DNA from: an uncultured Prevotellaceae bacterium
GTDB taxonomy: Bacteria; Bacteroidota; Bacteroidia; Bacteroidales; Bacteroidaceae
Assembly: GCA_900318685.1 (NCBI GenBank)
Contig: ONLL01000042.1
Coordinates: 1 to 58,685 of the forward strand
Length of the DNA stretch: 58,685 nt
Direction: 5' to 3'
Part shown: piece after piece, positions 1-58,685 of the stretch
How the letters are laid out: each line of letters opens with the position of its first letter
How positions within the stretch are numbered: the first letter of the stretch is position 1
Translations under genes and position numbers: made by a program
Notes under the pieces: model-generated
Told to the model about the DNA's origin: nothing
Databases searched by the model: none
The model's input: only the letters and a program-made list of their open reading frames with translations

Positions 1-64
1 CCCTTGACAACTCAACGAGCTGCCCGGCATAGACATCACCGTAATACACATTCACTTTTCTCAT
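1..64 (-). CDS. HipA-like N-terminal domain protein, 5' end only
   Basis: Only the first 21 codons are inside the window. They read MRKVNVYYGDVYAGQLVEL, which resembles the opening strand of HipA-type N-terminal domains (a short beta-strand with YGDxxAGxL). The gene starts 8 bases after the stop of the hipB-like gene, so the two are probably co-transcribed in the usual antitoxin-toxin order. In Bacteroidales HipA is often split into an N-domain protein and a kinase protein; which form is present cannot be told because the gene leaves the window. The assignment rests on a short stretch plus the neighbour. Confidence 0.6.
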   Translation of the reverse strand, partial: MRKVNVYYGDVYAGQLVELSR

Positions 65-72
65 CCTCTATG

Positions 73-276
73 CTATTTAACGGTCTGTTTTACCTGCAAC
101 ACCATTTCCATACCCACCACATCCAGTATCTTCTGTAGTGTCTGTAACGACGGATTACCCACGCCACGCTCCAAATCCTTGACTGTAGAGATGCCTACTC
201 CAGAATAATCCGAGAGGTCTTGCTGCGAGATTCCCAGCAACGCCCTGCGCTCCTTAATCACTATTCCTATATCCAT
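73..276 (-). CDS. HipB-like XRE/Cro HTH repressor (antitoxin)
   Basis: A 67-residue protein made up almost entirely of one helix-turn-helix domain: KERRALLGISQQDLSDYSGV, then GISTVKDLERGVGNPSLQTL, the classic XRE pattern with the recognition helix around residues 28-38. The family represses its own operon and neutralises the HipA kinase encoded next to it. The start at 276 (MDIGIVIKERR) is chosen over an in-frame Met at 339 because the longer form would extend across the promoter at 305-334 and into the second operator. Two matching palindromes around that promoter suggest autoregulation. Confidence 0.8.
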   Translation of the reverse strand: MDIGIVIKERRALLGISQQDLSDYSGVGISTVKDLERGVGNPSLQTLQKILDVVGMEMVLQVKQTVK

Positions 277-280
277 CAGC

Positions 281-297
281 GTATGATTTATCGTACT
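281..297. promoter_or_regulatory. Operator copy 2 upstream of the hipB-like gene
   Basis: The sequence GTATGA-TTTA-TCGTACT has the same half-sites and the same 4-base spacer as the perfect palindrome at 340-359, with one half-site mismatch. It lies between the -7 box and the start codon, and its centre is 61 bp from the other operator centre, close to six helical turns. Confidence 0.6.
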
Positions 298-304
298 TTT
301 TGTG

Positions 305-334
305 CAAAGATACGAAGAAATAATGATTCGGCAA
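305..334 (-). promoter_or_regulatory. Bacteroidetes-type promoter of the hipBA-like operon
   Basis: Read on the minus strand, TATCTTTG (complement of 305-312) matches the -7 consensus TAnnTTTG exactly. A TTG at 332-334 lies 19 bases upstream, the expected -33 spacing. It fires towards the hipB-like gene and sits between the two operators. Confidence 0.75.
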
Positions 335-339
335 GCCAA

Positions 340-359
340 AAGTATGATTTTTCATACTT
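340..359. promoter_or_regulatory. Operator copy 1, perfect 8-bp palindrome
   Basis: The sequence AAGTATGA-TTTT-TCATACTT is a perfect inverted repeat of 8 bp arms and a 4-bp spacer. It lies just upstream of the -33 element. The size and symmetry suit an XRE dimer. With copy 2 it flanks the promoter. Confidence 0.65.
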
Positions 360-375
360 CCTTAATTCGATTTAA

Positions 376-1506
376 CTAATCCACCTTCAGTTTCTCCTTC
401 CCTTTGTATTTTGTCATGTCGCTGACCACGACCTGCTCGCCGGGCTCCAAGCCGCTGACGACCTCAATGTAGTCGTAGTTACACTCGCCCAGTTTCACTT
501 GGCGGGGCTGGAGCAGACGGCCCTTTAATATAAATAAGGTGTAGTCGCCGGGACCGCTGTAGAAGGAGCCGTTGCGGATGCGGAGGACGTCGTCCTTGAT
601 ACTGGTGATGACGAAAACCTCAGTGCGGAGGCCGGAGCGGAGGCGTGGGTGCGACATATCATCGGGGACTACGGTGAAAGTAATGGCGCCGCTCTGACTC
701 AGCGGCGTGACAGTGTTGATGATGCCCGTCAGGCGCTCCTTGCCGATGCGGAGGATGACCTGACCACCGACACGGACGCGCTCGCTATGGCTGTCGGAGA
801 TTTCGCACTCAGCCTTGAAGTGGCTCAGGTCGCTGACGACGGCAATCTTCTGGCCCGCACCGATGGTGCTGCCCACCTCACTGTTGATATAGGTAAGCGT
901 GGCACGGCGGGGCGAGCGGATCTTGGCATCGTCGAGGGTGCGGCGCTTCTCGGCGAGGCCCTTCTCGAAGATGCTGTTCTGCAGTTGCTGCATACGGAGG
1001 TCGGCCTGACGCACGCGCTGCTCGTTCTGATACTGCTGGCGCAGCTGCGAGAGTTGCATCTGGGCGGTTTTTAATGTTGTCTCGGCCTGACGCACACGGT
1101 CGCGGGTGCCGGAGCCGAGGCTGTCAAGGTAGAGTTCGTTGCGCAGCTGGGCTTCGAGTTGCGAGAGTTCCATCTCCTTCACCTCAATCTGCATACGGCG
1201 GTCAGAGAGCTGTGTCTCTACGTTGGTACGGAGCTGGGCAGTCTGCTGGCGACGAATCTCGCGCTCGTCGAGTGCCTTGGAGTAGTCCGTCTCAGCCGAC
1301 TGGAGATCCAGTCGGAGCAGAGGTGTGCCGACGTCCACGCTGTCGCCGCTATGGGCATAGACCTCAAGAATCTTCGAACTGATGGGCGACACGATGATTT
1401 CCTCAAAGGCGGGCACGATGCGTCCCGTGGCCGAGACGCTGACGTCGATGGTGCCGCGGTCCACCTCGGAGATGATGAGTGCCTTGCGGTCGAGGGTCGG
1501 AATCAT
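376..1506 (-). CDS. RND/ABC efflux periplasmic adaptor, N-terminally truncated
   Basis: A membrane-fusion (HlyD/MacA-type) adaptor that should link the inner-membrane permeases of this operon to the TolC protein upstream. The biotinyl-lipoyl hairpin opening (VSATGRIVPAFEEIIVSP), a coiled-coil segment around residues 80-200 rich in Q, E and R, the second lipoyl half (RRATLTYINSEVGSTIGAG) and the beta-barrel and C-terminal domain (GLEPGEQVVVSDM) are all present. Missing is the N-terminal cytoplasmic tail and transmembrane anchor of about 45 residues that close relatives carry. Upstream, the frame is closed by a TGA overlapping an ATG at 1531 that is out of frame. Either the true start at 1531 was disconnected by a deletion or the protein starts at 1506 without an anchor. 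Function is therefore doubtful. Confidence 0.75.
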   Translation of the reverse strand: MIPTLDRKALIISEVDRGTIDVSVSATGRIVPAFEEIIVSPISSKILEVYAHSGDSVDVGTPLLRLDLQSAETDYSKALDEREIRRQQTAQLRTNVETQLSDRRMQIEVKEMELSQLEAQLRNELYLDSLGSGTRDRVRQAETTLKTAQMQLSQLRQQYQNEQRVRQADLRMQQLQNSIFEKGLAEKRRTLDDAKIRSPRRATLTYINSEVGSTIGAGQKIAVVSDLSHFKAECEISDSHSERVRVGGQVILRIGKERLTGIINTVTPLSQSGAITFTVVPDDMSHPRLRSGLRTEVFVITSIKDDVLRIRNGSFYSGPGDYTLFILKGRLLQPRQVKLGECNYDYIEVVSGLEPGEQVVVSDMTKYKGKEKLKVD

Positions 1507-1538
1507 CTGCGTGCCGAGCCAGGTTCTTCATACTTTAT

Positions 1539-3074
1539 TCATTCCTTTATCAGTTTTTCGATGTCTTCGGAGAGTTCGCAGTTGCGCTCGAAGTCCCAGA
1601 GGGCGATGCTGCGCAGCTGATAGTAATAGTACCAGTAGTTGAAGAGCTGCTGGATGCGGCCGATGCGGGCCTGATCCTTGGCAGTCTGCGCATCGTTGAG
1701 TTCCAGGGTGGATATGCTTCCTATCTTGAACGTCTCCACGTTGGTGTGGTAACGACGGCGAGCAATAGTGTCAGCCTCGCAGGCGATGCGTAGCTGTTCG
1801 GCCTGGTTGTTGAACTGCTCCGTAAGTATAAAGATGTCCTGGCGAAAGTTCTGAGCCTGCTGGCGAAGCTGTCCCTGGACGATGTCGCGGTTCGACTCGG
1901 CCATCCGTCGCTGCCCCTTGCGCTTGCCCCAGTCGAGCAGCGGAACGGTGATGCCCACACGCACCACGTCGTTGCCGAGCAGGTCGCGGTAGGCATTGCC
2001 TAGCTTGTCGGCGTTGCCAGTATAGCCTACCTGTGCATAGAGGTTGATGCTCTGGCGGTTGGCACGGGCAGCAGCCACACTATAGTCGGCCTCTATCTGC
2101 CGGCGGCGCATGGTAGTGGCGTGGGCATTGTTCTGGAGGGCATGGCTGAGCACGTCATCGAACGAGAGGTAGACTGCCGGCACGTCATCGGGCACAACGG
2201 GCGCAATGTCCGACTCCACATCAAGAAAGGAACGGAGTGCAAACTGCCGGGCCTGACAGGTGCTTTTGCTGGTGGCCAGATGGCTGCGGGCATTAAGCAT
2301 ACCGAGGCGCATCTGCAACACATCGTTCTCGCTGATGCTGCCCATACGCCGCTTGGCCTGCGCCACCTCGTAGAGTTTCTCTGCCGTCTGCAGGTTCTGC
2401 TCGGCTATGCGTACCTGTTCGCCTGCCAGCAGCAGATTGAAGAACAGGCTGATGGCCTGCATGGCCACCTGCTCCGTTTCGGTGAGGAATCGCGCCTGGG
2501 CCTCACGATAGCGCAACGGCTCGATGCGGCGGTTCCACTTCAGGTGGTTCACACTGAACAACGGCTGCGAGAGGGTGATGGCTATGGGCAGCGACATGAA
2601 CTGGTTGGCCCCCTCCCTGCCTCCCCCCGTAGGGGAGGAGTTTGATGACTGGTGGAGGTAGTCGAGCGATGATTCTACGGAGAGCGTGCCGCCCGTGGGC
2701 CATAGTTTCTGCGTGACGTAGAGCGAGCCGTTGAGACCCAGGTAGTCGTTGTGCACGAAGGTCATGCTACCGTCAGACTGCTGATAGCTGCTGTAGCGTT
2801 TGTTGTAGCTGGGCAGCGTGCCTTGCAGCGATACCTCGGGCAGCAGGTCGGCACGGTAGCTGCGCCACTGCCAGTAGGCCGAGCGCAGTTCGCCTAGTGC
2901 CACGGCGGCATCTACGCTCTGGCAGCGCGCCATCGTGATACATTCGTCGAGGGTGAGGCGCAAAGGAGCCCCTTCACTACCTCCCCCCATAGGGGAGGAG
3001 ATTATCGTATCGGGCTGGGCTACTGCAAACGGAATCATGCCAAATGTAGCCAAGAAAATGAGTATTGCTTTCAT
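1539..3074 (-). CDS. TolC-family outer membrane efflux protein
   Basis: About 511 residues from the chosen start MKAILIFLATFGMIPFAVAQ, a clear signal peptide; a longer in-frame ORF from 3203 would put 43 non-secretory residues ahead of it. The body has the two-fold repeat of TolC proteins (LTLDECITMAR, then LSFDDVLSHALQNNA) and long amphipathic helices with LLLAGEQVRIAEQNLQTAEK and RRYHTNVETFKIGSISTLEL. It would form the outer-membrane channel for the ABC exporter of this operon. Two GC-rich palindromes are translated in frame, one right after the signal peptide (SSPMGGGSEGA) and one in the first half (SSPTGGGREGA); neither segment belongs to the family fold. The adaptor gene follows after about 8-30 bp, depending on its start. 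Confidence 0.88.
   Translation of the reverse strand: MKAILIFLATFGMIPFAVAQPDTIISSPMGGGSEGAPLRLTLDECITMARCQSVDAAVALGELRSAYWQWRSYRADLLPEVSLQGTLPSYNKRYSSYQQSDGSMTFVHNDYLGLNGSLYVTQKLWPTGGTLSVESSLDYLHQSSNSSPTGGGREGANQFMSLPIAITLSQPLFSVNHLKWNRRIEPLRYREAQARFLTETEQVAMQAISLFFNLLLAGEQVRIAEQNLQTAEKLYEVAQAKRRMGSISENDVLQMRLGMLNARSHLATSKSTCQARQFALRSFLDVESDIAPVVPDDVPAVYLSFDDVLSHALQNNAHATTMRRRQIEADYSVAAARANRQSINLYAQVGYTGNADKLGNAYRDLLGNDVVRVGITVPLLDWGKRKGQRRMAESNRDIVQGQLRQQAQNFRQDIFILTEQFNNQAEQLRIACEADTIARRRYHTNVETFKIGSISTLELNDAQTAKDQARIGRIQQLFNYWYYYYQLRSIALWDFERNCELSEDIEKLIKE
2611..2640. repeat. GC-rich palindromic element translated inside the TolC gene (copy 1)
   Basis: CTCCCCCCGTAGGGGAGGAG plus a C-rich left flank. 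Read on the coding strand it gives NSSPTGGGREGAN in frame. It matches the copies at 2971-3000 and 49755-49787 in sequence and in the peptide it encodes. Confidence 0.75.
2971..3000. repeat. GC-rich palindromic element translated inside the TolC gene (copy 2)
   Basis: CTCCCCCCATAGGGGAGGAG in the same orientation as the copy 360 bp away. It encodes ISSPMGGGSEGAP directly downstream of the signal peptide, before the first TolC repeat. Confidence 0.75.
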
Positions 3075-3195
3075 ATCACCTAAATCATTCCAATAAAGAT
3101 GCAAATCATATAAGCCATTGATTAAAACTGGAGGGAACATCACTGCTGCCTCCAGGAGAAAAAAAACTACTCCTCCCCTCTGGGAAATCGGGCTT

Positions 3196-4539
3196 CTATT
3201 CATGATGCAAAGCTTCTACAGGTCGTTTGTACATGGCGAGGAACGTGGGAACGACCATGCCGAGGGTGACGATGGCGAGGAGCAAGGCGTACTGGATGAC
3301 ACAGACGATGAGGTAGTGCAGCCAGAACGTGTTCACCCAGTCGGTTTCCTTTCCTGTGCCGCTCATGGTGAAGCCATCGGCCAAGCCCGTGTTGATAGCG
3401 AACTGCAGCCAGATGACCTGTCCGATGACGGCGGCAATGAACGTCAGCAGGGCGGCCTCGCTCCACAGCATGCCGAAGATATGGCGGCGCTTGGCACCGA
3501 AGCTGCGCATGATGCCGATGTCCTCGGTGCGCTTGCGTATCTGCAGCCAGAAGGTGCCGAGCGTGCCGATGATGACGTTGAGCAGCAACAGGGCGATGAA
3601 CGTGCCTATGACGCTGAGTTCCACACTAACGTTCTGCGACATCGCCTGCTTGGCATAGTCCTGATAAGTGTGGGCGAGGGCGAGAACGTAGTTACCTGCG
3701 GAAAGTAACAGTTGCTTGTCCGGTTGGTTCAGGCTGATGGCAAACGCCTTGGCATCGGCTTCAGGACGCAGGCGGATAAGCATCTTGGCGTTGGTGCTGG
3801 CCAATGCGGTGCGGGGAACAAGAAGGATGTAGGAATAACGCTCGTTAGGGCGAAAGCGGAAGTCCTCGACCACGCCAGCCACGGTGTAACGGTTCACGAC
3901 CTTGCGGCCCTGGGCAAGAGCGGGATCACTATAGTCGTACTCCACGATGCGGCGACCCACGGCCTGGTCGGTGCCAAAGAGGGCGAGAGCCATGGAGCGG
4001 GTGATGACAGCACCGTCTTCGGGGCATTCGTCGGAAAGAACGGAAGCAGAGGGGCTTCCTCCGACAGGTGTAAGACCTAGCGACTCGAAAAACTGCTCGT
4101 GCAGCAGGAAGGTTTCCTCGTAGGCACCGCATTGGCGGGTGGTATCGGCCTCAGCGCAGTAGTTGCAAAGGCGGTAGTGTCCCATACCTGCGTAGCTGTC
4201 CATCAGTCCGGCATGTTGCACCTCGGGCAGGGCACGCACCTTGTCGCGGATGGCGTAGATGTTGGCAAGAGCCTGCAGGTGAAAGCGCTCTTCAGCAGAG
4301 AAGCGGGCGGTGTCGGCGTGAAGTTCGACAGGCTTCTCGTTGTTGGTGAAGCCTACCTGGCCCACAAGCAAGTGTTTTTTTTCGAAGTCTCCGGCGGGCT
4401 GACAGAGATAGGTGTCGTAGGCCGTGACGACGAAATTGTCGAGACAGTAGAAGCTGAGCATGGCCACGAGGGCTATCTCTACGAGAACAAAACCATTCTG
4501 GCGGCGATGCGCCCAAAAATTCTTGATTGTCTGATTCAT
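3196..4539 (-). CDS. FtsX/MacB-type ABC permease, type A, pair 3
   Basis: About 447 residues. One transmembrane segment lies near the start (FVLVEIALVAMLSFYCLDNF), then a long periplasmic MacB-like domain, then the C-terminal FtsX domain with three membrane segments and the cytoplasmic coupling motif DIGIMRSFGAKRRHIFGMLW. It is the permease subunit of an exporter or mechanotransducing ABC complex whose ATPase is encoded at 6006-6770. The start at 4539 is used because its ATG overlaps the TGA of the upstream permease by 4 bp (ATGA), showing translational coupling with the type B partner. Relatives of this type A are at 6894-8192 and 9524-10870. Confidence 0.87.
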   Translation of the reverse strand: MNQTIKNFWAHRRQNGFVLVEIALVAMLSFYCLDNFVVTAYDTYLCQPAGDFEKKHLLVGQVGFTNNEKPVELHADTARFSAEERFHLQALANIYAIRDKVRALPEVQHAGLMDSYAGMGHYRLCNYCAEADTTRQCGAYEETFLLHEQFFESLGLTPVGGSPSASVLSDECPEDGAVITRSMALALFGTDQAVGRRIVEYDYSDPALAQGRKVVNRYTVAGVVEDFRFRPNERYSYILLVPRTALASTNAKMLIRLRPEADAKAFAISLNQPDKQLLLSAGNYVLALAHTYQDYAKQAMSQNVSVELSVIGTFIALLLLNVIIGTLGTFWLQIRKRTEDIGIMRSFGAKRRHIFGMLWSEAALLTFIAAVIGQVIWLQFAINTGLADGFTMSGTGKETDWVNTFWLHYLIVCVIQYALLLAIVTLGMVVPTFLAMYKRPVEALHHE

Positions 4540-5930
4540 CTCTTCTGGTTTAGCGATTCGACAATAGGTTTTCGGAGCGAGTGCCAGGCGGGAAGCAGGG
4601 CAGCCATGAGGTTGAGCACGGCGCAGCACACAAAGGCGATGAGGAAGAGAGTAGGCGTGAAGAACATCCGGAAGTCGAGGCTCATCTGACGGTTGGGCAG
4701 ACTGGTGGCTTGGAAGATGTCGACAAAGATCTGGCTCTCACTCACGGCACTGATGAACACCCACGACAGCACCCAGCCCACGGCACCGCCCAGCAGCGTC
4801 AGCACGAGGTTCTCGTTGATGATCTCATTGAGCAGCGTGCGCCGCTTGCCGCCGAAAGCCTTGCGGATGCCCATCTCGGCACGGCGGGCCTCCATGCGGT
4901 TCGAGACCAGACCGCTCAGGTTGATGGCGGGCAGGAAGAGGAACAGCAGCATCAGGATGGCGGGCGGCATGAGGTTCTTGGCTTGATTGACCAGTGTCTG
5001 GTCGTCCAAGTCGCCAAAGAAGTGCATGTTCTTGAAGAAGTGTTTCTCGGCACTGACCACCCATTCCACTCCCTCACCGACCTGCTGACTAGCCATGGCA
5101 TTGTAGTGCTTGCGCAACGGCTCCAATTCTTTGAGGAAGTCCTCGCGGCTGTAGCCATCGCGCAGCAGGACGCGCACTTGGAGTCCTCCACAATAGGCGA
5201 TTTGCTCGATTCCAAAGTCATCAGGGTTGAATGCCAAGACATCTTTCGCCTTATAAGAAATATAGAGGTCAGCGGCGGTGTTCTCCATCAAGGCGCTCAC
5301 CGTCTTCACCACACCGACAATGCGAAGGGGAGGAAGGTTGTTGCGGTCGTAGATGACGAAGTGGTCGACGCCGCCCAACTGTTTGGCGATGTTTTCCGAG
5401 ACGACGCACACCGGCTCACCGTCGCGAAACTCCTTCTCGGAGAAAGGCCGTCCGCTGATGAAGTCGAGGTCGTAGAGGCGGAAGAAGTCGGGGTCGCAGG
5501 CCATAGCCGCGGCATTCACGATGTGCTCCTGCTGCTCGTCGGCAATAATGAAGTTGTTCCAACTGGCAGACTGGAGTCCTGTGGCCAGCTCGACGCTCTT
5601 CATCTGGCGGAACACACTGTCGATGGCCATCGTCGAGACTCCAGCCGGGAAGCCGGAATTATTTCTCTTCGCCGACTCAGTGGCGAAGGAGTTAATGACG
5701 TAGAGCGTGCGAGAACGGTGAGACTCAGGCGCGATGTCACCTAGCTTGATGTGGAACACAATGGCAATGACCATAGCCGAGGCGATGGCCACCGCAGTGC
5801 CGGCGATGTAGATGGCGGAGAAGAGCTTGTCCTCGCGGATGAGGGCCAGGGCGTGAAACCCACCCCCTACCCCTCCCGAGGGGAGGGGAGATAGGATAGT
5901 TTTGAACGCTGATAATATCTTACTGATCAT
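4536..5930 (-). CDS. FtsX/MacB-type ABC permease, type B, pair 3, with element-derived N-terminus
   Basis: 464 residues: N-terminal membrane segment (ysAIYIAGTAVAIASAMVIA region), MacB-like periplasmic domain, and a C-terminal FtsX domain with AEMGIRKAFGGKRRTLLNEI. Its paralogues begin almost directly with ALxREEKLFS-like sequence after about 8 residues; here about 26 residues precede it, including ILSPLPSGGVGGGFH. That stretch is encoded by the inverted-repeat element at 5859-6004, which also supplies the ATG. The original start has therefore been replaced. It overlaps the next permease by 4 bp and follows the ATPase gene by 75 bp, all of it element sequence. Confidence 0.87.
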   Translation of the reverse strand: MISKILSAFKTILSPLPSGGVGGGFHALALIREDKLFSAIYIAGTAVAIASAMVIAIVFHIKLGDIAPESHRSRTLYVINSFATESAKRNNSGFPAGVSTMAIDSVFRQMKSVELATGLQSASWNNFIIADEQQEHIVNAAAMACDPDFFRLYDLDFISGRPFSEKEFRDGEPVCVVSENIAKQLGGVDHFVIYDRNNLPPLRIVGVVKTVSALMENTAADLYISYKAKDVLAFNPDDFGIEQIAYCGGLQVRVLLRDGYSREDFLKELEPLRKHYNAMASQQVGEGVEWVVSAEKHFFKNMHFFGDLDDQTLVNQAKNLMPPAILMLLFLFLPAINLSGLVSNRMEARRAEMGIRKAFGGKRRTLLNEIINENLVLTLLGGAVGWVLSWVFISAVSESQIFVDIFQATSLPNRQMSLDFRMFFTPTLFLIAFVCCAVLNLMAALLPAWHSLRKPIVESLNQKR

Positions 5931-6004
5931 TTATTATTTTCTTAGTCATCACAGTGTTATTAGCTACTTAAACTCCCCTCCCCTCGGGAGGGGTAGGGGG
6001 TGGG
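5859..6004. repeat. Inverted-repeat (MITE-like) element at the ATPase/permease junction
   Basis: Two near-identical 32-bp GC-rich arms in opposite orientation (5859-5891 and 5973-6004, outer ends CCCACCCCCTACCCCTCCCG) bound an AT-rich core of about 80 bp. Each arm is itself palindromic around CCTCGGGAGG. One end lies 1-2 bases after the TAA of the ATPase gene; the other runs into the permease reading frame. Total length is about 146 bp, almost the same as the copy at 10799-10945. No transposase is present. Confidence 0.75.
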
Positions 6005-6005
6005 T

Positions 6006-6770
6006 TTACTGTATCTGCCTTCCGTCGAGGAACTTGATGATGCGGTCGGTCTGTGCCGCCTGCTTCTCGTTGTGGGTCACCATGACGATGGTGCGGCCGT
6101 CCTCCTTGTTCAGTTTGTGCAGCAGTTCCATGATTTCGGCACCCATCTTCGAGTCGAGGTTACCGGTGGGCTCGTCAGCGAGCAGGATTTCGGGGTTGCC
6201 GATGATGGCACGGGCGATGGCCACGCGCTGGCACTGTCCGCCGGAGAGCTGCGTGGGGCGGTGCTTCATGCGGTGGCTGAGGCCGACGCGGGCGATGACC
6301 TCCTTGGCCAGACGGATGCGCTCGCTGCTGCGCACGCCACGGTAGACGAGCGGCAGCATGACGTTGTCGAGCACGTTGAGCGTGGGGATGAGGTGGAACG
6401 ACTGGAAGACGAAGCCCAGCGTCTTGTTGCGCAGCTCAGCCAGGCGGTTGTCGCTCATCTTCGGGTCTATCAGCTGTCCGCACAGTTCAATCTGTCCACT
6501 AGTCGGCTCGTCGAGCAGTCCCATGATGTTCAGCAGCGTTGACTTGCCGCAGCCCGACGGCCCCATGATGCTCAGGAACTCGCCACGGCGCACTTCGAGA
6601 TTCACATTCTCCAGTGCCTGGGTCTCTACTTCGTCGGTACGGTAGATCTTGTTGATGCCAGTAAGGCGAATAACAGCCTCACCCCCGACCCCTCTCGCGG
6701 GGGAGAGGGGAGTAGATAGTTCTTGGCCTTCAACATTCGTTGTGTAGTGTTCGTTTACTTTCTTTTCCAT
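6006..6770 (-). CDS. ABC transporter ATP-binding protein, MacB/LolD type
   Basis: 254 residues with all ATPase motifs: Walker A GPSGCGKST at 70-78, Q-loop FQSFHLIPTLNVLDN, signature LSGGQCQRVAIARAI, Walker B ILLADEPTGNLD and H-loop VTHNE. It powers the FtsX-type permeases of the operon and is the only ATPase among six permeases. The family normally starts near VIRLTGINKIYRT; here 32 extra residues containing STPLSPARGVGGEA come first, encoded by one arm of the element at 6677-6894. The ATP-binding fold is intact, so the extension probably projects from the N-terminus. Confidence 0.93.
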   Translation of the reverse strand: MEKKVNEHYTTNVEGQELSTPLSPARGVGGEAVIRLTGINKIYRTDEVETQALENVNLEVRRGEFLSIMGPSGCGKSTLLNIMGLLDEPTSGQIELCGQLIDPKMSDNRLAELRNKTLGFVFQSFHLIPTLNVLDNVMLPLVYRGVRSSERIRLAKEVIARVGLSHRMKHRPTQLSGGQCQRVAIARAIIGNPEILLADEPTGNLDSKMGAEIMELLHKLNKEDGRTIVMVTHNEKQAAQTDRIIKFLDGRQIQ

Positions 6771-6894
6771 TTCTTTTCTTGTTTTTTTATTGTTTATACT
6801 TTTTGTTTATTCTCGCAAAACTATTCACTCCCCTCCCCTCCGCGGGAAAGGCTACGGGTAGGCGCGTTAGCGGGAATGGGGTCGGGGGTGGGGC
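6677..6894. repeat. Inverted-repeat (MITE-like) element at the permease/ATPase junction
   Basis: Outer ends CCTCACCCCCGACCCC (from 6677) and its reverse complement up to 6894 match in inverted orientation. The right arm is split by an extra segment of about 34 bp (GCTACGGGTAGGCGCGTTAG region). The right end abuts the stop codon TAG (6894-6896) of the upstream permease; the left arm lies inside the ATPase reading frame. Confidence 0.65.
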
Positions 6895-8192
6895 TACTCT
6901 TCCTTTATTGCTTCGGTTATCTCGCTCCTGCAGATGCGCCACGCTGGGATGGCGGTGGCGATGAGTACGGCGCATAATATAATAAGGTAGACGATGGCAG
7001 AGACCACGAGGAAGTGGGTGCCGAAGTCGTCGAACCACAGGTGTATGGCGGAGTCGGGACTTGCAAAGTTGTCATAAAGTCCTCGACTGACGGCAAACTG
7101 GAAGTAGATGGCGCAGCCAATGGCAACGCTGACGGTGGTGAGCAGCCACGCCTCACGGATGAAGCTCCAGAAGACGCTCCACTTCGTGGCCCCGAAGGCC
7201 CGGCGTACACCGGCTTCCTCGCGCCGCTGGCGGGTGTACATGAGCAGCGTGCCGAAGACACCGAAAGCCACGTTGATGGCGAAGAAGGCGGCAATGAGCA
7301 GGGTGCGACGTGCCTGGCGACCCATGCCGATGCCCTCGATGGTCTCGGTCATGGCCTGGCGACCCGACTTCAAGTCGCGCACGTAGTAATGGTCGGTCAC
7401 CAGCTGGCGCTGCACCTCCTCGCGGCGGGCTTCCACAAACCAGCTGGCATCGACGCCGTCGCGCAGGCGGGCAACGATGGGAACGTTGTAGTCAGGGCCA
7501 CCCTCGCAGATGAAGACGATGGAGTAGTCGCGGTCGTAGGGCTCTATGCGCACGTCGTCCACCACGGCGCGGATGTCGTAGTGCTTTTCCACCCATCCCA
7601 GTTCGTAGTCGCCGCCTTCTTCGTTCCACACCGTTTCGGTTCTGCTCGTCTTGAGGGTGCGCCCCGCCACGTCGGTGGTGCCGAAGAGGGCGTTGGCCAG
7701 CGTGCGGGTGATGATGACGCTCTGCTCGTATTCGCAGTCGTGGCTCAGCTCCGAGGTGGGCACGCCGGGCGTCAGCGATTGGATGCCAAAGACCTCGAAC
7801 ATCTTCGAGTCGGGTACAAAAAAGTATTGCCAGGCCGTGAGCGTGTCGCCGTCGGCATAGAGATAGAGGCTTGTTGACTGGACACCGAAGCCCAGCGGCA
7901 CGCTGTAGGCGGGATAGGCCACCTCCACCTCGTCCATCTCCTGCACTTTCTGCAGCAGCACGTCCTGTTCAGACTGCATGGGTGAACGGTCAATCATGTC
8001 TTTCTCGCTCACGTGACTGGCCACCTCCATCCGCACGAGGCGGTCGGGGTCGAAGCCCATCGGCAGGTGGGTGACGGTGCGGTCTACGAGTACGGGGTCG
8101 AAGGCCCACCAGCAGGCCAGGGTGACAAGCACCAGTTCGAGGACGAGCCAGACAGTCGTCTTGCGTTGGAATAGGTTCTTCAGCTGTTTCAT
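6894..8192 (-). CDS. FtsX/MacB-type ABC permease, type A, pair 2
   Basis: 432 residues. N-terminal membrane anchor TVWLVLELVLVTLACWWAFD, a periplasmic domain with the family pattern (VIITRTLANALFGT, then VVDDVRIEPYDRD), and a C-terminal FtsX domain with EEAGVRRAFGATKWSVFWSF and three membrane spans. It is a close paralogue of 9524-10870 and a more distant one of 3196-4539. Its ATG overlaps the stop of the type B gene at 8189-9475 by 4 bp. This copy has kept what looks like the ancestral N-terminus, with no element-derived extension, which makes it the reference for the altered copies. Confidence 0.9.
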   Translation of the reverse strand: MKQLKNLFQRKTTVWLVLELVLVTLACWWAFDPVLVDRTVTHLPMGFDPDRLVRMEVASHVSEKDMIDRSPMQSEQDVLLQKVQEMDEVEVAYPAYSVPLGFGVQSTSLYLYADGDTLTAWQYFFVPDSKMFEVFGIQSLTPGVPTSELSHDCEYEQSVIITRTLANALFGTTDVAGRTLKTSRTETVWNEEGGDYELGWVEKHYDIRAVVDDVRIEPYDRDYSIVFICEGGPDYNVPIVARLRDGVDASWFVEARREEVQRQLVTDHYYVRDLKSGRQAMTETIEGIGMGRQARRTLLIAAFFAINVAFGVFGTLLMYTRQRREEAGVRRAFGATKWSVFWSFIREAWLLTTVSVAIGCAIYFQFAVSRGLYDNFASPDSAIHLWFDDFGTHFLVVSAIVYLIILCAVLIATAIPAWRICRSEITEAIKEE

Positions 8193-9475
8193 TTCTTGAG
8201 CATCATAGATTCAACAATCGGCTTTCTGAGGCTGAACCACGCGGGTACCGTGGCTGCCAGCACATTGAGCACGCAGCAGGCCAGCAGGGCGATGGCGAAG
8301 ATGGCGGGGCCGAAGAACATCTCGCCCTCGATGACGGGCACCGCGCCGTAGAGCTTGCTGTTGTCGGAGAAGACGTAGAACACCCAGTCGCGCCAGGCGT
8401 AGAGGGCCGTCCATGCCAGACAAAGCCCGATGATGCCGCCGAAGAGCGTCAGCACGAGGTTCTCGCCGACGACCTGCCCCAGCAGCGTGCGCCGCTTGGC
8501 GCCAAAGGCCTTGCGCACAGCCATCTCGGGCAGCCGCCGCTCCATGCGGCTGGCCACCATGCCGCTCAGGTTCAGCGCAGGCACGAGCAGCAGAAGCAGG
8601 ATGGAGGGCACTACATACCAGATGAGATCCTTGTTCCAGGCGTTGAACACACCGCCGATGCTTTCCCACACCTTACTGTAATGGCTCTGCAGGTGGCGCG
8701 AGACCATGCTGACGGGCTGGTCCGTGTGGACGCTGTTATAGCGGGCCTCCACCTCCTTCATCTCCCGTATGAACGCCTCGTGCCTGTCGGCCGGCACGCT
8801 GAACGTGACATCGAGAATGGCTTGTCGCCACGTCATGCCCCATTCATTGTGCAGTATATTTGACGAATAGGGACTCCAGACGTCAGCCACGCTCTCCTCC
8901 ATCAGGGCGCTGGGTGTCTCCACCACGCCACAGACACGGCTCTCGTAGTTGTTGATGCTGACCGTGCGGCCCACGGCCTTGGCTCCCCTACCGAAGATCA
9001 GGTCACGGATTTCCTCGGTGATGACCACCACGTTGCGCCCGTTGTCGAAGTCGTCCTGTGTGAACGGGCCACCTTCCGTGAAGTGGTAGTCGTAGAGACG
9101 GAAGAAACCAGGCTCGGTCAGCTTGAGGTTGACGGAGTGGTCGTGCAGGCCGTCAGCCAGCTTGATGTGCGAGTCCTCGCCGAAGAAGCTGGCTGTTGCG
9201 GCTGTCATGCATTCTGGAGTCTTCATCTGCAGGAACAGGGCGAACACCTCGTGTGTCAGATTTGCCCCGCGCAGGGTGTCGCTCTTCAGCGGCAGGAAGT
9301 CCAGGTAGTACGTCTGGCTGCGATGCACCTCGGGCGCAATGTCGGCCACCTTTACATAATACACTTCGGCAATGAGCATCACGAAGGCCACGGCCAGTGC
9401 CGTACCTGCGATGTACATTGCTGAATAGAGTTTCTCCTCGCGCATCAAGGCGAGGACCTGTCGGATAATTCTCAT
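8189..9475 (-). CDS. FtsX/MacB-type ABC permease, type B, pair 2
   Basis: 428 residues starting MRIIRQVLALMREEKLYS, the short unaltered type B N-terminus. One membrane segment (MYIAGTALAVAFVMLIAEVY), a periplasmic domain, then the FtsX domain with LPEMAVRKAFGAKRRTLLGQ. The pattern NLSGMVASRMERR just before the coupling motif is shared with both other type B proteins. It forms an overlapping pair with the type A gene downstream. Type A and B proteins probably heterodimerise; this is inferred from pairing and translational coupling. Confidence 0.9.
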   Translation of the reverse strand: MRIIRQVLALMREEKLYSAMYIAGTALAVAFVMLIAEVYYVKVADIAPEVHRSQTYYLDFLPLKSDTLRGANLTHEVFALFLQMKTPECMTAATASFFGEDSHIKLADGLHDHSVNLKLTEPGFFRLYDYHFTEGGPFTQDDFDNGRNVVVITEEIRDLIFGRGAKAVGRTVSINNYESRVCGVVETPSALMEESVADVWSPYSSNILHNEWGMTWRQAILDVTFSVPADRHEAFIREMKEVEARYNSVHTDQPVSMVSRHLQSHYSKVWESIGGVFNAWNKDLIWYVVPSILLLLLVPALNLSGMVASRMERRLPEMAVRKAFGAKRRTLLGQVVGENLVLTLFGGIIGLCLAWTALYAWRDWVFYVFSDNSKLYGAVPVIEGEMFFGPAIFAIALLACCVLNVLAATVPAWFSLRKPIVESMMLKK

Positions 9476-9508
9476 ATTTGACTATTTCACGATTTGACTA
9501 TTTGACAG
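9476..9508 (-). repeat. 16-bp direct repeats in the leader of the pair-2 permease gene
   Basis: Immediately before the start codon the minus strand reads GTCAAATAGTCAAATC, then GTGAAATAGTCAAAT and ATG, a 16-bp period made of 8-base units. The same arrangement precedes the pair-1 type B gene at 12293, so the leader was probably copied along with the gene. Confidence 0.55.
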
Positions 9509-9523
9509 CCGAGCACTGCCGAT

Positions 9524-10870
9524 TCACTCGTCTCTCAGCGCATGGGTGATTCTCGTCCCGATAATCTTCACGGCGGGAATGGCGGTGCCGATGAGGACGG
9601 TGAACAGCATAATCAGGTAGACAACGGCGGAGACCACAAGGAAGTGGGGCCAGAAGTGTTCGGGCCACGCTTTGTCCGTAGGAAGTATGGCTGCATCGAT
9701 GGTGTAGAGCGTTTCGCAGTACTCTTCTCCGTTGTACACCTGGATGCCGCTGTGAGCATAGTTGAGGTAGATGACGAGGCCGACGACAACGGCGGCAGTG
9801 GCCAGCAGGGCGTTACGCCACAGGAAATCGAAGAGCAGACGCCCACGGGTGGCTCCGAAGGCCCGGCGCACACCGCACTCCTCCGTGCGCCGCTTGGCAT
9901 GGAGCCACACGGTGCCGATGACCGCCAGCATCAGGTTTATGAGGAAGAACAGCGCCAGCGCCAAGCTACGGTTCACCTCCTGCGTGCGTCCGTCGTCGAG
10001 TTCGAGCCGCTTCAGATACTCGTCGAAGGTCGTGATGCGGCTGATGCGGCTGAAGCCCATCTGTCCGCTGCGTATCAGTTCCTGACTGTGCTCCTCCACA
10101 AAGCGATGGGCGTTCAGTCCCTTCTTCAGGCGAATGACGTATCGGCATGTTGTGTACTGTTGTTTTTGGGGCTTGATGATCATAGAGTGTATCGTGTTGG
10201 ACACCGACATGCGGAAGTCCTCCACCACACCGGCCACAATCGCCTCGATGGCAGGGTCGTAGCAGATGGTGAGGCGGCGCCCCACCACATCGGCTGTGCC
10301 AAACAGGGCGATGGCACCCGAGCGTGTCAGCACCACCTGCTGCTCCTGATACGAAAGACGCGAGAGCTCAGCTGCCGACGGACTGCCGGGCAGGGGCTTC
10401 AGCCCGTAGGTCTCGAAGAAGCGGGCATCGCTGTTGAAGTTGATGACTGCCAGATAGAGGGTGTCGCCGCCGGCAACGCACTCGTTGAAAGCCGGACGAC
10501 TATAGCCCACGGCACCGAACTCTTGCTCGTAGAGATAGGCCGACTCCACGCCCTCCACGCTAGTCAGCTGGCGCAGTATCTGATCGCGGCGCTTTTCAGT
10601 CATCTCGTAGGGGTCCTGCGGGACACCGTCCACGAGTTCATCCCAACTGCCGTTCACCTCGGTTTCGGCATAGAGCAGTTGGCCGCTATCGTAGCCCAGT
10701 GGCAGGCTGCGATAGTAGAGGTTGACCACAGCAGGATCGAACACCGCCCATGCCACGAGGGTGATGATGACGAGCTCGAGGAACAAAAGGCCCACAAACC
10801 CACCCCCTGCCCCTCCCGAGGGGAGGGGGGATCGGTTTGTTCTATACGCTGTATTTGTTTCTTTCTTCAT
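9524..10870 (-). CDS. FtsX/MacB-type ABC permease, type A, pair 1, with element-derived N-terminus
   Basis: 448 residues. After an unusual N-terminus containing NRSPLPSGGAGGGFVG comes the type A anchor LLFLELVIITLVAWAVFDPA, a periplasmic domain with QVVLTRSGAIALFGTADVVG, and the FtsX domain with EECGVRRAFGATRGRLLFDF. Compared with the paralogue at 6894-8192, the first segment (about 25 residues) is replaced by the translated arm of the element at 10799-10945, which also provides the start region. It lies between the type B genes at 10949 and 8189; 48 bp separate it from the latter. Confidence 0.88.
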   Translation of the reverse strand: MKKETNTAYRTNRSPLPSGGAGGGFVGLLFLELVIITLVAWAVFDPAVVNLYYRSLPLGYDSGQLLYAETEVNGSWDELVDGVPQDPYEMTEKRRDQILRQLTSVEGVESAYLYEQEFGAVGYSRPAFNECVAGGDTLYLAVINFNSDARFFETYGLKPLPGSPSAAELSRLSYQEQQVVLTRSGAIALFGTADVVGRRLTICYDPAIEAIVAGVVEDFRMSVSNTIHSMIIKPQKQQYTTCRYVIRLKKGLNAHRFVEEHSQELIRSGQMGFSRISRITTFDEYLKRLELDDGRTQEVNRSLALALFFLINLMLAVIGTVWLHAKRRTEECGVRRAFGATRGRLLFDFLWRNALLATAAVVVGLVIYLNYAHSGIQVYNGEEYCETLYTIDAAILPTDKAWPEHFWPHFLVVSAVVYLIMLFTVLIGTAIPAVKIIGTRITHALRDE

Positions 10871-10945
10871 ATTTCTGTCTTTATGATTCTTGTTCTGTTA
10901 TTGTCTATCTAAACTCCCCTCCCCTCGGGAGGGGCAGGGGGTGGG
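10799..10945. repeat. Inverted-repeat (MITE-like) element at the pair-1 permease junction
   Basis: Arms at 10799-10830 and 10914-10945 share the outer sequence CCCACCCCCTGCCCCTCCCG in inverted orientation around an AT-rich core of about 80 bp. Length and arms match the element at 5859-6004. The right end is 3 bases from the stop of the upstream permease (10949-10951), and the left arm is translated as the N-terminus of the downstream permease. Confidence 0.75.
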
Positions 10946-10948
10946 TCT

Positions 10949-12292
10949 TTACCTCTTCTCCATCATCGCCTCCACAATCGGTTTCCTCAGGCTCCACCAA
11001 GCGGGCACCACGGCGGCTAGCAGATTGAGCAGCAGGACAGCGACGAAAGCCCCGATGAAGAGCGTGGGGGCAAAAAGCATTTCGCCCTCCACGATGGGTG
11101 CTGTGCTGAGCGTACTGTTGTCGAAGAACATACCCAGTATCTGCGTGCGCAGTCCGTAGATAGCTGTCCACGACAGGACGAGGCCGATGATACCGCCGAT
11201 GGTGGTCAGCACCAGATTCTCTGTCACTACTTGACTGAGGAGTGTCGAGCGTCGTGCTCCGAAGGTCTTGCGCACCGCCATCTCTGCCGAGCGCCGCTCC
11301 ATGCGACCCGCCACGATGCCACAGAGGTTAAGGGCAGGCACGAAGAGCAGCACGAAGAGGATGCCGGCATAGTGCTTGATGAGCTGCCAGCCCGTCACCG
11401 TGCTCAGTGAACCTTCGCGGTTCTCGGTCTTCAGCACGTGCATGGGGTGGGTCTCCATGTCCCGAGTGAGCACCAGTTTCCTTTTAGGATCTCCGCCAAA
11501 GCTGAACGCATCCAGCACTTCGGGATGGGCTTGCTGCGTGCGAGCCGCCACGTCGTCCAGTTCCTGATTCAATGCTTGCAGGTGGGCATCGTCCTTCACG
11601 GTGGCCACGATGGAGTAGATGCCCTGATAGGGGCTCCCCATGACCACAGCGTTCATGAAGGGCTGGATGATGTCGGCATAGCTGTCGGGCGTGAGTTGAC
11701 TGCCGCCACGGAAGACGCCCACCACACGCACTTCAGGTCCGCTCTCCATCTCCACAATCTTTCCCACGGCATCGACGCCCTTGCCGAAAAGTCGCTCGGC
11801 CAGGGCATCGCTGATGACGCAGACTTTTTCGTTGTCGTCCACCTCCTTACTGGTAAAAGGTCTGCCGCTCACGAAGTCGTATTCATAGATATGGAAGAAG
11901 TCGGCACTAACCTGGTTGCGAACGACGTCCAGGTAGTCATCCTTTCCGCGCACCACAAAGGAGTGGCATTTGCCCAATGTCTTACCCGTTCCTGCTGCCA
12001 ACAGCGTGGGCGAGCAGTACTCGATGTTCGGGCTGGGCTTGAACCACTCCTCGTAGGCCTGAGCACTGAAGCCAGTCTGCCCCTTGGCCCCGTTGTCGGC
12101 CTCGATGCGCAGTCCCTCGAAGTAGATGGTACGCGCGCGGTTCCTTTCTGGGTAGACGGGCGCCAGCTTGATATAATACACTACGGCCATCACCATCGTG
12201 AAGGCAATGGCCAAGGCCGTACCTACGATGTAGATAGAGGAGAAAAGCTTTTCCTCGCGAATCAGGGCGAGGGCCTGTCGAATCACTTTCAT
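10949..12292 (-). CDS. FtsX/MacB-type ABC permease, type B, pair 1 (first gene of the operon)
   Basis: 447 residues, start MKVIRQALALIREEKLFS. Membrane segment IYIVGTALAIAFTMVMAVVY, periplasmic domain, and an FtsX domain with SAEMAVRKTFGARRSTLLSQ. It is the promoter-proximal gene: a sigma-54-type promoter lies 40-55 bp upstream and two dyads lie further up. It closely resembles 8189-9475 and 4536-5930, which supports a history of tandem pair duplication. Confidence 0.9.
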   Translation of the reverse strand: MKVIRQALALIREEKLFSSIYIVGTALAIAFTMVMAVVYYIKLAPVYPERNRARTIYFEGLRIEADNGAKGQTGFSAQAYEEWFKPSPNIEYCSPTLLAAGTGKTLGKCHSFVVRGKDDYLDVVRNQVSADFFHIYEYDFVSGRPFTSKEVDDNEKVCVISDALAERLFGKGVDAVGKIVEMESGPEVRVVGVFRGGSQLTPDSYADIIQPFMNAVVMGSPYQGIYSIVATVKDDAHLQALNQELDDVAARTQQAHPEVLDAFSFGGDPKRKLVLTRDMETHPMHVLKTENREGSLSTVTGWQLIKHYAGILFVLLFVPALNLCGIVAGRMERRSAEMAVRKTFGARRSTLLSQVVTENLVLTTIGGIIGLVLSWTAIYGLRTQILGMFFDNSTLSTAPIVEGEMLFAPTLFIGAFVAVLLLNLLAAVVPAWWSLRKPIVEAMMEKR

Positions 12293-12325
12293 ATTTGACT
12301 ATTTGACGATTTTACTATTTGACAA
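12293..12325 (-). repeat. 16-bp direct repeats in the operon leader
   Basis: The minus strand reads GTCAAATAGTAAAATC, then GTCAAATAGTCAAAT and ATG. This is nearly the same sequence and spacing as the leader at 9476-9508. It lies between the predicted sigma-54 start site and the first codon. Confidence 0.55.
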
Positions 12326-12331
12326 TGTACC

Positions 12332-12347
12332 TGCCAAAACCGTGCCA
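12332..12347 (-). promoter_or_regulatory. Sigma-54 (-24/-12) promoter of the permease operon
   Basis: The minus strand reads TGGCACG-GTTT-TGGCA. The consensus is TGGCACG-N4-TTGCA, so there is a single mismatch, and the invariant GG and GC doublets are present at the right spacing. Transcription would begin near 12321 and run through the permeases, ATPase, TolC and adaptor genes. No TAnnTTTG box suits this gene as well. Confidence 0.7.
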
Positions 12348-12387
12348 AACTCTTAACTTATTGATAATCAACATCGCCCCAAAATGA

Positions 12388-12428
12388 AGTGTCCACTTCT
12401 GGACACTCACGGTGTCCGGAAATGGACA
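12388..12428. promoter_or_regulatory. Two tandem dyads, likely enhancer-binding-protein sites
   Basis: Two copies of TGTCC-N6-GGACA lie at 12390-12405 and 12413-12428, with centres 23 bp apart. The first extends to a perfect AGTGTCCA/TGGACACT palindrome. They sit about 45-95 bp upstream of the sigma-54 promoter, the usual position for activator binding. The activator gene is not in the window. Confidence 0.65.
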
Positions 12429-12511
12429 ATGGCAAGCTTTGTAGCGTGATTCTCTTGTCCGCTTTTAGAAAGTTTATTGCCCATTTCGCATGTCATTTCA
12501 AAAATTATGTG

Positions 12512-12519
12512 TATCTTTG
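12512..12519 (+). promoter_or_regulatory. -7 box of the DUF3791/DUF3990 cassette
   Basis: TATCTTTG matches TAnnTTTG and lies about 32 bp upstream of the ATG at 12551. The -33 region has no clear TTG. Confidence 0.55.
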
Positions 12520-12550
12520 CACGCAGAATGTGCAACACAACGAAGAGGAT

Positions 12551-12775
12551 ATGACATACAGCATGACAGACAAGATGGAGTGGACGCTTATCTTCACATT
12601 GGAGTTTGGGCGACACTTCGGGCTGACGCTCAAGCAGGCGTTTAACTACCTCAACCGTTACGGCGGCATTAAATTTGTCGATGAGCACTACGACTACTGC
12701 CATACGCAGTCGTTCCAGTCAATGGTCTCCGACATGGCAGAGTACTGCCACAGGAAAGGAGGGGCGCTCGTATGA
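12551..12775 (+). CDS. DUF3791 family protein (probable antitoxin partner)
   Basis: 74 residues, helical, with the family pattern FTLEFGRHFGLTLKQAFNYL, NRYGGIKFVDEHYDYCHTQS, then VSDMAEYC. DUF3791 genes are small and usually precede a DUF3990 gene, as here. The start at 12551 follows GAAGAGGAT; an ORF from 12389 would begin upstream of the promoter. Function is unproven; the antitoxin role is inferred from size and gene order next to an ADP-ribosyltransferase-like partner. Divergent from the permease operon, with about 250 bp of shared upstream region. Confidence 0.75.
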   Translation: MTYSMTDKMEWTLIFTLEFGRHFGLTLKQAFNYLNRYGGIKFVDEHYDYCHTQSFQSMVSDMAEYCHRKGGALV

Positions 12776-13118
12776 GAAGGTAGAGCAACTGGAGTCCGGC
12801 TTCCCCATTGTTCTTACATACGAGGCTGACGATGCTGCTATGGCCGAACTGAAAGTTCTTCGTTTCGACGAATACAGCGAGGAATGGGCCAAATTCATCC
12901 TTCTGAACCGGAACAACGCCAGCCGTCAGGCGGCTCACGACTATGACATCGTCATCGGCCCCATCGCTAACGACCGCGTGGGCGTGCAGCTTTGGAAATA
13001 TGAGAGCCGCACCATTGACCTGCCCACGCTTGTCCATAACCTCCGCAACATGCGCGGCATCACCTTTCAATACTACTTCGGCACTGAACGTGCCATCAAA
13101 ATCTTGAAGAGACTATGA
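12771..13118 (+). pseudogene. DUF3990 family protein, 5'-truncated
   Basis: The frame ending at 13118 carries the C-terminal two thirds of DUF3990: IVLTYEADDAAMAELKVLRF, EYSEEWAKFILLNRNN, HDYDIVIGPIANDRVGVQLW and QYYFGTERAIKIL. The normal start, about 40 residues with the HG motif and FGxGFYLT segment of the ART-like fold, is absent, and no start codon opens this frame except an ATG at 12675 inside DUF3791. The stop of DUF3791 runs straight into mid-domain DUF3990 sequence, so a deletion of roughly 120 bp is likely. A fused or frameshifted product cannot be excluded. Confidence 0.65.
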
Positions 13119-13336
13119 ACGAGAACGAACTGATGAAACTCGATATGGTGAAGAGCCTTGCCCTGCTACTCATGGACGACCAGCCGCAGCTCACTATGGA
13201 GCAGGCCCTTGCTACTGTCATCAACTCTGATACCTATCAGCGCCTGCAAAGCGATGCCACTGGCCTGTATCACCAGAGTGCTCGCTACGTCTATAGTTTC
13301 CTGTACTGCGAGTTGAAAACAGGCCGAGTCGGGTAG
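13115..13336 (+). CDS. Small helical protein, third gene of the DUF3791/DUF3990 cassette
   Basis: 73 residues, predicted all-helical, with MKLDMVKSLALLLMDD and a C-terminal HQSARYVYSFLYCELKTG. Its ATG overlaps the TGA of the DUF3990 remnant by 4 bp, so it was translated with it. Similar small proteins follow DUF3990 in other Bacteroidales, and the C-terminal half looks DUF3791-like. I do not know its function. Confidence 0.6.
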   Translation: MNENELMKLDMVKSLALLLMDDQPQLTMEQALATVINSDTYQRLQSDATGLYHQSARYVYSFLYCELKTGRVG

Positions 13337-13502
13337 CATCCAAATATTGTCTGAATTGTCCTCCAAAATAGAAAGACTACGTCAAGAAAATTGGGCAAAA
13401 ATCGGGGTTCCCAGACTTTGCATTCTAGAAAGCGGCACAAGGCAGACTAAGGTCCGCCACCCCTCATTTGAGCCAAAACAGGCAGGAAAATGCCCAAAAA
13501 CG

Positions 13503-13700
13503 AGTTTACGGTCGCTCGTTTCGGACTTTGCAGTCGCTAGTATGGCACTTTGCGGTTGTTAGTATGGCACTTTGCGGTCGCTAGTATGGCACTTTGACTA
13601 CGTTCCCACGGTGGGAATGATACGCTCCCAGCGTGGGAACGATAGCAAACTCCGCAACTAGCGTGACCAAACTCGCCTACTTTCGACCCTATTTTCCCGT
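13503..13700. repeat. Array A: degenerate tandem repeats with a 22-bp period
   Basis: Units start at 13503, 13525, 13547 and 13569, each 22 bp; the last three share ACTTTGC, then GT-GCTAG-like sequence, and TATGGC at the end. The phase continues with degraded units: GGGAATGATA (13613) and GGGAACGATA (13635) are 22 bp apart, as are two AAACTC blocks near 13647 and 13669. A GTTCCCAC/GTGGGAAC inverted repeat (13602-13640) is embedded. There are no spacers, so it is not CRISPR. Confidence 0.8.
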
Positions 13701-14138
13701 CTGGCAGCCATTTTTCTCGCCAAAAACGCTCTCCGAAATCACCATTTTAAGCTCTCAAAACGCCCATTTTCAGCTCTTTTCGAAGGCTCATAAGCCCGTC
13801 CAAACTTACAACACACTCATTCCCAGTGACTTGCAAGTTCTCCAAAACTCGCTCATTTACGACCAGACGGTCACAAAATCGCAAGAGGCCCCTTCTCGCG
13901 AGAGCATTTGTAAAAACTATTCCAAATCACTTGTTGAATAAATTTTGGGCGCATGAAAGCAATGCAGAGCCCTGCTTTGCCTATAGGTGCAGCATTCTTT
14001 CGGCAAAGACGCTGACAACAAACAACTGAACGAAAAAAGTGGGAAATGGACGAGGTTGCCAAATGGCGGTTTAGAGAGAAGGCGGAATAATGCCCTGGTA
14101 AACATGTTGCCTTTGGCACTATTCCGCCATTCTGCCGA
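13701..14138. other. Intergenic stretch without a recognisable gene
   Basis: AT-rich DNA between array A and the convergent DUF3467 gene. Short ORFs on both strands have no family features, start signals or coding bias. Many clusters such as TTTTCGAAGGC and CTCGCGAGAG look like decayed sequence. No tRNA or convincing terminator was seen. Confidence 0.5.
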
Positions 14139-14465
14139 TTAAGCCTCGCCGCCCTTCACATTAAAAGGGGCAATGGTGCGGCCCTCATTGCTGGGCTGGG
14201 GCATCTTGATCTGCCCGAAGGTGCGCTCATAGCGCATGATGTTCTCCTGCAGGGCTCCCAGCAGACGCTTGGCATGCTCCGGAGCGAGGATGACACGGCT
14301 GCGCACCTGAGCCTTGGGCAGGCCAGGGAGCATGCGGGCAAAGTCGACAATAAACTCACTCGAGGAATGAGTGATGATGGCAAAGTTTGCGTACTCGCCC
14401 TGAGCCTTGTCAGGGGTCAGTTCTATCTGCAGCCCTTGCTGCTTCTGTTCGTTTTCGTTGTTCAT
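14139..14465 (-). CDS. DUF3467 family protein
   Basis: 108 residues. The family core is clear: LQIELTPDKAQGEYANFAII, HSSSEFIVDFARMLPGLPKA, VRSRVILAPEHAKRLLGAL, then YERTFGQI. DUF3467 proteins are small cytoplasmic proteins of unknown role found across Bacteroidetes. The start at 14465 (MNNENEQKQQG) is preferred over an ORF start at 14528 because the promoter at 14494-14524 lies between. Monocistronic by appearance, convergent with the DUF3791 cassette. Confidence 0.85.
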   Translation of the reverse strand: MNNENEQKQQGLQIELTPDKAQGEYANFAIITHSSSEFIVDFARMLPGLPKAQVRSRVILAPEHAKRLLGALQENIMRYERTFGQIKMPQPSNEGRTIAPFNVKGGEA

Positions 14466-14493
14466 TGTTCTATTAAGTTTAAGAATGGAGATG

Positions 14494-14524
14494 CAAAGGT
14501 AATACTTTCCCTTGGCATCCCCAA
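14494..14524 (-). promoter_or_regulatory. Promoter of the DUF3467 gene
   Basis: Minus strand TACCTTTG (complement of 14494-14501) matches TAnnTTTG. TTG at 14522-14524 lies 20 bases upstream. Confidence 0.65.
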
Positions 14525-14555
14525 GCAATTGGTAACTAAATAAACTTAAAAAAGC

Positions 14556-16061
14556 CTATCCGCAATGGAAATAGCGGGTGACAAGCTTCTGAATCTCCTC
14601 CGGATAGCTCTCGATATCGCTGCGAAGCGTCTTGTCGTCATAGGCTCGGAGCTGGGCAATGATGCCGTCGATCATAGCTGGAGAGAAGACGCCATGCTCC
14701 TCGAACACCTTGCGCTGCCGCTCGAGACAGTCAGCAGAAGCCACACACGAGTCGGGCAGCTGAGCCAGCGTCTGCAGCCGGTCGGCATTCTCAGCAGCGT
14801 GGATATTGACGTTCACATAAGTGCGTTCAGCCAGCTCAAGGGCATCGTCCATCTCAAAACCGTGACGACAGGCCACACAAAGACCGGCCAGCAGCTGGTA
14901 GAGATCGGCAGAGCCATCGGGCGAGCGCATCTCCACGGTCTGCTTCTGGCTGGTGTCGAAATGGCTCTCAGGCTCCAGAGGGTTGGCCTGACGGCTCATG
15001 TCGACATCGGCAGCCCACCCTAGCGGCACACGCACGAGGACAGAACGGTTGCGGTCGCCCCAGCACACGTTCGTCGGAGCCTCCTGATGGGGCACCAAGC
15101 GGAAGTAACTCATAGGATTCTTATTGCCAAAGGCCGTGATGGCAGGTGCGAGGTCCATCATGCCGGCAATCATGCGACGGGCGCTCTCAGAGAGCACACC
15201 ATGATTCAGCATCTGGTTCTGCCCGTCCTTCATCATGCGCATGTGGATATGCAGACCTGAGCCGGCCTTGCCCGTGGTAATCTTCGGAGCGAAGGTGACA
15301 TCATAGCCCAGCTGATAGGCAAGGTTGCGAATGATCCACTTGGCCAGCATCAGTTGGTCGGCAGCCTGCTCCACAGGCACGGGCAGGAACTCGATCTCGT
15401 TCTGCTCGTAGTTTTGCCCGTCGAGCGAGAAGTTGCCCACCTCCGAGTGTCCGTACTTGATCTTACCGCCAGCCTGCGCGATGTACTGCATGCACTGGGT
15501 GCGGAAGTCACCACCCTTGGCATAGGGGGCCGACTCATGGTAGCCACGCTGATCCTGGGCGGGGAACACTCCCTCATCGTCGCTGATGACATAGTACTCG
15601 AGCTCGCCCATAGCCTGAAACTCCATGCCTGTGACCTCCTTGAAAGCCTCGGCAGCCTTATGAAGGGTATGCTCGGGCGAGGAAGCCAGAGGATGGCCGT
15701 CCTTGTCGAAGTAGGAGCAGAGCATGGTGACCGTGGGAATCTCGGCGAAGGGATCGAGGAAGGCGGTGCGGAAACGCGGCAGGACATAGAGGTCGCTAGA
15801 CCCTGCCTGTATGAAGGAGAAGAGACTGGAGCCGTCGACGCGCTCGCCACAGGTGAGTATGGTGTTGAGATAGTCGAGGTCGTTGATGACGAAGTTGAGC
15901 GTCTTCAGCCGTCCGTCGCCACCCGGGTACATGAAGTTCACCATGTGGATGTCGCTGTCGACGATGTAGCGGATGATGTCGTCCTTGGTAAACTCGGCTG
16001 AAGGTTTCTGCAGTGCCACCACGAGGGGATTGGCATTCAATATAAGATGTGGGTTGTCCAT
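14556..16061 (-). CDS. Glutamine synthetase family protein
   Basis: 501 residues of the GSI-like class, which condenses glutamate and ammonia using ATP. Visible active-site blocks: MGELEYYVI and EVGNFSLDGQ/EIEFLP (metal-binding glutamates), GKAGSGLHIHMRM (ATP/metal histidine loop), YFRLVPHQEAPTNVCWGDRN (substrate arginine region) and VEMRSPDGSADLYQLLAG near the C-terminus. I see no typical adenylylation tyrosine block, so regulation by adenylylation is unlikely. The start at 16061 is preferred because the -7 box at 16092-16099 overlaps the alternative start at 16094. The related glutamate-polyamine ligases look similar, so substrate is not certain. Confidence 0.87.
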   Translation of the reverse strand: MDNPHLILNANPLVVALQKPSAEFTKDDIIRYIVDSDIHMVNFMYPGGDGRLKTLNFVINDLDYLNTILTCGERVDGSSLFSFIQAGSSDLYVLPRFRTAFLDPFAEIPTVTMLCSYFDKDGHPLASSPEHTLHKAAEAFKEVTGMEFQAMGELEYYVISDDEGVFPAQDQRGYHESAPYAKGGDFRTQCMQYIAQAGGKIKYGHSEVGNFSLDGQNYEQNEIEFLPVPVEQAADQLMLAKWIIRNLAYQLGYDVTFAPKITTGKAGSGLHIHMRMMKDGQNQMLNHGVLSESARRMIAGMMDLAPAITAFGNKNPMSYFRLVPHQEAPTNVCWGDRNRSVLVRVPLGWAADVDMSRQANPLEPESHFDTSQKQTVEMRSPDGSADLYQLLAGLCVACRHGFEMDDALELAERTYVNVNIHAAENADRLQTLAQLPDSCVASADCLERQRKVFEEHGVFSPAMIDGIIAQLRAYDDKTLRSDIESYPEEIQKLVTRYFHCG

Positions 16062-16091
16062 AGGAATAAAGAGGTTTTGGTTATTTGGGTG

Positions 16092-16122
16092 CAAAGTTAC
16101 AACTTTTATTCTATTTGGGCAA
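16092..16122 (-). promoter_or_regulatory. Promoter of the glutamine synthetase gene
   Basis: Minus strand TAACTTTG (complement of 16092-16099) is a full TAnnTTTG match, with TTG at 16120-16122 about 20 bases upstream. Confidence 0.7.
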
Positions 16123-16224
16123 GTTAAATAATCATAAAAAGACTATACTCAACAACTACTTTTCACGCATGCGCGCGTTATAACATTAAAGACTATCAAA
16201 ACCCTTAAAAACATCAACAGTAAA

Positions 16225-17340
16225 ATGAAGAAAATTATCTTAGCAATGGCCGTAGTAGCAGCAATGGCAGCCTGCACGGCCGACAAATCCCTCACCGTAA
16301 AAGGTGACTTGAAGAACCTGGGCGACACGCTTATCGTCATGAATCAGAACGACCGCGACAGGCGCGACACCGTCCTGGTCAGCGACGGCAAGTTCGAGTT
16401 TACACTCGACGTCGACTCTGTCACCTCATACTATCTTGTCGAGCCCAAGCTCTTCCGTGGTGAGAGAGGCGCACAGCTGCAGTTCATTGCCGTACCAGGC
16501 GAGGCATTGGAGATGACAGGCGATGTCAATGATCGCTTCGACTATAACGGTTCGACGTTCTACCAAGGCTACCACGAAGTTGACCTGATGCTTGAGGAGG
16601 CTCAGAAGCCCCAGAAGGAACTGACCCAAAAGCTGATGAAAATGCTGGAGGAAGGCGCGTCACAGGACTCCATCATGCAAATCTACCAGAAAGCCATCGA
16701 GCCCTTGGAAAAGCAAGAGGAAGAGGCCATCATGGAATTCATCAAGACCCATCCCGACCTCGAAGCCACCGCTACCCTCATTCCGCAGGTGAAGCCTGAG
16801 AAGATGGCTGAGGCCGTCAACATGCTCAGCGACAAGGTGCGCAACGGAAGGATGAAAGCCTACTACCAGCCCATCATCGACTACATCGAGGCACAGCAGA
16901 AGGCTGAGGAAGAGTCGGCTGCCAAACAAGCCGAGGGCGTAGAAGCTCCCGACTTCACTCTCAACGACATCAACGGCAAGCCCCTGACCCTGTCGAGCCT
17001 TCGCGGCAAGCACGTCATCCTCGATTTCTGGGGATCGTGGTGTGGATGGTGCATCAAGGGATTCCCCGAGATGAAAGAAGCCTACAAGAAGTATGCCGGC
17101 AAGTTCGAGATCCTGGGCATCGACTGCCGTGACACAGAAGAGAAGTGGAAGGAAGCCGTCAAGGAGAACGAACTGCCCTGGCTGCACGTCTACAACCCCG
17201 ATGAAAGCACCATCTGCGACGACTACGGCATTCAGGGCTATCCCACGAAGATCATCGTCGGCCCCGACGGCAAGATCGTGAAGACCATCGTCGGCGAGGA
17301 TCCCGCTTTCTATGAATTGCTGGCAGAATTGTTCAAGTAA
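16225..17340 (+). CDS. TlpA-like thioredoxin-fold lipoprotein with DUF4369 domain
   Basis: 371 residues. MKKIILAMAVVAAMAAC is a lipoprotein signal ending in lipobox AAC, cysteine at 17. Residues about 20-130 match DUF4369 (GDLKNLGDTLIVMNQ), followed by a charged helical segment. Residues 230-371 form an AhpC/TSA-type thioredoxin domain: APDFTLNDINGKPLTLSSL, then DFWGSWCGWC with catalytic Cys 273 and 276, and the cis-Pro region GYPTKIIVGPDGK. Proteins of this class reduce disulfides or act as peroxidase-like enzymes at the cell surface or periplasm. Divergent from glutamine synthetase, convergent with the type IX cargo gene, separated from it by array B. Confidence 0.88.
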   Translation: MKKIILAMAVVAAMAACTADKSLTVKGDLKNLGDTLIVMNQNDRDRRDTVLVSDGKFEFTLDVDSVTSYYLVEPKLFRGERGAQLQFIAVPGEALEMTGDVNDRFDYNGSTFYQGYHEVDLMLEEAQKPQKELTQKLMKMLEEGASQDSIMQIYQKAIEPLEKQEEEAIMEFIKTHPDLEATATLIPQVKPEKMAEAVNMLSDKVRNGRMKAYYQPIIDYIEAQQKAEEESAAKQAEGVEAPDFTLNDINGKPLTLSSLRGKHVILDFWGSWCGWCIKGFPEMKEAYKKYAGKFEILGIDCRDTEEKWKEAVKENELPWLHVYNPDESTICDDYGIQGYPTKIIVGPDGKIVKTIVGEDPAFYELLAELFK

Positions 17341-17357
17341 ACAGCACGATTCTTAGG

Positions 17358-17489
17358 CTGCCGCCTTGATATACTACGGCAGCCTCCTAGATATACTTCG
17401 ACGGCCTCCTTGATCAACTTCGACAGCCTCTTTGCTGAACAAAGAAGCCGTCCTTCCTGATCAAGGAGGCCGTGTTGGAGTTTTTCCGG
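17358..17489. repeat. Array B: degenerate tandem repeats with a 22-bp period
   Basis: Six units starting at 17358, 17380, 17402, 17424, 17446 and 17468. The units share GCC-CCTT-GAT-ACTTCG-like sequence (for example CAGCCTCCTAGATATACTTC and CGGCCTCCTTGATCAACTTC). It fills the gap between two convergent genes. Confidence 0.8.
17403..17471. terminator. Large hairpin within array B, possible bidirectional terminator
   Basis: GGCCTCCTTGATCA (17403-17416) and TGATCAAGGAGGCC (17458-17471) are perfect 14-bp inverted repeats. An inner CTTTG/CAAAG hairpin sits in the loop. It lies between the stop codons of two convergent genes. There is no adjacent U-run, so intrinsic termination is not assured. Confidence 0.45.
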
Positions 17490-17522
17490 AACTACGAAGC
17501 CTTGTGTCGTTGGGTAAAATAA

Positions 17523-20500
17523 TTACTTCACCACCTTACGGCCGTTGACGATGTAGATGCCCTTCTGCGGAGCAATCACGCGGCGGCCCATGAGGTCATA
17601 GATGGTCCGTGAGTGGGCTACCTGCCGGTTCACGTTCGCGATGCCGACGGTACCTGAGGTTACGGGCACCTTGATGGCGTTGCTTACGATGCCGGTAGCA
17701 TTATCGATGAGCAAGGCCACGACGTAAAGCTTGGTGTAGTCCTGTATGATGGGGTCCCACGAGGTATTCATGGCCATCTCCAGGTCGAAGGAGTACTGGT
17801 GCTGAACGGGTTGATCGGCTGTGACGCTGGTAGGTATGCTTCCTTCGATGCCGCCCATCTCCGACTGCATGACAGCTACATCGTTGAACACCAGCCCAGA
17901 GACGTAACTCTCTTTTTCCTCGAAGCCGCCCATCTCGCCGTCTGCGCCGCCACTATAGTAGTTGGCTTGCTCCCAGTCGTCACCGGTAAGGCCGTCCTCT
18001 ACGAGGATGTACTCCAGCGAGCAGTCGACAGCGTCGTCGCTGAAGGGGAAGTTGACGTCGGCCACTACGTCGACAGTACTATTGTCATCGGCCAACGTAG
18101 CCTTCACGTCCAGGTCAGCCATGCCGAACATGGCATTGCGCCACTGCAGCACGTCGACTACGTGGAAGCCATCTTCCTCAAGACCCGAATAGGGGTCTAC
18201 CTCCATGCCACGGTCCACCCATGCCGAGGGGTATCCAGCTATGGGACTGGGGAAGTCGTAGGCAATCTCCATTGGATCACCATTGTGGTAGCTCACGCAG
18301 ACGTAGTCGTCGGGATATTGTTCCTTGAGCAGTTCCAAGGCCACGAACCCACGGGGGCACCAGCCGCACCACAGTCCTGTGTACTCCTCGAGCAGCGAGC
18401 GGTGGCGGGGCAGGGTATTGAGCACGAAGACGGGCGTGGTGGCCTCGGCCACTGTCTCCTCCTCATTGTCCACGCCATTAACCTTTAGCACCTTCACACT
18501 GAGGTCGAAGGTTCCCATCTGGCTGACGGCAGGCAGAGCGAGGGCGTGGTCGTAGGTCAGGCCGAAGAAGCCACTGACGGGGCTGGACAGGTCGACATGC
18601 TGGTTGCTGGTGACACCGTTGAAGGTGTACTCAAAGTCGAGCGAGCGGATGCCTTCGGAGCCGTGATTGACAAAGGGTACGTTGACCGTGATGTCGCTGC
18701 CAGAGAGCACATAGGTCTTGACACCGGCTATGGTTGCCACGGCGTTCTTCTTCACCTGGCTGCCGCCGAGGGTAACGTTGATGCAGGCCGAGCCACCAAC
18801 CAACTCAGACAGCTCAAGCCACTTCAGGAAACAAGCTGTGGAGTGGATGTAGAGGCCGAAGGGTTTCACCACATCGACGATGGTGACAGGGTTGTTCTGC
18901 ATCGAGTATGCGTCAGCGGAGAGGGTAAACGAGTAGCCCACGTAGACACCCTCCTCGGGAATGATGTATGGCTTGGGCAGCTTCACGGTGACGTTGCCAG
19001 CCTTGGCGGGCATGTCTACATCGACGCTCACCAGGTCGGGGGCGTTCTGACCGTCCTCCTCACGCAACTGGCTGCTGAGCCATACCTTCAAGTTGCTCAC
19101 GCCGCTCAGGGTGCGCAGGTTGAAGGTGACGTCCTCGATATATTTTCCCACAACAGCCTCGTCCTGCAGGCGAATGGCCACGTCGTAGGTCTGCGGCTTC
19201 CACTCGCCGATGGTGATGCGGTTCTCATTGCCAGTGTAGCTGCCGTAGCCGATGCTGCCGCCCACGTCGGCGGGGTCAACATCGGGGAATTCGGGTGTGG
19301 CGGCCTCAGGCTGCACCTCGCTGCCCAGATCGTAGGTGTCGGCCCACACAATCTCAGAGCGATGCTCCTCGCCCTGTCCGCGGTAGATGGCCTGCACGCC
19401 GTAAGCCTCGGGACCAACGACATAGTAATAGGCATAGTGGTAGGCATCCTCCGCCATGATGTCCCAATTGTCGGAGTAAGTATAGGGTATCTCGGTCATG
19501 CCGTCCTCCTCAAGGTTCATGTAGTCGTAGGTGTGGAGTACCAAGGGCATCTCCTTACCATTGACGCGTATCCAGAGCTGATAGGAGAGCTTGTCGGGCA
19601 AGATATAATTGCCATCCTCGTCATTACAATACTGATTGAACTCGATGACGCCCCAGCCGAAGCCCATGGCGTAGCTGTCGTAGCCTTCCTCGTAGAGTGT
19701 GACGTCACTGGGAGCCATAGGCGTGGCAGCAACCTCGACGAAAGGCTCGATGACGCAGTTCTCGTAGATATCAGCATAGCTGACCTCCTGCCGTCCGGCG
19801 TTCACCACAAAGAGGTTGGTGCCAGTGAAAGTCTTGGTGGCAGCATCGTAATCGAAAGTGATGTCCTCATCACTAAGGTAGTAGAAGGTCTCGGTGTAGT
19901 CACCCCACTCAGGGTCCTCGACGTAGGTCGACTCTGCAATGGCCGAGATGAGGTACTGCACACGTAAGTTTTCAAAGTCGGCACCCAGGAACTGTCCATT
20001 CTTGAACACGGCCTTGTCGCCGTTGATGGTTCCTTTCACCCATGCCTCAGGCATGTCGGGGAAGATGCCCTGCACGTAGACGTCGTTGCCCTGGAATCCC
20101 ACGTTGGCTACGCAGCCGGAGAAGCCGTCGGCCTTAACAATAAACTGCTCGGTCTGCAGCTCTGCAGGAGCTTCCACCGGCTTGTCGGTGATCTCAGTCA
20201 TCGTGAAGGTCCAGTCAGCATAGCCCGTCCAGTAGCCATCCATATCGGCAAGGCCCACCACGAGCAAACCCGTCGACAGATCGTCGTTACTGCTGATGTT
20301 GCCCGTGGCGGCATCGTAGCTCAGCGTCAGCGTCTGCTCACCGTCGACACCGTAGTAGGTCATGTCATCAGCATCGTAAGCCATGAGCATGGCATAATAA
20401 TCATCGCCATCAATTGAATGTACCGTCTGGGGCAGCGTGAAGGTGATGGTGCTGCCGCTGCGGGTGCCTTCAATCCAGCCAGGGAGGGCTACCTGCGAGA

Positions 20501-20924
20501 TGATGTTCTTCAGATAGACCTTGTCATCCTGTCCGAACACCACTTCGCACAGTCCGCCGACGCAGGGGTTCTCGTAGACACCGAACATTGTGCCGACATA
20601 GCTGTCGCCATTGCGTTCGTAGAGCTTGTAGTCGCCGGCCGGCTGCTGATCGATGATTCCGGCACGACGCGGAGCCAGTGCCCGCTTCACGGCCCTATCA
20701 GTGAATGAGCTGCGCTGGTGCAGGGCCCGCATGGCACGTGTGTCCTTGGCATGCTGTTGCTGCACGTTGAAGCGCTGTGGCTGCTTGCGTTGATTACTGG
20801 TGAACTGCTGCAGTCGCTGCATCGTGGCAGCGGGCAGTTTCACATCCTTTCGCGGCCCCTTAGGAGTAGCTCCTGCCGTCAGTGCAAAGCACACGGCAAG
20901 AAGAAACAGTGTAAAATTTCTCAT
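17523..20924 (-). CDS. Large secreted type IX cargo with Omp28-like CXXC domain
   Basis: 1133 residues. Signal peptide MRNFTLFLLAVCFALTAGA; an N-terminal basic, Gln-rich segment; then beta-rich repeats of roughly 120-200 residues with acidic aromatic patterns (YERNGDSYVGTMFGVYENP and similar). A thiol domain around residues 840-950 has EEYTGLWCGWCPRG with Cys 853 and 856, followed by SYHNGDPMEIAYDFPSPIAG, resembling Omp28-type thioredoxin-like domains. The end, YDLMGRRVIAPQKGIYIVNG plus RKVVK, is a Prevotella-type type IX sorting tail, so the protein should be exported and surface-anchored or released. Its function is unknown; a redox or chaperone-like surface role is inferred. Confidence 0.82.
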   Translation of the reverse strand: MRNFTLFLLAVCFALTAGATPKGPRKDVKLPAATMQRLQQFTSNQRKQPQRFNVQQQHAKDTRAMRALHQRSSFTDRAVKRALAPRRAGIIDQQPAGDYKLYERNGDSYVGTMFGVYENPCVGGLCEVVFGQDDKVYLKNIISQVALPGWIEGTRSGSTITFTLPQTVHSIDGDDYYAMLMAYDADDMTYYGVDGEQTLTLSYDAATGNISSNDDLSTGLLVVGLADMDGYWTGYADWTFTMTEITDKPVEAPAELQTEQFIVKADGFSGCVANVGFQGNDVYVQGIFPDMPEAWVKGTINGDKAVFKNGQFLGADFENLRVQYLISAIAESTYVEDPEWGDYTETFYYLSDEDITFDYDAATKTFTGTNLFVVNAGRQEVSYADIYENCVIEPFVEVAATPMAPSDVTLYEEGYDSYAMGFGWGVIEFNQYCNDEDGNYILPDKLSYQLWIRVNGKEMPLVLHTYDYMNLEEDGMTEIPYTYSDNWDIMAEDAYHYAYYYVVGPEAYGVQAIYRGQGEEHRSEIVWADTYDLGSEVQPEAATPEFPDVDPADVGGSIGYGSYTGNENRITIGEWKPQTYDVAIRLQDEAVVGKYIEDVTFNLRTLSGVSNLKVWLSSQLREEDGQNAPDLVSVDVDMPAKAGNVTVKLPKPYIIPEEGVYVGYSFTLSADAYSMQNNPVTIVDVVKPFGLYIHSTACFLKWLELSELVGGSACINVTLGGSQVKKNAVATIAGVKTYVLSGSDITVNVPFVNHGSEGIRSLDFEYTFNGVTSNQHVDLSSPVSGFFGLTYDHALALPAVSQMGTFDLSVKVLKVNGVDNEEETVAEATTPVFVLNTLPRHRSLLEEYTGLWCGWCPRGFVALELLKEQYPDDYVCVSYHNGDPMEIAYDFPSPIAGYPSAWVDRGMEVDPYSGLEEDGFHVVDVLQWRNAMFGMADLDVKATLADDNSTVDVVADVNFPFSDDAVDCSLEYILVEDGLTGDDWEQANYYSGGADGEMGGFEEKESYVSGLVFNDVAVMQSEMGGIEGSIPTSVTADQPVQHQYSFDLEMAMNTSWDPIIQDYTKLYVVALLIDNATGIVSNAIKVPVTSGTVGIANVNRQVAHSRTIYDLMGRRVIAPQKGIYIVNGRKVVK

Positions 20925-21024
20925 TGATACTGTGATTAGTAAAATTGCTGTTTTCTATCTTCTTTTTTTATTCTGCCTGCTACATAACGAACCTCTGCGA
21001 AGTGCTATGCTAGCGGTGGCAACA

Positions 21025-21444
21025 TTATTTCCCGCACTCAGGACAAATGCCCTTCACGATGTGGCTGGCAGAGGTAGCTTTATAGCCTGGTGGCACAGCG
21101 ACATCAGGCACAGGCACTCCGTCAAGGCAAAACGTACGTTGGCAGCGCTCACAGAAAAAGTGGACATGCAAGTCGTCGTCCTCCTCATCGCTGTGGCTGT
21201 GACAAAGCTCATATCGCATCGATCCTGATCCATCCTCTATGGCATGAACAAGATGATGCTCTTTGAACAGCGTCAGAGCCCGGAAGATGCCCGACTTGTC
21301 AACGGACAGGATTTTCATCTCCAGCTCGCCCAGCGTCAGAGGCCGGGCCGACAATGCCAGCTCACGCACCACCACTATTCTGTTGGATGTGGTCTTGATG
21401 CCATGCTCCTCGAGCAGCTTCACACATTCTTCTTGTTTCATCAC
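21025..21444 (-). CDS. Fur-family metal/peroxide-responsive repressor
   Basis: 139 residues. N-terminal winged helix with LLEEHGIKTTSNRIVVVREL and VDKSGIFRALTLFKEHHLVH; C-terminal dimerisation domain with HVHFFCERCQRTFC and a terminal CPECGK, giving two CXXC pairs for a structural zinc, plus His-rich LCHSHSDEEDDDLHVH. Such proteins repress metal uptake or oxidative stress genes when loaded with Fe, Zn or Mn; the specificity (Fur, Zur or PerR) is not clear. It is downstream of rpoC behind a strong terminator, so it is probably transcribed separately. Confidence 0.85.
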   Translation of the reverse strand: MMKQEECVKLLEEHGIKTTSNRIVVVRELALSARPLTLGELEMKILSVDKSGIFRALTLFKEHHLVHAIEDGSGSMRYELCHSHSDEEDDDLHVHFFCERCQRTFCLDGVPVPDVAVPPGYKATSASHIVKGICPECGK

Positions 21445-21459
21445 TACATGTCCGGCTTT

Positions 21460-21488
21460 AAAAAACTGCCGGCAAAGCTGCCGACAGT
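21460..21488 (-). terminator. Intrinsic terminator of the rpoBC operon
   Basis: Minus strand ACTGTCGGCA-GCTT-TGCCGGCAGT forms a 10-bp stem with one G-U pair, directly followed by TTTTTT. It lies about 45 bp after the rpoC stop codon. A second hairpin (TGGTGTCA/TGACACCA, 21504-21529) lies between. Confidence 0.8.
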
Positions 21489-21533
21489 CTCTTTCTGTTG
21501 TTATGGTGTCACCTTAAAGCATGACACCAAGGA

Positions 21534-25862
<4,329 letters not shown>

Positions 25863-25895
25863 ATATGTATTTACAATTTGCGATTTACAATTTAC
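25863..25895 (-). repeat. 14-bp direct repeats in the rpoC leader
   Basis: Minus strand reads GTAAATTGTAAATC, then GCAAATTGTAAATAC, just before ATATATG. It is a short AT-rich direct repeat of the same style as the CAAATAGT leaders at 9476 and 12293. No Shine-Dalgarno site is visible. Confidence 0.45.
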
Positions 25896-25940
25896 TTTTT
25901 CTGAGCGGCAGCAAATTATCTTTCACTATTCACTCTTCAC

Positions 25941-28900
25941 TTAGTCCAAAGTGACGCTCAGGCCAAGGCCGCGAAGCTCATGGAGCAACACGTTGAGAGA
26001 CTCAGGGATACCAGGAGTAGGCATCGGCTCTCCCTTGACAATAGCCTCATAGGCCTTCGAACGACCCACGGTATCATCAGACTTGATTGTAAGAATCTCC
26101 TGCAGCACATGGCTGGCACCAAAGGCCTCCAGTGCCCAAACTTCCATCTCTCCGAAACGCTGACCACCAAACTGGGCCTTACCACCGAGAGGCTGCTGGG
26201 TGATGAGGCTGTAGGGGCCTATAGAACGGGCGTGCATCTTGTCCTCGACCATGTGTCCCAGCTTCAGGAAGTAGGTGATACCCACCGTTGCAGGCTGGTC
26301 GAACTTCTCGCCTGTCTCACCATCATAGAGGTGCGTAGAGCACAAACGCGGCAGGCCGGCCTTGTCAGTCCAGGCTGCGAGATCATCGAGCTTGGCACCG
26401 TCGAAGATAGGCGTAGCGAACTTCACGCCTAAGCGCTTGCCTGCAGCACCGAGGATGGCCTCGAAGATCTGTCCGAGATTCATTCGAGAAGGCACACCCA
26501 GCGGGTTGAGCACCAGGTCGACAGGACGTCCGTCCTCAAGGAACGGCATATCCTCCTGACGCACCACCTTCGACACGATACCCTTGTTACCATGACGACC
26601 GGCAAGTTTGTCACCAACGCCAATCTTACGCTTCTTGGCCACATAGACCTTAGCCATCTGCAGGATACCAGAGGGCAGCTCGTCGCCAATGGTAATGGCA
26701 AACTTACGGCGCTTCATCTCAGCATCAAGCAGCTTGTATTTCTTCATGTAATTGATGATGAGCTTTCCAATGAGCTCATTCTTGTGCTCATCATTGGTCC
26801 ACTTGTTGGTCTGGATATCACCATACTCCAGGTTACGCAGGATGGTCATCGTAAACTTAGCACCCTTGCTGATAACCTCAGAGCCGGTATAGTCCTTCAC
26901 CCCCTGAGAGACCTTGCCCTTGGTGAGCTCTGCCAACTTGTCGACAAGGATATCCTTCAGGTCATTGACCTTGGCCTCGTATTCCTCATCAATCTTTGCC
27001 AAAGTCTGCTTATCCTGCAACTTCGTCTGGCGGGTCTTGATGGCACGGGCAAATAGTTTCTTGTCGATCACGACGCCAGTCAGCGAGGGATTTGCCTTCA
27101 GCGATGAATCCTTCACGTCACCAGCCTTATCACCAAAGATGGCACGCAGGAGTTTCTCTTCGGGTGAGGGATCGCTTTCGCCCTTCGGCGAGATCTTACC
27201 AATCAGGATATCGCCGGGTTCAACGCGGGCTCCCACACGGATAACACCATTCTCATCAAGGTCTTTAGTGGCCTCTTCACTGACATTGGGAATATCGGCC
27301 GTGAACTCTTCCACACCACGCTTGGTCTCACGTACGTCGAGGGAATACTCATCTACATGGACTGAGGTGAGGATGTCCTCACGAACGATGCGCTCGTTGA
27401 GCACGATAGCATCCTCATAGTTATAGCCCTTCCAAGGCATGTAAGCCACCAACAGGTTACGACCCAGTGCCAGCTCACCATTCTCAGTAGCATAGCCCTC
27501 AGTCAGGATGTCGCCCTTGTGCACACGTTGCCCCTTCTCACAGATAGGACGCAGGTCGATGGTCATGTTCTGGTTGGTACGGCGGAACTTGGGGATGCGA
27601 TATTCCTTCAGGGCAGGCTCGAAGCTGACAAACTCCTCATCCTCGGTGCGATCGTAGAGAATGCGAATAGTGGTAGCATCAACATACTCCACCAAACCAT
27701 CACCCTCGGCAGTCACCATCGTACGAGAGTCAGTACATACCTGACGCTCAATACCTGTACCTACGATAGGAGCTTCATTGTGCAGCAGAGGCACTGCCTG
27801 GCGCATCATGTTCGATCCCATCAGTGCACGGTGAGCATCATCGTGCTCCAGGAACGGAATGAGCGAGGCTGCAATCGAAGCAATCTGCTGAGGCGACACA
27901 TCCATGAGGTTGACCTCGGTAGGAGGAACGACGGGAAAGTCGGCATCCTGACGGCACTTTACGACGTCACGGATAAACGTTCCGTCATCATTCAGCGGGG
28001 CATTACCCTGACCGATGATATAATTGGCTTCGTCCTCAGCTGTCAGATAGACGATCTCGTCATTATTGAGATTGGCAACTCCATTCTCCACCTTACGGTA
28101 AGGTGTCTGGATAAAGCCAAGCTCATTGATCTTAGCATAGACACAAAGAGAAGAAATCAGACCGATGTTCGGACCTTCAGGACTCTCAATAGGACAGAGG
28201 CGACCATAGTGAGTGTAATGTACGTCACGAACCTCAAATCCTGCACGCTCACGTGACAGACCGCCAGGTCCCAGAGCGGAGAGACGACGCTTGTGGGTCA
28301 CCTCAGCCAACGGGTTGGTCTGGTCCATGAACTGCGACAACGGATTGGTTCCGAAGAACGAGTTGATGACGCTGGAAATGGTCTTGGCATTGATCAGGTC
28401 GGTGGGACTGAACACCTCATTATCGCGAACATTCATGCGCTCACGAATGGTGCGGCTCATACGGGCCAGACCGATTGAGAACTGATTGCTTAGCTGCTCG
28501 CCGACAGTGCGCACACGACGGTTCGACAGGTGGTCGATATCATCAACGGCTGCCTTCGAGTTGATCAGCTGAATGAGATACTTGATAATCTCGATGATGT
28601 CCTCCTTCGTCAGGACACGGACCTCCATGTCAGTATCCAGACCGAGCTTCTTATTGATACGATAGCGACCCACATCTCCAAGGTCATAGCGCTTGTCGGA
28701 GAAGAACAGATTCTGGATCACTTCACGGGCACTGGCGTCATCGGCAGGGTCGGCATTGCGCAGCTGGCGATAGATATAGAGCACAGCCTCCTTCTCAGAG
28801 TTACTGGGGTCCTTAGCCAGGGTATTGAAGATAATGGAGTAGTCCTGAGCCACAGCCTCATCCTTGTGTACGAGGATGGTCTGGGCACTGCTCTCCAGAA

Positions 28901-29753
28901 TATCAATCATATTCTCTTCGGTGATCTCGGTCTCACGCTCCATGATCACCTCATTGCGCTCGATAGACACCACCTCACCAGTATCTTCATCAACGAAGTC
29001 CTCATTCCAGCTCTTCAGCACACGGGCAGCCAACTTGCAACCCAGCACCTTCTTCAGCGATGACTTGTTGACCTTCACCTCTTCAGCAAGGTCGAAGATC
29101 TGGAGGATGTCCTTATCCGTCTCAAAACCGATAGCACGAAGCAACGTAGTAACAGGCAACTTCTTCTTGCGGTCAATGTAGGCATACATCACGTTGTTGA
29201 TGTCAGTGGCAAACTCAATCCACGAGCCCTTGAACGGGATGATGCGGGCAGAATAGAGCAAGGTGCCATTGGCATGAACGCTCTGACCGAAGAATACGCC
29301 AGGAGAACGATGCAGCTGTGACACCACGACACGCTCGGCACCATTAATCACAAAGGTGCCATTGGCCGTCATATAAGGAATGGGGCCAAGGAACACGTCC
29401 TGTGTCTGTGTATCAAAATCGACATGCTCAGGATCAGTGCAATACAGTTTGAGTTTTGCTTTCAAGGGTACGCTATAGGTCAGGCCACGCTCCAGGCATT
29501 CCTCGATGGAGTAGCGGGGCGGGTCGATATAGTAATCCAGGAACTCAAGAACAAAATTATTACGCGTATCGGTGATAGGAAAGTTCTCGGCGAACACCTT
29601 ATACAAGCCGTCGTTCTTGCGTTCCTCAAGCGGAGTGTCTAACTGTAAGAAATCCTGAAATGACTTTAACTGCACATCAAGGAAGTCTGGCAGGGGCATC
29701 GGGTTCTTTACGCTGCCAAAGTTTACTCTGTTGTCTATTACTTTTGAAGCCAT
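25941..29753 (-). CDS. rpoB: DNA-directed RNA polymerase subunit beta
   Basis: 1270 residues. Contains the rifampicin-region block [20 protein letters not shown] followed by [20 protein letters not shown], with the Asp, His and Ser residues of the sensitive form, so the sequence looks rifampicin-susceptible. C-terminal blocks [20 protein letters not shown] and [20 protein letters not shown] are the universal polymerase motifs. Between rplL and rpoC, in the usual order. No unusual features were noted. Confidence 0.98.
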
Positions 29754-29823
29754 AAATGATATTTGTTTGTTTGATCCGGGGATACCGGGAAATCCGCATT
29801 TAAACGGACTAAGAGACGAAAAG

Positions 29824-29854
29824 GTTAGGAACCCTCGACTGGAGAGCTCCTAAC
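29824..29854 (-). promoter_or_regulatory. Hairpin in the rplL-rpoB intergenic spacer
   Basis: GTTAGGA (29824-29830) and TCCTAAC (29848-29854) pair as a 7-bp stem. It sits in the 125-bp spacer, in the same position as the attenuator/RNase III site of enterobacteria. There is no U-run, so processing or partial attenuation is more likely than full termination; this is inference. Confidence 0.4.
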
Positions 29855-29878
29855 CCAGAGATATTCGTTGTGCTAATA

Positions 29879-30307
29879 TTACTTCAGCTCAACCTCGGCA
29901 CCTGCAGCCTCGATGGTCTTCTTCAGGTTCTCAGCCTCGTCCTTTGACAGGCCTTCCTTAATGGTAGCGGGAGCACCGTCAACCAGATCCTTAGCCTCCT
30001 TCAGGCCAAGACCACAAGCTTCCTTCACAGCCTTCACAACCTGGAGCTTAGCGGCACCTGCCGACTTCAGCACCACGTCGAAAGAGGTCTTCTCCTCTGC
30101 AGCGGCCTCAGCGCCACCAGCAGCGGGACCAGCAGCTACTGCAACGGCTGCAGCAGCAGGCTCAATTCCATACTCGTCCTTCAGGACCGTTGCCAACTCG
30201 TTAACTTCCTTCACAGTCAGGTCGTCCTTCAGGACCGTTGCCAACTCGTTAACTTCCTTCACAGTCAGGTTCACCAACTGCTCGGCAATAGCTTTAATAT
30301 CTGCCAT
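29879..30307 (-). CDS. rplL: 50S ribosomal protein L7/L12 with duplicated N-terminal helix
   Basis: 142 residues, against about 125 for the family. The C-terminal factor-binding domain is intact ([43 protein letters not shown]), as is the Ala/Gly-rich hinge ([17 protein letters not shown]). The N-terminal dimerisation and L10-binding domain contains [15 protein letters not shown] twice, at residues 14-28 and 30-44, encoded by an exact 48-bp tandem repeat. This adds 16 residues, one helix, while keeping the frame. L7/L12 forms the stalk that recruits translation GTPases; the change may alter stalk geometry or may be an assembly artefact. Confidence 0.95.
30174..30269. repeat. Exact 48-bp tandem duplication inside rplL
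   Basis: 30174-30221 and 30222-30269 are identical over all 48 bases (starting TCGTCCTTCAGGACCGTTGC). The length is a multiple of three, so rplL stays open. Complete identity implies a very recent event or an artefact. Confidence 0.95.
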
Positions 30308-30362
30308 TTTATTATAAATGTTTTAATTGTTTTTAATGTGAATAATTGATTATCGTCGCTTG

Positions 30363-30884
30363 TTATTTGTTACGCTCAGCGATAGCGTCAAGCAGGCCAT
30401 GGATCTTTCCACCGGCATTGAGGCCAGAGATAACGTTCTTGATCGGCGACTGCAGCAGAGCCACAACATCAGCGATAAGTTCGTTCTTGCTCTTGATGGC
30501 TACCAGCTCGTCGAGCTTGTCAGCGCCAACAAAGAAGCTCTCCTCAGCAAAGGCACCTTTCAGTGCGGGAATCTCTTGCTTCTTGTTCTTATAGTCCTTC
30601 AGCAGCTTTGCGGGAGCATTAGCCACCTGGGTGAACATCAGTGCAGTGTTGCCCTTGAGGCAGTCATACAATGCAGTATAGTCAAGCTCAGCTTTCTCGA
30701 AAGCCTTGTGCAGCAACTTATTCTTCACGACAAGCAGCTGGATGTCGTTCTTGAAGCAGTTACGGCGAAGATTGCTTGTCTGCTCTGCATTCAGACCTGT
30801 AAGGTCAACAAGGTAGAAGTGAGGATACTCCTTGAGTTTCTCACCAAGTTCTACGATGATAGTATCTTTTAATTCCTTTTTCAT
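30363..30884 (-). CDS. rplJ: 50S ribosomal protein L10
   Basis: 173 residues, normal length. N-terminal rRNA-binding part FYLVDLTGLNAEQTSNLRRN and VVKNKLLHKAFEKA, with the usual GNTALMFTQVANAPAKLLKD block, and a C-terminal helix (ALLQSPIKNVISGLNAGGKI) that binds L7/L12 dimers. It anchors the stalk at the GTPase centre. Lies between rplA and rplL, the normal order. Confidence 0.96.
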   Translation of the reverse strand: MKKELKDTIIVELGEKLKEYPHFYLVDLTGLNAEQTSNLRRNCFKNDIQLLVVKNKLLHKAFEKAELDYTALYDCLKGNTALMFTQVANAPAKLLKDYKNKKQEIPALKGAFAEESFFVGADKLDELVAIKSKNELIADVVALLQSPIKNVISGLNAGGKIHGLLDAIAERNK

Positions 30885-30917
30885 TTGTCTAATCTTTTAA
30901 CGAGTTATTCAACTGAT

Positions 30918-31529
30918 TTAGGATCTACCTTGATACCCATACTCAGTAGCGATAAACTCCTTGGCATTCTCATAAATCTGCTCGGGGGTGAAAGTCACCT
31001 TACCAATAGAAGTATGAACAATACCGGTCTTGTCGACCTTGAAGTCAATCTTACCCTGCTTCACTTCCTTCACTGCCTTAGCAACGTCCATAGTGACAGT
31101 GCCGCTCTTGGGGTTAGGCATCAAGCCACGGGGACCGAGGATACGGCCCAAGGGCCCCAGCTTACCCATGCACGACGGCATCGTAATAATCACATCAACA
31201 TCGGTCCAACCACCCTTGATCTTGTCGATATACTCATCGAGACCAACATAGTCGGCACCAGCTTCCTTGGCGGCAGCCTCCTGATCAGGAGTACAGAGAG
31301 CGAGAACACGCGTCACCTTACCAGTACCGTTCGGCAGCGACACAACGCCACGAACCATCTGGTTAGCCTTACGTGGATCAACGCCCAAACGCACATCGAT
31401 ATCAACAGAAGCCTCAAACTTGGTCGTGGTGATCTCCTTGACCAATGCAGCGGCCTCCTTCAAAGAGTATGCTTTCCCTGCTTCAACCTTATCAGCTACC
31501 AACTTTTGATTTTTTGTCAGTTTACTCAT
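30918..31529 (-). CDS. rplA: 50S ribosomal protein L1, 3' end deleted and frameshifted
   Basis: 203 residues instead of about 230. Residues 1-195 are a normal L1 ([59 protein letters not shown]). After KEFIAT the frame gives EYGYQGRS and stops. The expected end [12 protein letters not shown] followed by TAA is present in another frame at 30905-30943. About 22 residues that should connect the two parts, including the conserved KGxYIKSxxxSST block, are missing. A deletion of roughly 67 bp with a frame change near 30944-30948 explains this. The lost C-terminal strand belongs to the rRNA-binding domain I. Error in the source sequence is possible. Confidence 0.9.
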
Positions 31530-31972
31530 TGTCTTTTAAAATTGAAGTTATTGTTCACAGTGATACCCATGCTACGTGCCGTACCAGCAATCACTTTCAT
31601 TGCAGACTCCACGGTGAAGCAGTTCAGGTCCTGAAGCTTATCCTCAGCAATGGCACGAACCTGATCCCAGGTCACGCTGGCCACCTTCTTACGGTTGGGC
31701 TCTGAAGAACCACCCTTCACTTTGGCAGCCTCCAGCAGCTGAACAGCAGCAGGAGGAGTCTTGATAACGAAACTGAATGACTTGTCGGTATAGTATGTGA
31801 TAACAACAGGAAGAATCTTTCCTGCCTTATCCTGGGTTCTGGCGTTGAACTCCTTGCAGAATCCCATGATATTAATACCCTTCGAACCAAGAGCAGGTCC
31901 TACGGGAGGAGAGGGATTTGCAGCGCCACCTTTAATCTGTAATTTGATTAATCCAGCAACTTCTTTAGCCAT
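31526..31972 (-). CDS. rplK: 50S ribosomal protein L11
   Basis: 148 residues. Thiostrepton-loop domain [20 protein letters not shown] and [18 protein letters not shown]-terminal rRNA-binding domain [19 protein letters not shown] and [18 protein letters not shown]. The tail NNNFNFKRQ is longer than usual and its stop overlaps the rplA start by 4 bp (ATGA), so the ordinary intergenic spacer seems to have been read into the gene. Confidence 0.96.
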
Positions 31973-32065
31973 TTCTGTTTATTATTAATTTGATTGTCAT
32001 ATAAGCCAAGGAGTGGAAGCCTCCTGTGACCGTATACTAGAACCAGCGCACCGTAACATTGCGCT

Positions 32066-32611
32066 CTATTCTTTCTCTACCTGATTAAATCCAAGTTCAA
32101 GCGGGGTCTTACGTCCGAAGATCTTGACCATCACCTTCAGCTTACGCTTCTCAGCGTTTACTTCTTCAATGACACCACTGAAACCACTGAAAGGTCCATC
32201 GGTCACCTTCACTGCCTCGTCGAGCAAGAACGGAATCTCCATCTCCTCTGTACGAATGGCAGTATCTTCAGCCGATCCAAGGATTCTGTTGATTTCCGAC
32301 TGACGTACAGGACTGGGATTGTCCATACCGCCAAGAAAACCAAGAACGTTGGGAATGAAACGAAGTGTGTGAGCTACCTCACCGTCAAGGCGGGCTTCAA
32401 CGAGCACATAGCCAGGAAGAAACAACTTCTCCTTGACTACTCGTTTGCCGTTGCGCAGCTGGGCATACTTTTCAGTAGGGAGCAGTATCTCTCCAACACT
32501 ATCTGCCAGAGAGGGATTGTTCCTCATCAATGCCTCCAAGTACTCCTTAACTTTGGCTTCCTTTCCGCTTACAGCTTTCAGTACATACCACTTCTTACCA
32601 TTCTCAGCCAT
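32066..32611 (-). CDS. nusG: Transcription termination/antitermination factor NusG
   Basis: 181 residues. NGN domain [20 protein letters not shown], then [20 protein letters not shown] and [19 protein letters not shown]-terminal KOW domain [20 protein letters not shown] with [18 protein letters not shown]. Binds RNA polymerase to suppress pausing and couples it to ribosomes or Rho. Directly downstream of secE, 14 bp apart. Confidence 0.97.
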
Positions 32612-32625
32612 TTCTCAACAACCCA

Positions 32626-32823
32626 TTAGCCGGGATAAACCACGCTCATTACTGTCTTGAACACAAAATCCATCACCCAAACGACAAGGGCGATAATCAA
32701 CGATGCCGACAAAACAAGCATTGCACTTGCTGTCAGCTCTTTGTACGTAGGCCAGGTCACTTTGTGTGCCAACTCATCGTAGCACGTCTGGCAATACTTA
32801 ATGAACTTCTTGATAATATTCAT
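32626..32823 (-). CDS. secE: Preprotein translocase subunit SecE
   Basis: 65 residues, one transmembrane helix (SAMLVLSASLIIALVVWVMD) preceded by the amphipathic helix YDELAHKVTWPTYKELT, the conserved SecE signature. It clamps SecY in the Sec translocon. The start at 32823 is chosen because a longer ORF would run through the tRNA-Trp gene. An AGAAGAG stretch precedes the ATG. Confidence 0.93.
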   Translation of the reverse strand: MNIIKKFIKYCQTCYDELAHKVTWPTYKELTASAMLVLSASLIIALVVWVMDFVFKTVMSVVYPG

Positions 32824-32842
32824 CTCTTCTATTCTATCTCTG

Positions 32843-32915
32843 CACGGGAAGGAGGACTCGAACCCACGACCCTCGGTTTTGGAGACCGATGCTCTACCAA
32901 CTGAGCTATTCCCGT
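32843..32915 (-). tRNA. tRNA-Trp (anticodon CCA)
   Basis: Cloverleaf on the minus strand: acceptor ACGGGAA/TTCCCGT, D-arm GCTC-AGTTGGTAGA-GCA, anticodon loop CTCCAAA (CCA), T-loop GTTCGAG. The 3' CCA is not encoded. Lies between tuf and secE. Confidence 0.95.
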
Positions 32916-32999
32916 AATGAAAGCCCCCACCCGTCGAGCGGGGGCTTAAGTTTATGTTTCGTCCTGTCTGTTGCCGTATCACGGCAACCTACTGAACTA

Positions 33000-34193
33000 T
33001 TAGTCCTCGTAGACCTCTGTGATCTGACCGGAACCTACGGTGCGACCACCCTCGCGGATAGCGAAACGCAGACCCTTGTTCAGAGCAACGGCGTAGATCA
33101 GCTCAACAGTGATCTCCACGTTGTCACCAGGCATCACCATCTCAACGCCTTCGGGCAGAGAAATCTCACCCGTGCAGTCCATGGTGCGGAGATAGAACTG
33201 AGGACGATACTTGTTGCCGAACGGAGTGTGACGACCACCCTCTTCCTTCTTCAGGACGTAGATAGAAGCCTTGAACTTCTTGAAGGGCTTGATCTGTCCG
33301 GGATGGCAGAGCACCATACCACGCTTGATCTCGTTCTTATCAATACCGCGGAGCAGCAGACCAACGTTATCACCAGCCTGGCCCTCATCGAGCAGCTTGC
33401 GGAACATCTCAACACCGGTAACAACCGAGTTCTTGTCCTCACCAAGACCGAGCAGCTCAACTGCGTCACCAACGTGGATCACACCAGTCTCGATACGGCC
33501 GGTAGCAACAGTACCACGTCCTGTGATTGAGAACACGTCCTCAACAGGCATCAGGAAGGGCTTGTCGGTAGCACGAGGAGGCTCCTGGATCCAAGTGTCG
33601 CAGGTGTTCATCAGCTCCATCACCTTGTCTTCCCACTTCTCAACACCGTTCAGAGCACCGAGTGCAGAACCGCGGATGATAGGAGTGTCGTCCTCGAACT
33701 CATACTGAGCGAGAATCTCCTGAACCTCCATCTCAACGAGCTCCAGCATCTCCTCATCGTCGACCATGTCGCACTTGTTCAGGAACACGACCAGACGGGG
33801 AACGTTTACCTGACGGGCGAGCAGGACGTGCTCACGAGTCTGAGGCATAGGACCATCGGTAGCAGCAACCACGAGGATTGCGCCATCCATCTGGGCAGCA
33901 CCAGTAACCATGTTCTTCACATAGTCAGCGTGACCCGGGCAGTCAACGTGAGCGTAGTGACGCTTCTCAGTCTCATACTCAACGTGAGCGGTGTTAATGG
34001 TGATACCACGCTCCTTCTCCTCAGGGGCGTTGTCGATAGCGTCGAAGGACTTCACCTTGTCAGCGTTACCGGCCACACGCTTCGAAAGAACCAGCGTGAT
34101 AGCAGCGGTCAAAGTGGTCTTACCGTGGTCAACGTGACCAATGGTACCAATGTTAACGTGCGGTTTGGTGCGCACAAATGTCTCTTTTGCCAT
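33000..34193 (-). CDS. tuf: Elongation factor Tu
   Basis: 397 residues. GTPase motifs [14 protein letters not shown] (P-loop), [13 protein letters not shown] (switch I), [12 protein letters not shown] (G3), NKCDMVD (G4) and SALGAL (G5); domains 2 and 3 follow with [19 protein letters not shown] and [17 protein letters not shown]-like C-terminus. Brings aminoacyl-tRNA to the ribosome. Sits between two tRNA groups, the conserved arrangement also seen in enterobacterial tufB loci. Confidence 0.98.
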
Positions 34194-34263
34194 TGTTTTT
34201 TGTTTTTATTAATTTTATGTATGTATACTTATTGTTTTTGCTTCCTCCATTTCATTCTCAGAG

Positions 34264-34335
<72 letters not shown>

Positions 34336-34347
34336 ATTTGTCTCTAG

Positions 34348-34420
34348 AGCGGAAAACGGGGCTCAAACCCGCGACCCCCAGCTTGGAAGGCTAGTGCTCT
34401 ATCAACTGAGCTATTTCCGC
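34348..34420 (-). tRNA. tRNA-Gly (anticodon TCC)
   Basis: Acceptor GCGGAAA/TTTCCGC, D-arm GCTCAGTTGATAGAGC, anticodon loop CTTCCAA (TCC), T-arm GCGGG-TTTGAGC-CCCGT. 12 bp from tRNA-Thr(GGT). Confidence 0.95.
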
Positions 34421-34438
34421 AAAAACATCTCTTGAGAG

Positions 34439-34521
34439 TGGGAGGTGATGGATTCGAACCACCGAAGTCGAAAGACAACAGATTTACAGTCTGCCCCATT
34501 TGACCGCTCTGGAAACCTCCC
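34439..34521 (-). tRNA. tRNA-Tyr (anticodon GTA)
   Basis: Class II tRNA of 83 nt: acceptor GGGAGGT/ACCTCCC, anticodon stem-loop CAGACTGTAAATCTG (GTA), an extended variable arm TGTCTTTCGACTTCGG region, and T-loop TTCGAAT. Confidence 0.95.
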
Positions 34522-34567
34522 AGTGTTTTTTCATTGCCTCCGGCCTCCTGCCTTCGGCGCCTTCCTG

Positions 34568-34641
34568 AGCCTCTTGTCGGATTCGAACCAACGACCCCGA
34601 GATTACAAATCACGTGCTCTGGCCAACTGAGCTAAAGAGGC
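34568..34641 (-). tRNA. tRNA-Thr (anticodon TGT)
   Basis: Acceptor GCCTCTT/AAGAGGC, D-arm GCTCAGTTGGCCAGAGC, anticodon loop TTTGTAA (TGT), T-loop TTCGAAT. First gene after the promoter at 34695-34724. Confidence 0.95.
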
Positions 34642-34694
34642 TTTTTTGAGCAGCCGCTCTCGTTTCAGATTTACGACCTGTCGGAAAACGGCTG

Positions 34695-34724
34695 CAAAGT
34701 TACTACTTATTTTTGAATTACCAA
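34695..34724 (-). promoter_or_regulatory. Promoter of the tRNA-tuf-secE-nusG-ribosomal operon
   Basis: Minus strand TAACTTTG (complement of 34695-34702) with TTTTGG around 34721-34726, TTG to -7 spacing 19 bases, both close to consensus. It lies 53 bp before tRNA-Thr(TGT) and after the hpf stop codon. Confidence 0.8.
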
Positions 34725-34742
34725 AATTTTTCGGAACTTTTT

Positions 34743-35045
34743 TTAGAAATTTCTCGATTTTTCCTTGATTTTCTGTAGTTGCACCCTCAATGAGTCAACG
34801 CAAAGGTCAACTCCTTCCTCGAATGTGTCGTTTACTTTCTCTACGAACACAGGAGCATTGCCGGGGATGGTGACCGTGATGCTTGTCTCCTTATTCTGTG
34901 CCGTAGCGGGCTTGACTACTTTCAGCTGCACCTCTACTTTCTGTATATCTTCGTACGATTTTTCTAACTTGGCGACCTTCTTCTGAATGAACGCCTCTAA
35001 CTTCTCGGTAGCGTCGAAATGAATCGACTGAATCTTAATTTCCAT
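34743..35045 (-). CDS. hpf: Ribosome hibernation-promoting factor (short HPF/RaiA family)
   Basis: 100 residues. Beta-alpha fold opening MEIKIQSIHFDATEKLEAFI, then KVAKLEKSYEDIQKVEVQLK, and the C-terminal strand and helix with NDTFEEGVDLCVDSLRVQL. Binds the 30S decoding centre in stationary phase. It has a perfect AGGAGG Shine-Dalgarno sequence (complement of 35051-35056) 5-6 bases before the ATG, which is rare in this phylum and unlike its neighbours. Order rpsU-xerC-hpf is conserved in Bacteroidales. Confidence 0.93.
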   Translation of the reverse strand: MEIKIQSIHFDATEKLEAFIQKKVAKLEKSYEDIQKVEVQLKVVKPATAQNKETSITVTIPGNAPVFVEKVNDTFEEGVDLCVDSLRVQLQKIKEKSRNF

Positions 35046-35082
35046 AGTTACCTCCTATTTTTTAAAAGTTAAACTATAAAGA

Positions 35083-35973
35083 TCAGCCCCTTGGGTGGGC
35101 CTCCTTGTAAACTCGTTTTAGTTGTTCGAATGTGGTGTGAGTATAAATCTCTGTTGTCTCCAAGCTTTCATGCCCTAGCAACTGTCTCACGCTCTCCAGT
35201 CCTGCGTCATGATTGAGCATCGCCGTTGCGAACGAGTGCCTGAGCACATGCGGCGACCTTTTCTTCATTGTAGTGACCTTGGACAGGTTTGACCTCACCA
35301 CTTCATATACTTGCGATCCTGTCATCCGTTTACCTTGCTTGTCTACGAACAGTGCATCATCCACTGCATTGACATTCTCGTCACGCATCTCGATATAACG
35401 CTGCAGCTGCTCTGCCAGCTCCGTGCCGAATGGAACTATACGCTGCTTGTTTCGTTTGCCTGTCACCTTCAGGTGGCCTGCGGCAAAGTCCACATCACCA
35501 TTGTTCAGTCCTGTCAACTCCCCACGTCTCAGCCCAGCTTCATAGAGTAATATTAATATAGTACGCGCGCGTACATCTATATAATTATCACCCCACTCTT
35601 CCTGATCCAGAAGCCTGTCCATCTCATCCTCGCGGACGAACTGAGGCAGCGGCTTCTTTTTCTTTGGGCCAGTGACGTTGTGCGCTGGATCTCTGTCAAC
35701 CAACTTCCTGGCGAGGGCGAACCTGAAGAACGACCTCAGCGCTGAAAGACCCGTATTGACAGTCGAAGCAATATTGCCACGATCCATCAGGCTCTCCATC
35801 CATCCCCGGATGATGTCGGCATCCACCGATGCCCATGTGAGCTCTGAGTCCAGAGACTGAAAATATGCCTCAAAGTCGTGAAGGCTTGTCTCATAGCGCT
35901 TTACGGTCTGCTCACTGCGGTTCCGTTCATAGCGCAGATAACTGAGAAAAAGGTCAATCACGCTTTTCGGCAA
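35083..35973 (-). CDS. xerC: Tyrosine recombinase XerC
   Basis: 296 residues. N-terminal SAM-like core-binding domain (LFLSYLRYERNRSEQTVKRY) and catalytic domain with the full set: Arg149 (GLRRGEL), Lys173 (TGKRNK), His242 and Arg245 (HVLRHSF), His268 (LLGHES) and Tyr277 (EIYTHTT). Resolves chromosome dimers at dif with a partner recombinase. The location between rpsU and hpf shows it is the housekeeping enzyme, not an integrase of a mobile element, although tRNA genes lie close by. Confidence 0.9.
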   Translation of the reverse strand: MPKSVIDLFLSYLRYERNRSEQTVKRYETSLHDFEAYFQSLDSELTWASVDADIIRGWMESLMDRGNIASTVNTGLSALRSFFRFALARKLVDRDPAHNVTGPKKKKPLPQFVREDEMDRLLDQEEWGDNYIDVRARTILILLYEAGLRRGELTGLNNGDVDFAAGHLKVTGKRNKQRIVPFGTELAEQLQRYIEMRDENVNAVDDALFVDKQGKRMTGSQVYEVVRSNLSKVTTMKKRSPHVLRHSFATAMLNHDAGLESVRQLLGHESLETTEIYTHTTFEQLKRVYKEAHPRG

Positions 35974-36022
35974 CGAATTTACGGAAAATATTTGAAACTA
36001 CCAAATTTTCCCGGAACTTTTT

Positions 36023-36217
36023 TTAATTTTCCTCGGCTGTACGTAGCTGCTGCACATAGATGGCGTGCTCCATCTTCAGACGCTTCAAGACAGAGGGCTT
36101 GTTGAACTGCTGACGGCGGCGCAGCTCTTTGATGACGCCAGTTTTCTCAAACTTTCTCTTAAACTTCTTGAGGGCCCTTTCAATGTTCTCGCCTTCTTTT
36201 ACCGGTACAATAATCAT
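36023..36217 (-). CDS. rpsU: 30S ribosomal protein S21
   Basis: 64 residues: IIVPVKEGENIERALKKFKR, KFEKTGVIKELRRRQQFNKP, SVLKRLKMEHAIY, the standard S21 sequence. Contributes to mRNA binding near the anti-Shine-Dalgarno platform. First gene of a small operon with xerC (50 bp downstream) and hpf. Confidence 0.96.
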   Translation of the reverse strand: MIIVPVKEGENIERALKKFKRKFEKTGVIKELRRRQQFNKPSVLKRLKMEHAIYVQQLRTAEEN

Positions 36218-36294
36218 ACTGTTTTTTGACTTTAATTGTTTAAATGGTTATACTTTATGCATACTTCGGGCATAGCGCACACGAATTGCGGGTG

Positions 36295-36325
36295 CAAAGG
36301 TACAACTATTTTATGAATCCACCAA
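36295..36325 (-). promoter_or_regulatory. Promoter of the rpsU-xerC-hpf operon
   Basis: Minus strand TACCTTTG (complement of 36295-36302), with TTG at 36323-36325 about 20 bases upstream. About 78 bp upstream of the rpsU ATG. Confidence 0.7.
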
Positions 36326-36370
36326 GTTTTTTGCCATTTTTTTACTTTTCCTGCTCAAAAGTGGCATGTT

Positions 36371-38674
36371 TTACCTCGACTGCACATCAGCTTTCCATGT
36401 CAGCCCTTCGACGTGCGAGCCAACGAACATGGGGACATAATCAGCCGTTGCATACCATGCCGGCTTGCCAGGCATGCCGTCATATATCTTCTGTCCGTTG
36501 ATTTTCAGGCCTTCGAAAGTGATGTTTCTGACCGTTCGTTGCTCATTGTATCCGTTGACGACTGACATGTAAGGCGTCTGCCCGTAGTAGCGAATGTTCC
36601 TGAAGGTAACGTTTTCCACGCCTCGTCCTGGCGCAGTGCAATATTTCGCGTTATAGCCCACTTTCACCTGCAGCAGGCTTCCCTGATGAATCTGCTCTAC
36701 TCGGATATTGTCGAAGACGACATCTCTCACCAGATTATTATCCCCACAATTGATGGCCATGCACCCCTGATAGTCGACTTGCGGCTCACTCTGGCACAGA
36801 ATGTCGATATTCTCGTAGACAAGGTTCTCAATCGTGTCTCCACGTTCAGAGTTACCGTGAATACCGATGAAGATGGGATGTGCCACATCAGCCCACAATG
36901 TAGAGTTACGCATCCTTACATTCCTGGCCGATCCGCTGAAACCTTTTCGAGTGGCGTATGCCGTAGTACAATCATCGCTATTGCGACAGAACACACGGTC
37001 GTACAACACATTACTCGATGCAAAGACATTCAACCCGTCGCCCCATCCCGGATGTGAGATGCTACGCACATCATGCAAAGTCACACCATCAGAGCCTCCC
37101 ACAGGACAAGTATTGAGGATCAGCCCATCGACCACCACATCCTTGGAACGATACACATGGCATCCCTCATAGCCACTGCCCGGACGTGCGACGCCCCGTC
37201 CTAGAATACTGACGCGCTCGGCATCGTCAATGGCAAAAGTACCAGTGAAATAGCTGCCGCCGGCCAGATAGACCGTCGTATTCGAAGGCACCCTTATTGT
37301 ATCCTCCTTATAAAGACCAGGCTCATAGCTGATGAAGTTCCGCCCTTGCTTCTTAGCCTCTTTTCGTGCCTGCTCCATGGTCACAGGCGGCTTGGAAGTG
37401 AAGACCAGCAAATTGCTGGTTATATCTCCATCGAACTCCACGCTTACGTTTTCCGGCTTGAACAACAGGAACTGCACGGTAGAGTCATTCTGCACATTGG
37501 CAATCACGCCTCTATAGTCAGGCCGGATCCTAGCACTTTCGAATTTCTTATTCTTGCACACCACCCTGACGAACACATCGCCTGTGAAGTCGAAAAAGGC
37601 ATAGGAAATCTCACGAACACCATGCCGGTTGTTACCCAGCGGCGCATTCACCTTGGCCATGTATGTATCAATCTTTGTCCACTCCTCGCTACTGCGCGGA
37701 CGTACATACACATCATAGTCATGCTTCAGCGGTGCCCCGGCAGGAGCATCATAGGTGAAGACCTGATGCAACTTAGCATACTCCTTCACCTTTGGTTTCT
37801 CTCCTTTCACGATACGTTCCGTATAAGGCATGGAAAGCCCTTTTTCCTTCACATAGTGGTTATATGGCAGCTGATAGATATCCCACAGTTGTCCGCGACT
37901 CATCTGTCCTGGCTCTGTCCAGTCGCAGTATAACCCAGTACAGTCCTGCCAAGTCTCGAACGGCACGTCATAGCCCAGATTATAGCGGGCAGTATACTCG
38001 AAGCCTTTCATCAGACGGTTGTCGAGTGCTCCCCAGAGGTCATCGCCCTGCTGCCAAGCCATCTCGCATGTTTGTGCCAGTGCCTCCAGCCCCAGCTGTA
38101 CGTGGGCCTGGTCGCGACCAGTCTCCTGACACTGCCCTGACTCACTGATATACCTGGGTAGTGAACCATTGTCATAGGCATGCAGATAATAGTCCACTGC
38201 CTGTCGGTAAAGCGTCGAGTCGCTGAGGAAGATGGCTGCAGCCATCCGACAGCGGTTGACAATAGCCCCCCAGTTGCCATTGGCATAAGGGCTGTCGGCC
38301 TCAAAACGGTCGATTGTAGGCAGCATAGCCCTCCTGACCATCGCCGGCCACGCCTCCGTCTGATGTCCCTTCAGCAGTGTCATTGCTCTCAGCAGGTCGA
38401 AGCACTGAATCAGGCATAGCGGAGCGTCGTGCCCTTCAAGCCGTTTCAATGTCGCAGCATAGGCATTGATGATACGCAGGGCTTCGTCAGCCTTTCCCGC
38501 CTGTGCCAACGACAATGCCGCCTGCATGTCACGCTCGCTGCCTGCCTTGGTGCTCCGAAATGCTCCGTCACGTGCTATCACTTCATAGGGTCCGGCCATC
38601 TGATAGGCATCCTGTGCCACCGTTTCCACGAACGAGGTCAAGGCCAGTGTAATTGCCAACAATAGTCTCTTCAT
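36371..38674 (-). CDS. Secreted alginate-lyase-like plus beta-helix glycan-active protein
   Basis: 767 residues with signal peptide MKRLLLAITLALTSFVETVAQ. Residues about 90-310 match the alpha/alpha-toroid Alginate_lyase family: ANGNWGAIVNRCRMAAAIFL, then SGQCQETGRDQAHVQLGLEA and NRLMKGFEYTARYNLG. Residues about 440-760 form a right-handed beta-helix of the GH28/pectate-lyase kind (TVYLAGGSYFTGTF, GDGLNVFASSNVLYDRVFCR, NSDDCTTAY). Joining a lyase-type toroid to a beta-helix is an unusual domain combination. It overlaps the upstream lyase gene by 4 bp, so both are co-expressed and probably act on the same uronic-acid-containing glycan. The substrate cannot be read from the sequence. Confidence 0.75.
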   Translation of the reverse strand: MKRLLLAITLALTSFVETVAQDAYQMAGPYEVIARDGAFRSTKAGSERDMQAALSLAQAGKADEALRIINAYAATLKRLEGHDAPLCLIQCFDLLRAMTLLKGHQTEAWPAMVRRAMLPTIDRFEADSPYANGNWGAIVNRCRMAAAIFLSDSTLYRQAVDYYLHAYDNGSLPRYISESGQCQETGRDQAHVQLGLEALAQTCEMAWQQGDDLWGALDNRLMKGFEYTARYNLGYDVPFETWQDCTGLYCDWTEPGQMSRGQLWDIYQLPYNHYVKEKGLSMPYTERIVKGEKPKVKEYAKLHQVFTYDAPAGAPLKHDYDVYVRPRSSEEWTKIDTYMAKVNAPLGNNRHGVREISYAFFDFTGDVFVRVVCKNKKFESARIRPDYRGVIANVQNDSTVQFLLFKPENVSVEFDGDITSNLLVFTSKPPVTMEQARKEAKKQGRNFISYEPGLYKEDTIRVPSNTTVYLAGGSYFTGTFAIDDAERVSILGRGVARPGSGYEGCHVYRSKDVVVDGLILNTCPVGGSDGVTLHDVRSISHPGWGDGLNVFASSNVLYDRVFCRNSDDCTTAYATRKGFSGSARNVRMRNSTLWADVAHPIFIGIHGNSERGDTIENLVYENIDILCQSEPQVDYQGCMAINCGDNNLVRDVVFDNIRVEQIHQGSLLQVKVGYNAKYCTAPGRGVENVTFRNIRYYGQTPYMSVVNGYNEQRTVRNITFEGLKINGQKIYDGMPGKPAWYATADYVPMFVGSHVEGLTWKADVQSR

Positions 38675-41600
38675 CTGATGTGTTTTTCTCCGTTCTTGAT
38701 ATATAATCCTTTTCTTGGCTCTGCAGCAAGACGTCGTCCCTGCAGGTCTGTATAAATGCCATCGGCTGCTGATACGGTCTGCCGTGTGATGCCCGAAGGC
38801 CCCTTGACAGGTATCATCTCATAAGGGAAATCCGTAGGAGCCGCCTGCTGCTGGATAAGGAAGGAGCCGTCGGCATCCACGGTCCAGTACTTAGCAGACG
38901 TCCCCGTTCCTGTGTGCAGTGCATAGCGATCCAATCCCTTTGCCCTGTCCAGCAAAAATGTCCTAATGGCCACAGATGCCGTTTTCCCTATGGTATTCAG
39001 GCTTGTACTGTCAGCCAACGTCGTGAATGAATGACGGGTACTGGTTGTCTCCACGCTCCACACCTGACGAGCATCAGGTTGCTGAGTGTCACCTGGCTGG
39101 AACGTAACCGGCTGCATATCGCCATTTGCCGTCATGAAGGTATTCGAGGCCACATGTTTCATCATATAGAGTCCCTGAGGCAGGATGGCGCTATCTGTAT
39201 CCTTGATAAACACCTCAAAGCTGACTGTCTCCGTCCTGCCAGCAAAGCCCACCTGCACAGTATAGATGCCTGAGCTCTCGACGGAAGGAATGGTTAGCGT
39301 TGACTTCGTTGAACCGTCACTCCACAGATAGCTCACCTCGCCCACAGTCCTAGGCACGTAAAGCTGTAGCGTCACCTTATCGCCAGCGGCTGCCACAAGC
39401 ATTGTCTGATCTTCCATCAGTGAGCCATTGCGAGTGATGCGAGGCTGCATATATTTCAGATGAATATGGTAATTGATCGGTTGCTTTCGTCCGCCCTGAC
39501 TGACAACATAAGCCCTGACGACTCGTTCTGAAGCCACTGCTCCCAGGGTCAGACGGCTGCCTGTGGAACCATCGTCCCACCTCACCTCAGGATACCACCC
39601 TGCTGCATCGGAAGCAGTCAGCGTCACCTTCTCACCATAGAACACGGTAGCTACTGTATCGCCCACCCAAGTATCACCCACATAGATGCCTGACAGGACG
39701 GGGCTGGGCGTACAGTCGCCCTCAACAGCAAGGGTAAAGGCTTGCTGGCTCTGTATACCGTTGGCATTGGTGTAAGTAGCCCGATAGACGTAGCTATGGT
39801 CAGTCATGACGGTAATGTCTTTCGTCGTCTGCCCAGTATTCCATTGCCATTGTCCAGTGTCCTCCTCGCCTTCAGGCAGCTGAGGCATCAGCTTCACCTG
39901 CTTTCCTGCCGGCAGGCATTGCGTGCTCTGCACCACATACGTATTGCGCAGTCCGCCCAGCTCATTATGTTCCAGCACCTTACCATCATACTCCATCCTG
40001 GGAGTCAGCAGTGTCGGACGCTTTTCTTCAGGACAGAGCTGCTCGTCGCGGGTGTTCATCAGCACCGAGTAGCCCAGATGGTCGTAGGAGCCACTGGTCC
40101 CTCCCATACCACCTGCATCGATGCCCATCTGCTGATAGGCTTTTTCTGCAAAGGGCATCTTTACGCCTTTCACACCCTCATAGTGTCCGATGACCGTTCC
40201 CCAGTAATTACGAATCTGCTGTCCAGTGGCATAGGAAGTCTGCAACCAGGCACGACTGTCCCACCAAGCAATGCCCTTGTCGGCATAGTGATAGTTTGTC
40301 CAGGGCAATCCACTTGCTCCCTGCATACAGGCAGCCACATATTCAATGCCAGCAGCCATACGGTTGTCCATATATGAGAAAAGATCATCGCCCTGATTCC
40401 ACGCCATGTGACAGATATCTACAGCCAATCCCAATGCCATTGCAGCATGCCCGACATCGCGCCCGGATTCTTGCATCTGTCCGACTTTGCCATACGCTCC
40501 GGTCTCACCTTCCCACTCTGCCGTGGTCACTACCAGGTTGCCTATAAACTCAGTGAGCCCGTCATTCAGTATCGGGTTGGCTGTACGGGGATCTCTGAAC
40601 GTACCCACCTGATCATACTTCATGAACGACATGCCTTGATTGTAGATGAAAACATCGTCGCAAAGGACGCCAATTGTCATGAGCGACAGCACATTGCACA
40701 ATGGCCAGTTACTCCAGTAATGACCTGGGCAGTCACCCCAGCCACCAGGATTGTCCCAAGTGCCGTTGCGTCCACGCAGGAAGTTGATGTTGCCCGGATA
40801 CCACACTGTGAGCATCCAGTGCTTGAACTCCTCAAAGTCCTCCCTGGACCAGCCGTCATAGTCGCGCATCAACTCAGCAGCCTGAGCAAACTCATAGCCA
40901 TAGAGGCCAGCAGCCAGCGCCCAGTTGCTGTCGCCGCTGACCAGCTTGCAAGTACGCGCCCAGGCCATCAGGATACGCACTGCTGCGTCAGCATTGGCCT
41001 TTGTTCCTTCAATCTTCCAACGCAAGGCATTCTGGTAGGCCATCGTAGCACCACGTGCAGCATTGATATAGTTCTCGCCCGAGCCCCCGCCACGTACGAT
41101 GGTCTCCACAGGCCATGTCTGAACGTTTGCCTGAGCATACTCTGCATTTTTCAGTCGCTGATAGGCCTCTTTCACCTTTGCATTGCCCACAGCCAGCTGT
41201 TGCCGGATGCGCTCGAAGTCAGCTTCAGTATGCAATCCGCCAGGATGGATGAAGCCACGGTTGGTGTCATATATACCAACATCATAGCCCATATCAAAGA
41301 CAAAGTTCTTTGACTTCTTAAACGATGTGACGGCAGCCCTGAGGTCAGTGGTATACTGGTCGTAGACATCCTGGTTGCAATCCTGCTGACTGATGGCACG
41401 ACAGACAACAACCATGTCGCTCAACATTGTCACTGCTGCTTCAGGATAGTCAGTCGTATTAGAAAGCAGTGATTCTGCCTCGCGGATGGCACTGAGCAGA
41501 TTGGCATTGTTGCCGCCTCCGCCATTGGCGTAGGCTTCGTCCAGGTTGGTTGTCTCAGCTGCAAGCTGCGCCAACAGCTCATCACTGATGGCAACATCAT

Positions 41601-42282
41601 ACAGTCGGAAGTCAGCCACGAGCGTCTGTTTAAGGTAGCTGTCGCCAGAGAACGGCGGACGTCCTATCCAGTTGTAGGCCGGTGCTGCCGTAAAGGCGTT
41701 CTTCAGCAGGGGCATGTTCGTCGCCTGCTTCGCGCGCGTACCATTAACATATAGTTCACCTTTCTGCCCCGTCTGCCTATAAAGCATATGCATCCACTGG
41801 CCCTTACTGCTCTCTGAGCCTACCTCAAGACCAACCTCACTACCCCACCCTCCTGTCGAGGTGGCCATACGCTGGGCATTCAGGCGGTAGGCGGCATAAG
41901 GTGCAGAGGTCTGCGTGTTGGCAGCCGACTGCGAGAAGCACCAGAGGAAATGGCCAGCCCCCGACAGTGAAGCGGCATCGTTCACCCTGTAATAGACTGA
42001 GACGGTGAAGTCCTCCAGCGAGCGCACCACCTGTCCTGCTTGTGCCGTCATATCCAGATAGCCTGTATTATTGCCCAGATCAAGCACGTTGTAAGCTCCC
42101 ATCTTCATCACCTTAGCCACGCCGACAGTCTTAGCCGTGATGCCTGAGGCATTGTCTTTCACTTGTGTGCCTGACACGTCGCTGAAGTCAAAATGAAGTT
42201 TCAGCCTCTCGTTCTGTGCAAAAGCTGTACCAGACATCGCGATGATCGACAGCGCCACCATCAGTAGTACATATTTCCTCAT
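38671..42282 (-). CDS. Large secreted polysaccharide lyase-like protein, type IX cargo
   Basis: 1203 residues, signal peptide MRKYVLLMVALSIIAMSGTAFA. Residues about 25-245: LamG/concanavalin-like fold (LKLHFDFSDVSGTQVKDNAS, ending KQTLVADFRLYDVAISDELL). About 255-335: small helical bundle. About 340-790: Alginate_lyase-type toroid (NWALAAGLYGYEFAQAAELM, WGDCPGHYWSNW, QMQESGRDVGHAAMALGLAV). Then three Ig-like beta-sandwich repeats (GIYVGDTWVGDTVATVFYG and similar) and a final beta-trefoil-like segment. The C-terminus YTDLQGRRLAAEPRKGLYI plus KNGEKHIR is a type IX sorting tail. Its promoter region is filled by array C. Acts at the cell surface on an acidic polysaccharide; the exact PL family is not certain. 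Confidence 0.78.
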   Translation of the reverse strand: MRKYVLLMVALSIIAMSGTAFAQNERLKLHFDFSDVSGTQVKDNASGITAKTVGVAKVMKMGAYNVLDLGNNTGYLDMTAQAGQVVRSLEDFTVSVYYRVNDAASLSGAGHFLWCFSQSAANTQTSAPYAAYRLNAQRMATSTGGWGSEVGLEVGSESSKGQWMHMLYRQTGQKGELYVNGTRAKQATNMPLLKNAFTAAPAYNWIGRPPFSGDSYLKQTLVADFRLYDVAISDELLAQLAAETTNLDEAYANGGGGNNANLLSAIREAESLLSNTTDYPEAAVTMLSDMVVVCRAISQQDCNQDVYDQYTTDLRAAVTSFKKSKNFVFDMGYDVGIYDTNRGFIHPGGLHTEADFERIRQQLAVGNAKVKEAYQRLKNAEYAQANVQTWPVETIVRGGGSGENYINAARGATMAYQNALRWKIEGTKANADAAVRILMAWARTCKLVSGDSNWALAAGLYGYEFAQAAELMRDYDGWSREDFEEFKHWMLTVWYPGNINFLRGRNGTWDNPGGWGDCPGHYWSNWPLCNVLSLMTIGVLCDDVFIYNQGMSFMKYDQVGTFRDPRTANPILNDGLTEFIGNLVVTTAEWEGETGAYGKVGQMQESGRDVGHAAMALGLAVDICHMAWNQGDDLFSYMDNRMAAGIEYVAACMQGASGLPWTNYHYADKGIAWWDSRAWLQTSYATGQQIRNYWGTVIGHYEGVKGVKMPFAEKAYQQMGIDAGGMGGTSGSYDHLGYSVLMNTRDEQLCPEEKRPTLLTPRMEYDGKVLEHNELGGLRNTYVVQSTQCLPAGKQVKLMPQLPEGEEDTGQWQWNTGQTTKDITVMTDHSYVYRATYTNANGIQSQQAFTLAVEGDCTPSPVLSGIYVGDTWVGDTVATVFYGEKVTLTASDAAGWYPEVRWDDGSTGSRLTLGAVASERVVRAYVVSQGGRKQPINYHIHLKYMQPRITRNGSLMEDQTMLVAAAGDKVTLQLYVPRTVGEVSYLWSDGSTKSTLTIPSVESSGIYTVQVGFAGRTETVSFEVFIKDTDSAILPQGLYMMKHVASNTFMTANGDMQPVTFQPGDTQQPDARQVWSVETTSTRHSFTTLADSTSLNTIGKTASVAIRTFLLDRAKGLDRYALHTGTGTSAKYWTVDADGSFLIQQQAAPTDFPYEMIPVKGPSGITRQTVSAADGIYTDLQGRRLAAEPRKGLYIKNGEKHIR

Positions 42283-42297
42283 TATTTAGTTGTCGTA

Positions 42298-42420
42298 AGT
42301 TATATAGTTAGTAATAGCAAGTAATATAGTTAGCGATAGAAAGTAATATAGTTAGCGATAGTAAGTAATATAGTTAGCGATAGAAAGTAATATAGTTAGT
42401 TGTGATAAGTAATATAGTTA
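42298..42420. repeat. Array C: AT-rich tandem repeats with a 22-bp period
   Basis: Units start at 42298, 42320, 42342, 42364, 42386 and 42408 (partial). Each begins AGTAATATAGTTAG and ends with GATAGAA or a close variant; the units from 42320 and 42364 are identical. The array sits directly upstream of the large lyase gene and 48 bp from the end of the HerA-like gene. Confidence 0.95.
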
Positions 42421-42448
42421 CTCCCCTCCTTATTATTGGGGAGGGGAG
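42421..42448. repeat. GC-rich palindrome next to array C
   Basis: CTCCCCTCC, an AT-rich loop, and GGGGAGGGGAG pair to form a hairpin. The arms resemble those of the inverted-repeat elements elsewhere in the window. It may also act as terminator of the HerA-like gene, although no U-run follows. Confidence 0.55.
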
Positions 42449-42468
42449 TATCACTAGCGTTCGGCCAG

Positions 42469-44037
42469 CTATTTCAGGTTACCCAGGATGTCGCGGGTGA
42501 GTTCACGGGTAGCAGCACGGGTAGCGGCTGAGGTGGCATTCTTCACCACGCGCCCTGTGGCCGAGGTCTTGCTCTTGGTCTTCTTGCCTGTGATCTTATC
42601 GCTGACAATGGTGCCCAGGATGGTGGCAAATGTTCCAGTGACAGCAGTGATAATGGCTTTGAGGATCTTGCTGAAGATGCCGGGCTTGCTCTTGCCCTTC
42701 GCCTTCGACGATTTCTTCTCTTCCTCCTCGGCCTCGGCAATGGCGGCCTCCTCCTCGTTCTCCTTCATCAGCAGCTCGTAGGCACTCTCACGGTCTACCA
42801 TCTCGTCGTACTTGCCATAGATGCGGCTCTGCTTGATGATGTCAAGGCGCTGCCCCTCAGTGACGGCTCCTATCTGGCTCAGCGGGAAGAGTATCTTCGC
42901 CCGCTGGACAATGCTGGGAGCACCCTTCACATCGAGGAAGCTGACGAGCGCCTCGCCTGTCTCCAGCTGCATGATAGCCTCATCAGTCTTGAAGTTGGGA
43001 TTAGCACGGAAGGTGTCGGCAGCAGTCTTCACTGCCTTCTGATCCTTCGGTGTATATGCCCTGAGGGCATGCTGCACGCGGTTGCCTAGCTGTCCGAGGA
43101 TAACCTCAGGAATATCGCTGGGGCTCTGAGTGATGAAGTAGATGCCCACGCCCTTCGAACGGATGAGACGTATCACCTGCTCGATCTTGTCGAGCAGCGC
43201 CTTGCTGGTGTCAGTAAAGAGCATGTGCGCCTCGTCGAAGAAGAACACCAGTTTGGGCAGCTCCAGGTCGCCCACCTCAGGCAGCTTAGAATAGAGCTCG
43301 GAGAGCAGCCAGAGCAGGAAGGTGGAGTATAGTTTGGGCTGCATCATCAGCTTGTCGGCAGCCAGCACGTTCATCACGCCCTTGCCGCCCTCGGTCTGCA
43401 TCAAGTCGTAGATATCGAACGACGGCTCACCGAAGAACTGGTTGGCACCCTGGGCCTCTAGCTGCAACAGTGCGCGCTGGATGGCTCCTACGGTCTGGGC
43501 CGATATATTTCCATACTTCGAAGTGTACTCCCTGGAATGCTGCGACACATAGTCGAGCATCGACCGCAGGTCCTTCAGGTCGAGAATGAGCAGGCCCCTG
43601 TCGTCGGCAATGCGGAACACGATGTTCAGCACGCCGTCCTGTGTATCGTTGAGTTGCAACAGTCGCGACAACAGCTGAGGCCCCATCTGACTGATGGTGG
43701 CACGCATGGGATGTCCCTGCTCTCCATATACGTCGAAGAACCTCACAGGGCATGCCTGGAACTCAGGATTCTCAATCTCGAACTCCGGCAGACGTTTCTC
43801 GATGAAGCCGCTCATCTTGCCCACCTGCGAGATGCCGCTCAGGTCGCCCTTCATGTCAGCCATGAAACAGGGCACTCCTGCCTGGCAGAACGACTCAGCC
43901 ATCACCTGCAGCGTGACGGTCTTTCCCGTACCCGTGGCTCCCGCTATCAGTCCGTGGCGGTTGGCCATCTTTCCAACGATACTCAGTGCGCCCTCAGCGC
44001 AGTGGGCGATGTACAGCCCGTGTTCCTTGTCATACAT
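42469..44037 (-). CDS. HerA-like/DUF853 ATPase (YjgR family)
   Basis: About 522 residues. Walker [21 protein letters not shown] near residue 30, Walker [17 protein letters not shown], and the family segments [20 protein letters not shown] and [20 protein letters not shown]. The C-terminal 90 residues are charged ([17 protein letters not shown]) with a hydrophobic stretch ([20 protein letters not shown]) and Ala/Thr/Arg-rich end. DUF853 proteins are widespread and of unknown role; they resemble FtsK/HerA motors but nothing here shows a conjugative or defence context. The start at 44037 ([13 protein letters not shown]) is preferred over 44091 because it matches the family beginning. Confidence 0.85.
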
Positions 44038-44215
44038 AGTCTTCGAGTTTAATAATTTATGCAAAGTTAACAAAAGAATATCAATTAGCAATCATCATGC
44101 GCAAACTTATAATAATCTTTAACTATCACGCGCATGAAGAGCCATAGCCAGAGGTCTGAGAGCATGTTTTTTCAGCAAGTGATGATATTTTTTTCATTTT
44201 TCGTGTAGTTTTTCG

Positions 44216-44223
44216 TATCTTTG
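44216..44223 (+). promoter_or_regulatory. -7 box of the ECF sigma factor gene
   Basis: TATCTTTG, a full TAnnTTTG match, 42 bp before the ATG at 44265. The -33 region is T-rich without a clear TTG. Confidence 0.6.
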
Positions 44224-44264
44224 CAGCGTCTAATGGGCAAAAACGATTCAAAACAGAAGAGACA

Positions 44265-44747
44265 ATGAATGTATTGGAAAGACAGTTTGCGCAAACCGTA
44301 GCAGAGCACAAGAGCACCATCTACACCGTGTGCTACATGTTCTCGCAGGATGCCGACGAGGTGAACGACCTGTTCCAGGAGGTACTAGTCAATCTTTGGA
44401 AAGGCTTCGAGAGTTTCGAGCATCGCAGTGACATCAAGACGTGGATCTACCGCGTAGCCCTCAACACCTGTATCTCGCTCGACAGGAAGAAAAAGAAACG
44501 CTCGGCAGAAGTCCGGCTCACAATGGACATCAACCTCTTTGAAGACCGCGATGAAGACACGCGTCAAGTGGACATGCTCCACAAGCGCATCTCCAAGTTG
44601 CAACCCTTCGACCGTGCAATTGTCCTGCTCTGGCTCGAGAACCTGTCGTACGACGAGATCGGACAGATAGTCGGCATCACTGCCAAGAATGTCAGCGTCC
44701 GTCTGTTTAGAATCCGTGAACAGTTAAAACAAATGTCAAACAATTAA
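44265..44747 (+). CDS. ECF-type RNA polymerase sigma factor
   Basis: 160 residues. Region 2: YTVCYMFSQDADEVNDLFQE, VLVNLWKGFESFEHRSDIKT, WIYRVALNTCISLDRKKKK. Region 4: LQPFDRAIVLLWLENLSYDE, IGQIVGITAKNVSVRLFRIR. No region 1 or 3, so group 4. The membrane protein gene starting 14 bp downstream is its likely partner. The promoter is of the housekeeping type; I see no second autoregulatory copy. Confidence 0.9.
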   Translation: MNVLERQFAQTVAEHKSTIYTVCYMFSQDADEVNDLFQEVLVNLWKGFESFEHRSDIKTWIYRVALNTCISLDRKKKKRSAEVRLTMDINLFEDRDEDTRQVDMLHKRISKLQPFDRAIVLLWLENLSYDEIGQIVGITAKNVSVRLFRIREQLKQMSNN

Positions 44748-44761
44748 AAACCACACCCATT

Positions 44762-45346
44762 ATGGATACTCAATTAGAAGAAATGCGCCAGCAGATGCAG
44801 ACGCTGAAGAATAAACTCGAGAAGCAGGAGATAGTCAACGACCACATGATTCGCCACTCGATGAAAAAGACCGCGGGCAACATCAGCCGCAGATACTACT
44901 TCATCATGGTCCTCTGCCTGCTCATGATCCCCTACAGCTACTGGGCATTCGTGATGCTCTCTGGTTACTCCATCGCTTTCTGGATCTTCACATGTTTCGT
45001 CATGCTGACTTGTCTAGGTGCTACCTATTACAACAGCAGGAACCTGAGTGACTCGAACATGATGACGAATAATCTCGTCGATGTACGCCGGCGGATGGCC
45101 CGCGCCAAGAAGTTCGATGCCGACTGGCTCTTCTTCGGCATCCCCGTCATCATCATCTTCCTGGGCTGGTTTATGTACGAGACCTATCAGCTGCATGATG
45201 GCGACCTAGCCAACGGACTCTTCTGGGGCGGATGCATCGGAGGCATCCTTGGAGCCATCGGCGGCTTAAGTCTGCACTTCAAGACCCAGCGCCAGTATCA
45301 GGAAATCATCGACCAGATAGAGGATCTCACTGCTGAGGATGCGTAA
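44762..45346 (+). CDS. Four-helix membrane protein, likely partner of the sigma factor
   Basis: 194 residues. N-terminal coiled-coil (LEEMRQQMQTLKNKLEKQEI), then membrane segments about 46-66 (FIMVLCLLMIPYSYWAFVML), 70-92 (AFWIFTCFVMLTCLGATYY), 122-141 (FFGIPVIIIFLGWFMY) and 152-172 (FWGGCIGGILGAIGGLSL), and a short C-terminal tail. No zinc-binding anti-sigma motif is visible. Its place right after a sigma gene suggests it controls that sigma factor from the membrane. Similar pairs occur in other Bacteroidales. Confidence 0.7.
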   Translation: MDTQLEEMRQQMQTLKNKLEKQEIVNDHMIRHSMKKTAGNISRRYYFIMVLCLLMIPYSYWAFVMLSGYSIAFWIFTCFVMLTCLGATYYNSRNLSDSNMMTNNLVDVRRRMARAKKFDADWLFFGIPVIIIFLGWFMYETYQLHDGDLANGLFWGGCIGGILGAIGGLSLHFKTQRQYQEIIDQIEDLTAEDA

Positions 45347-45372
45347 GGCCTAGTCTTAAATTCTCTAAAATC

Positions 45373-45406
45373 ATCCCATGCATCAAGCGATGTATGGGAT
45401 TTTTTT
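45373..45406 (+). terminator. Intrinsic terminator of the sigma factor operon
   Basis: ATCCCATGCATC-AAGC-GATGTATGGGAT forms a 12-bp stem with one G-U pair, followed by TTTTTT. It lies 26 bp after the stop codon of the membrane protein gene. Confidence 0.8.
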
Positions 45407-45456
45407 CGTAACTTCGCATTTCGAAAACATATTCACATGAATGAAAGGACAAAGGC

Positions 45457-45786
45457 ATGAAAAAGGAAGAGAGAATAACCCAAACGGAGCAGGAAGAGAG
45501 GATTGCACAAATGGAGCTGCTCATGGAGCGCGCTTCGGAAGCAGTGATGCAGCTGTCGGCAGCACTCGATATCATGGAGGAAGCTCAGCCCGGCATCGCA
45601 GCACTCGATGACTATTACGGCAGCCAGACATGGCGGCAGGACTTTGACGACGATGCTTCTGGCCTGCTTCCTGCCAACCTCAAGCGCGGCGTGCTCTCAG
45701 AGGATGGCATCTGGAACCTCCTCAGCGACTATCGTGAGCTGATGGGCCGGCTCCAGCAAACGGCTGCTGAAGCACTAGGCAAATAA
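45457..45786 (+). CDS. DUF4298 family protein
   Basis: 109 residues, cytoplasmic. The family core RISEMEL-like segment appears as ERIAQMELLMERASEAVMQL, then LDDYYGSQTWRQDFDDDASG, PANLKRGVLSEDGIWNLLSD. DUF4298 is a small helical family of unknown function in Bacteroidetes and Firmicutes. A possible -7 box (TAACTTCG, 45409-45416) follows the preceding terminator directly. Convergent with the beta-helix gene, 25 bp between stop codons. Confidence 0.8.
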   Translation: MKKEERITQTEQEERIAQMELLMERASEAVMQLSAALDIMEEAQPGIAALDDYYGSQTWRQDFDDDASGLLPANLKRGVLSEDGIWNLLSDYRELMGRLQQTAAEALGK

Positions 45787-45811
45787 GCGGCTCTGCACTA
45801 ACAGCAGCCGA

Positions 45812-48800
45812 CTATCGGGTCTTGGCTGTGACGTTGACAGAGGTCCCTCCTGTAAGAGTGGCACCTGTGGTGTAGGCTCCCTCCCAAAGGCTGACGTCGG
45901 GATTCGAAATGGATGAACTGCCGTAGACGATGGTTGCATTGCTGCCACTCGACAGCTGCGGAGCACTCATCAGCACCTGAGCACTGCTAGTGGTATGGGG
46001 AATGCGGTAGGAGCAAATAACTGAGCCGCTGCTGCTTTTGAGGCTGAGATAAGTGCCTGATGTGAGACTCACGGAGGACAGCGTCACATAGGGCTGGCTG
46101 GCATTAGTAGGCTGTCCGCCGCTGCTTCCACCTCCTCCCTGTGAGCCACCTGTGCCGATGACTACACCGCCATTGAGCACAAATGCGGCATTATCGCAGT
46201 CGAAGCCTTCTTCAGGGCTATTAGCGCCTGAGGCAATGACCACGCCATTGTTGATGACAATGCCCGTGGTGCCGTCGTTGGAGTCGATGGCATCGTTGTT
46301 GGAGGCATGTGCCCACACGTTGCCGCCATCGAAGGTAATGGTAGAAGCTGCATTAATGGCATCATCGTAGGTGTCGCTCTCCAGTGTTCCACCATGAACG
46401 GTAATGGTCGACTTGCTCTCGAGTCCTTCTGCACCATTTGACTTTGTGCTCAGACGAATTGTGCCTCCATAGACATCTACTGGGCCCATGCACTTCACGG
46501 CCTTGCAACTGCCTACGAATCCCTCGTCCATCGGTCCGCCACCCCAGCCGCCGCCTGATGATTCAGTGGCCAAGTAGGAGCCAGTAGTGGCGACGGTCAG
46601 CGACGGGCCGCGCCCTGCTTCCGTGGCACTGCCTATGATGAGATGAGCACCTGAGGCACCGCTGACGTTGCTGTCGCCTACTTTGATGCCCTTTCCACCA
46701 CGTGCCGAGCTGTTGATGGTGATGGTGCCTCCCTGCAACAACATGTCGGCATCGCTCTTCAGTGCCTTGCTGCCTGCTCCCTCAGTATCGCCATTGCCGG
46801 AATAGGTGGCTCCGTCGCCGCTGAGCGTGATGTCGTAGGTGCCGCCGGTGATCGTGAGGGTGGCATCGGCAGAGATGCCATGCGATGCGCTGCCTGTAGC
46901 CACGATAGTCACCTCGCCGTCGGAGCCGGAATAGGCATTACACTTGATAGCAGTGGAATAGGTGGGATCGGCGCCAACAATCATGTAATCGCCAACAACC
47001 ATATCGCTGACAACGCCTCCACTGATAGTGACAGAGCCGTCGGCCTTGATGCCTTTACTCATTGTACCTGAGTGACTGAGTGTGATGGTGCCGCCCGTGA
47101 TGGTGATGTCGCCATCGCTCTTCAGGCAGAAGGCCTTGTAGGTTTCTCCCTCCTCAGTAGCCGATGATGCGCCGGCATAAGTGGAGGTAACATTATTAAT
47201 AGTATACGTGCGCGTAGAGCCACTTGCGGAGTAGCTGTTGGAAATGGCATAGAAGGCATCGCTCCCCGTAAGGCTCAGGCTAATGTTGGCCGAGCGGATG
47301 TTGTAAACCCTACCGCCACCACTAGTATAGTTGTCGCTCTGCAGATAATAAGTGCCCGTTGTAGCTGTGCCGAAATCGTAATAATAGAACGTAGTGGTTT
47401 GTCTGTTGACAGTGAAGCTCTGCTGCTGACTCAGCTGTGCCACAAGGGTATTCGAACTGTCATATAGATAGACGTTCTTCCACGCCGACTGCTGCCCGCC
47501 TGGCTGATAGCCACCGCTATTCGTGGTGGGCAGCGAGACGTATAGCCGATAGCTGCTGGCAGTGGATGATGAGGAGCCGGCAGTGCTAAGGTCGAGTGCG
47601 CCTCCGCCACCATCGGCAGTGATGTCGAGCATACCGCCCTCGATGTCGATACGTCCTGTAGCATTGAGGCCTCGTCCGCCATCGGCACTGCTGCTGACTG
47701 TGACAGTGCCGCCGCTAACGGTGATTTTGCCGTCGGCCTTAACGGCTGTCGAGTAGCTGGGATCATAGGTGACCGCCCCGTCGGCATCGGTAACCTGACT
47801 GACAAGGTATCCACCACTTTGAGTCACGCTGAGAGTGCCGTCGGTAACAAGGATATCTGCCTTCGACTTAAGCGCCTTGACATCGTTGCCCGTGCTTACA
47901 ATGGTGATGCTGCCACCGCCGATGGTCAGGAGTGAATCACTTTTCAATGCTGCCACGTCATCTCCTGCAAGTGTAATGTCGATGGTGCCGCCATTGACAA
48001 TGAGCTGTCCATCGAGTTCATCACCCAGAAGCTTCGCCTCGGCCTGGATGCCGTCGCCAGCAATGTCGCGCATGACAATCGTGCCGCCGTTCATCTTGAA
48101 GTACTGCTCAGCATGGATGCCGTCGCTCTGGGCACTTGCAATTGTGATGATGCCCGCCGACTTCTTCACCTCGATGTATTCTTTCGCGCTGATGGCATGC
48201 TTCACATTGCCAGTCACCGTGAGCGAGCCACCGCCGCTGATTTCCAAATGACCTTTGCAGAAGAGCGCCGCCTTGCCAGCTGTGCCGTCGGCAAGGGTAT
48301 TGACAGTGCCATCGGCGAGTTGCAGGCTGACACGCTTGCCATCCTCGATATCGATACAGCAGCCACGCTGATTGGTAAGCGAGAGGCCGTTCAGTATGAG
48401 AGCGGTCTTGAAACTGCCGTTATAAATAAACGATCCGTCAGTACAGCTTCCACTGAGCACTGTGACGTATTCCTCAGTAGCATTGGTATTGGTGACGGTC
48501 ACATCAGTACCATTGACCGCAACGGTGACGTATGGCATCCATGCCTCGGGCAGCTGATAGGAGGCTCCTTCATCAGTATATTTAATAATGAGCGCGTCGA
48601 CATCATCTTCAACTAGTTGTTTGGCTTCGCGCAGCCCCAGGATTATTTCTACCAGTGCCGTCACATCGCCATTATCGACAATGCCATTCTCATCGACATC
48701 AGCAAGACGACTGTCATATTGAATGTTGTCGTCGATGAGGTAACTAACCAATGTGGCAACATCGGCTGCCGAGATTTTTTCATCACCATTGACATCGCCA

Positions 48801-48865
48801 ATGATTTTTGATGATGCCACCAATACGCAGGATATGAATACTGCTAGAGATAATAGTCGTTTCAT
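45812..48865 (-). CDS. Large secreted beta-helix protein (Cthe_2159-type), EF-hand/dockerin-like N-terminus
   Basis: 1017 residues, signal peptide MKRLLSLAVFISCVLVASS. Residues about 22-75 are two dockerin-like EF-hand loops (GDVNGDEKISAADVATLVSY and ADVDENGIVDNGDVTALVEI). The rest is a repetitive Gly/Ser/Thr-rich parallel beta-helix with many turns of the form ADGxITISGGxxxI (for example GDITITGGTITLSHSGTMSK and LLIGGGSITIVSTGNDVKAL), matching the carbohydrate-binding Cthe_2159-like family. No type IX tail is seen: it ends VTAKTR. Presumably surface or secreted, binding acidic glycans with calcium; this is from the family, not shown here. Confidence 0.78.
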   Translation of the reverse strand: MKRLLSLAVFISCVLVASSKIIGDVNGDEKISAADVATLVSYLIDDNIQYDSRLADVDENGIVDNGDVTALVEIILGLREAKQLVEDDVDALIIKYTDEGASYQLPEAWMPYVTVAVNGTDVTVTNTNATEEYVTVLSGSCTDGSFIYNGSFKTALILNGLSLTNQRGCCIDIEDGKRVSLQLADGTVNTLADGTAGKAALFCKGHLEISGGGSLTVTGNVKHAISAKEYIEVKKSAGIITIASAQSDGIHAEQYFKMNGGTIVMRDIAGDGIQAEAKLLGDELDGQLIVNGGTIDITLAGDDVAALKSDSLLTIGGGSITIVSTGNDVKALKSKADILVTDGTLSVTQSGGYLVSQVTDADGAVTYDPSYSTAVKADGKITVSGGTVTVSSSADGGRGLNATGRIDIEGGMLDITADGGGGALDLSTAGSSSSTASSYRLYVSLPTTNSGGYQPGGQQSAWKNVYLYDSSNTLVAQLSQQQSFTVNRQTTTFYYYDFGTATTGTYYLQSDNYTSGGGRVYNIRSANISLSLTGSDAFYAISNSYSASGSTRTYTINNVTSTYAGASSATEEGETYKAFCLKSDGDITITGGTITLSHSGTMSKGIKADGSVTISGGVVSDMVVGDYMIVGADPTYSTAIKCNAYSGSDGEVTIVATGSASHGISADATLTITGGTYDITLSGDGATYSGNGDTEGAGSKALKSDADMLLQGGTITINSSARGGKGIKVGDSNVSGASGAHLIIGSATEAGRGPSLTVATTGSYLATESSGGGWGGGPMDEGFVGSCKAVKCMGPVDVYGGTIRLSTKSNGAEGLESKSTITVHGGTLESDTYDDAINAASTITFDGGNVWAHASNNDAIDSNDGTTGIVINNGVVIASGANSPEEGFDCDNAAFVLNGGVVIGTGGSQGGGGSSGGQPTNASQPYVTLSSVSLTSGTYLSLKSSSGSVICSYRIPHTTSSAQVLMSAPQLSSGSNATIVYGSSSISNPDVSLWEGAYTTGATLTGGTSVNVTAKTR

Positions 48866-48894
48866 TGCTCTTCTTATCTATTAAATTCCACCTG

Positions 48895-48922
48895 CAAAAG
48901 TACTAAAAAAAAGGTGAATCAA
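48895..48922 (-). promoter_or_regulatory. Promoter of the beta-helix protein gene
   Basis: Minus strand TACTTTTG (complement of 48895-48902) matches TAnnTTTG; a TTG at 48920-48922 lies 17 bases upstream, slightly short. Confidence 0.55.
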
Positions 48923-48993
48923 GAAAAATATTCAACGAAACGCCCATTTTTCATCACAAACAGGCTTACCTTTGAAGCGAAAAAGTCACATTT

Positions 48994-49075
48994 AATATCA
49001 CAATATCACCACTAATATCACACCATAACCAATTGTGCCAAAGCACATTAACCGCTTGGTGATATTTGTGATATT
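48994..49075. repeat. Long inverted repeat of ATATCAC motifs
   Basis: AATATCACAATATCACC (48994-49010) pairs with GGTGATATTTGTGATATT (49058-49075), 17 bp with one extra base, around a 47-bp loop. A third AATATCAC lies in the loop at 49014. It is about 130 bp upstream of the beta-helix gene and next to array D; it may be a repressor binding region. Confidence 0.5.
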
Positions 49076-49141
49076 AACTTTTGCAAAAACAACAGATGTA
49101 GTCTGTCAGCACTAATGTCATCACAAGGCCAGGAGGTGCTG

Positions 49142-49368
49142 ACTTTGCACACGCCCGTCGCGAACGGAGCGAATGCTAGTTTCGGACGGATGATACGCGC
49201 ATCGCGGACGGATGAAGCGCTCATCCGCAACTAGCAATCGCTCCGTCCGCAACGAGCGATCGCAAAGTTGCACTGCTTTCGAGAGAACGTATCTGAAGCT
49301 CCAAGAGAACGTATCCGAAGCCCTGAGAGAACGTATCTGAAGCCCCGAGAGAACGTATCTCTCCCCCA
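49142..49368. repeat. Array D: degenerate tandem repeats with a 22-bp period
   Basis: Ten units in phase from 49149: 49149, 49171, 49193, 49215, 49237, 49259, 49281, 49303, 49325 and 49347. The last four share GAGAACGTATC-GAAGC and are nearly identical. Earlier units share CGGACGGATG or TCCGCAAC-AGC at the same phase. The 22-mer on the minus strand at 49247-49268 is 18/22 identical to the first unit of array A. Confidence 0.88.
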
Positions 49369-49557
49369 ACAAGTCTCTTTCCACTTTCCTCTCTCCCCTT
49401 TCCACTCTCTCCTTTCTACTATTTCTTTGGCAGCTTCGGAAAAAATTCGTAACTTCGTCCTATTTCTAGGCCCGACTCAGCAACTTGTCTTCTCTCCTAT
49501 TGATATTGATGCTGCTATCGCCAAACGTGGCGAAAGGAATAACAGTCTTCCTCTGCT
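49369..49557. other. Intergenic stretch without a recognisable gene
   Basis: Pyrimidine-rich DNA (CTCTTTCCACTTTCCTCTCT), then ATTCGTAACTTCG, which resembles a degenerate plus-strand -7 box, and a short open frame with no family features. Nothing else is visible. Confidence 0.4.
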
Positions 49558-49754
49558 TTACAATTTAAACGTCGCTCTCATCATGACGGTGCGACCGCAA
49601 AGGCCGTAGTCGTAGGTGTAGGTGTTGATGCCGTCGAAGATGGTGTAGGCGTAGTGGCGCTGGTTCAGGAGGTTGTCGAGTTCGAGGCGGAGGACTAAGC
49701 GTTTCCATTTGTACTGTGCCGAGGCGTTGAAGAGGGACATACGCTTGTATTGAG

Positions 49755-49787
49755 CCCCCTCCTGACCTCCCCCCATAGGGGAGGAAA
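49755..49787. repeat. GC-rich palindromic element inside the barrel gene (single copy type)
   Basis: CCTCCCCCCATAGGGGAGGA, same orientation and sequence as the TolC copies. It encodes ISSPMGGGQEGAQ in the barrel frame. Confidence 0.75.
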
Positions 49788-50480
49788 TTTGGCGGCGCAC
49801 GTGGTCGTAGTCTATGGAGAGGTCGAGGGCGGCGATGGGGAATACGTGGATGGCTCCGCTATGGGTGAAGGAGGTCACGGTGTTGCTCTCGTCGGAGTAG
49901 CGGGATCGCGACCAGCCGTAGCGGATGTCGTAGCGCAGTTCGAGCCACTGGACGGGCGTGACAGAGGCATTGCCGTGGAGGTTGTAGTTGTTCGAGCGCA
50001 CCTTGATGATGTTAGCATTTACGGCCTGCTCACTGTCGCCGAAACCATAAGAGGCATCTGCACCAAGTTTGGTAAAGATAGAAGGGATGTTCTTCGTGGC
50101 GGCTACGGAGAAACTGGTGGAGCGGCTGCGGGTGTCGCGGAGCAGGGTGGTGCTGCTCACGTCGATGCCGCTGACCGACTGCGATGTGAGCGTGTTCTGC
50201 TTGCCCTCGCTGTGGCTAGCGGCGAGGCTCAACGTGAAGTACTGCATGGGAAGCTGCCACTTCCAGTCGCCCGACGTGTGCCACGTGTTCGACTCGCCGA
50301 TGATGCCCGACGAAGTGCGCACCGTGCGGTAGTCCACCTGCATCGGCTCCGTCAGCAGCGTCATCATGTCGCCGATGGAAGTCGTGTAGCCCGTCGAGAA
50401 CGACAGTTTGCTGTTGGCCGAGAAAATGTATCTCGAAGCCGGGGTTGAGGGTCGGCGTGAAGGCCCAGCCGCGAATGGAG

Positions 50481-50560
50481 GCCCCCCTTTCGTCCCCCGA
50501 GGGGGACACGTTACCCTGCTGCGAGTCTATAGTAGCCCCCTCGGGGGCCGAATGGGGGGC
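50481..50560. repeat. GC-rich inverted-repeat element inside the barrel gene
   Basis: The arm GCCCCCCTTTCGTCCCCCGA near 50481 and its approximate reverse complement near 50532-50560 (TCGGGGGCCGAATGGGGGGC) form an 80-bp inverted pair. In frame it gives REAPHSAPEGATIDSQQGNV and SPSGDERGAS. Confidence 0.7.
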
Positions 50561-50695
50561 TTCTCGGTTTGTTTCCACATCATCGTACATTGCTGACACG
50601 CTGACGGGCAGGTTCAGCCGGAACGACTTGCCGATGGGGATTTGGAACGACGAGCCGACGTTCATGCTGAGCGTCGAGGACTGCGCCGTCTGGAG

Positions 50696-50810
50696 CCTCA
50701 CCCCCGACCCCTCTCCGAGTGGAGAGGGGAGTATATAGTCTTGCTGCTGGATATTTGAGGTGGAGAGGTAACTACTCCCCTCGCCCGTTGGAGAGGGGCT
50801 GGGGGTGAGG
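50696..50810. repeat. GC-rich inverted-repeat element inside the barrel gene
   Basis: Arms 50696-50731 (CCTCACCCCCGACCCCTCTC) and 50775-50810 in inverted orientation, 115 bp in total. Translated as LTPSPSPTGEGSSYLS and YILPSPLGEGSGVRLQ. The arm ends match the element at 6677-6894. Confidence 0.75.
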
Positions 50811-51458
50811 CTAAATGTTAGCCTTAGCGTCGGTGTCCGCCTGAACGACACCGACGCATTGACGTGTCGGCGAGTGCCCTTCTCCGTCCTGCCCATCCAG
50901 AACAGGTCGTTGCCCACCTCAAACGAAGATGTCCGGCGACGCTGCTCCACTAAAGAGCCGTTAGCAACCACATCCCCTTCATTCTGCTCAAACTTCCCCT
51001 TGAGGACAAACGTCTCGCTGAGATACACGCGGTCGGCGTTCTTCAGGTAGTTCACCGACAGCTTCGGCAAATGAATCTTCGTCAGCGGCGATGTCTGTTC
51101 GCTTACAGTTACGTAGTCGCCTGTGCCAGTCAGATACGTGCTGCTCTGGCTGATGTCGTGCGTGCCGCGGTGGTAGCTGTAGTCGGCATTCACCTTCATG
51201 GTCGTGAACGAGTCCGTGCGCAGGATGCCGTTGAGCGTTGCCATACCGTTGCGCTGGTAGAGGTATTCGCCCTGCGGAGGCGCACCGCCGTCGAAGCCGC
51301 CAAACAGGCTGGTGGCGGGTGTCGTCACGTCCGAACCGCCGAAGTGGTCTATCATGTCCGCCCGTGCGAAACTCTTGTAGTTACCACCCTTCACCGAGCA
51401 GATGGTCTGGAACTTGTTCGTGAACATCATGCCCGTCAGGCCAATAAGACCCTGAAAA

Positions 51459-51556
51459 GCCTCCCCAAGCCCCTCCGAAGGAGGGGATGTTTGATTAGAT
51501 ATTGAGGCAGAATTAGGTAACTCAACATCCCTCCCTTGGGGAGGGCTTGGGTGGGC
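51459..51556. repeat. GC-rich inverted-repeat element inside the barrel gene
   Basis: Arms 51459-51490 (CTCCCCAAGCCCCTCCGAAG) and 51525-51556 are inverted copies, 98 bp in total. Translated as AHPSPPQGRDVELPNSAS and NQTSPPSEGLGEAFQG. Confidence 0.75.
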
Positions 51557-52282
51557 TTGCATCCCTACTCCAATTTCCTCCTGTCCGAACGGCTTGAACT
51601 TCGCCTTGTTCGACAGTTTGATGTTCATCGACACCTCATTGCTCGGCACGTCGCGCTCCACCCGTCGGCTGTGGTGGTTGCGCACTATCTCCACCTGCGT
51701 CACGTAGTCCGCCGGGATGTTCCTCGTGGCCAGGTTGTACTTGCCGCCCAGCAGGTCCATGCCCTCGATATTGAACTGCGAGATGGGCTTGCCCATGTAG
51801 CTGATGCCGCCGTTCTTCGACACGTCCACGCCCGGCAGCCGCTTCAGTCCGTCCTCCAGCGTCACGTCGCCCTTGCCCAGAAACGATGCCAGGTTATGGC
51901 TCAGCGTGTCGCCCTTCTGCCGCAGCGGGTCAGGCTTCACCGTCACCTCCTTCAGGCTGATGCTCTTCGGAGTGAGAATCATGTCCAACTTAGAAACCTT
52001 ATCCCTTAGCGTCACACGTTCCGACTCCTTCTCATAGCTGATATGGGTGAACTGTAGCGATACCTCACCCATCGGCGCACTCTTGACCTCCAGGCTATAC
52101 TCGCCCTTCGCATTCGTGCTGGTGAACGCCAGCGTCTTGGTGCCGCTCACCAATTTCACAATCACGTCACTCACGGGCTTCTGCTGCAGGTCTATCACCC
52201 GTCCCGTCACTTTCACCTGTGCCGATGCCGACGCTGTCAGCACCACATATAATATAATGTATAGGAGTCGTTTCATTCCTTT

Positions 52283-53164
52283 TTACTTCAATTCCAGCGG
52301 TTGATACATGTGTGCCTTATTATTCACATACACGTTGTTGACAAGTATTCCCTCGGTGTCGTGGGTGACGTCGGCGGTACTGAGGTCGCCAACGTAATAC
52401 TTGGGATTCTTCAAGTAGAGTCTGTTGCCAAATGTCCTGATGCGGTTCTTGATAAGCTTCGCCTCAGTAGTCTTCACGGTGATGGCATTCGTCTCGTAAT
52501 AGATTGGCGAGGCTTTGCGCTGAATGTCGGCAATCGTGAAGCGGTGGATGCCGTCAGCCTCTGCTTCGAGTATCAGTCCTGGCAGTCCGCATAGTTTCCA
52601 CGGCCCTGCCGACGTGGGGATGTCCTCGCTGTAGTGCACCGTCCACTTCCTTCCGTGCAACTGACACGTGGCCGTCTTGCACAGGTAGCCGCCGACGGTC
52701 AGCGTATCATCGCTGAGCGTCCACTTGACGGGTTTTCGCTCTTCGCACGTCTCGTATGGAGTCGGCACGATGGCGTCGCGTACCGTCACCTTGCCGTCTG
52801 GGTAGTTCGTCAACACCTCGGGCATAAAGCAGAACGACTCTGCCCTCAGCATAGGCAGTTCGTCGGGCGTAAAATAGTCATAGCCCTCCGTATCTTCGCG
52901 GAACTTCCGATAGGGATAGCTGCGCGTACAATGCTGCCCCACCTGCAGGCATACCTTCATCTTGTCCGTCACCGCCTTGCCGTCCGCATCCTGCGTCTGA
53001 CACCCGTAGTCGTACACCGCCACGAGGCTCGACGTGTCGATGCTGTCTTGATGGATTTTGGCTGCAATCATCGCTGCCATCATGGCATCTAAGCCATCAT
53101 CCTGCTGTGCCTGCGCTCCTATCGTCAGCGCGAGGGCCATCATGGTTACTAAAATCTTTTTCAT
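52283..53164 (-). CDS. GLPGLI family protein, alpha type, copy 2
   Basis: 293 residues, signal peptide MKKILVTMMALALTIGAQAQ. The family name motif appears as SAGPWKLCGLPGLILEAE; before it come LCKTATCQLHGRKWTVHYSE. The C-terminus is HMYQPLELK. Nearly identical to the gene at 54865-55755, including QDDGLDAMMAAMIAAK and CLQVGQHCTRSYPYRKFRED. GLPGLI proteins are exported and of unknown function; they often sit next to outer-membrane barrel genes as here. Seven or more cysteines suggest disulfides. 3 bp from the beta-type gene upstream. Confidence 0.87.
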   Translation of the reverse strand: MKKILVTMMALALTIGAQAQQDDGLDAMMAAMIAAKIHQDSIDTSSLVAVYDYGCQTQDADGKAVTDKMKVCLQVGQHCTRSYPYRKFREDTEGYDYFTPDELPMLRAESFCFMPEVLTNYPDGKVTVRDAIVPTPYETCEERKPVKWTLSDDTLTVGGYLCKTATCQLHGRKWTVHYSEDIPTSAGPWKLCGLPGLILEAEADGIHRFTIADIQRKASPIYYETNAITVKTTEAKLIKNRIRTFGNRLYLKNPKYYVGDLSTADVTHDTEGILVNNVYVNNKAHMYQPLELK

Positions 53165-53167
53165 TGT

Positions 53168-53983
53168 TTACTCCAGTTCCAACGGTTGATACACATGGCT
53201 CTTCTTTAGAATCATCATGTGTGAGTTCATACCAACATAATAGATAGTACCATTAAGGTTAATCTCTCCTACGTCGTCAGCATTGTCCTGTACATAGTAG
53301 GTTGGTTCTTTGACATAGCGTGGACTGCTCAAAATACGCTTCTTAAAATCCATCAACTTCTTACGGCTCAGTTTCTGGTACTCAGGATTACCAATCATAT
53401 TGATGTCAATGACTTCGTTCTTCGTTCCGTACAACTCGAAGCAGTGGATGCCCTCGCTGTCTTCAGCCTTCACAATCAGCCCCGGCAGTCCGCGCAGCTT
53501 CCACGGGCCAGCCGACGAGGGCATTTCCTCGGTGTACCATGCCGTCCATTGCTTGCCGTAGAGCTTGCCCGTGGCACGATGGCAGAGCAGTCCGCTGATG
53601 GTCAGCGTGTCCTCCGTCAGCGTCCAGTCAATCTTAGCCATCGGCTCATGAGTCTCGTAGCGATAGGGGTAGATGGGCTCCACGGCCACGACCTCCGACC
53701 TCTCCACGTCGGTCAGCACGTTCTGTTGGTGCATGGAGAATGCGTTTGTCATTTCCGGGCCAGGCCTGCCGTCCTTGTTGTAGGCAAGTACGGTGGTGCA
53801 ATACGTGGCACGGGTGCCCACCAACAGAGCCAATCGCAGCGAGTCCGTGACGTTCTGCCCCTCGTCGTCCTGCGTCTGAATGGTGTAGTTGTAGAAGGCT
53901 ACAAACTGTGTTGAGTCGATTCTCTCGGCCTGCGCTGCTATCGTCAGCGCGAAGGCCATCATGGTTACTAAAATCTTTTGCAT
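53168..53983 (-). CDS. GLPGLI family protein, beta type, copy 2
   Basis: 271 residues, signal peptide MQKILVTMMAFALTIAAQA. Core motif SAGPWKLRGLPGLIVKAEDS, preceded by LCHRATGKLYGKQWTAWYTE; C-terminus HVYQPLELE. Close to identical with 55759-56568 (RIDSTQFVAFYNYTIQTQDD, VTDSLRLALLVGTRATYC). With the alpha gene downstream it forms a two-gene block that is repeated at 54865-56568. Confidence 0.87.
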   Translation of the reverse strand: MQKILVTMMAFALTIAAQAERIDSTQFVAFYNYTIQTQDDEGQNVTDSLRLALLVGTRATYCTTVLAYNKDGRPGPEMTNAFSMHQQNVLTDVERSEVVAVEPIYPYRYETHEPMAKIDWTLTEDTLTISGLLCHRATGKLYGKQWTAWYTEEMPSSAGPWKLRGLPGLIVKAEDSEGIHCFELYGTKNEVIDINMIGNPEYQKLSRKKLMDFKKRILSSPRYVKEPTYYVQDNADDVGEINLNGTIYYVGMNSHMMILKKSHVYQPLELE

Positions 53984-54026
53984 AGTTCTTGATGTTTTAT
54001 GGGGTTATTACTTCTTCTTTGGGTTC

Positions 54027-54860
54027 TTACTCGCAGACTTCCAACGGTTGATACACGTGCGCCTTCGTCAGCAGGGGACGGCCATTGGCAAAGACGAGCT
54101 GCTGGCCATCGTGGTTGAGCACATCCATATTGTTGATACTTCCGCCGAGGTCGGGCACATAGTAGGTGGGATTCTTGGCATACTGACGGTTGCCGTATAT
54201 CTCGTTGCGGTGCTTTAGCAGTTTGGCGTACTTCATCCGCTGCACGTCGGGGCAATGCTCCGGGGCGGTGATGGATGATGCCTCTTTTCTCAGTTCCGTG
54301 AGGCAGAACGTGTGCGCCTCGCTCTCGGCCTTTACTATCAGTCCCGGCAGACCACGCAGCCGCCACGGCCCTGCTGATGATGGAATCTCCTCGGTATAGC
54401 ATACCGTCCACGCCACACCACGGAACTTGCAAGTGGCCGTCTGGCAATAGTAGCCGCTCACGGTCAGCGTGTCATTGGTGAGCGTCCACACAATGTCGGG
54501 TGTCGGCTCGTAGCCCTCATAGTCGTGCGGGAAGATGAACTCGCGTACAGTGGTCTGCCCTTCCGGGTAGCCCGTCCACACCGTCGGCATGTGTAGCATC
54601 GCCTCCTGAAATTCCATTGCAGCGTCCGCAGAAGTAATCTCGTCAGTCCGTTGATAAGCGGATAACGGCATCGACTTCGTCACCGTCCGTCCCACCTGCA
54701 CTGCCAGTTGCATCCTGTCCGTGACGGGTGTCCCCTCCGCGTCCTGCGTCCTGCATTCGTAGTCGTACACCGCCACGAACTGCGCCGTATCGATCGCTTC
54801 TTGCGCCTGCGCTGCTATCGTCAGCGCGAGGGCCATCATGGTTGCTAAAATCTTTCGCAT
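54027..54860 (-). CDS. GLPGLI family protein, gamma type (single copy)
   Basis: 277 residues, signal peptide MRKILATMMALALTIAAQAQ. Motif SAGPWRLRGLPGLIVKAESE, preceded by YYCQTATCKFRGVAWTVCYT; C-terminus HVYQPLEVCE. It lies between the two beta-alpha blocks and has no near-identical partner, so it is probably the spacer around which the block was duplicated. Confidence 0.86.
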   Translation of the reverse strand: MRKILATMMALALTIAAQAQEAIDTAQFVAVYDYECRTQDAEGTPVTDRMQLAVQVGRTVTKSMPLSAYQRTDEITSADAAMEFQEAMLHMPTVWTGYPEGQTTVREFIFPHDYEGYEPTPDIVWTLTNDTLTVSGYYCQTATCKFRGVAWTVCYTEEIPSSAGPWRLRGLPGLIVKAESEAHTFCLTELRKEASSITAPEHCPDVQRMKYAKLLKHRNEIYGNRQYAKNPTYYVPDLGGSINNMDVLNHDGQQLVFANGRPLLTKAHVYQPLEVCE

Positions 54861-54864
54861 AGGC

Positions 54865-55755
54865 TTACTTCAGTTCTAATGGCTGATACACGTGCGTCTT
54901 ATCATTTACAAACACATTATTGATAATCATGCCCTCGTTAGTAGAGGTAACGTCAGCAGTTCGGTTCAGATTAACAGTGATATAGTAATATGGATTCTTG
55001 GGATAGAGCCTGTTGCCGAACGTCTTGATGCGGTTCTTTATCAGTTTCTCCTCAGACGTTTTCGAGGTGATGGCGTTGGTCTCAGAATAAATGGGCGAGG
55101 CAATGCGCTGGAGGCTGACAAGTGTGAAACGGTGGATGCCGCCGTCGGCCTCTGCTTTGAGAATCAGCCCCGGCAGTCCGCAGAGTTTCCAAGGGCCTGC
55201 CGACGTGGGGATGTCCTCGCTGTAGAGTGCCGTCCACTTCCTCCCGTGCAGCTGGCAGGTGGCAAACTTGCACAGGAATCCTGCAACCGTCAGCGTGTCG
55301 TCACTCAGTTCCCAGTTGATGGGCTTCCGCTCCTCCTGTGTCTCGTAGATGGTGGGAGGGATGGCATCGCGCACCGTCACCTTCCCCTCGGGGTAGTCAG
55401 TCCACACTTCGGGCATGAAGCAGTACCCTTCAGATTTTAGTAGAGGAAGTTCTTCGAGTGTCATGTAGTCATAGCCCTCCGTATCTTCGCGGAACTTCCG
55501 ATAGGGATAGCTGCGTGTGCAGTGCTGTCCTACCTGTAGGCACACCTTCATCCTGTCCGTCACCGCCTTGCCCTCCGCGTCCTGTGTCTGACATTCGTAG
55601 TCGTATACCGCCACGAGGCTCGACGTGTCGATACTGTCCTGATGGATTTTGGCCGCAATCATCGCTGCCAACATGGCATCTAAGCCGTCATCCTGCTGCG
55701 CCTGCGCTGCTATCGTCAGCGCGAGGACCATCATTGTCACTAAAATCTTTTTCAT
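54865..55755 (-). CDS. GLPGLI family protein, alpha type, copy 1
   Basis: 296 residues, signal peptide MKKILVTMMVLALTIAAQAQ. Motif SAGPWKLCGLPGLILKAEAD, preceded by LCKFATCQLHGRKWTALYSE; C-terminus HVYQPLELK. Shares long identical stretches with 52283-53164, such as AAMIAAKIHQDSIDTSSLVA. Differences concentrate in the last third, for example TVNLNRTADVTSTNEGM. Confidence 0.87.
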   Translation of the reverse strand: MKKILVTMMVLALTIAAQAQQDDGLDAMLAAMIAAKIHQDSIDTSSLVAVYDYECQTQDAEGKAVTDRMKVCLQVGQHCTRSYPYRKFREDTEGYDYMTLEELPLLKSEGYCFMPEVWTDYPEGKVTVRDAIPPTIYETQEERKPINWELSDDTLTVAGFLCKFATCQLHGRKWTALYSEDIPTSAGPWKLCGLPGLILKAEADGGIHRFTLVSLQRIASPIYSETNAITSKTSEEKLIKNRIKTFGNRLYPKNPYYYITVNLNRTADVTSTNEGMIINNVFVNDKTHVYQPLELK

Positions 55756-55758
55756 AGT

Positions 55759-56568
55759 TTATTCCAGTTCCAACGGTTGATACACATGGCTTTTCTGAAG
55801 GACAAGCATGTGGTTGGCAGAATAGTAGACGACACCATTGACTCTCATCTCGCCAAAATCGTCTGGTTCTTCCGCCACATAGTACGTTGGCTCCTTGGGG
55901 TAGCGGGCATTGCCCAGCGTCTTTTTCTTGAACTCCATCAGCTTCTTGCGGCTTAACCGTTGATATTCGGGATTGTCTATAGTCCCAATGCCCTTCACCA
56001 CGTTCTTTGTCTCATAGAGGGTGAAGCAATGGATGCCCTCGCTGTCCTCAGCCTTCACAATCAGCCCCGGCAATCCGCGCAGCTTCCACGGGCCAGCCGA
56101 CGAGGGCATTTCCTCGGTGTACCACGCCGTCCACTGCTTGCCGTAGAGCTTGCCCGTGGCACGATGGCAGGGCAGTCCGCTGATGGTCAGCGTGTCCTCC
56201 GTCAGCGTCCAGTCCACTTTCGCCAATGGTTCTTTAGACAGGTAGCGGTAAGGATAAATTGGTTCGAGGGCAACGACTTCCGATTTCTCCACGTCGGTCA
56301 ACACGTCCTGATGATGCATGATAAAGGCATTCATCATTTCTGGACTTGGCCGTCCATCACGGTTGTAGGTCAATGCCATCATACAATACGTGGCACGTGT
56401 GCCCACCAGCAGAGCCAGCCGTATCGAGTCCGTGACGTTCTGCCCCTCGTCGTCCTGCGTCTGAATGGTGTAATTATAGAATGCTACAAACTGGGTTGAA
56501 TCGATTCTCTCGGCCTGCGCTCCTATCGTCAGCGCAAGGGTCATCATGGTTGCTAAAATCTTTTTCAT
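55759..56568 (-). CDS. GLPGLI family protein, beta type, copy 1
   Basis: 269 residues, signal peptide MKKILATMMTLALTIGAQA. Motif SAGPWKLRGLPGLIVKAEDS; C-terminus HVYQPLELE. Very similar to 53168-53983 but with LPCHRATGKL in place of LLCHRATGKL and a two-residue shorter loop near the end. 3 bp separate it from the alpha gene downstream, the same spacing as in the second block. Confidence 0.87.
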   Translation of the reverse strand: MKKILATMMTLALTIGAQAERIDSTQFVAFYNYTIQTQDDEGQNVTDSIRLALLVGTRATYCMMALTYNRDGRPSPEMMNAFIMHHQDVLTDVEKSEVVALEPIYPYRYLSKEPLAKVDWTLTEDTLTISGLPCHRATGKLYGKQWTAWYTEEMPSSAGPWKLRGLPGLIVKAEDSEGIHCFTLYETKNVVKGIGTIDNPEYQRLSRKKLMEFKKKTLGNARYPKEPTYYVAEEPDDFGEMRVNGVVYYSANHMLVLQKSHVYQPLELE

Positions 56569-56601
56569 GTTGCTAATTATTTAAGTTGTTATAATCATGT
56601 T

Positions 56602-57486
56602 TTACTCCTTCTCCAACGGCTCGTAGGGCGTGTGTATAGACACGGACTCGCCCAAGACGACATGGCCACCGGCATCGACGGTTCCACTTCTCCAGCCGAC
56701 GGTCTTAGGCCAGTTCTCGGTGAACGTGCGCTGGTAATTCTGCACTTCGGCACGTTTACGTTTCTTATAGCCTTTATACTCATATTTCTCTATCGCATAA
56801 CAGCCTTTCTCCAGTCCTACTGCCTCGAATGTGTAAAGTCGCTCCGTATCATAGACTTTCAGAATCAGGCCAGGCAGACCGCCGAACTTCCACGGCCCCG
56901 CCTTTACGGGAATGGCCGCAGTGAACCATGCAACATAGTCGCGGCCCCGCCAGTGGCACGTGGCCTTCTGGCAATCGTAGCCGATGATGGTCTGATGTTC
57001 CGTGCCGAGTGTCCATGTCATCTGCGGCCACGGCTCTGTGTAATAGCTGTTGTATTGCCCTAACTTGCTGGGCATACAGGCGTATTCGGTCAGTTGGCCA
57101 CCGCTGACGTAGAAGTCTGACCATTCATATTGGCACCAATTATCCTGTTTCTTCCCGCCGGGGCCAAGCCACATCGGGGCACTCTTGGCACCACGATGCT
57201 TCTTGCTCCAGTCTGCCCGCAGGGAATCGGAGTTGAAGACGAACCAACTATAATACTTCGTGATGCTGTCGCCGATGTCGAGGCGCTGGCAGTCTATGTA
57301 TGTATTCATGTCATCCGTCTTGTCGGCATTCAGGGCGTACCACACGCGCACTTTCGTATGGTCAACCACCGTGCCCTTCCCCGTATCGCGGCTGATAGGG
57401 ATTCGGGCGTGTCCCTGCTTCTGCTGCGCACTTGCTCCACCGCATACAGTAGCGAGGGCGATAATGAGGATGGTGATTTTGCGCAT
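56602..57486 (-). CDS. GLPGLI family protein, delta type (divergent)
   Basis: 294 residues, signal peptide MRKITILIIALATVCGGASA. Motif KAGPWKFGGLPGLILKVYDT, preceded by YDCQKATCHWRGRDYVAWFT; C-terminus YEPLEKE instead of YQPLEL. The N-terminal half (KGTVVDHTKVRVWYALNADK) is not similar to the others, so this is the oldest or most specialised member. First GLPGLI gene after the membrane protein gene upstream. Confidence 0.85.
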   Translation of the reverse strand: MRKITILIIALATVCGGASAQQKQGHARIPISRDTGKGTVVDHTKVRVWYALNADKTDDMNTYIDCQRLDIGDSITKYYSWFVFNSDSLRADWSKKHRGAKSAPMWLGPGGKKQDNWCQYEWSDFYVSGGQLTEYACMPSKLGQYNSYYTEPWPQMTWTLGTEHQTIIGYDCQKATCHWRGRDYVAWFTAAIPVKAGPWKFGGLPGLILKVYDTERLYTFEAVGLEKGCYAIEKYEYKGYKKRKRAEVQNYQRTFTENWPKTVGWRSGTVDAGGHVVLGESVSIHTPYEPLEKE

Positions 57487-57491
57487 AGTAA

Positions 57492-57878
57492 CTATTTCTT
57501 TTGATTCTCTATCTCCATGTAGTTCCTGCCGTCCTCGGTCTTCTTGATTTCGTACTTCGGGGGATTGCCTTTGTAGATGATGTCCATGATTTCGTGGACG
57601 TCCTCTTCGGTGAGGTCATCATCGCATAAGCTTGTGCCTGGAACAGGCATTGTGTAGCGCTTGAACCAGTGCCACACGTCCTCAAAGAACCACCCGATGC
57701 GGGTCCAGAAGAGGGTGATTCTGCTGAGGTACACCAGCAAGGCGATGGTGATGATGCTCAGCACGCACAGGATGATACTCAACACAATGACGGTGCTTTC
57801 GTTGCTGGTCAGCCTTTCGCCGCTGAACCAGCGCTGAAACGATTCCAATGCAAATTGTAATTCCATATCCATATTCAT
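57492..57878 (-). CDS. Small membrane protein between the barrel and GLPGLI genes
   Basis: About 128 residues from MNMDMELQFALESFQRWF. One strong membrane segment (VIVLSIILCVLSIITIALLV) followed by an amphipathic aromatic stretch (ITLFWTRIGWFFEDVWHWFK) and a charged soluble tail. Its ATG overlaps the stop of the barrel gene by 4 bp, so the two are coupled. I do not recognise the family. Confidence 0.65.
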   Translation of the reverse strand: MNMDMELQFALESFQRWFSGERLTSNESTVIVLSIILCVLSIITIALLVYLSRITLFWTRIGWFFEDVWHWFKRYTMPVPGTSLCDDDLTEEDVHEIMDIIYKGNPPKYEIKKTEDGRNYMEIENQKK

Positions 57879-58685
57879 TTCTTTTTGGGGTTCTTGTTCC
57901 AGTGATACACCAGATGCGCCATGACGTAGTGCGGGAGGGAGCGGTACCACGTTTCGGTGCGGCCCTGGGCGTTGACGGTGTACTGCGTATTGCTGAGTTG
58001 GTGCAGCAGGTCGAAGGCTTCGATGCGGGCGATGAGTTTGCCTTTTAGGAACGGCTGGCTGACGGAGGCGTTCAGCACGTCGGCAGACAGCGTGGTGTTC
58101 AGTCGCGGTAGGGTGTAGCGGGCCGCGAGGCCATACTGGAAGTCGGTGGCGTTCAGTGTCTTGAAGTCCCGCATCTTGCCCTCCGAGTGCCGCCAGCGGA
58201 TGTCGCCCGTGGCGCGGATGTTCAGCGTACCTTTATTATATTGTATGTAGGCGCCGTCGTGCAGCGTCAGGGTGTTGACAATGTTCTCCTCGCTCTCCGT
58301 CATGCCCGTGAGCATGGCGTGGTCGATGGAGTGATGATAGCCTGCATCGGCGTTGGTCTGCCACGACCAGTAGCGGTTCTTGTCGATGGTGCGGCTGATG
58401 TCGAACACGCCCTTCAGCGTGTAGGCTCCGCTGACGTTCTGGGGACGGTAGGTATAGACGCCGCTTGCAGGGTCGTATGCCACCGACTGCGCCGTGCTGC
58501 GATGCTGGTAGTTGAGCGAGGTGCCGACGTGGAACGACTGCTGATGGCCGTGGGCGTTCTTGTCGAAGTAGTCGATGTTGGCATTCGTGGTCACGTTGCC
58601 CTTCAGGCCGGGATTGCCCTCGCGGACGATGAGCGGCTGGCTGTCGTCGCGCCATCCGATGCGGTTCATCAGCTGCGCACTGTAG
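57875..58685 (-). CDS. Outer-membrane beta-barrel protein (TonB-receptor-like), 3' part only
   Basis: The visible 270 residues are the end of a large barrel: YSAQLMN just inside the window edge, then REGNPGLKGNVTTNANIDYF, alternating beta-strand sequence, and the terminal strands RIEAFDLLHQLSNTQYTVNA and YVMAHLVYHWNKNPKKK. It resembles the last part of the frameshifted barrel at 49558-52276 (LDNLLNQRHYAYTIF). Likely the first gene of the GLPGLI cluster; the start is outside the window. No TonB box or plug can be seen here. Confidence 0.75.
   Translation of the reverse strand, partial: YSAQLMNRIGWRDDSQPLIVREGNPGLKGNVTTNANIDYFDKNAHGHQQSFHVGTSLNYQHRSTAQSVAYDPASGVYTYRPQNVSGAYTLKGVFDISRTIDKNRYWSWQTNADAGYHHSIDHAMLTGMTESEENIVNTLTLHDGAYIQYNKGTLNIRATGDIRWRHSEGKMRDFKTLNATDFQYGLAARYTLPRLNTTLSADVLNASVSQPFLKGKLIARIEAFDLLHQLSNTQYTVNAQGRTETWYRSLPHYVMAHLVYHWNKNPKKK

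Follow-up and report, generated by a model that had tools for sequence, protein, structure and literature searches.

Members of Prevotella are commonly found in the gut, the rumen and the mouth. In a contig of 58,685 nt from an uncultured Prevotellaceae bacterium (hereafter the window), four short tandem arrays with units of unlike sequence have the same period of 22 bp, and the question is why the length of the unit is constant if its letters are not. Ordinary minisatellites would not be expected to give period-locked arrays without a common sequence. Should the spacing be in use, the arrays would indicate an unknown DNA-organising protein in the genus; should it be only inherited, they would represent an unusually long-lived bacterial satellite. 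Under either reading, they are easily located by their period and amenable to testing. Our searches of open-licence papers brought up no description of a genus-wide 22-bp period in Prevotella. Bacteria of the Prevotella type have many short intergenic arrays, very often with a period of exactly 22 bp, i.e. about two turns of DNA. Since unit letters differ and the 22-bp spacing stays constant, our data suggest that it is the spacing which is passed on or put to use.

Arrays of period 22 in the window

Array A (13505..13675) consists of four forward 22-bp units, followed by two different 22-bp units (TACG..) and then by inverted units, and it contains inverted arms of 36 nt (72% complementary). 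Array B (17349..17473) is flanked by convergent ORFs and has inverted arms of 34 nt (17401-17434 and 17440-17473, 79% complementary), and array C (42283..42420) comprises about six AT-rich 22-bp units 3′ of a herA-type gene. Array D is composed of two unlike, adjoining arrays, the GC-rich D1 (49142..49268) with inverted arms of 45 nt (49142-49186 and 49224-49268, 82% complementary), and D2 (49280..49360), whose 22-bp unit, GAGAGAACGTATC..., is unrelated to that of D1. By eye only, A and D1 resemble each other.

The whole window was scanned by a sliding 66-nt self-match with a threshold of at least 40 matches, and lags 22 and 44 were prominent at exactly A, B, C and D; the remaining signals were 48 bp within an ORF (30138-30311), 11 bp (6735-6813) and 14 bp (49349-49440). 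At lag 22, the scores out of 66 were 56, 51, 61 and 55 for A, B, C and D, respectively, and the best scores at any lag in 300 dinucleotide shuffles per array were 36, 33, 41 and 34, with 0/300 shuffles reaching the observed lag-22 score in each case. TRF likewise gave period-22 rows at 13505-13596, 13599-13644, 17360-17434, 42295-42420, 49183-49225 and 49280-49360. No pair among A, B, C and D was similar at E ≤ 1e-3, and a common unit sequence was rejected. With ORFs of 100 aa as the minimum, arrays B and C have no overlap, and the overlaps of A (0.09) and D (0.42) are with ORFs that look spurious. Thus, the claims of the sequence-only reading, that four arrays of different sequence lie between genes with a period of 22 bp, are borne out. 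The position of array C downstream of herA is not conserved, because only one of 36 herA-downstream gaps (L154; one gap masked) has a 22-bp array, and herA was dropped as a conserved neighbour.

Period spectrum in the genus

The genus sample spans 15 genomes and 1.36 Mb. A period of 22, 44 or 66 bp was seen in 54 of its 90 intergenic tandem arrays, a count possibly enriched by the source genome, whose sampled 400 kb lie on three contigs chosen with array hits known; the other 14 genomes were not so picked, and G259 contributed just 2 kb. Intergenic here means outside ORFs that were called greedily with a minimum of 100 aa. Neighbouring lags of 20, 21, 23 and 24 bp held 0, 2, 0 and 0 arrays, and only 5 of 48 arrays inside ORFs had a period of 22, 44 or 66 bp. 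In 16 genomes of other Bacteroidota, this was the case for 3 of 19 intergenic arrays (Fisher p = 7e-4 against 54/90, with arrays within one genome not independent). Unit sequences varied between arrays and between species, some motifs being common to several. Hence, the common period without a common sequence, proposed from four arrays, holds with a clear 22-bp excess in the sampled stretches of the genus. The peak was weaker and mixed in a set of 80 named loci from rumen Prevotella, with 14 of 58 arrays at 22, 44 or 66 bp (10, 3 and 1, respectively) and competing periods of 14 bp (8 arrays) and 21 bp (5 arrays); by TRF, these loci gave 21 rows of period 21 and 20 rows of period 22.

A shared duplication mechanism acting on any DNA, which had been raised as one cause of the common period, received little support: outside arrays, the genus sample contained no isolated exact tandem match of at least 18 bases, and of those of at least 14 bases 3/12 were at lag 22.

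Dyad symmetry and half-sites every 11 bp

Units were dyad-symmetric (p < 0.05) in 27 of 61 arrays, i.e. 16/42 in a first set, to which named loci contributed 10 arrays, G068 two and another class one, and 11/19 in a second, versus 10/46 arrays of other periods (p = 0.02). Array B was among the symmetric ones (p = 0.010), and no significant dyad was seen in 34/61 arrays, including A, C and D2. Base-centred dyads were dropped as a rule: they were found in 12 of the 13 first-set arrays at p ≤ 0.010, but in the second set in 3 of the 8 arrays at p ≤ 0.01.

In the clearest families, a half-site of 6–8 bp returns at each 11-bp step with its orientation switched, so that half-site, gap, inverted half-site and gap add up to 22 bp. 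Pairs of AAAAGN5CTTTT 0–30 bp apart were present in 69 of 398 genus genomes, with a maximum of 505 pairs in one. Among the matches listed, 56 of 82 genus pairs were spaced by 22 bp and 22 of 82 by 44 bp (78/82 at exactly 22 or 44), these 82 being forward places from 20 of the 69 genomes, some of which look like near relatives (G115, G151, G352); in other genera, the corresponding numbers were 0/23 and 2/23. The reversed-pattern control was not empty in every case, with 16/398 genomes by our own reading and up to 25. For TTTGN3CAAA, which like the former pattern was picked after viewing arrays from a few of the genomes, 9/9 pairs in G016 were at spacing 22 versus 2/18 in 25 other genomes. One motif occurred in 12/12 sampled arrays of G016, and the same columns were conserved in these 12 arrays (correlation 0.34 versus a rotation null of 0.00, s.d. 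0.03), a value which alignment to the consensus may inflate.

Changes on one side of the dyad were common, nearest-partner compensation was weak (11 seen versus 6.6 expected), and the sense strand folded better in 15 of 33 cases, i.e. without strand bias, which together point to dyads at the DNA level. Complementary double changes one unit farther away (22–43 bp) exceeded expectation (18 versus 5.6), and central bases were common to neighbouring AAAAG units (direct 0.56 and inverted 0.46, versus 0.31 and 0.30 by chance), which argues for copying; a first analysis of the listed spacing-22 pairs covered 51 of the 56, and its repeat, which gave the central-base values, all 56. Half-sites outlasted linkers (0.64 versus 0.40), a difference that may stem from our choice of perfect sites.

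Based on this geometry we infer, tentatively and with rather less than even confidence, that the arrays are intergenic lattices of half-sites for a DNA-binding protein that dimerises or polymerises; the inference takes in this protein, its binding and any effects on genes. With about 11 bp per turn, the half-sites would all be turned to the same side of the helix, where such a candidate protein could read them and coat or bridge intergenic DNA, possibly with a role in nucleoid structure, silencing or insulation. Its sequence preference would have changed across species while the spacing of its subunits was kept. A period near 11 bp in bacterial genomes has been read as the helical pitch (PMC4132750), and this helical reading has been questioned (PMC7537859). 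The earlier suggestion that spacing is maintained for a periodic binding protein agrees with inverted half-sites at 11-bp steps but falls short of proof; inheritance of the period through turnover of whole units would give the same spectrum. The analysis brought up no candidate for the binding protein, and the many unlike motifs of the source genome, where 5% of 91 array pairs exceed the 95th percentile of cross-species similarity, are too many for one protein.

In a wider form of the half-site lattice, which we regard as rather unlikely, alternately inverted half-sites at each 11-bp turn, in many intergenic arrays of a genome, would hold a polymerising protein throughout the genus, its recognition sequence evolving fast and its geometry staying fixed. 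If true, bacteria would have an insulator, or a system resembling chromatin, that is recognised via spacing and not via one sequence.

Dispersed repeats and possible descent of the arrays

Array A is held by a dispersed intergenic repeat of about 600 bp (13342..13945, forward strand), which has 10 loci in the source genome including the window copy, with pairwise identities of about 69–88%, mostly over about 600 bp; at first look, in which 5 of 36 candidates were scored, four other full-length copies were found at 80–85%. Among 99 other genomes, G245 has a single relative of half the length (71%), and six have short matches (∼37–61 bp). A separate dispersed element (48981..49100, forward strand) with inverted ends at 48992-49003 and 49066-49077 (12/12) lies next to array D and has at least 60 matching bases at 11 other places of the source genome, where several copies adjoin arrays resembling B, C or D. 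All four window arrays have a counterpart of similar sequence in other sampled parts of the source genome (L034 for A, L037 for B, L043 for C and L038 for D). Moreover, C has weaker relatives at four other places, D1 has many partial relatives, and D2 is related to G000:C21:76774 and C47:44003.

These observations bear on the main rival of the protein lattice, in which the arrays descend from ancestral 22-bp arrays of the genus. Whole-unit changes together with dispersal would then preserve the period despite sequence drift, and the spacing would have no function. Array length varies by exactly 22 bp between copies of the A repeat (seven copies examined; L003 gave no landmark distance), arrays of the source genome occur inside dispersed repeats and in new combinations, and the multiples 44 and 66 match block duplication of units. 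The common central bases of neighbouring AAAAG units fit such descent, and so does the occurrence of the AAAAG motif in many species. However, drift should erode dyads, yet symmetry was kept in arrays of different sequences as counted above, and the conserved columns agree over the 12 arrays of G016. Also against it, arrays within the source genome differ from one another about as much as those from different species do (0.409 versus 0.397). We consider functionless inheritance somewhat improbable.

The period could also be set by the act of expansion, if fold-back or template switching at intergenic palindromes produced both inverted and direct copies and proceeded in 22-bp steps given by a replication or repair ruler. 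Folding is much stronger in arrays of period 22, 44 or 66 than in random stretches between genes (median z −2.43, n = 74, versus −0.97, n = 80; p = 4e-6), A, B and D contain inverted halves, and both the excess of complementary changes at 22–43 bp and the 3/12 shorter isolated matches at lag 22 are in line with it. The lack of longer isolated matches in the genus sample and the absence of lags 33 and 55 from the genus spectra count against it, we know of no enzyme that would provide the ruler, and such expansion appears unlikely.

If a transposase had spread the arrays as palindromic mobile repeats, after the manner of REP/RAYT elements or MITEs, this would explain why part of the arrays are palindromic (27 of 61 by dyad symmetry, A, C and D2 not among them), why they are intergenic and why the A repeat and the element at 48981-49100 have dispersed copies. 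BIMEs contain regularly spaced REPs in alternating orientation (PMC2817692) and share short intergenic palindromes with the dyad-symmetric arrays. In contrast, the arrays are independent of the Y1 (RAYT-type) transposase in the genomes checked: PF01797 had no match in the source genome (87% complete) or in the one-contig genome G024, both with arrays, G012 has 44 AAAAG pairs and no Y1 transposase, and G016 and G010 do carry one. To our knowledge, neither an exact 22-bp period nor the 11-bp half-site lattice is a feature of REPs. An imperfect inverted end of the A repeat, noted by eye, was not borne out, since alignment of the two ends of the window copy gave just a 12-bp stretch and no clear terminal inverted repeat, and no target duplication was seen among the printed ends of seven copies. 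Transposase-driven spread is quite doubtful.

Tandem transcription terminators or mRNA-stabilising hairpins are very improbable, for although arrays are commoner in convergent gaps (19/119) than in co-directional (32/340) or divergent ones (13/183), folding has no strand bias, on which ground RNA hairpins were rejected, arrays in co-directional gaps lie mid-gap (median position 0.40), divergent gaps also carry arrays, and in the window only five tRNAs, and no other Rfam family, scored above gathering.

Comparison with known repeats

Two named elements that the sequence-only reading did not know of are relevant, BrickBuilt of Porphyromonas gingivalis and PINSR of the P. intermedia group. According to PMC4596501, BrickBuilt is an intergenic minisatellite within a dispersed repeat, as array A is within the A repeat, with 19 segments in ATCC 33277. 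It is described there with a 23-nt unit, one unit family and terminal inverted repeats, whereas all four window arrays have 22-bp units, the 22-bp period is genus-wide with many unit sequences, and the A repeat has no clear terminal inverted repeat; the same source also mentions 22-nt tandem repeats in strain W83. PINSR, a 188-bp repeat of the P. intermedia/nigrescens group with 177–184 copies per genome, is likewise intergenic, limited to one Prevotella species group and without terminal inverted repeats, its function being open (PMC4755523). It differs in being presented as a single 188-bp sequence, with no 22-bp period stated in the section covered.

Plasmid iterons such as the 22-bp iterons of R6K share with the arrays the placing of tandem sites two helical turns apart, though as direct repeats at one origin and not as many intergenic, alternately inverted arrays.

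Period, sequence and placement of the arrays

All four array sites of the window, A (13505–13675), B (17349–17473), C (42283–42420) and D, were recovered as 22-bp tandem repeats by TRF and by sliding self-match over the whole window, in which the self-match threshold was otherwise passed only by a 48-bp repeat within an ORF and by short runs of 11 and 14 bp. For each of A–D, the observed score was reached by 0 of 300 dinucleotide shuffles, and pairwise comparison of the four gave no similarity at E ≤ 1e-3. The common period without a common sequence described in the sequence-only reading was borne out. As to its intergenic placement, B and C lie between ORFs, and A and D overlap, by fractions of 0.09 and 0.42, ORFs that look spurious. 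Array D consists of two unlike arrays, D1 (49142–49268) and D2 (49280–49360). Inverted arms are present in A, B and D, and each of the four arrays has a look-alike elsewhere in the source genome. A perfect 48-bp tandem duplication lies at 30174–30270, within the minus-strand ORF 29879–30307.

Periods were surveyed in sampled stretches of genomes rather than in complete genomes. In 400 kb of the source genome, lag 22 was the commonest between genes (9 of 27 arrays), and the remaining intergenic lags included 8, 11, 14, 44, 66 and 77; in addition to 22-bp arrays, the source genome has ones of 11, 12, 14 and 24 bp (for example, among L014, L017, L018, L026 and L034). Lag 22 was likewise commonest in four other genomes of this Prevotella-type genus (G016, G024, G010 and G064), with unit sequences that differ from those of the source genome. 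When these five were pooled with ten more genus genomes, one of which yielded 2 kb only, 40 of the 90 intergenic arrays had period 22, 11 had period 44 and 3 had period 66, while the neighbouring lags 20, 21, 23 and 24 were represented by 0, 2, 0 and 0 arrays. The 22-bp excess whose absence would have refuted the sequence-only reading is present in these stretches, and its observation is right. Within predicted ORFs of the genus sample, only 5 of 48 arrays had period 22, 44 or 66. At least one array of these periods was found in 12 of the 15 genomes, and none in the stretches sampled from G151, G134 and G259.

In 0.92 Mb from 16 genomes outside the genus, which represent other genera, families and classes, period 22 was seen in 3 of 19 arrays, two of which belong to one genus of the same family. 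In G059, from another family of the order (L085–L088), intergenic arrays are mostly of 10 bp (3/6) and 14 bp (3/6), and therefore a different period may be preferred in this lineage. Around herA in named rumen Prevotella (80 loci), the peak was weaker, with periods 22, 44 and 66 in 10, 3 and 1 of 58 arrays, period 14 in 8 and period 21 in 5. By TRF, 21 bp (21 rows) and 22 bp (20 rows) were equally common there and 7 bp led; arrays of 7, 14 and 21 bp are many at these loci.

Dispersed elements and gene context

Array A sits within a repeat of ∼600 bp, of which nine other copies or part copies were examined in the source genome; among 99 other genomes, a single relative of half length was found, and six had short matches. 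Array length varies among the copies by 22 bp: two loci align with 22 extra bases, and five copies have a landmark distance of 244, compared with 222 in one. A second dispersed element (48981–49100), with a 12-bp perfect inverted repeat, adjoins array D, and elsewhere in the source genome it adjoins arrays that resemble B, C and D. At several places (L243, L244, L246–L248) an inverted partial second copy of it lies ∼100–270 bp away. The arrays may have spread and been resized together with such dispersed repeats. Presence of Y1 transposase does not track the arrays in the genomes checked.

Among gaps of at least 120 bp, arrays of period 22, 44 or 66 were somewhat commoner between convergent ORFs (19/119) than in co-directional (32/340) or divergent gaps (13/183). 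These arrays fold better than random intergenic DNA, with no sense-strand preference (15/33), and an Rfam search of the window returned tRNA matches only.

Two other local features were seen in the window. The 8-bp unit TATTTGAC occurs in about four imperfect copies at 9475–9506 and again at 12292–12323, directly upstream of two paralogous minus-strand MacB/FtsX permease genes with starts at 9475 and 12292. A run of five genes with Porph_ging matches (52283–57486) forms a local paralogue cluster, from which the scan left out gene 54027–54860.

Half-site symmetry, with probable constraint and copying

Two-fold symmetric units (P < 0.05) were found in 16 of 42 arrays of a first 22-bp-type set and 11 of 19 of a second, versus 10 of 46 among arrays with another period (Fisher P 0.02). 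In a symmetric 22-bp unit, two dyads are separated by 11 bp, and hence a half-site stands at each 11-bp step, with its orientation alternating. Instances in the array sequences are YAAAAG N5 CTTTTR N5, TTTGN3CAAA with an 11-bp gap in G016, GGTAAT..ATTACC in G024 and TGGGARCG at L034 of the source genome; window arrays A, C and D2 had no such symmetry in the dyad test. The reading we prefer is that the arrays would form a half-site lattice for a DNA-binding protein with fixed subunit spacing, the protein and any function being putative. A serious rival is that the period is that of an inherited satellite instead of a binding lattice.

In the genus sample, no exact tandem match of at least 18 bases was found outside arrays, and among those of at least 14 bases lag 22 accounted for 3 of 12. 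One motif is common to all 12 sampled arrays of G016, with conserved columns coinciding across arrays; the largest shared-motif family of the source genome comprises 2 of 14 arrays. For the 56 listed AAAAG pairs spaced at 22, agreement of the five central bases was 0.56 (direct) and 0.46 (inverted), versus 0.31 and 0.30 by chance, and therefore neighbouring units also share descent in both orientations. In-phase neighbours of perfect sites matched at 0.64 in the half-site and 0.40 in the linker, a comparison biased by the choice of perfect sites. Compensation was not clear between nearest dyad partners (11 seen, 6.6 expected) and was found between partners one unit further out (18 seen, 5.6 expected). 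Half-site constraint and unit copying, direct and inverted, are therefore likely both at work.

Spacing of half-site pairs

Spacing was also read from pairs of AAAAGN5CTTTT sites with a free gap of 0–30 bp, with the reversed pattern TTTTCN5GAAAA as control; this motif and TTTGN3CAAA were picked after arrays of some searched genomes were known, with gap length unconstrained. Forward pairs were found in 69 of 398 genus genomes (at most 505 in one), and control pairs in 16 of 398 by hand reading (up to 25 in one). Among the 82 forward places listed, spacing was 22 in 56 and 44 in 22, and 21, 23, 34 and 43 occurred once each. Other genera of the family had a pair in 20 of 279 genomes, and of 23 places there none was spaced at 22 and two at 44. 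TTTGN3CAAA pairs were spaced at 22 in 9 of 9 cases in G016 (control 2) and in 2 of 18 in 25 other genomes (control up to 10 in one). The control pattern TTTTCN5GAAAA was paired 13–25 times in each of G528, G380, G577 and G342, where it may be a further motif of this type.
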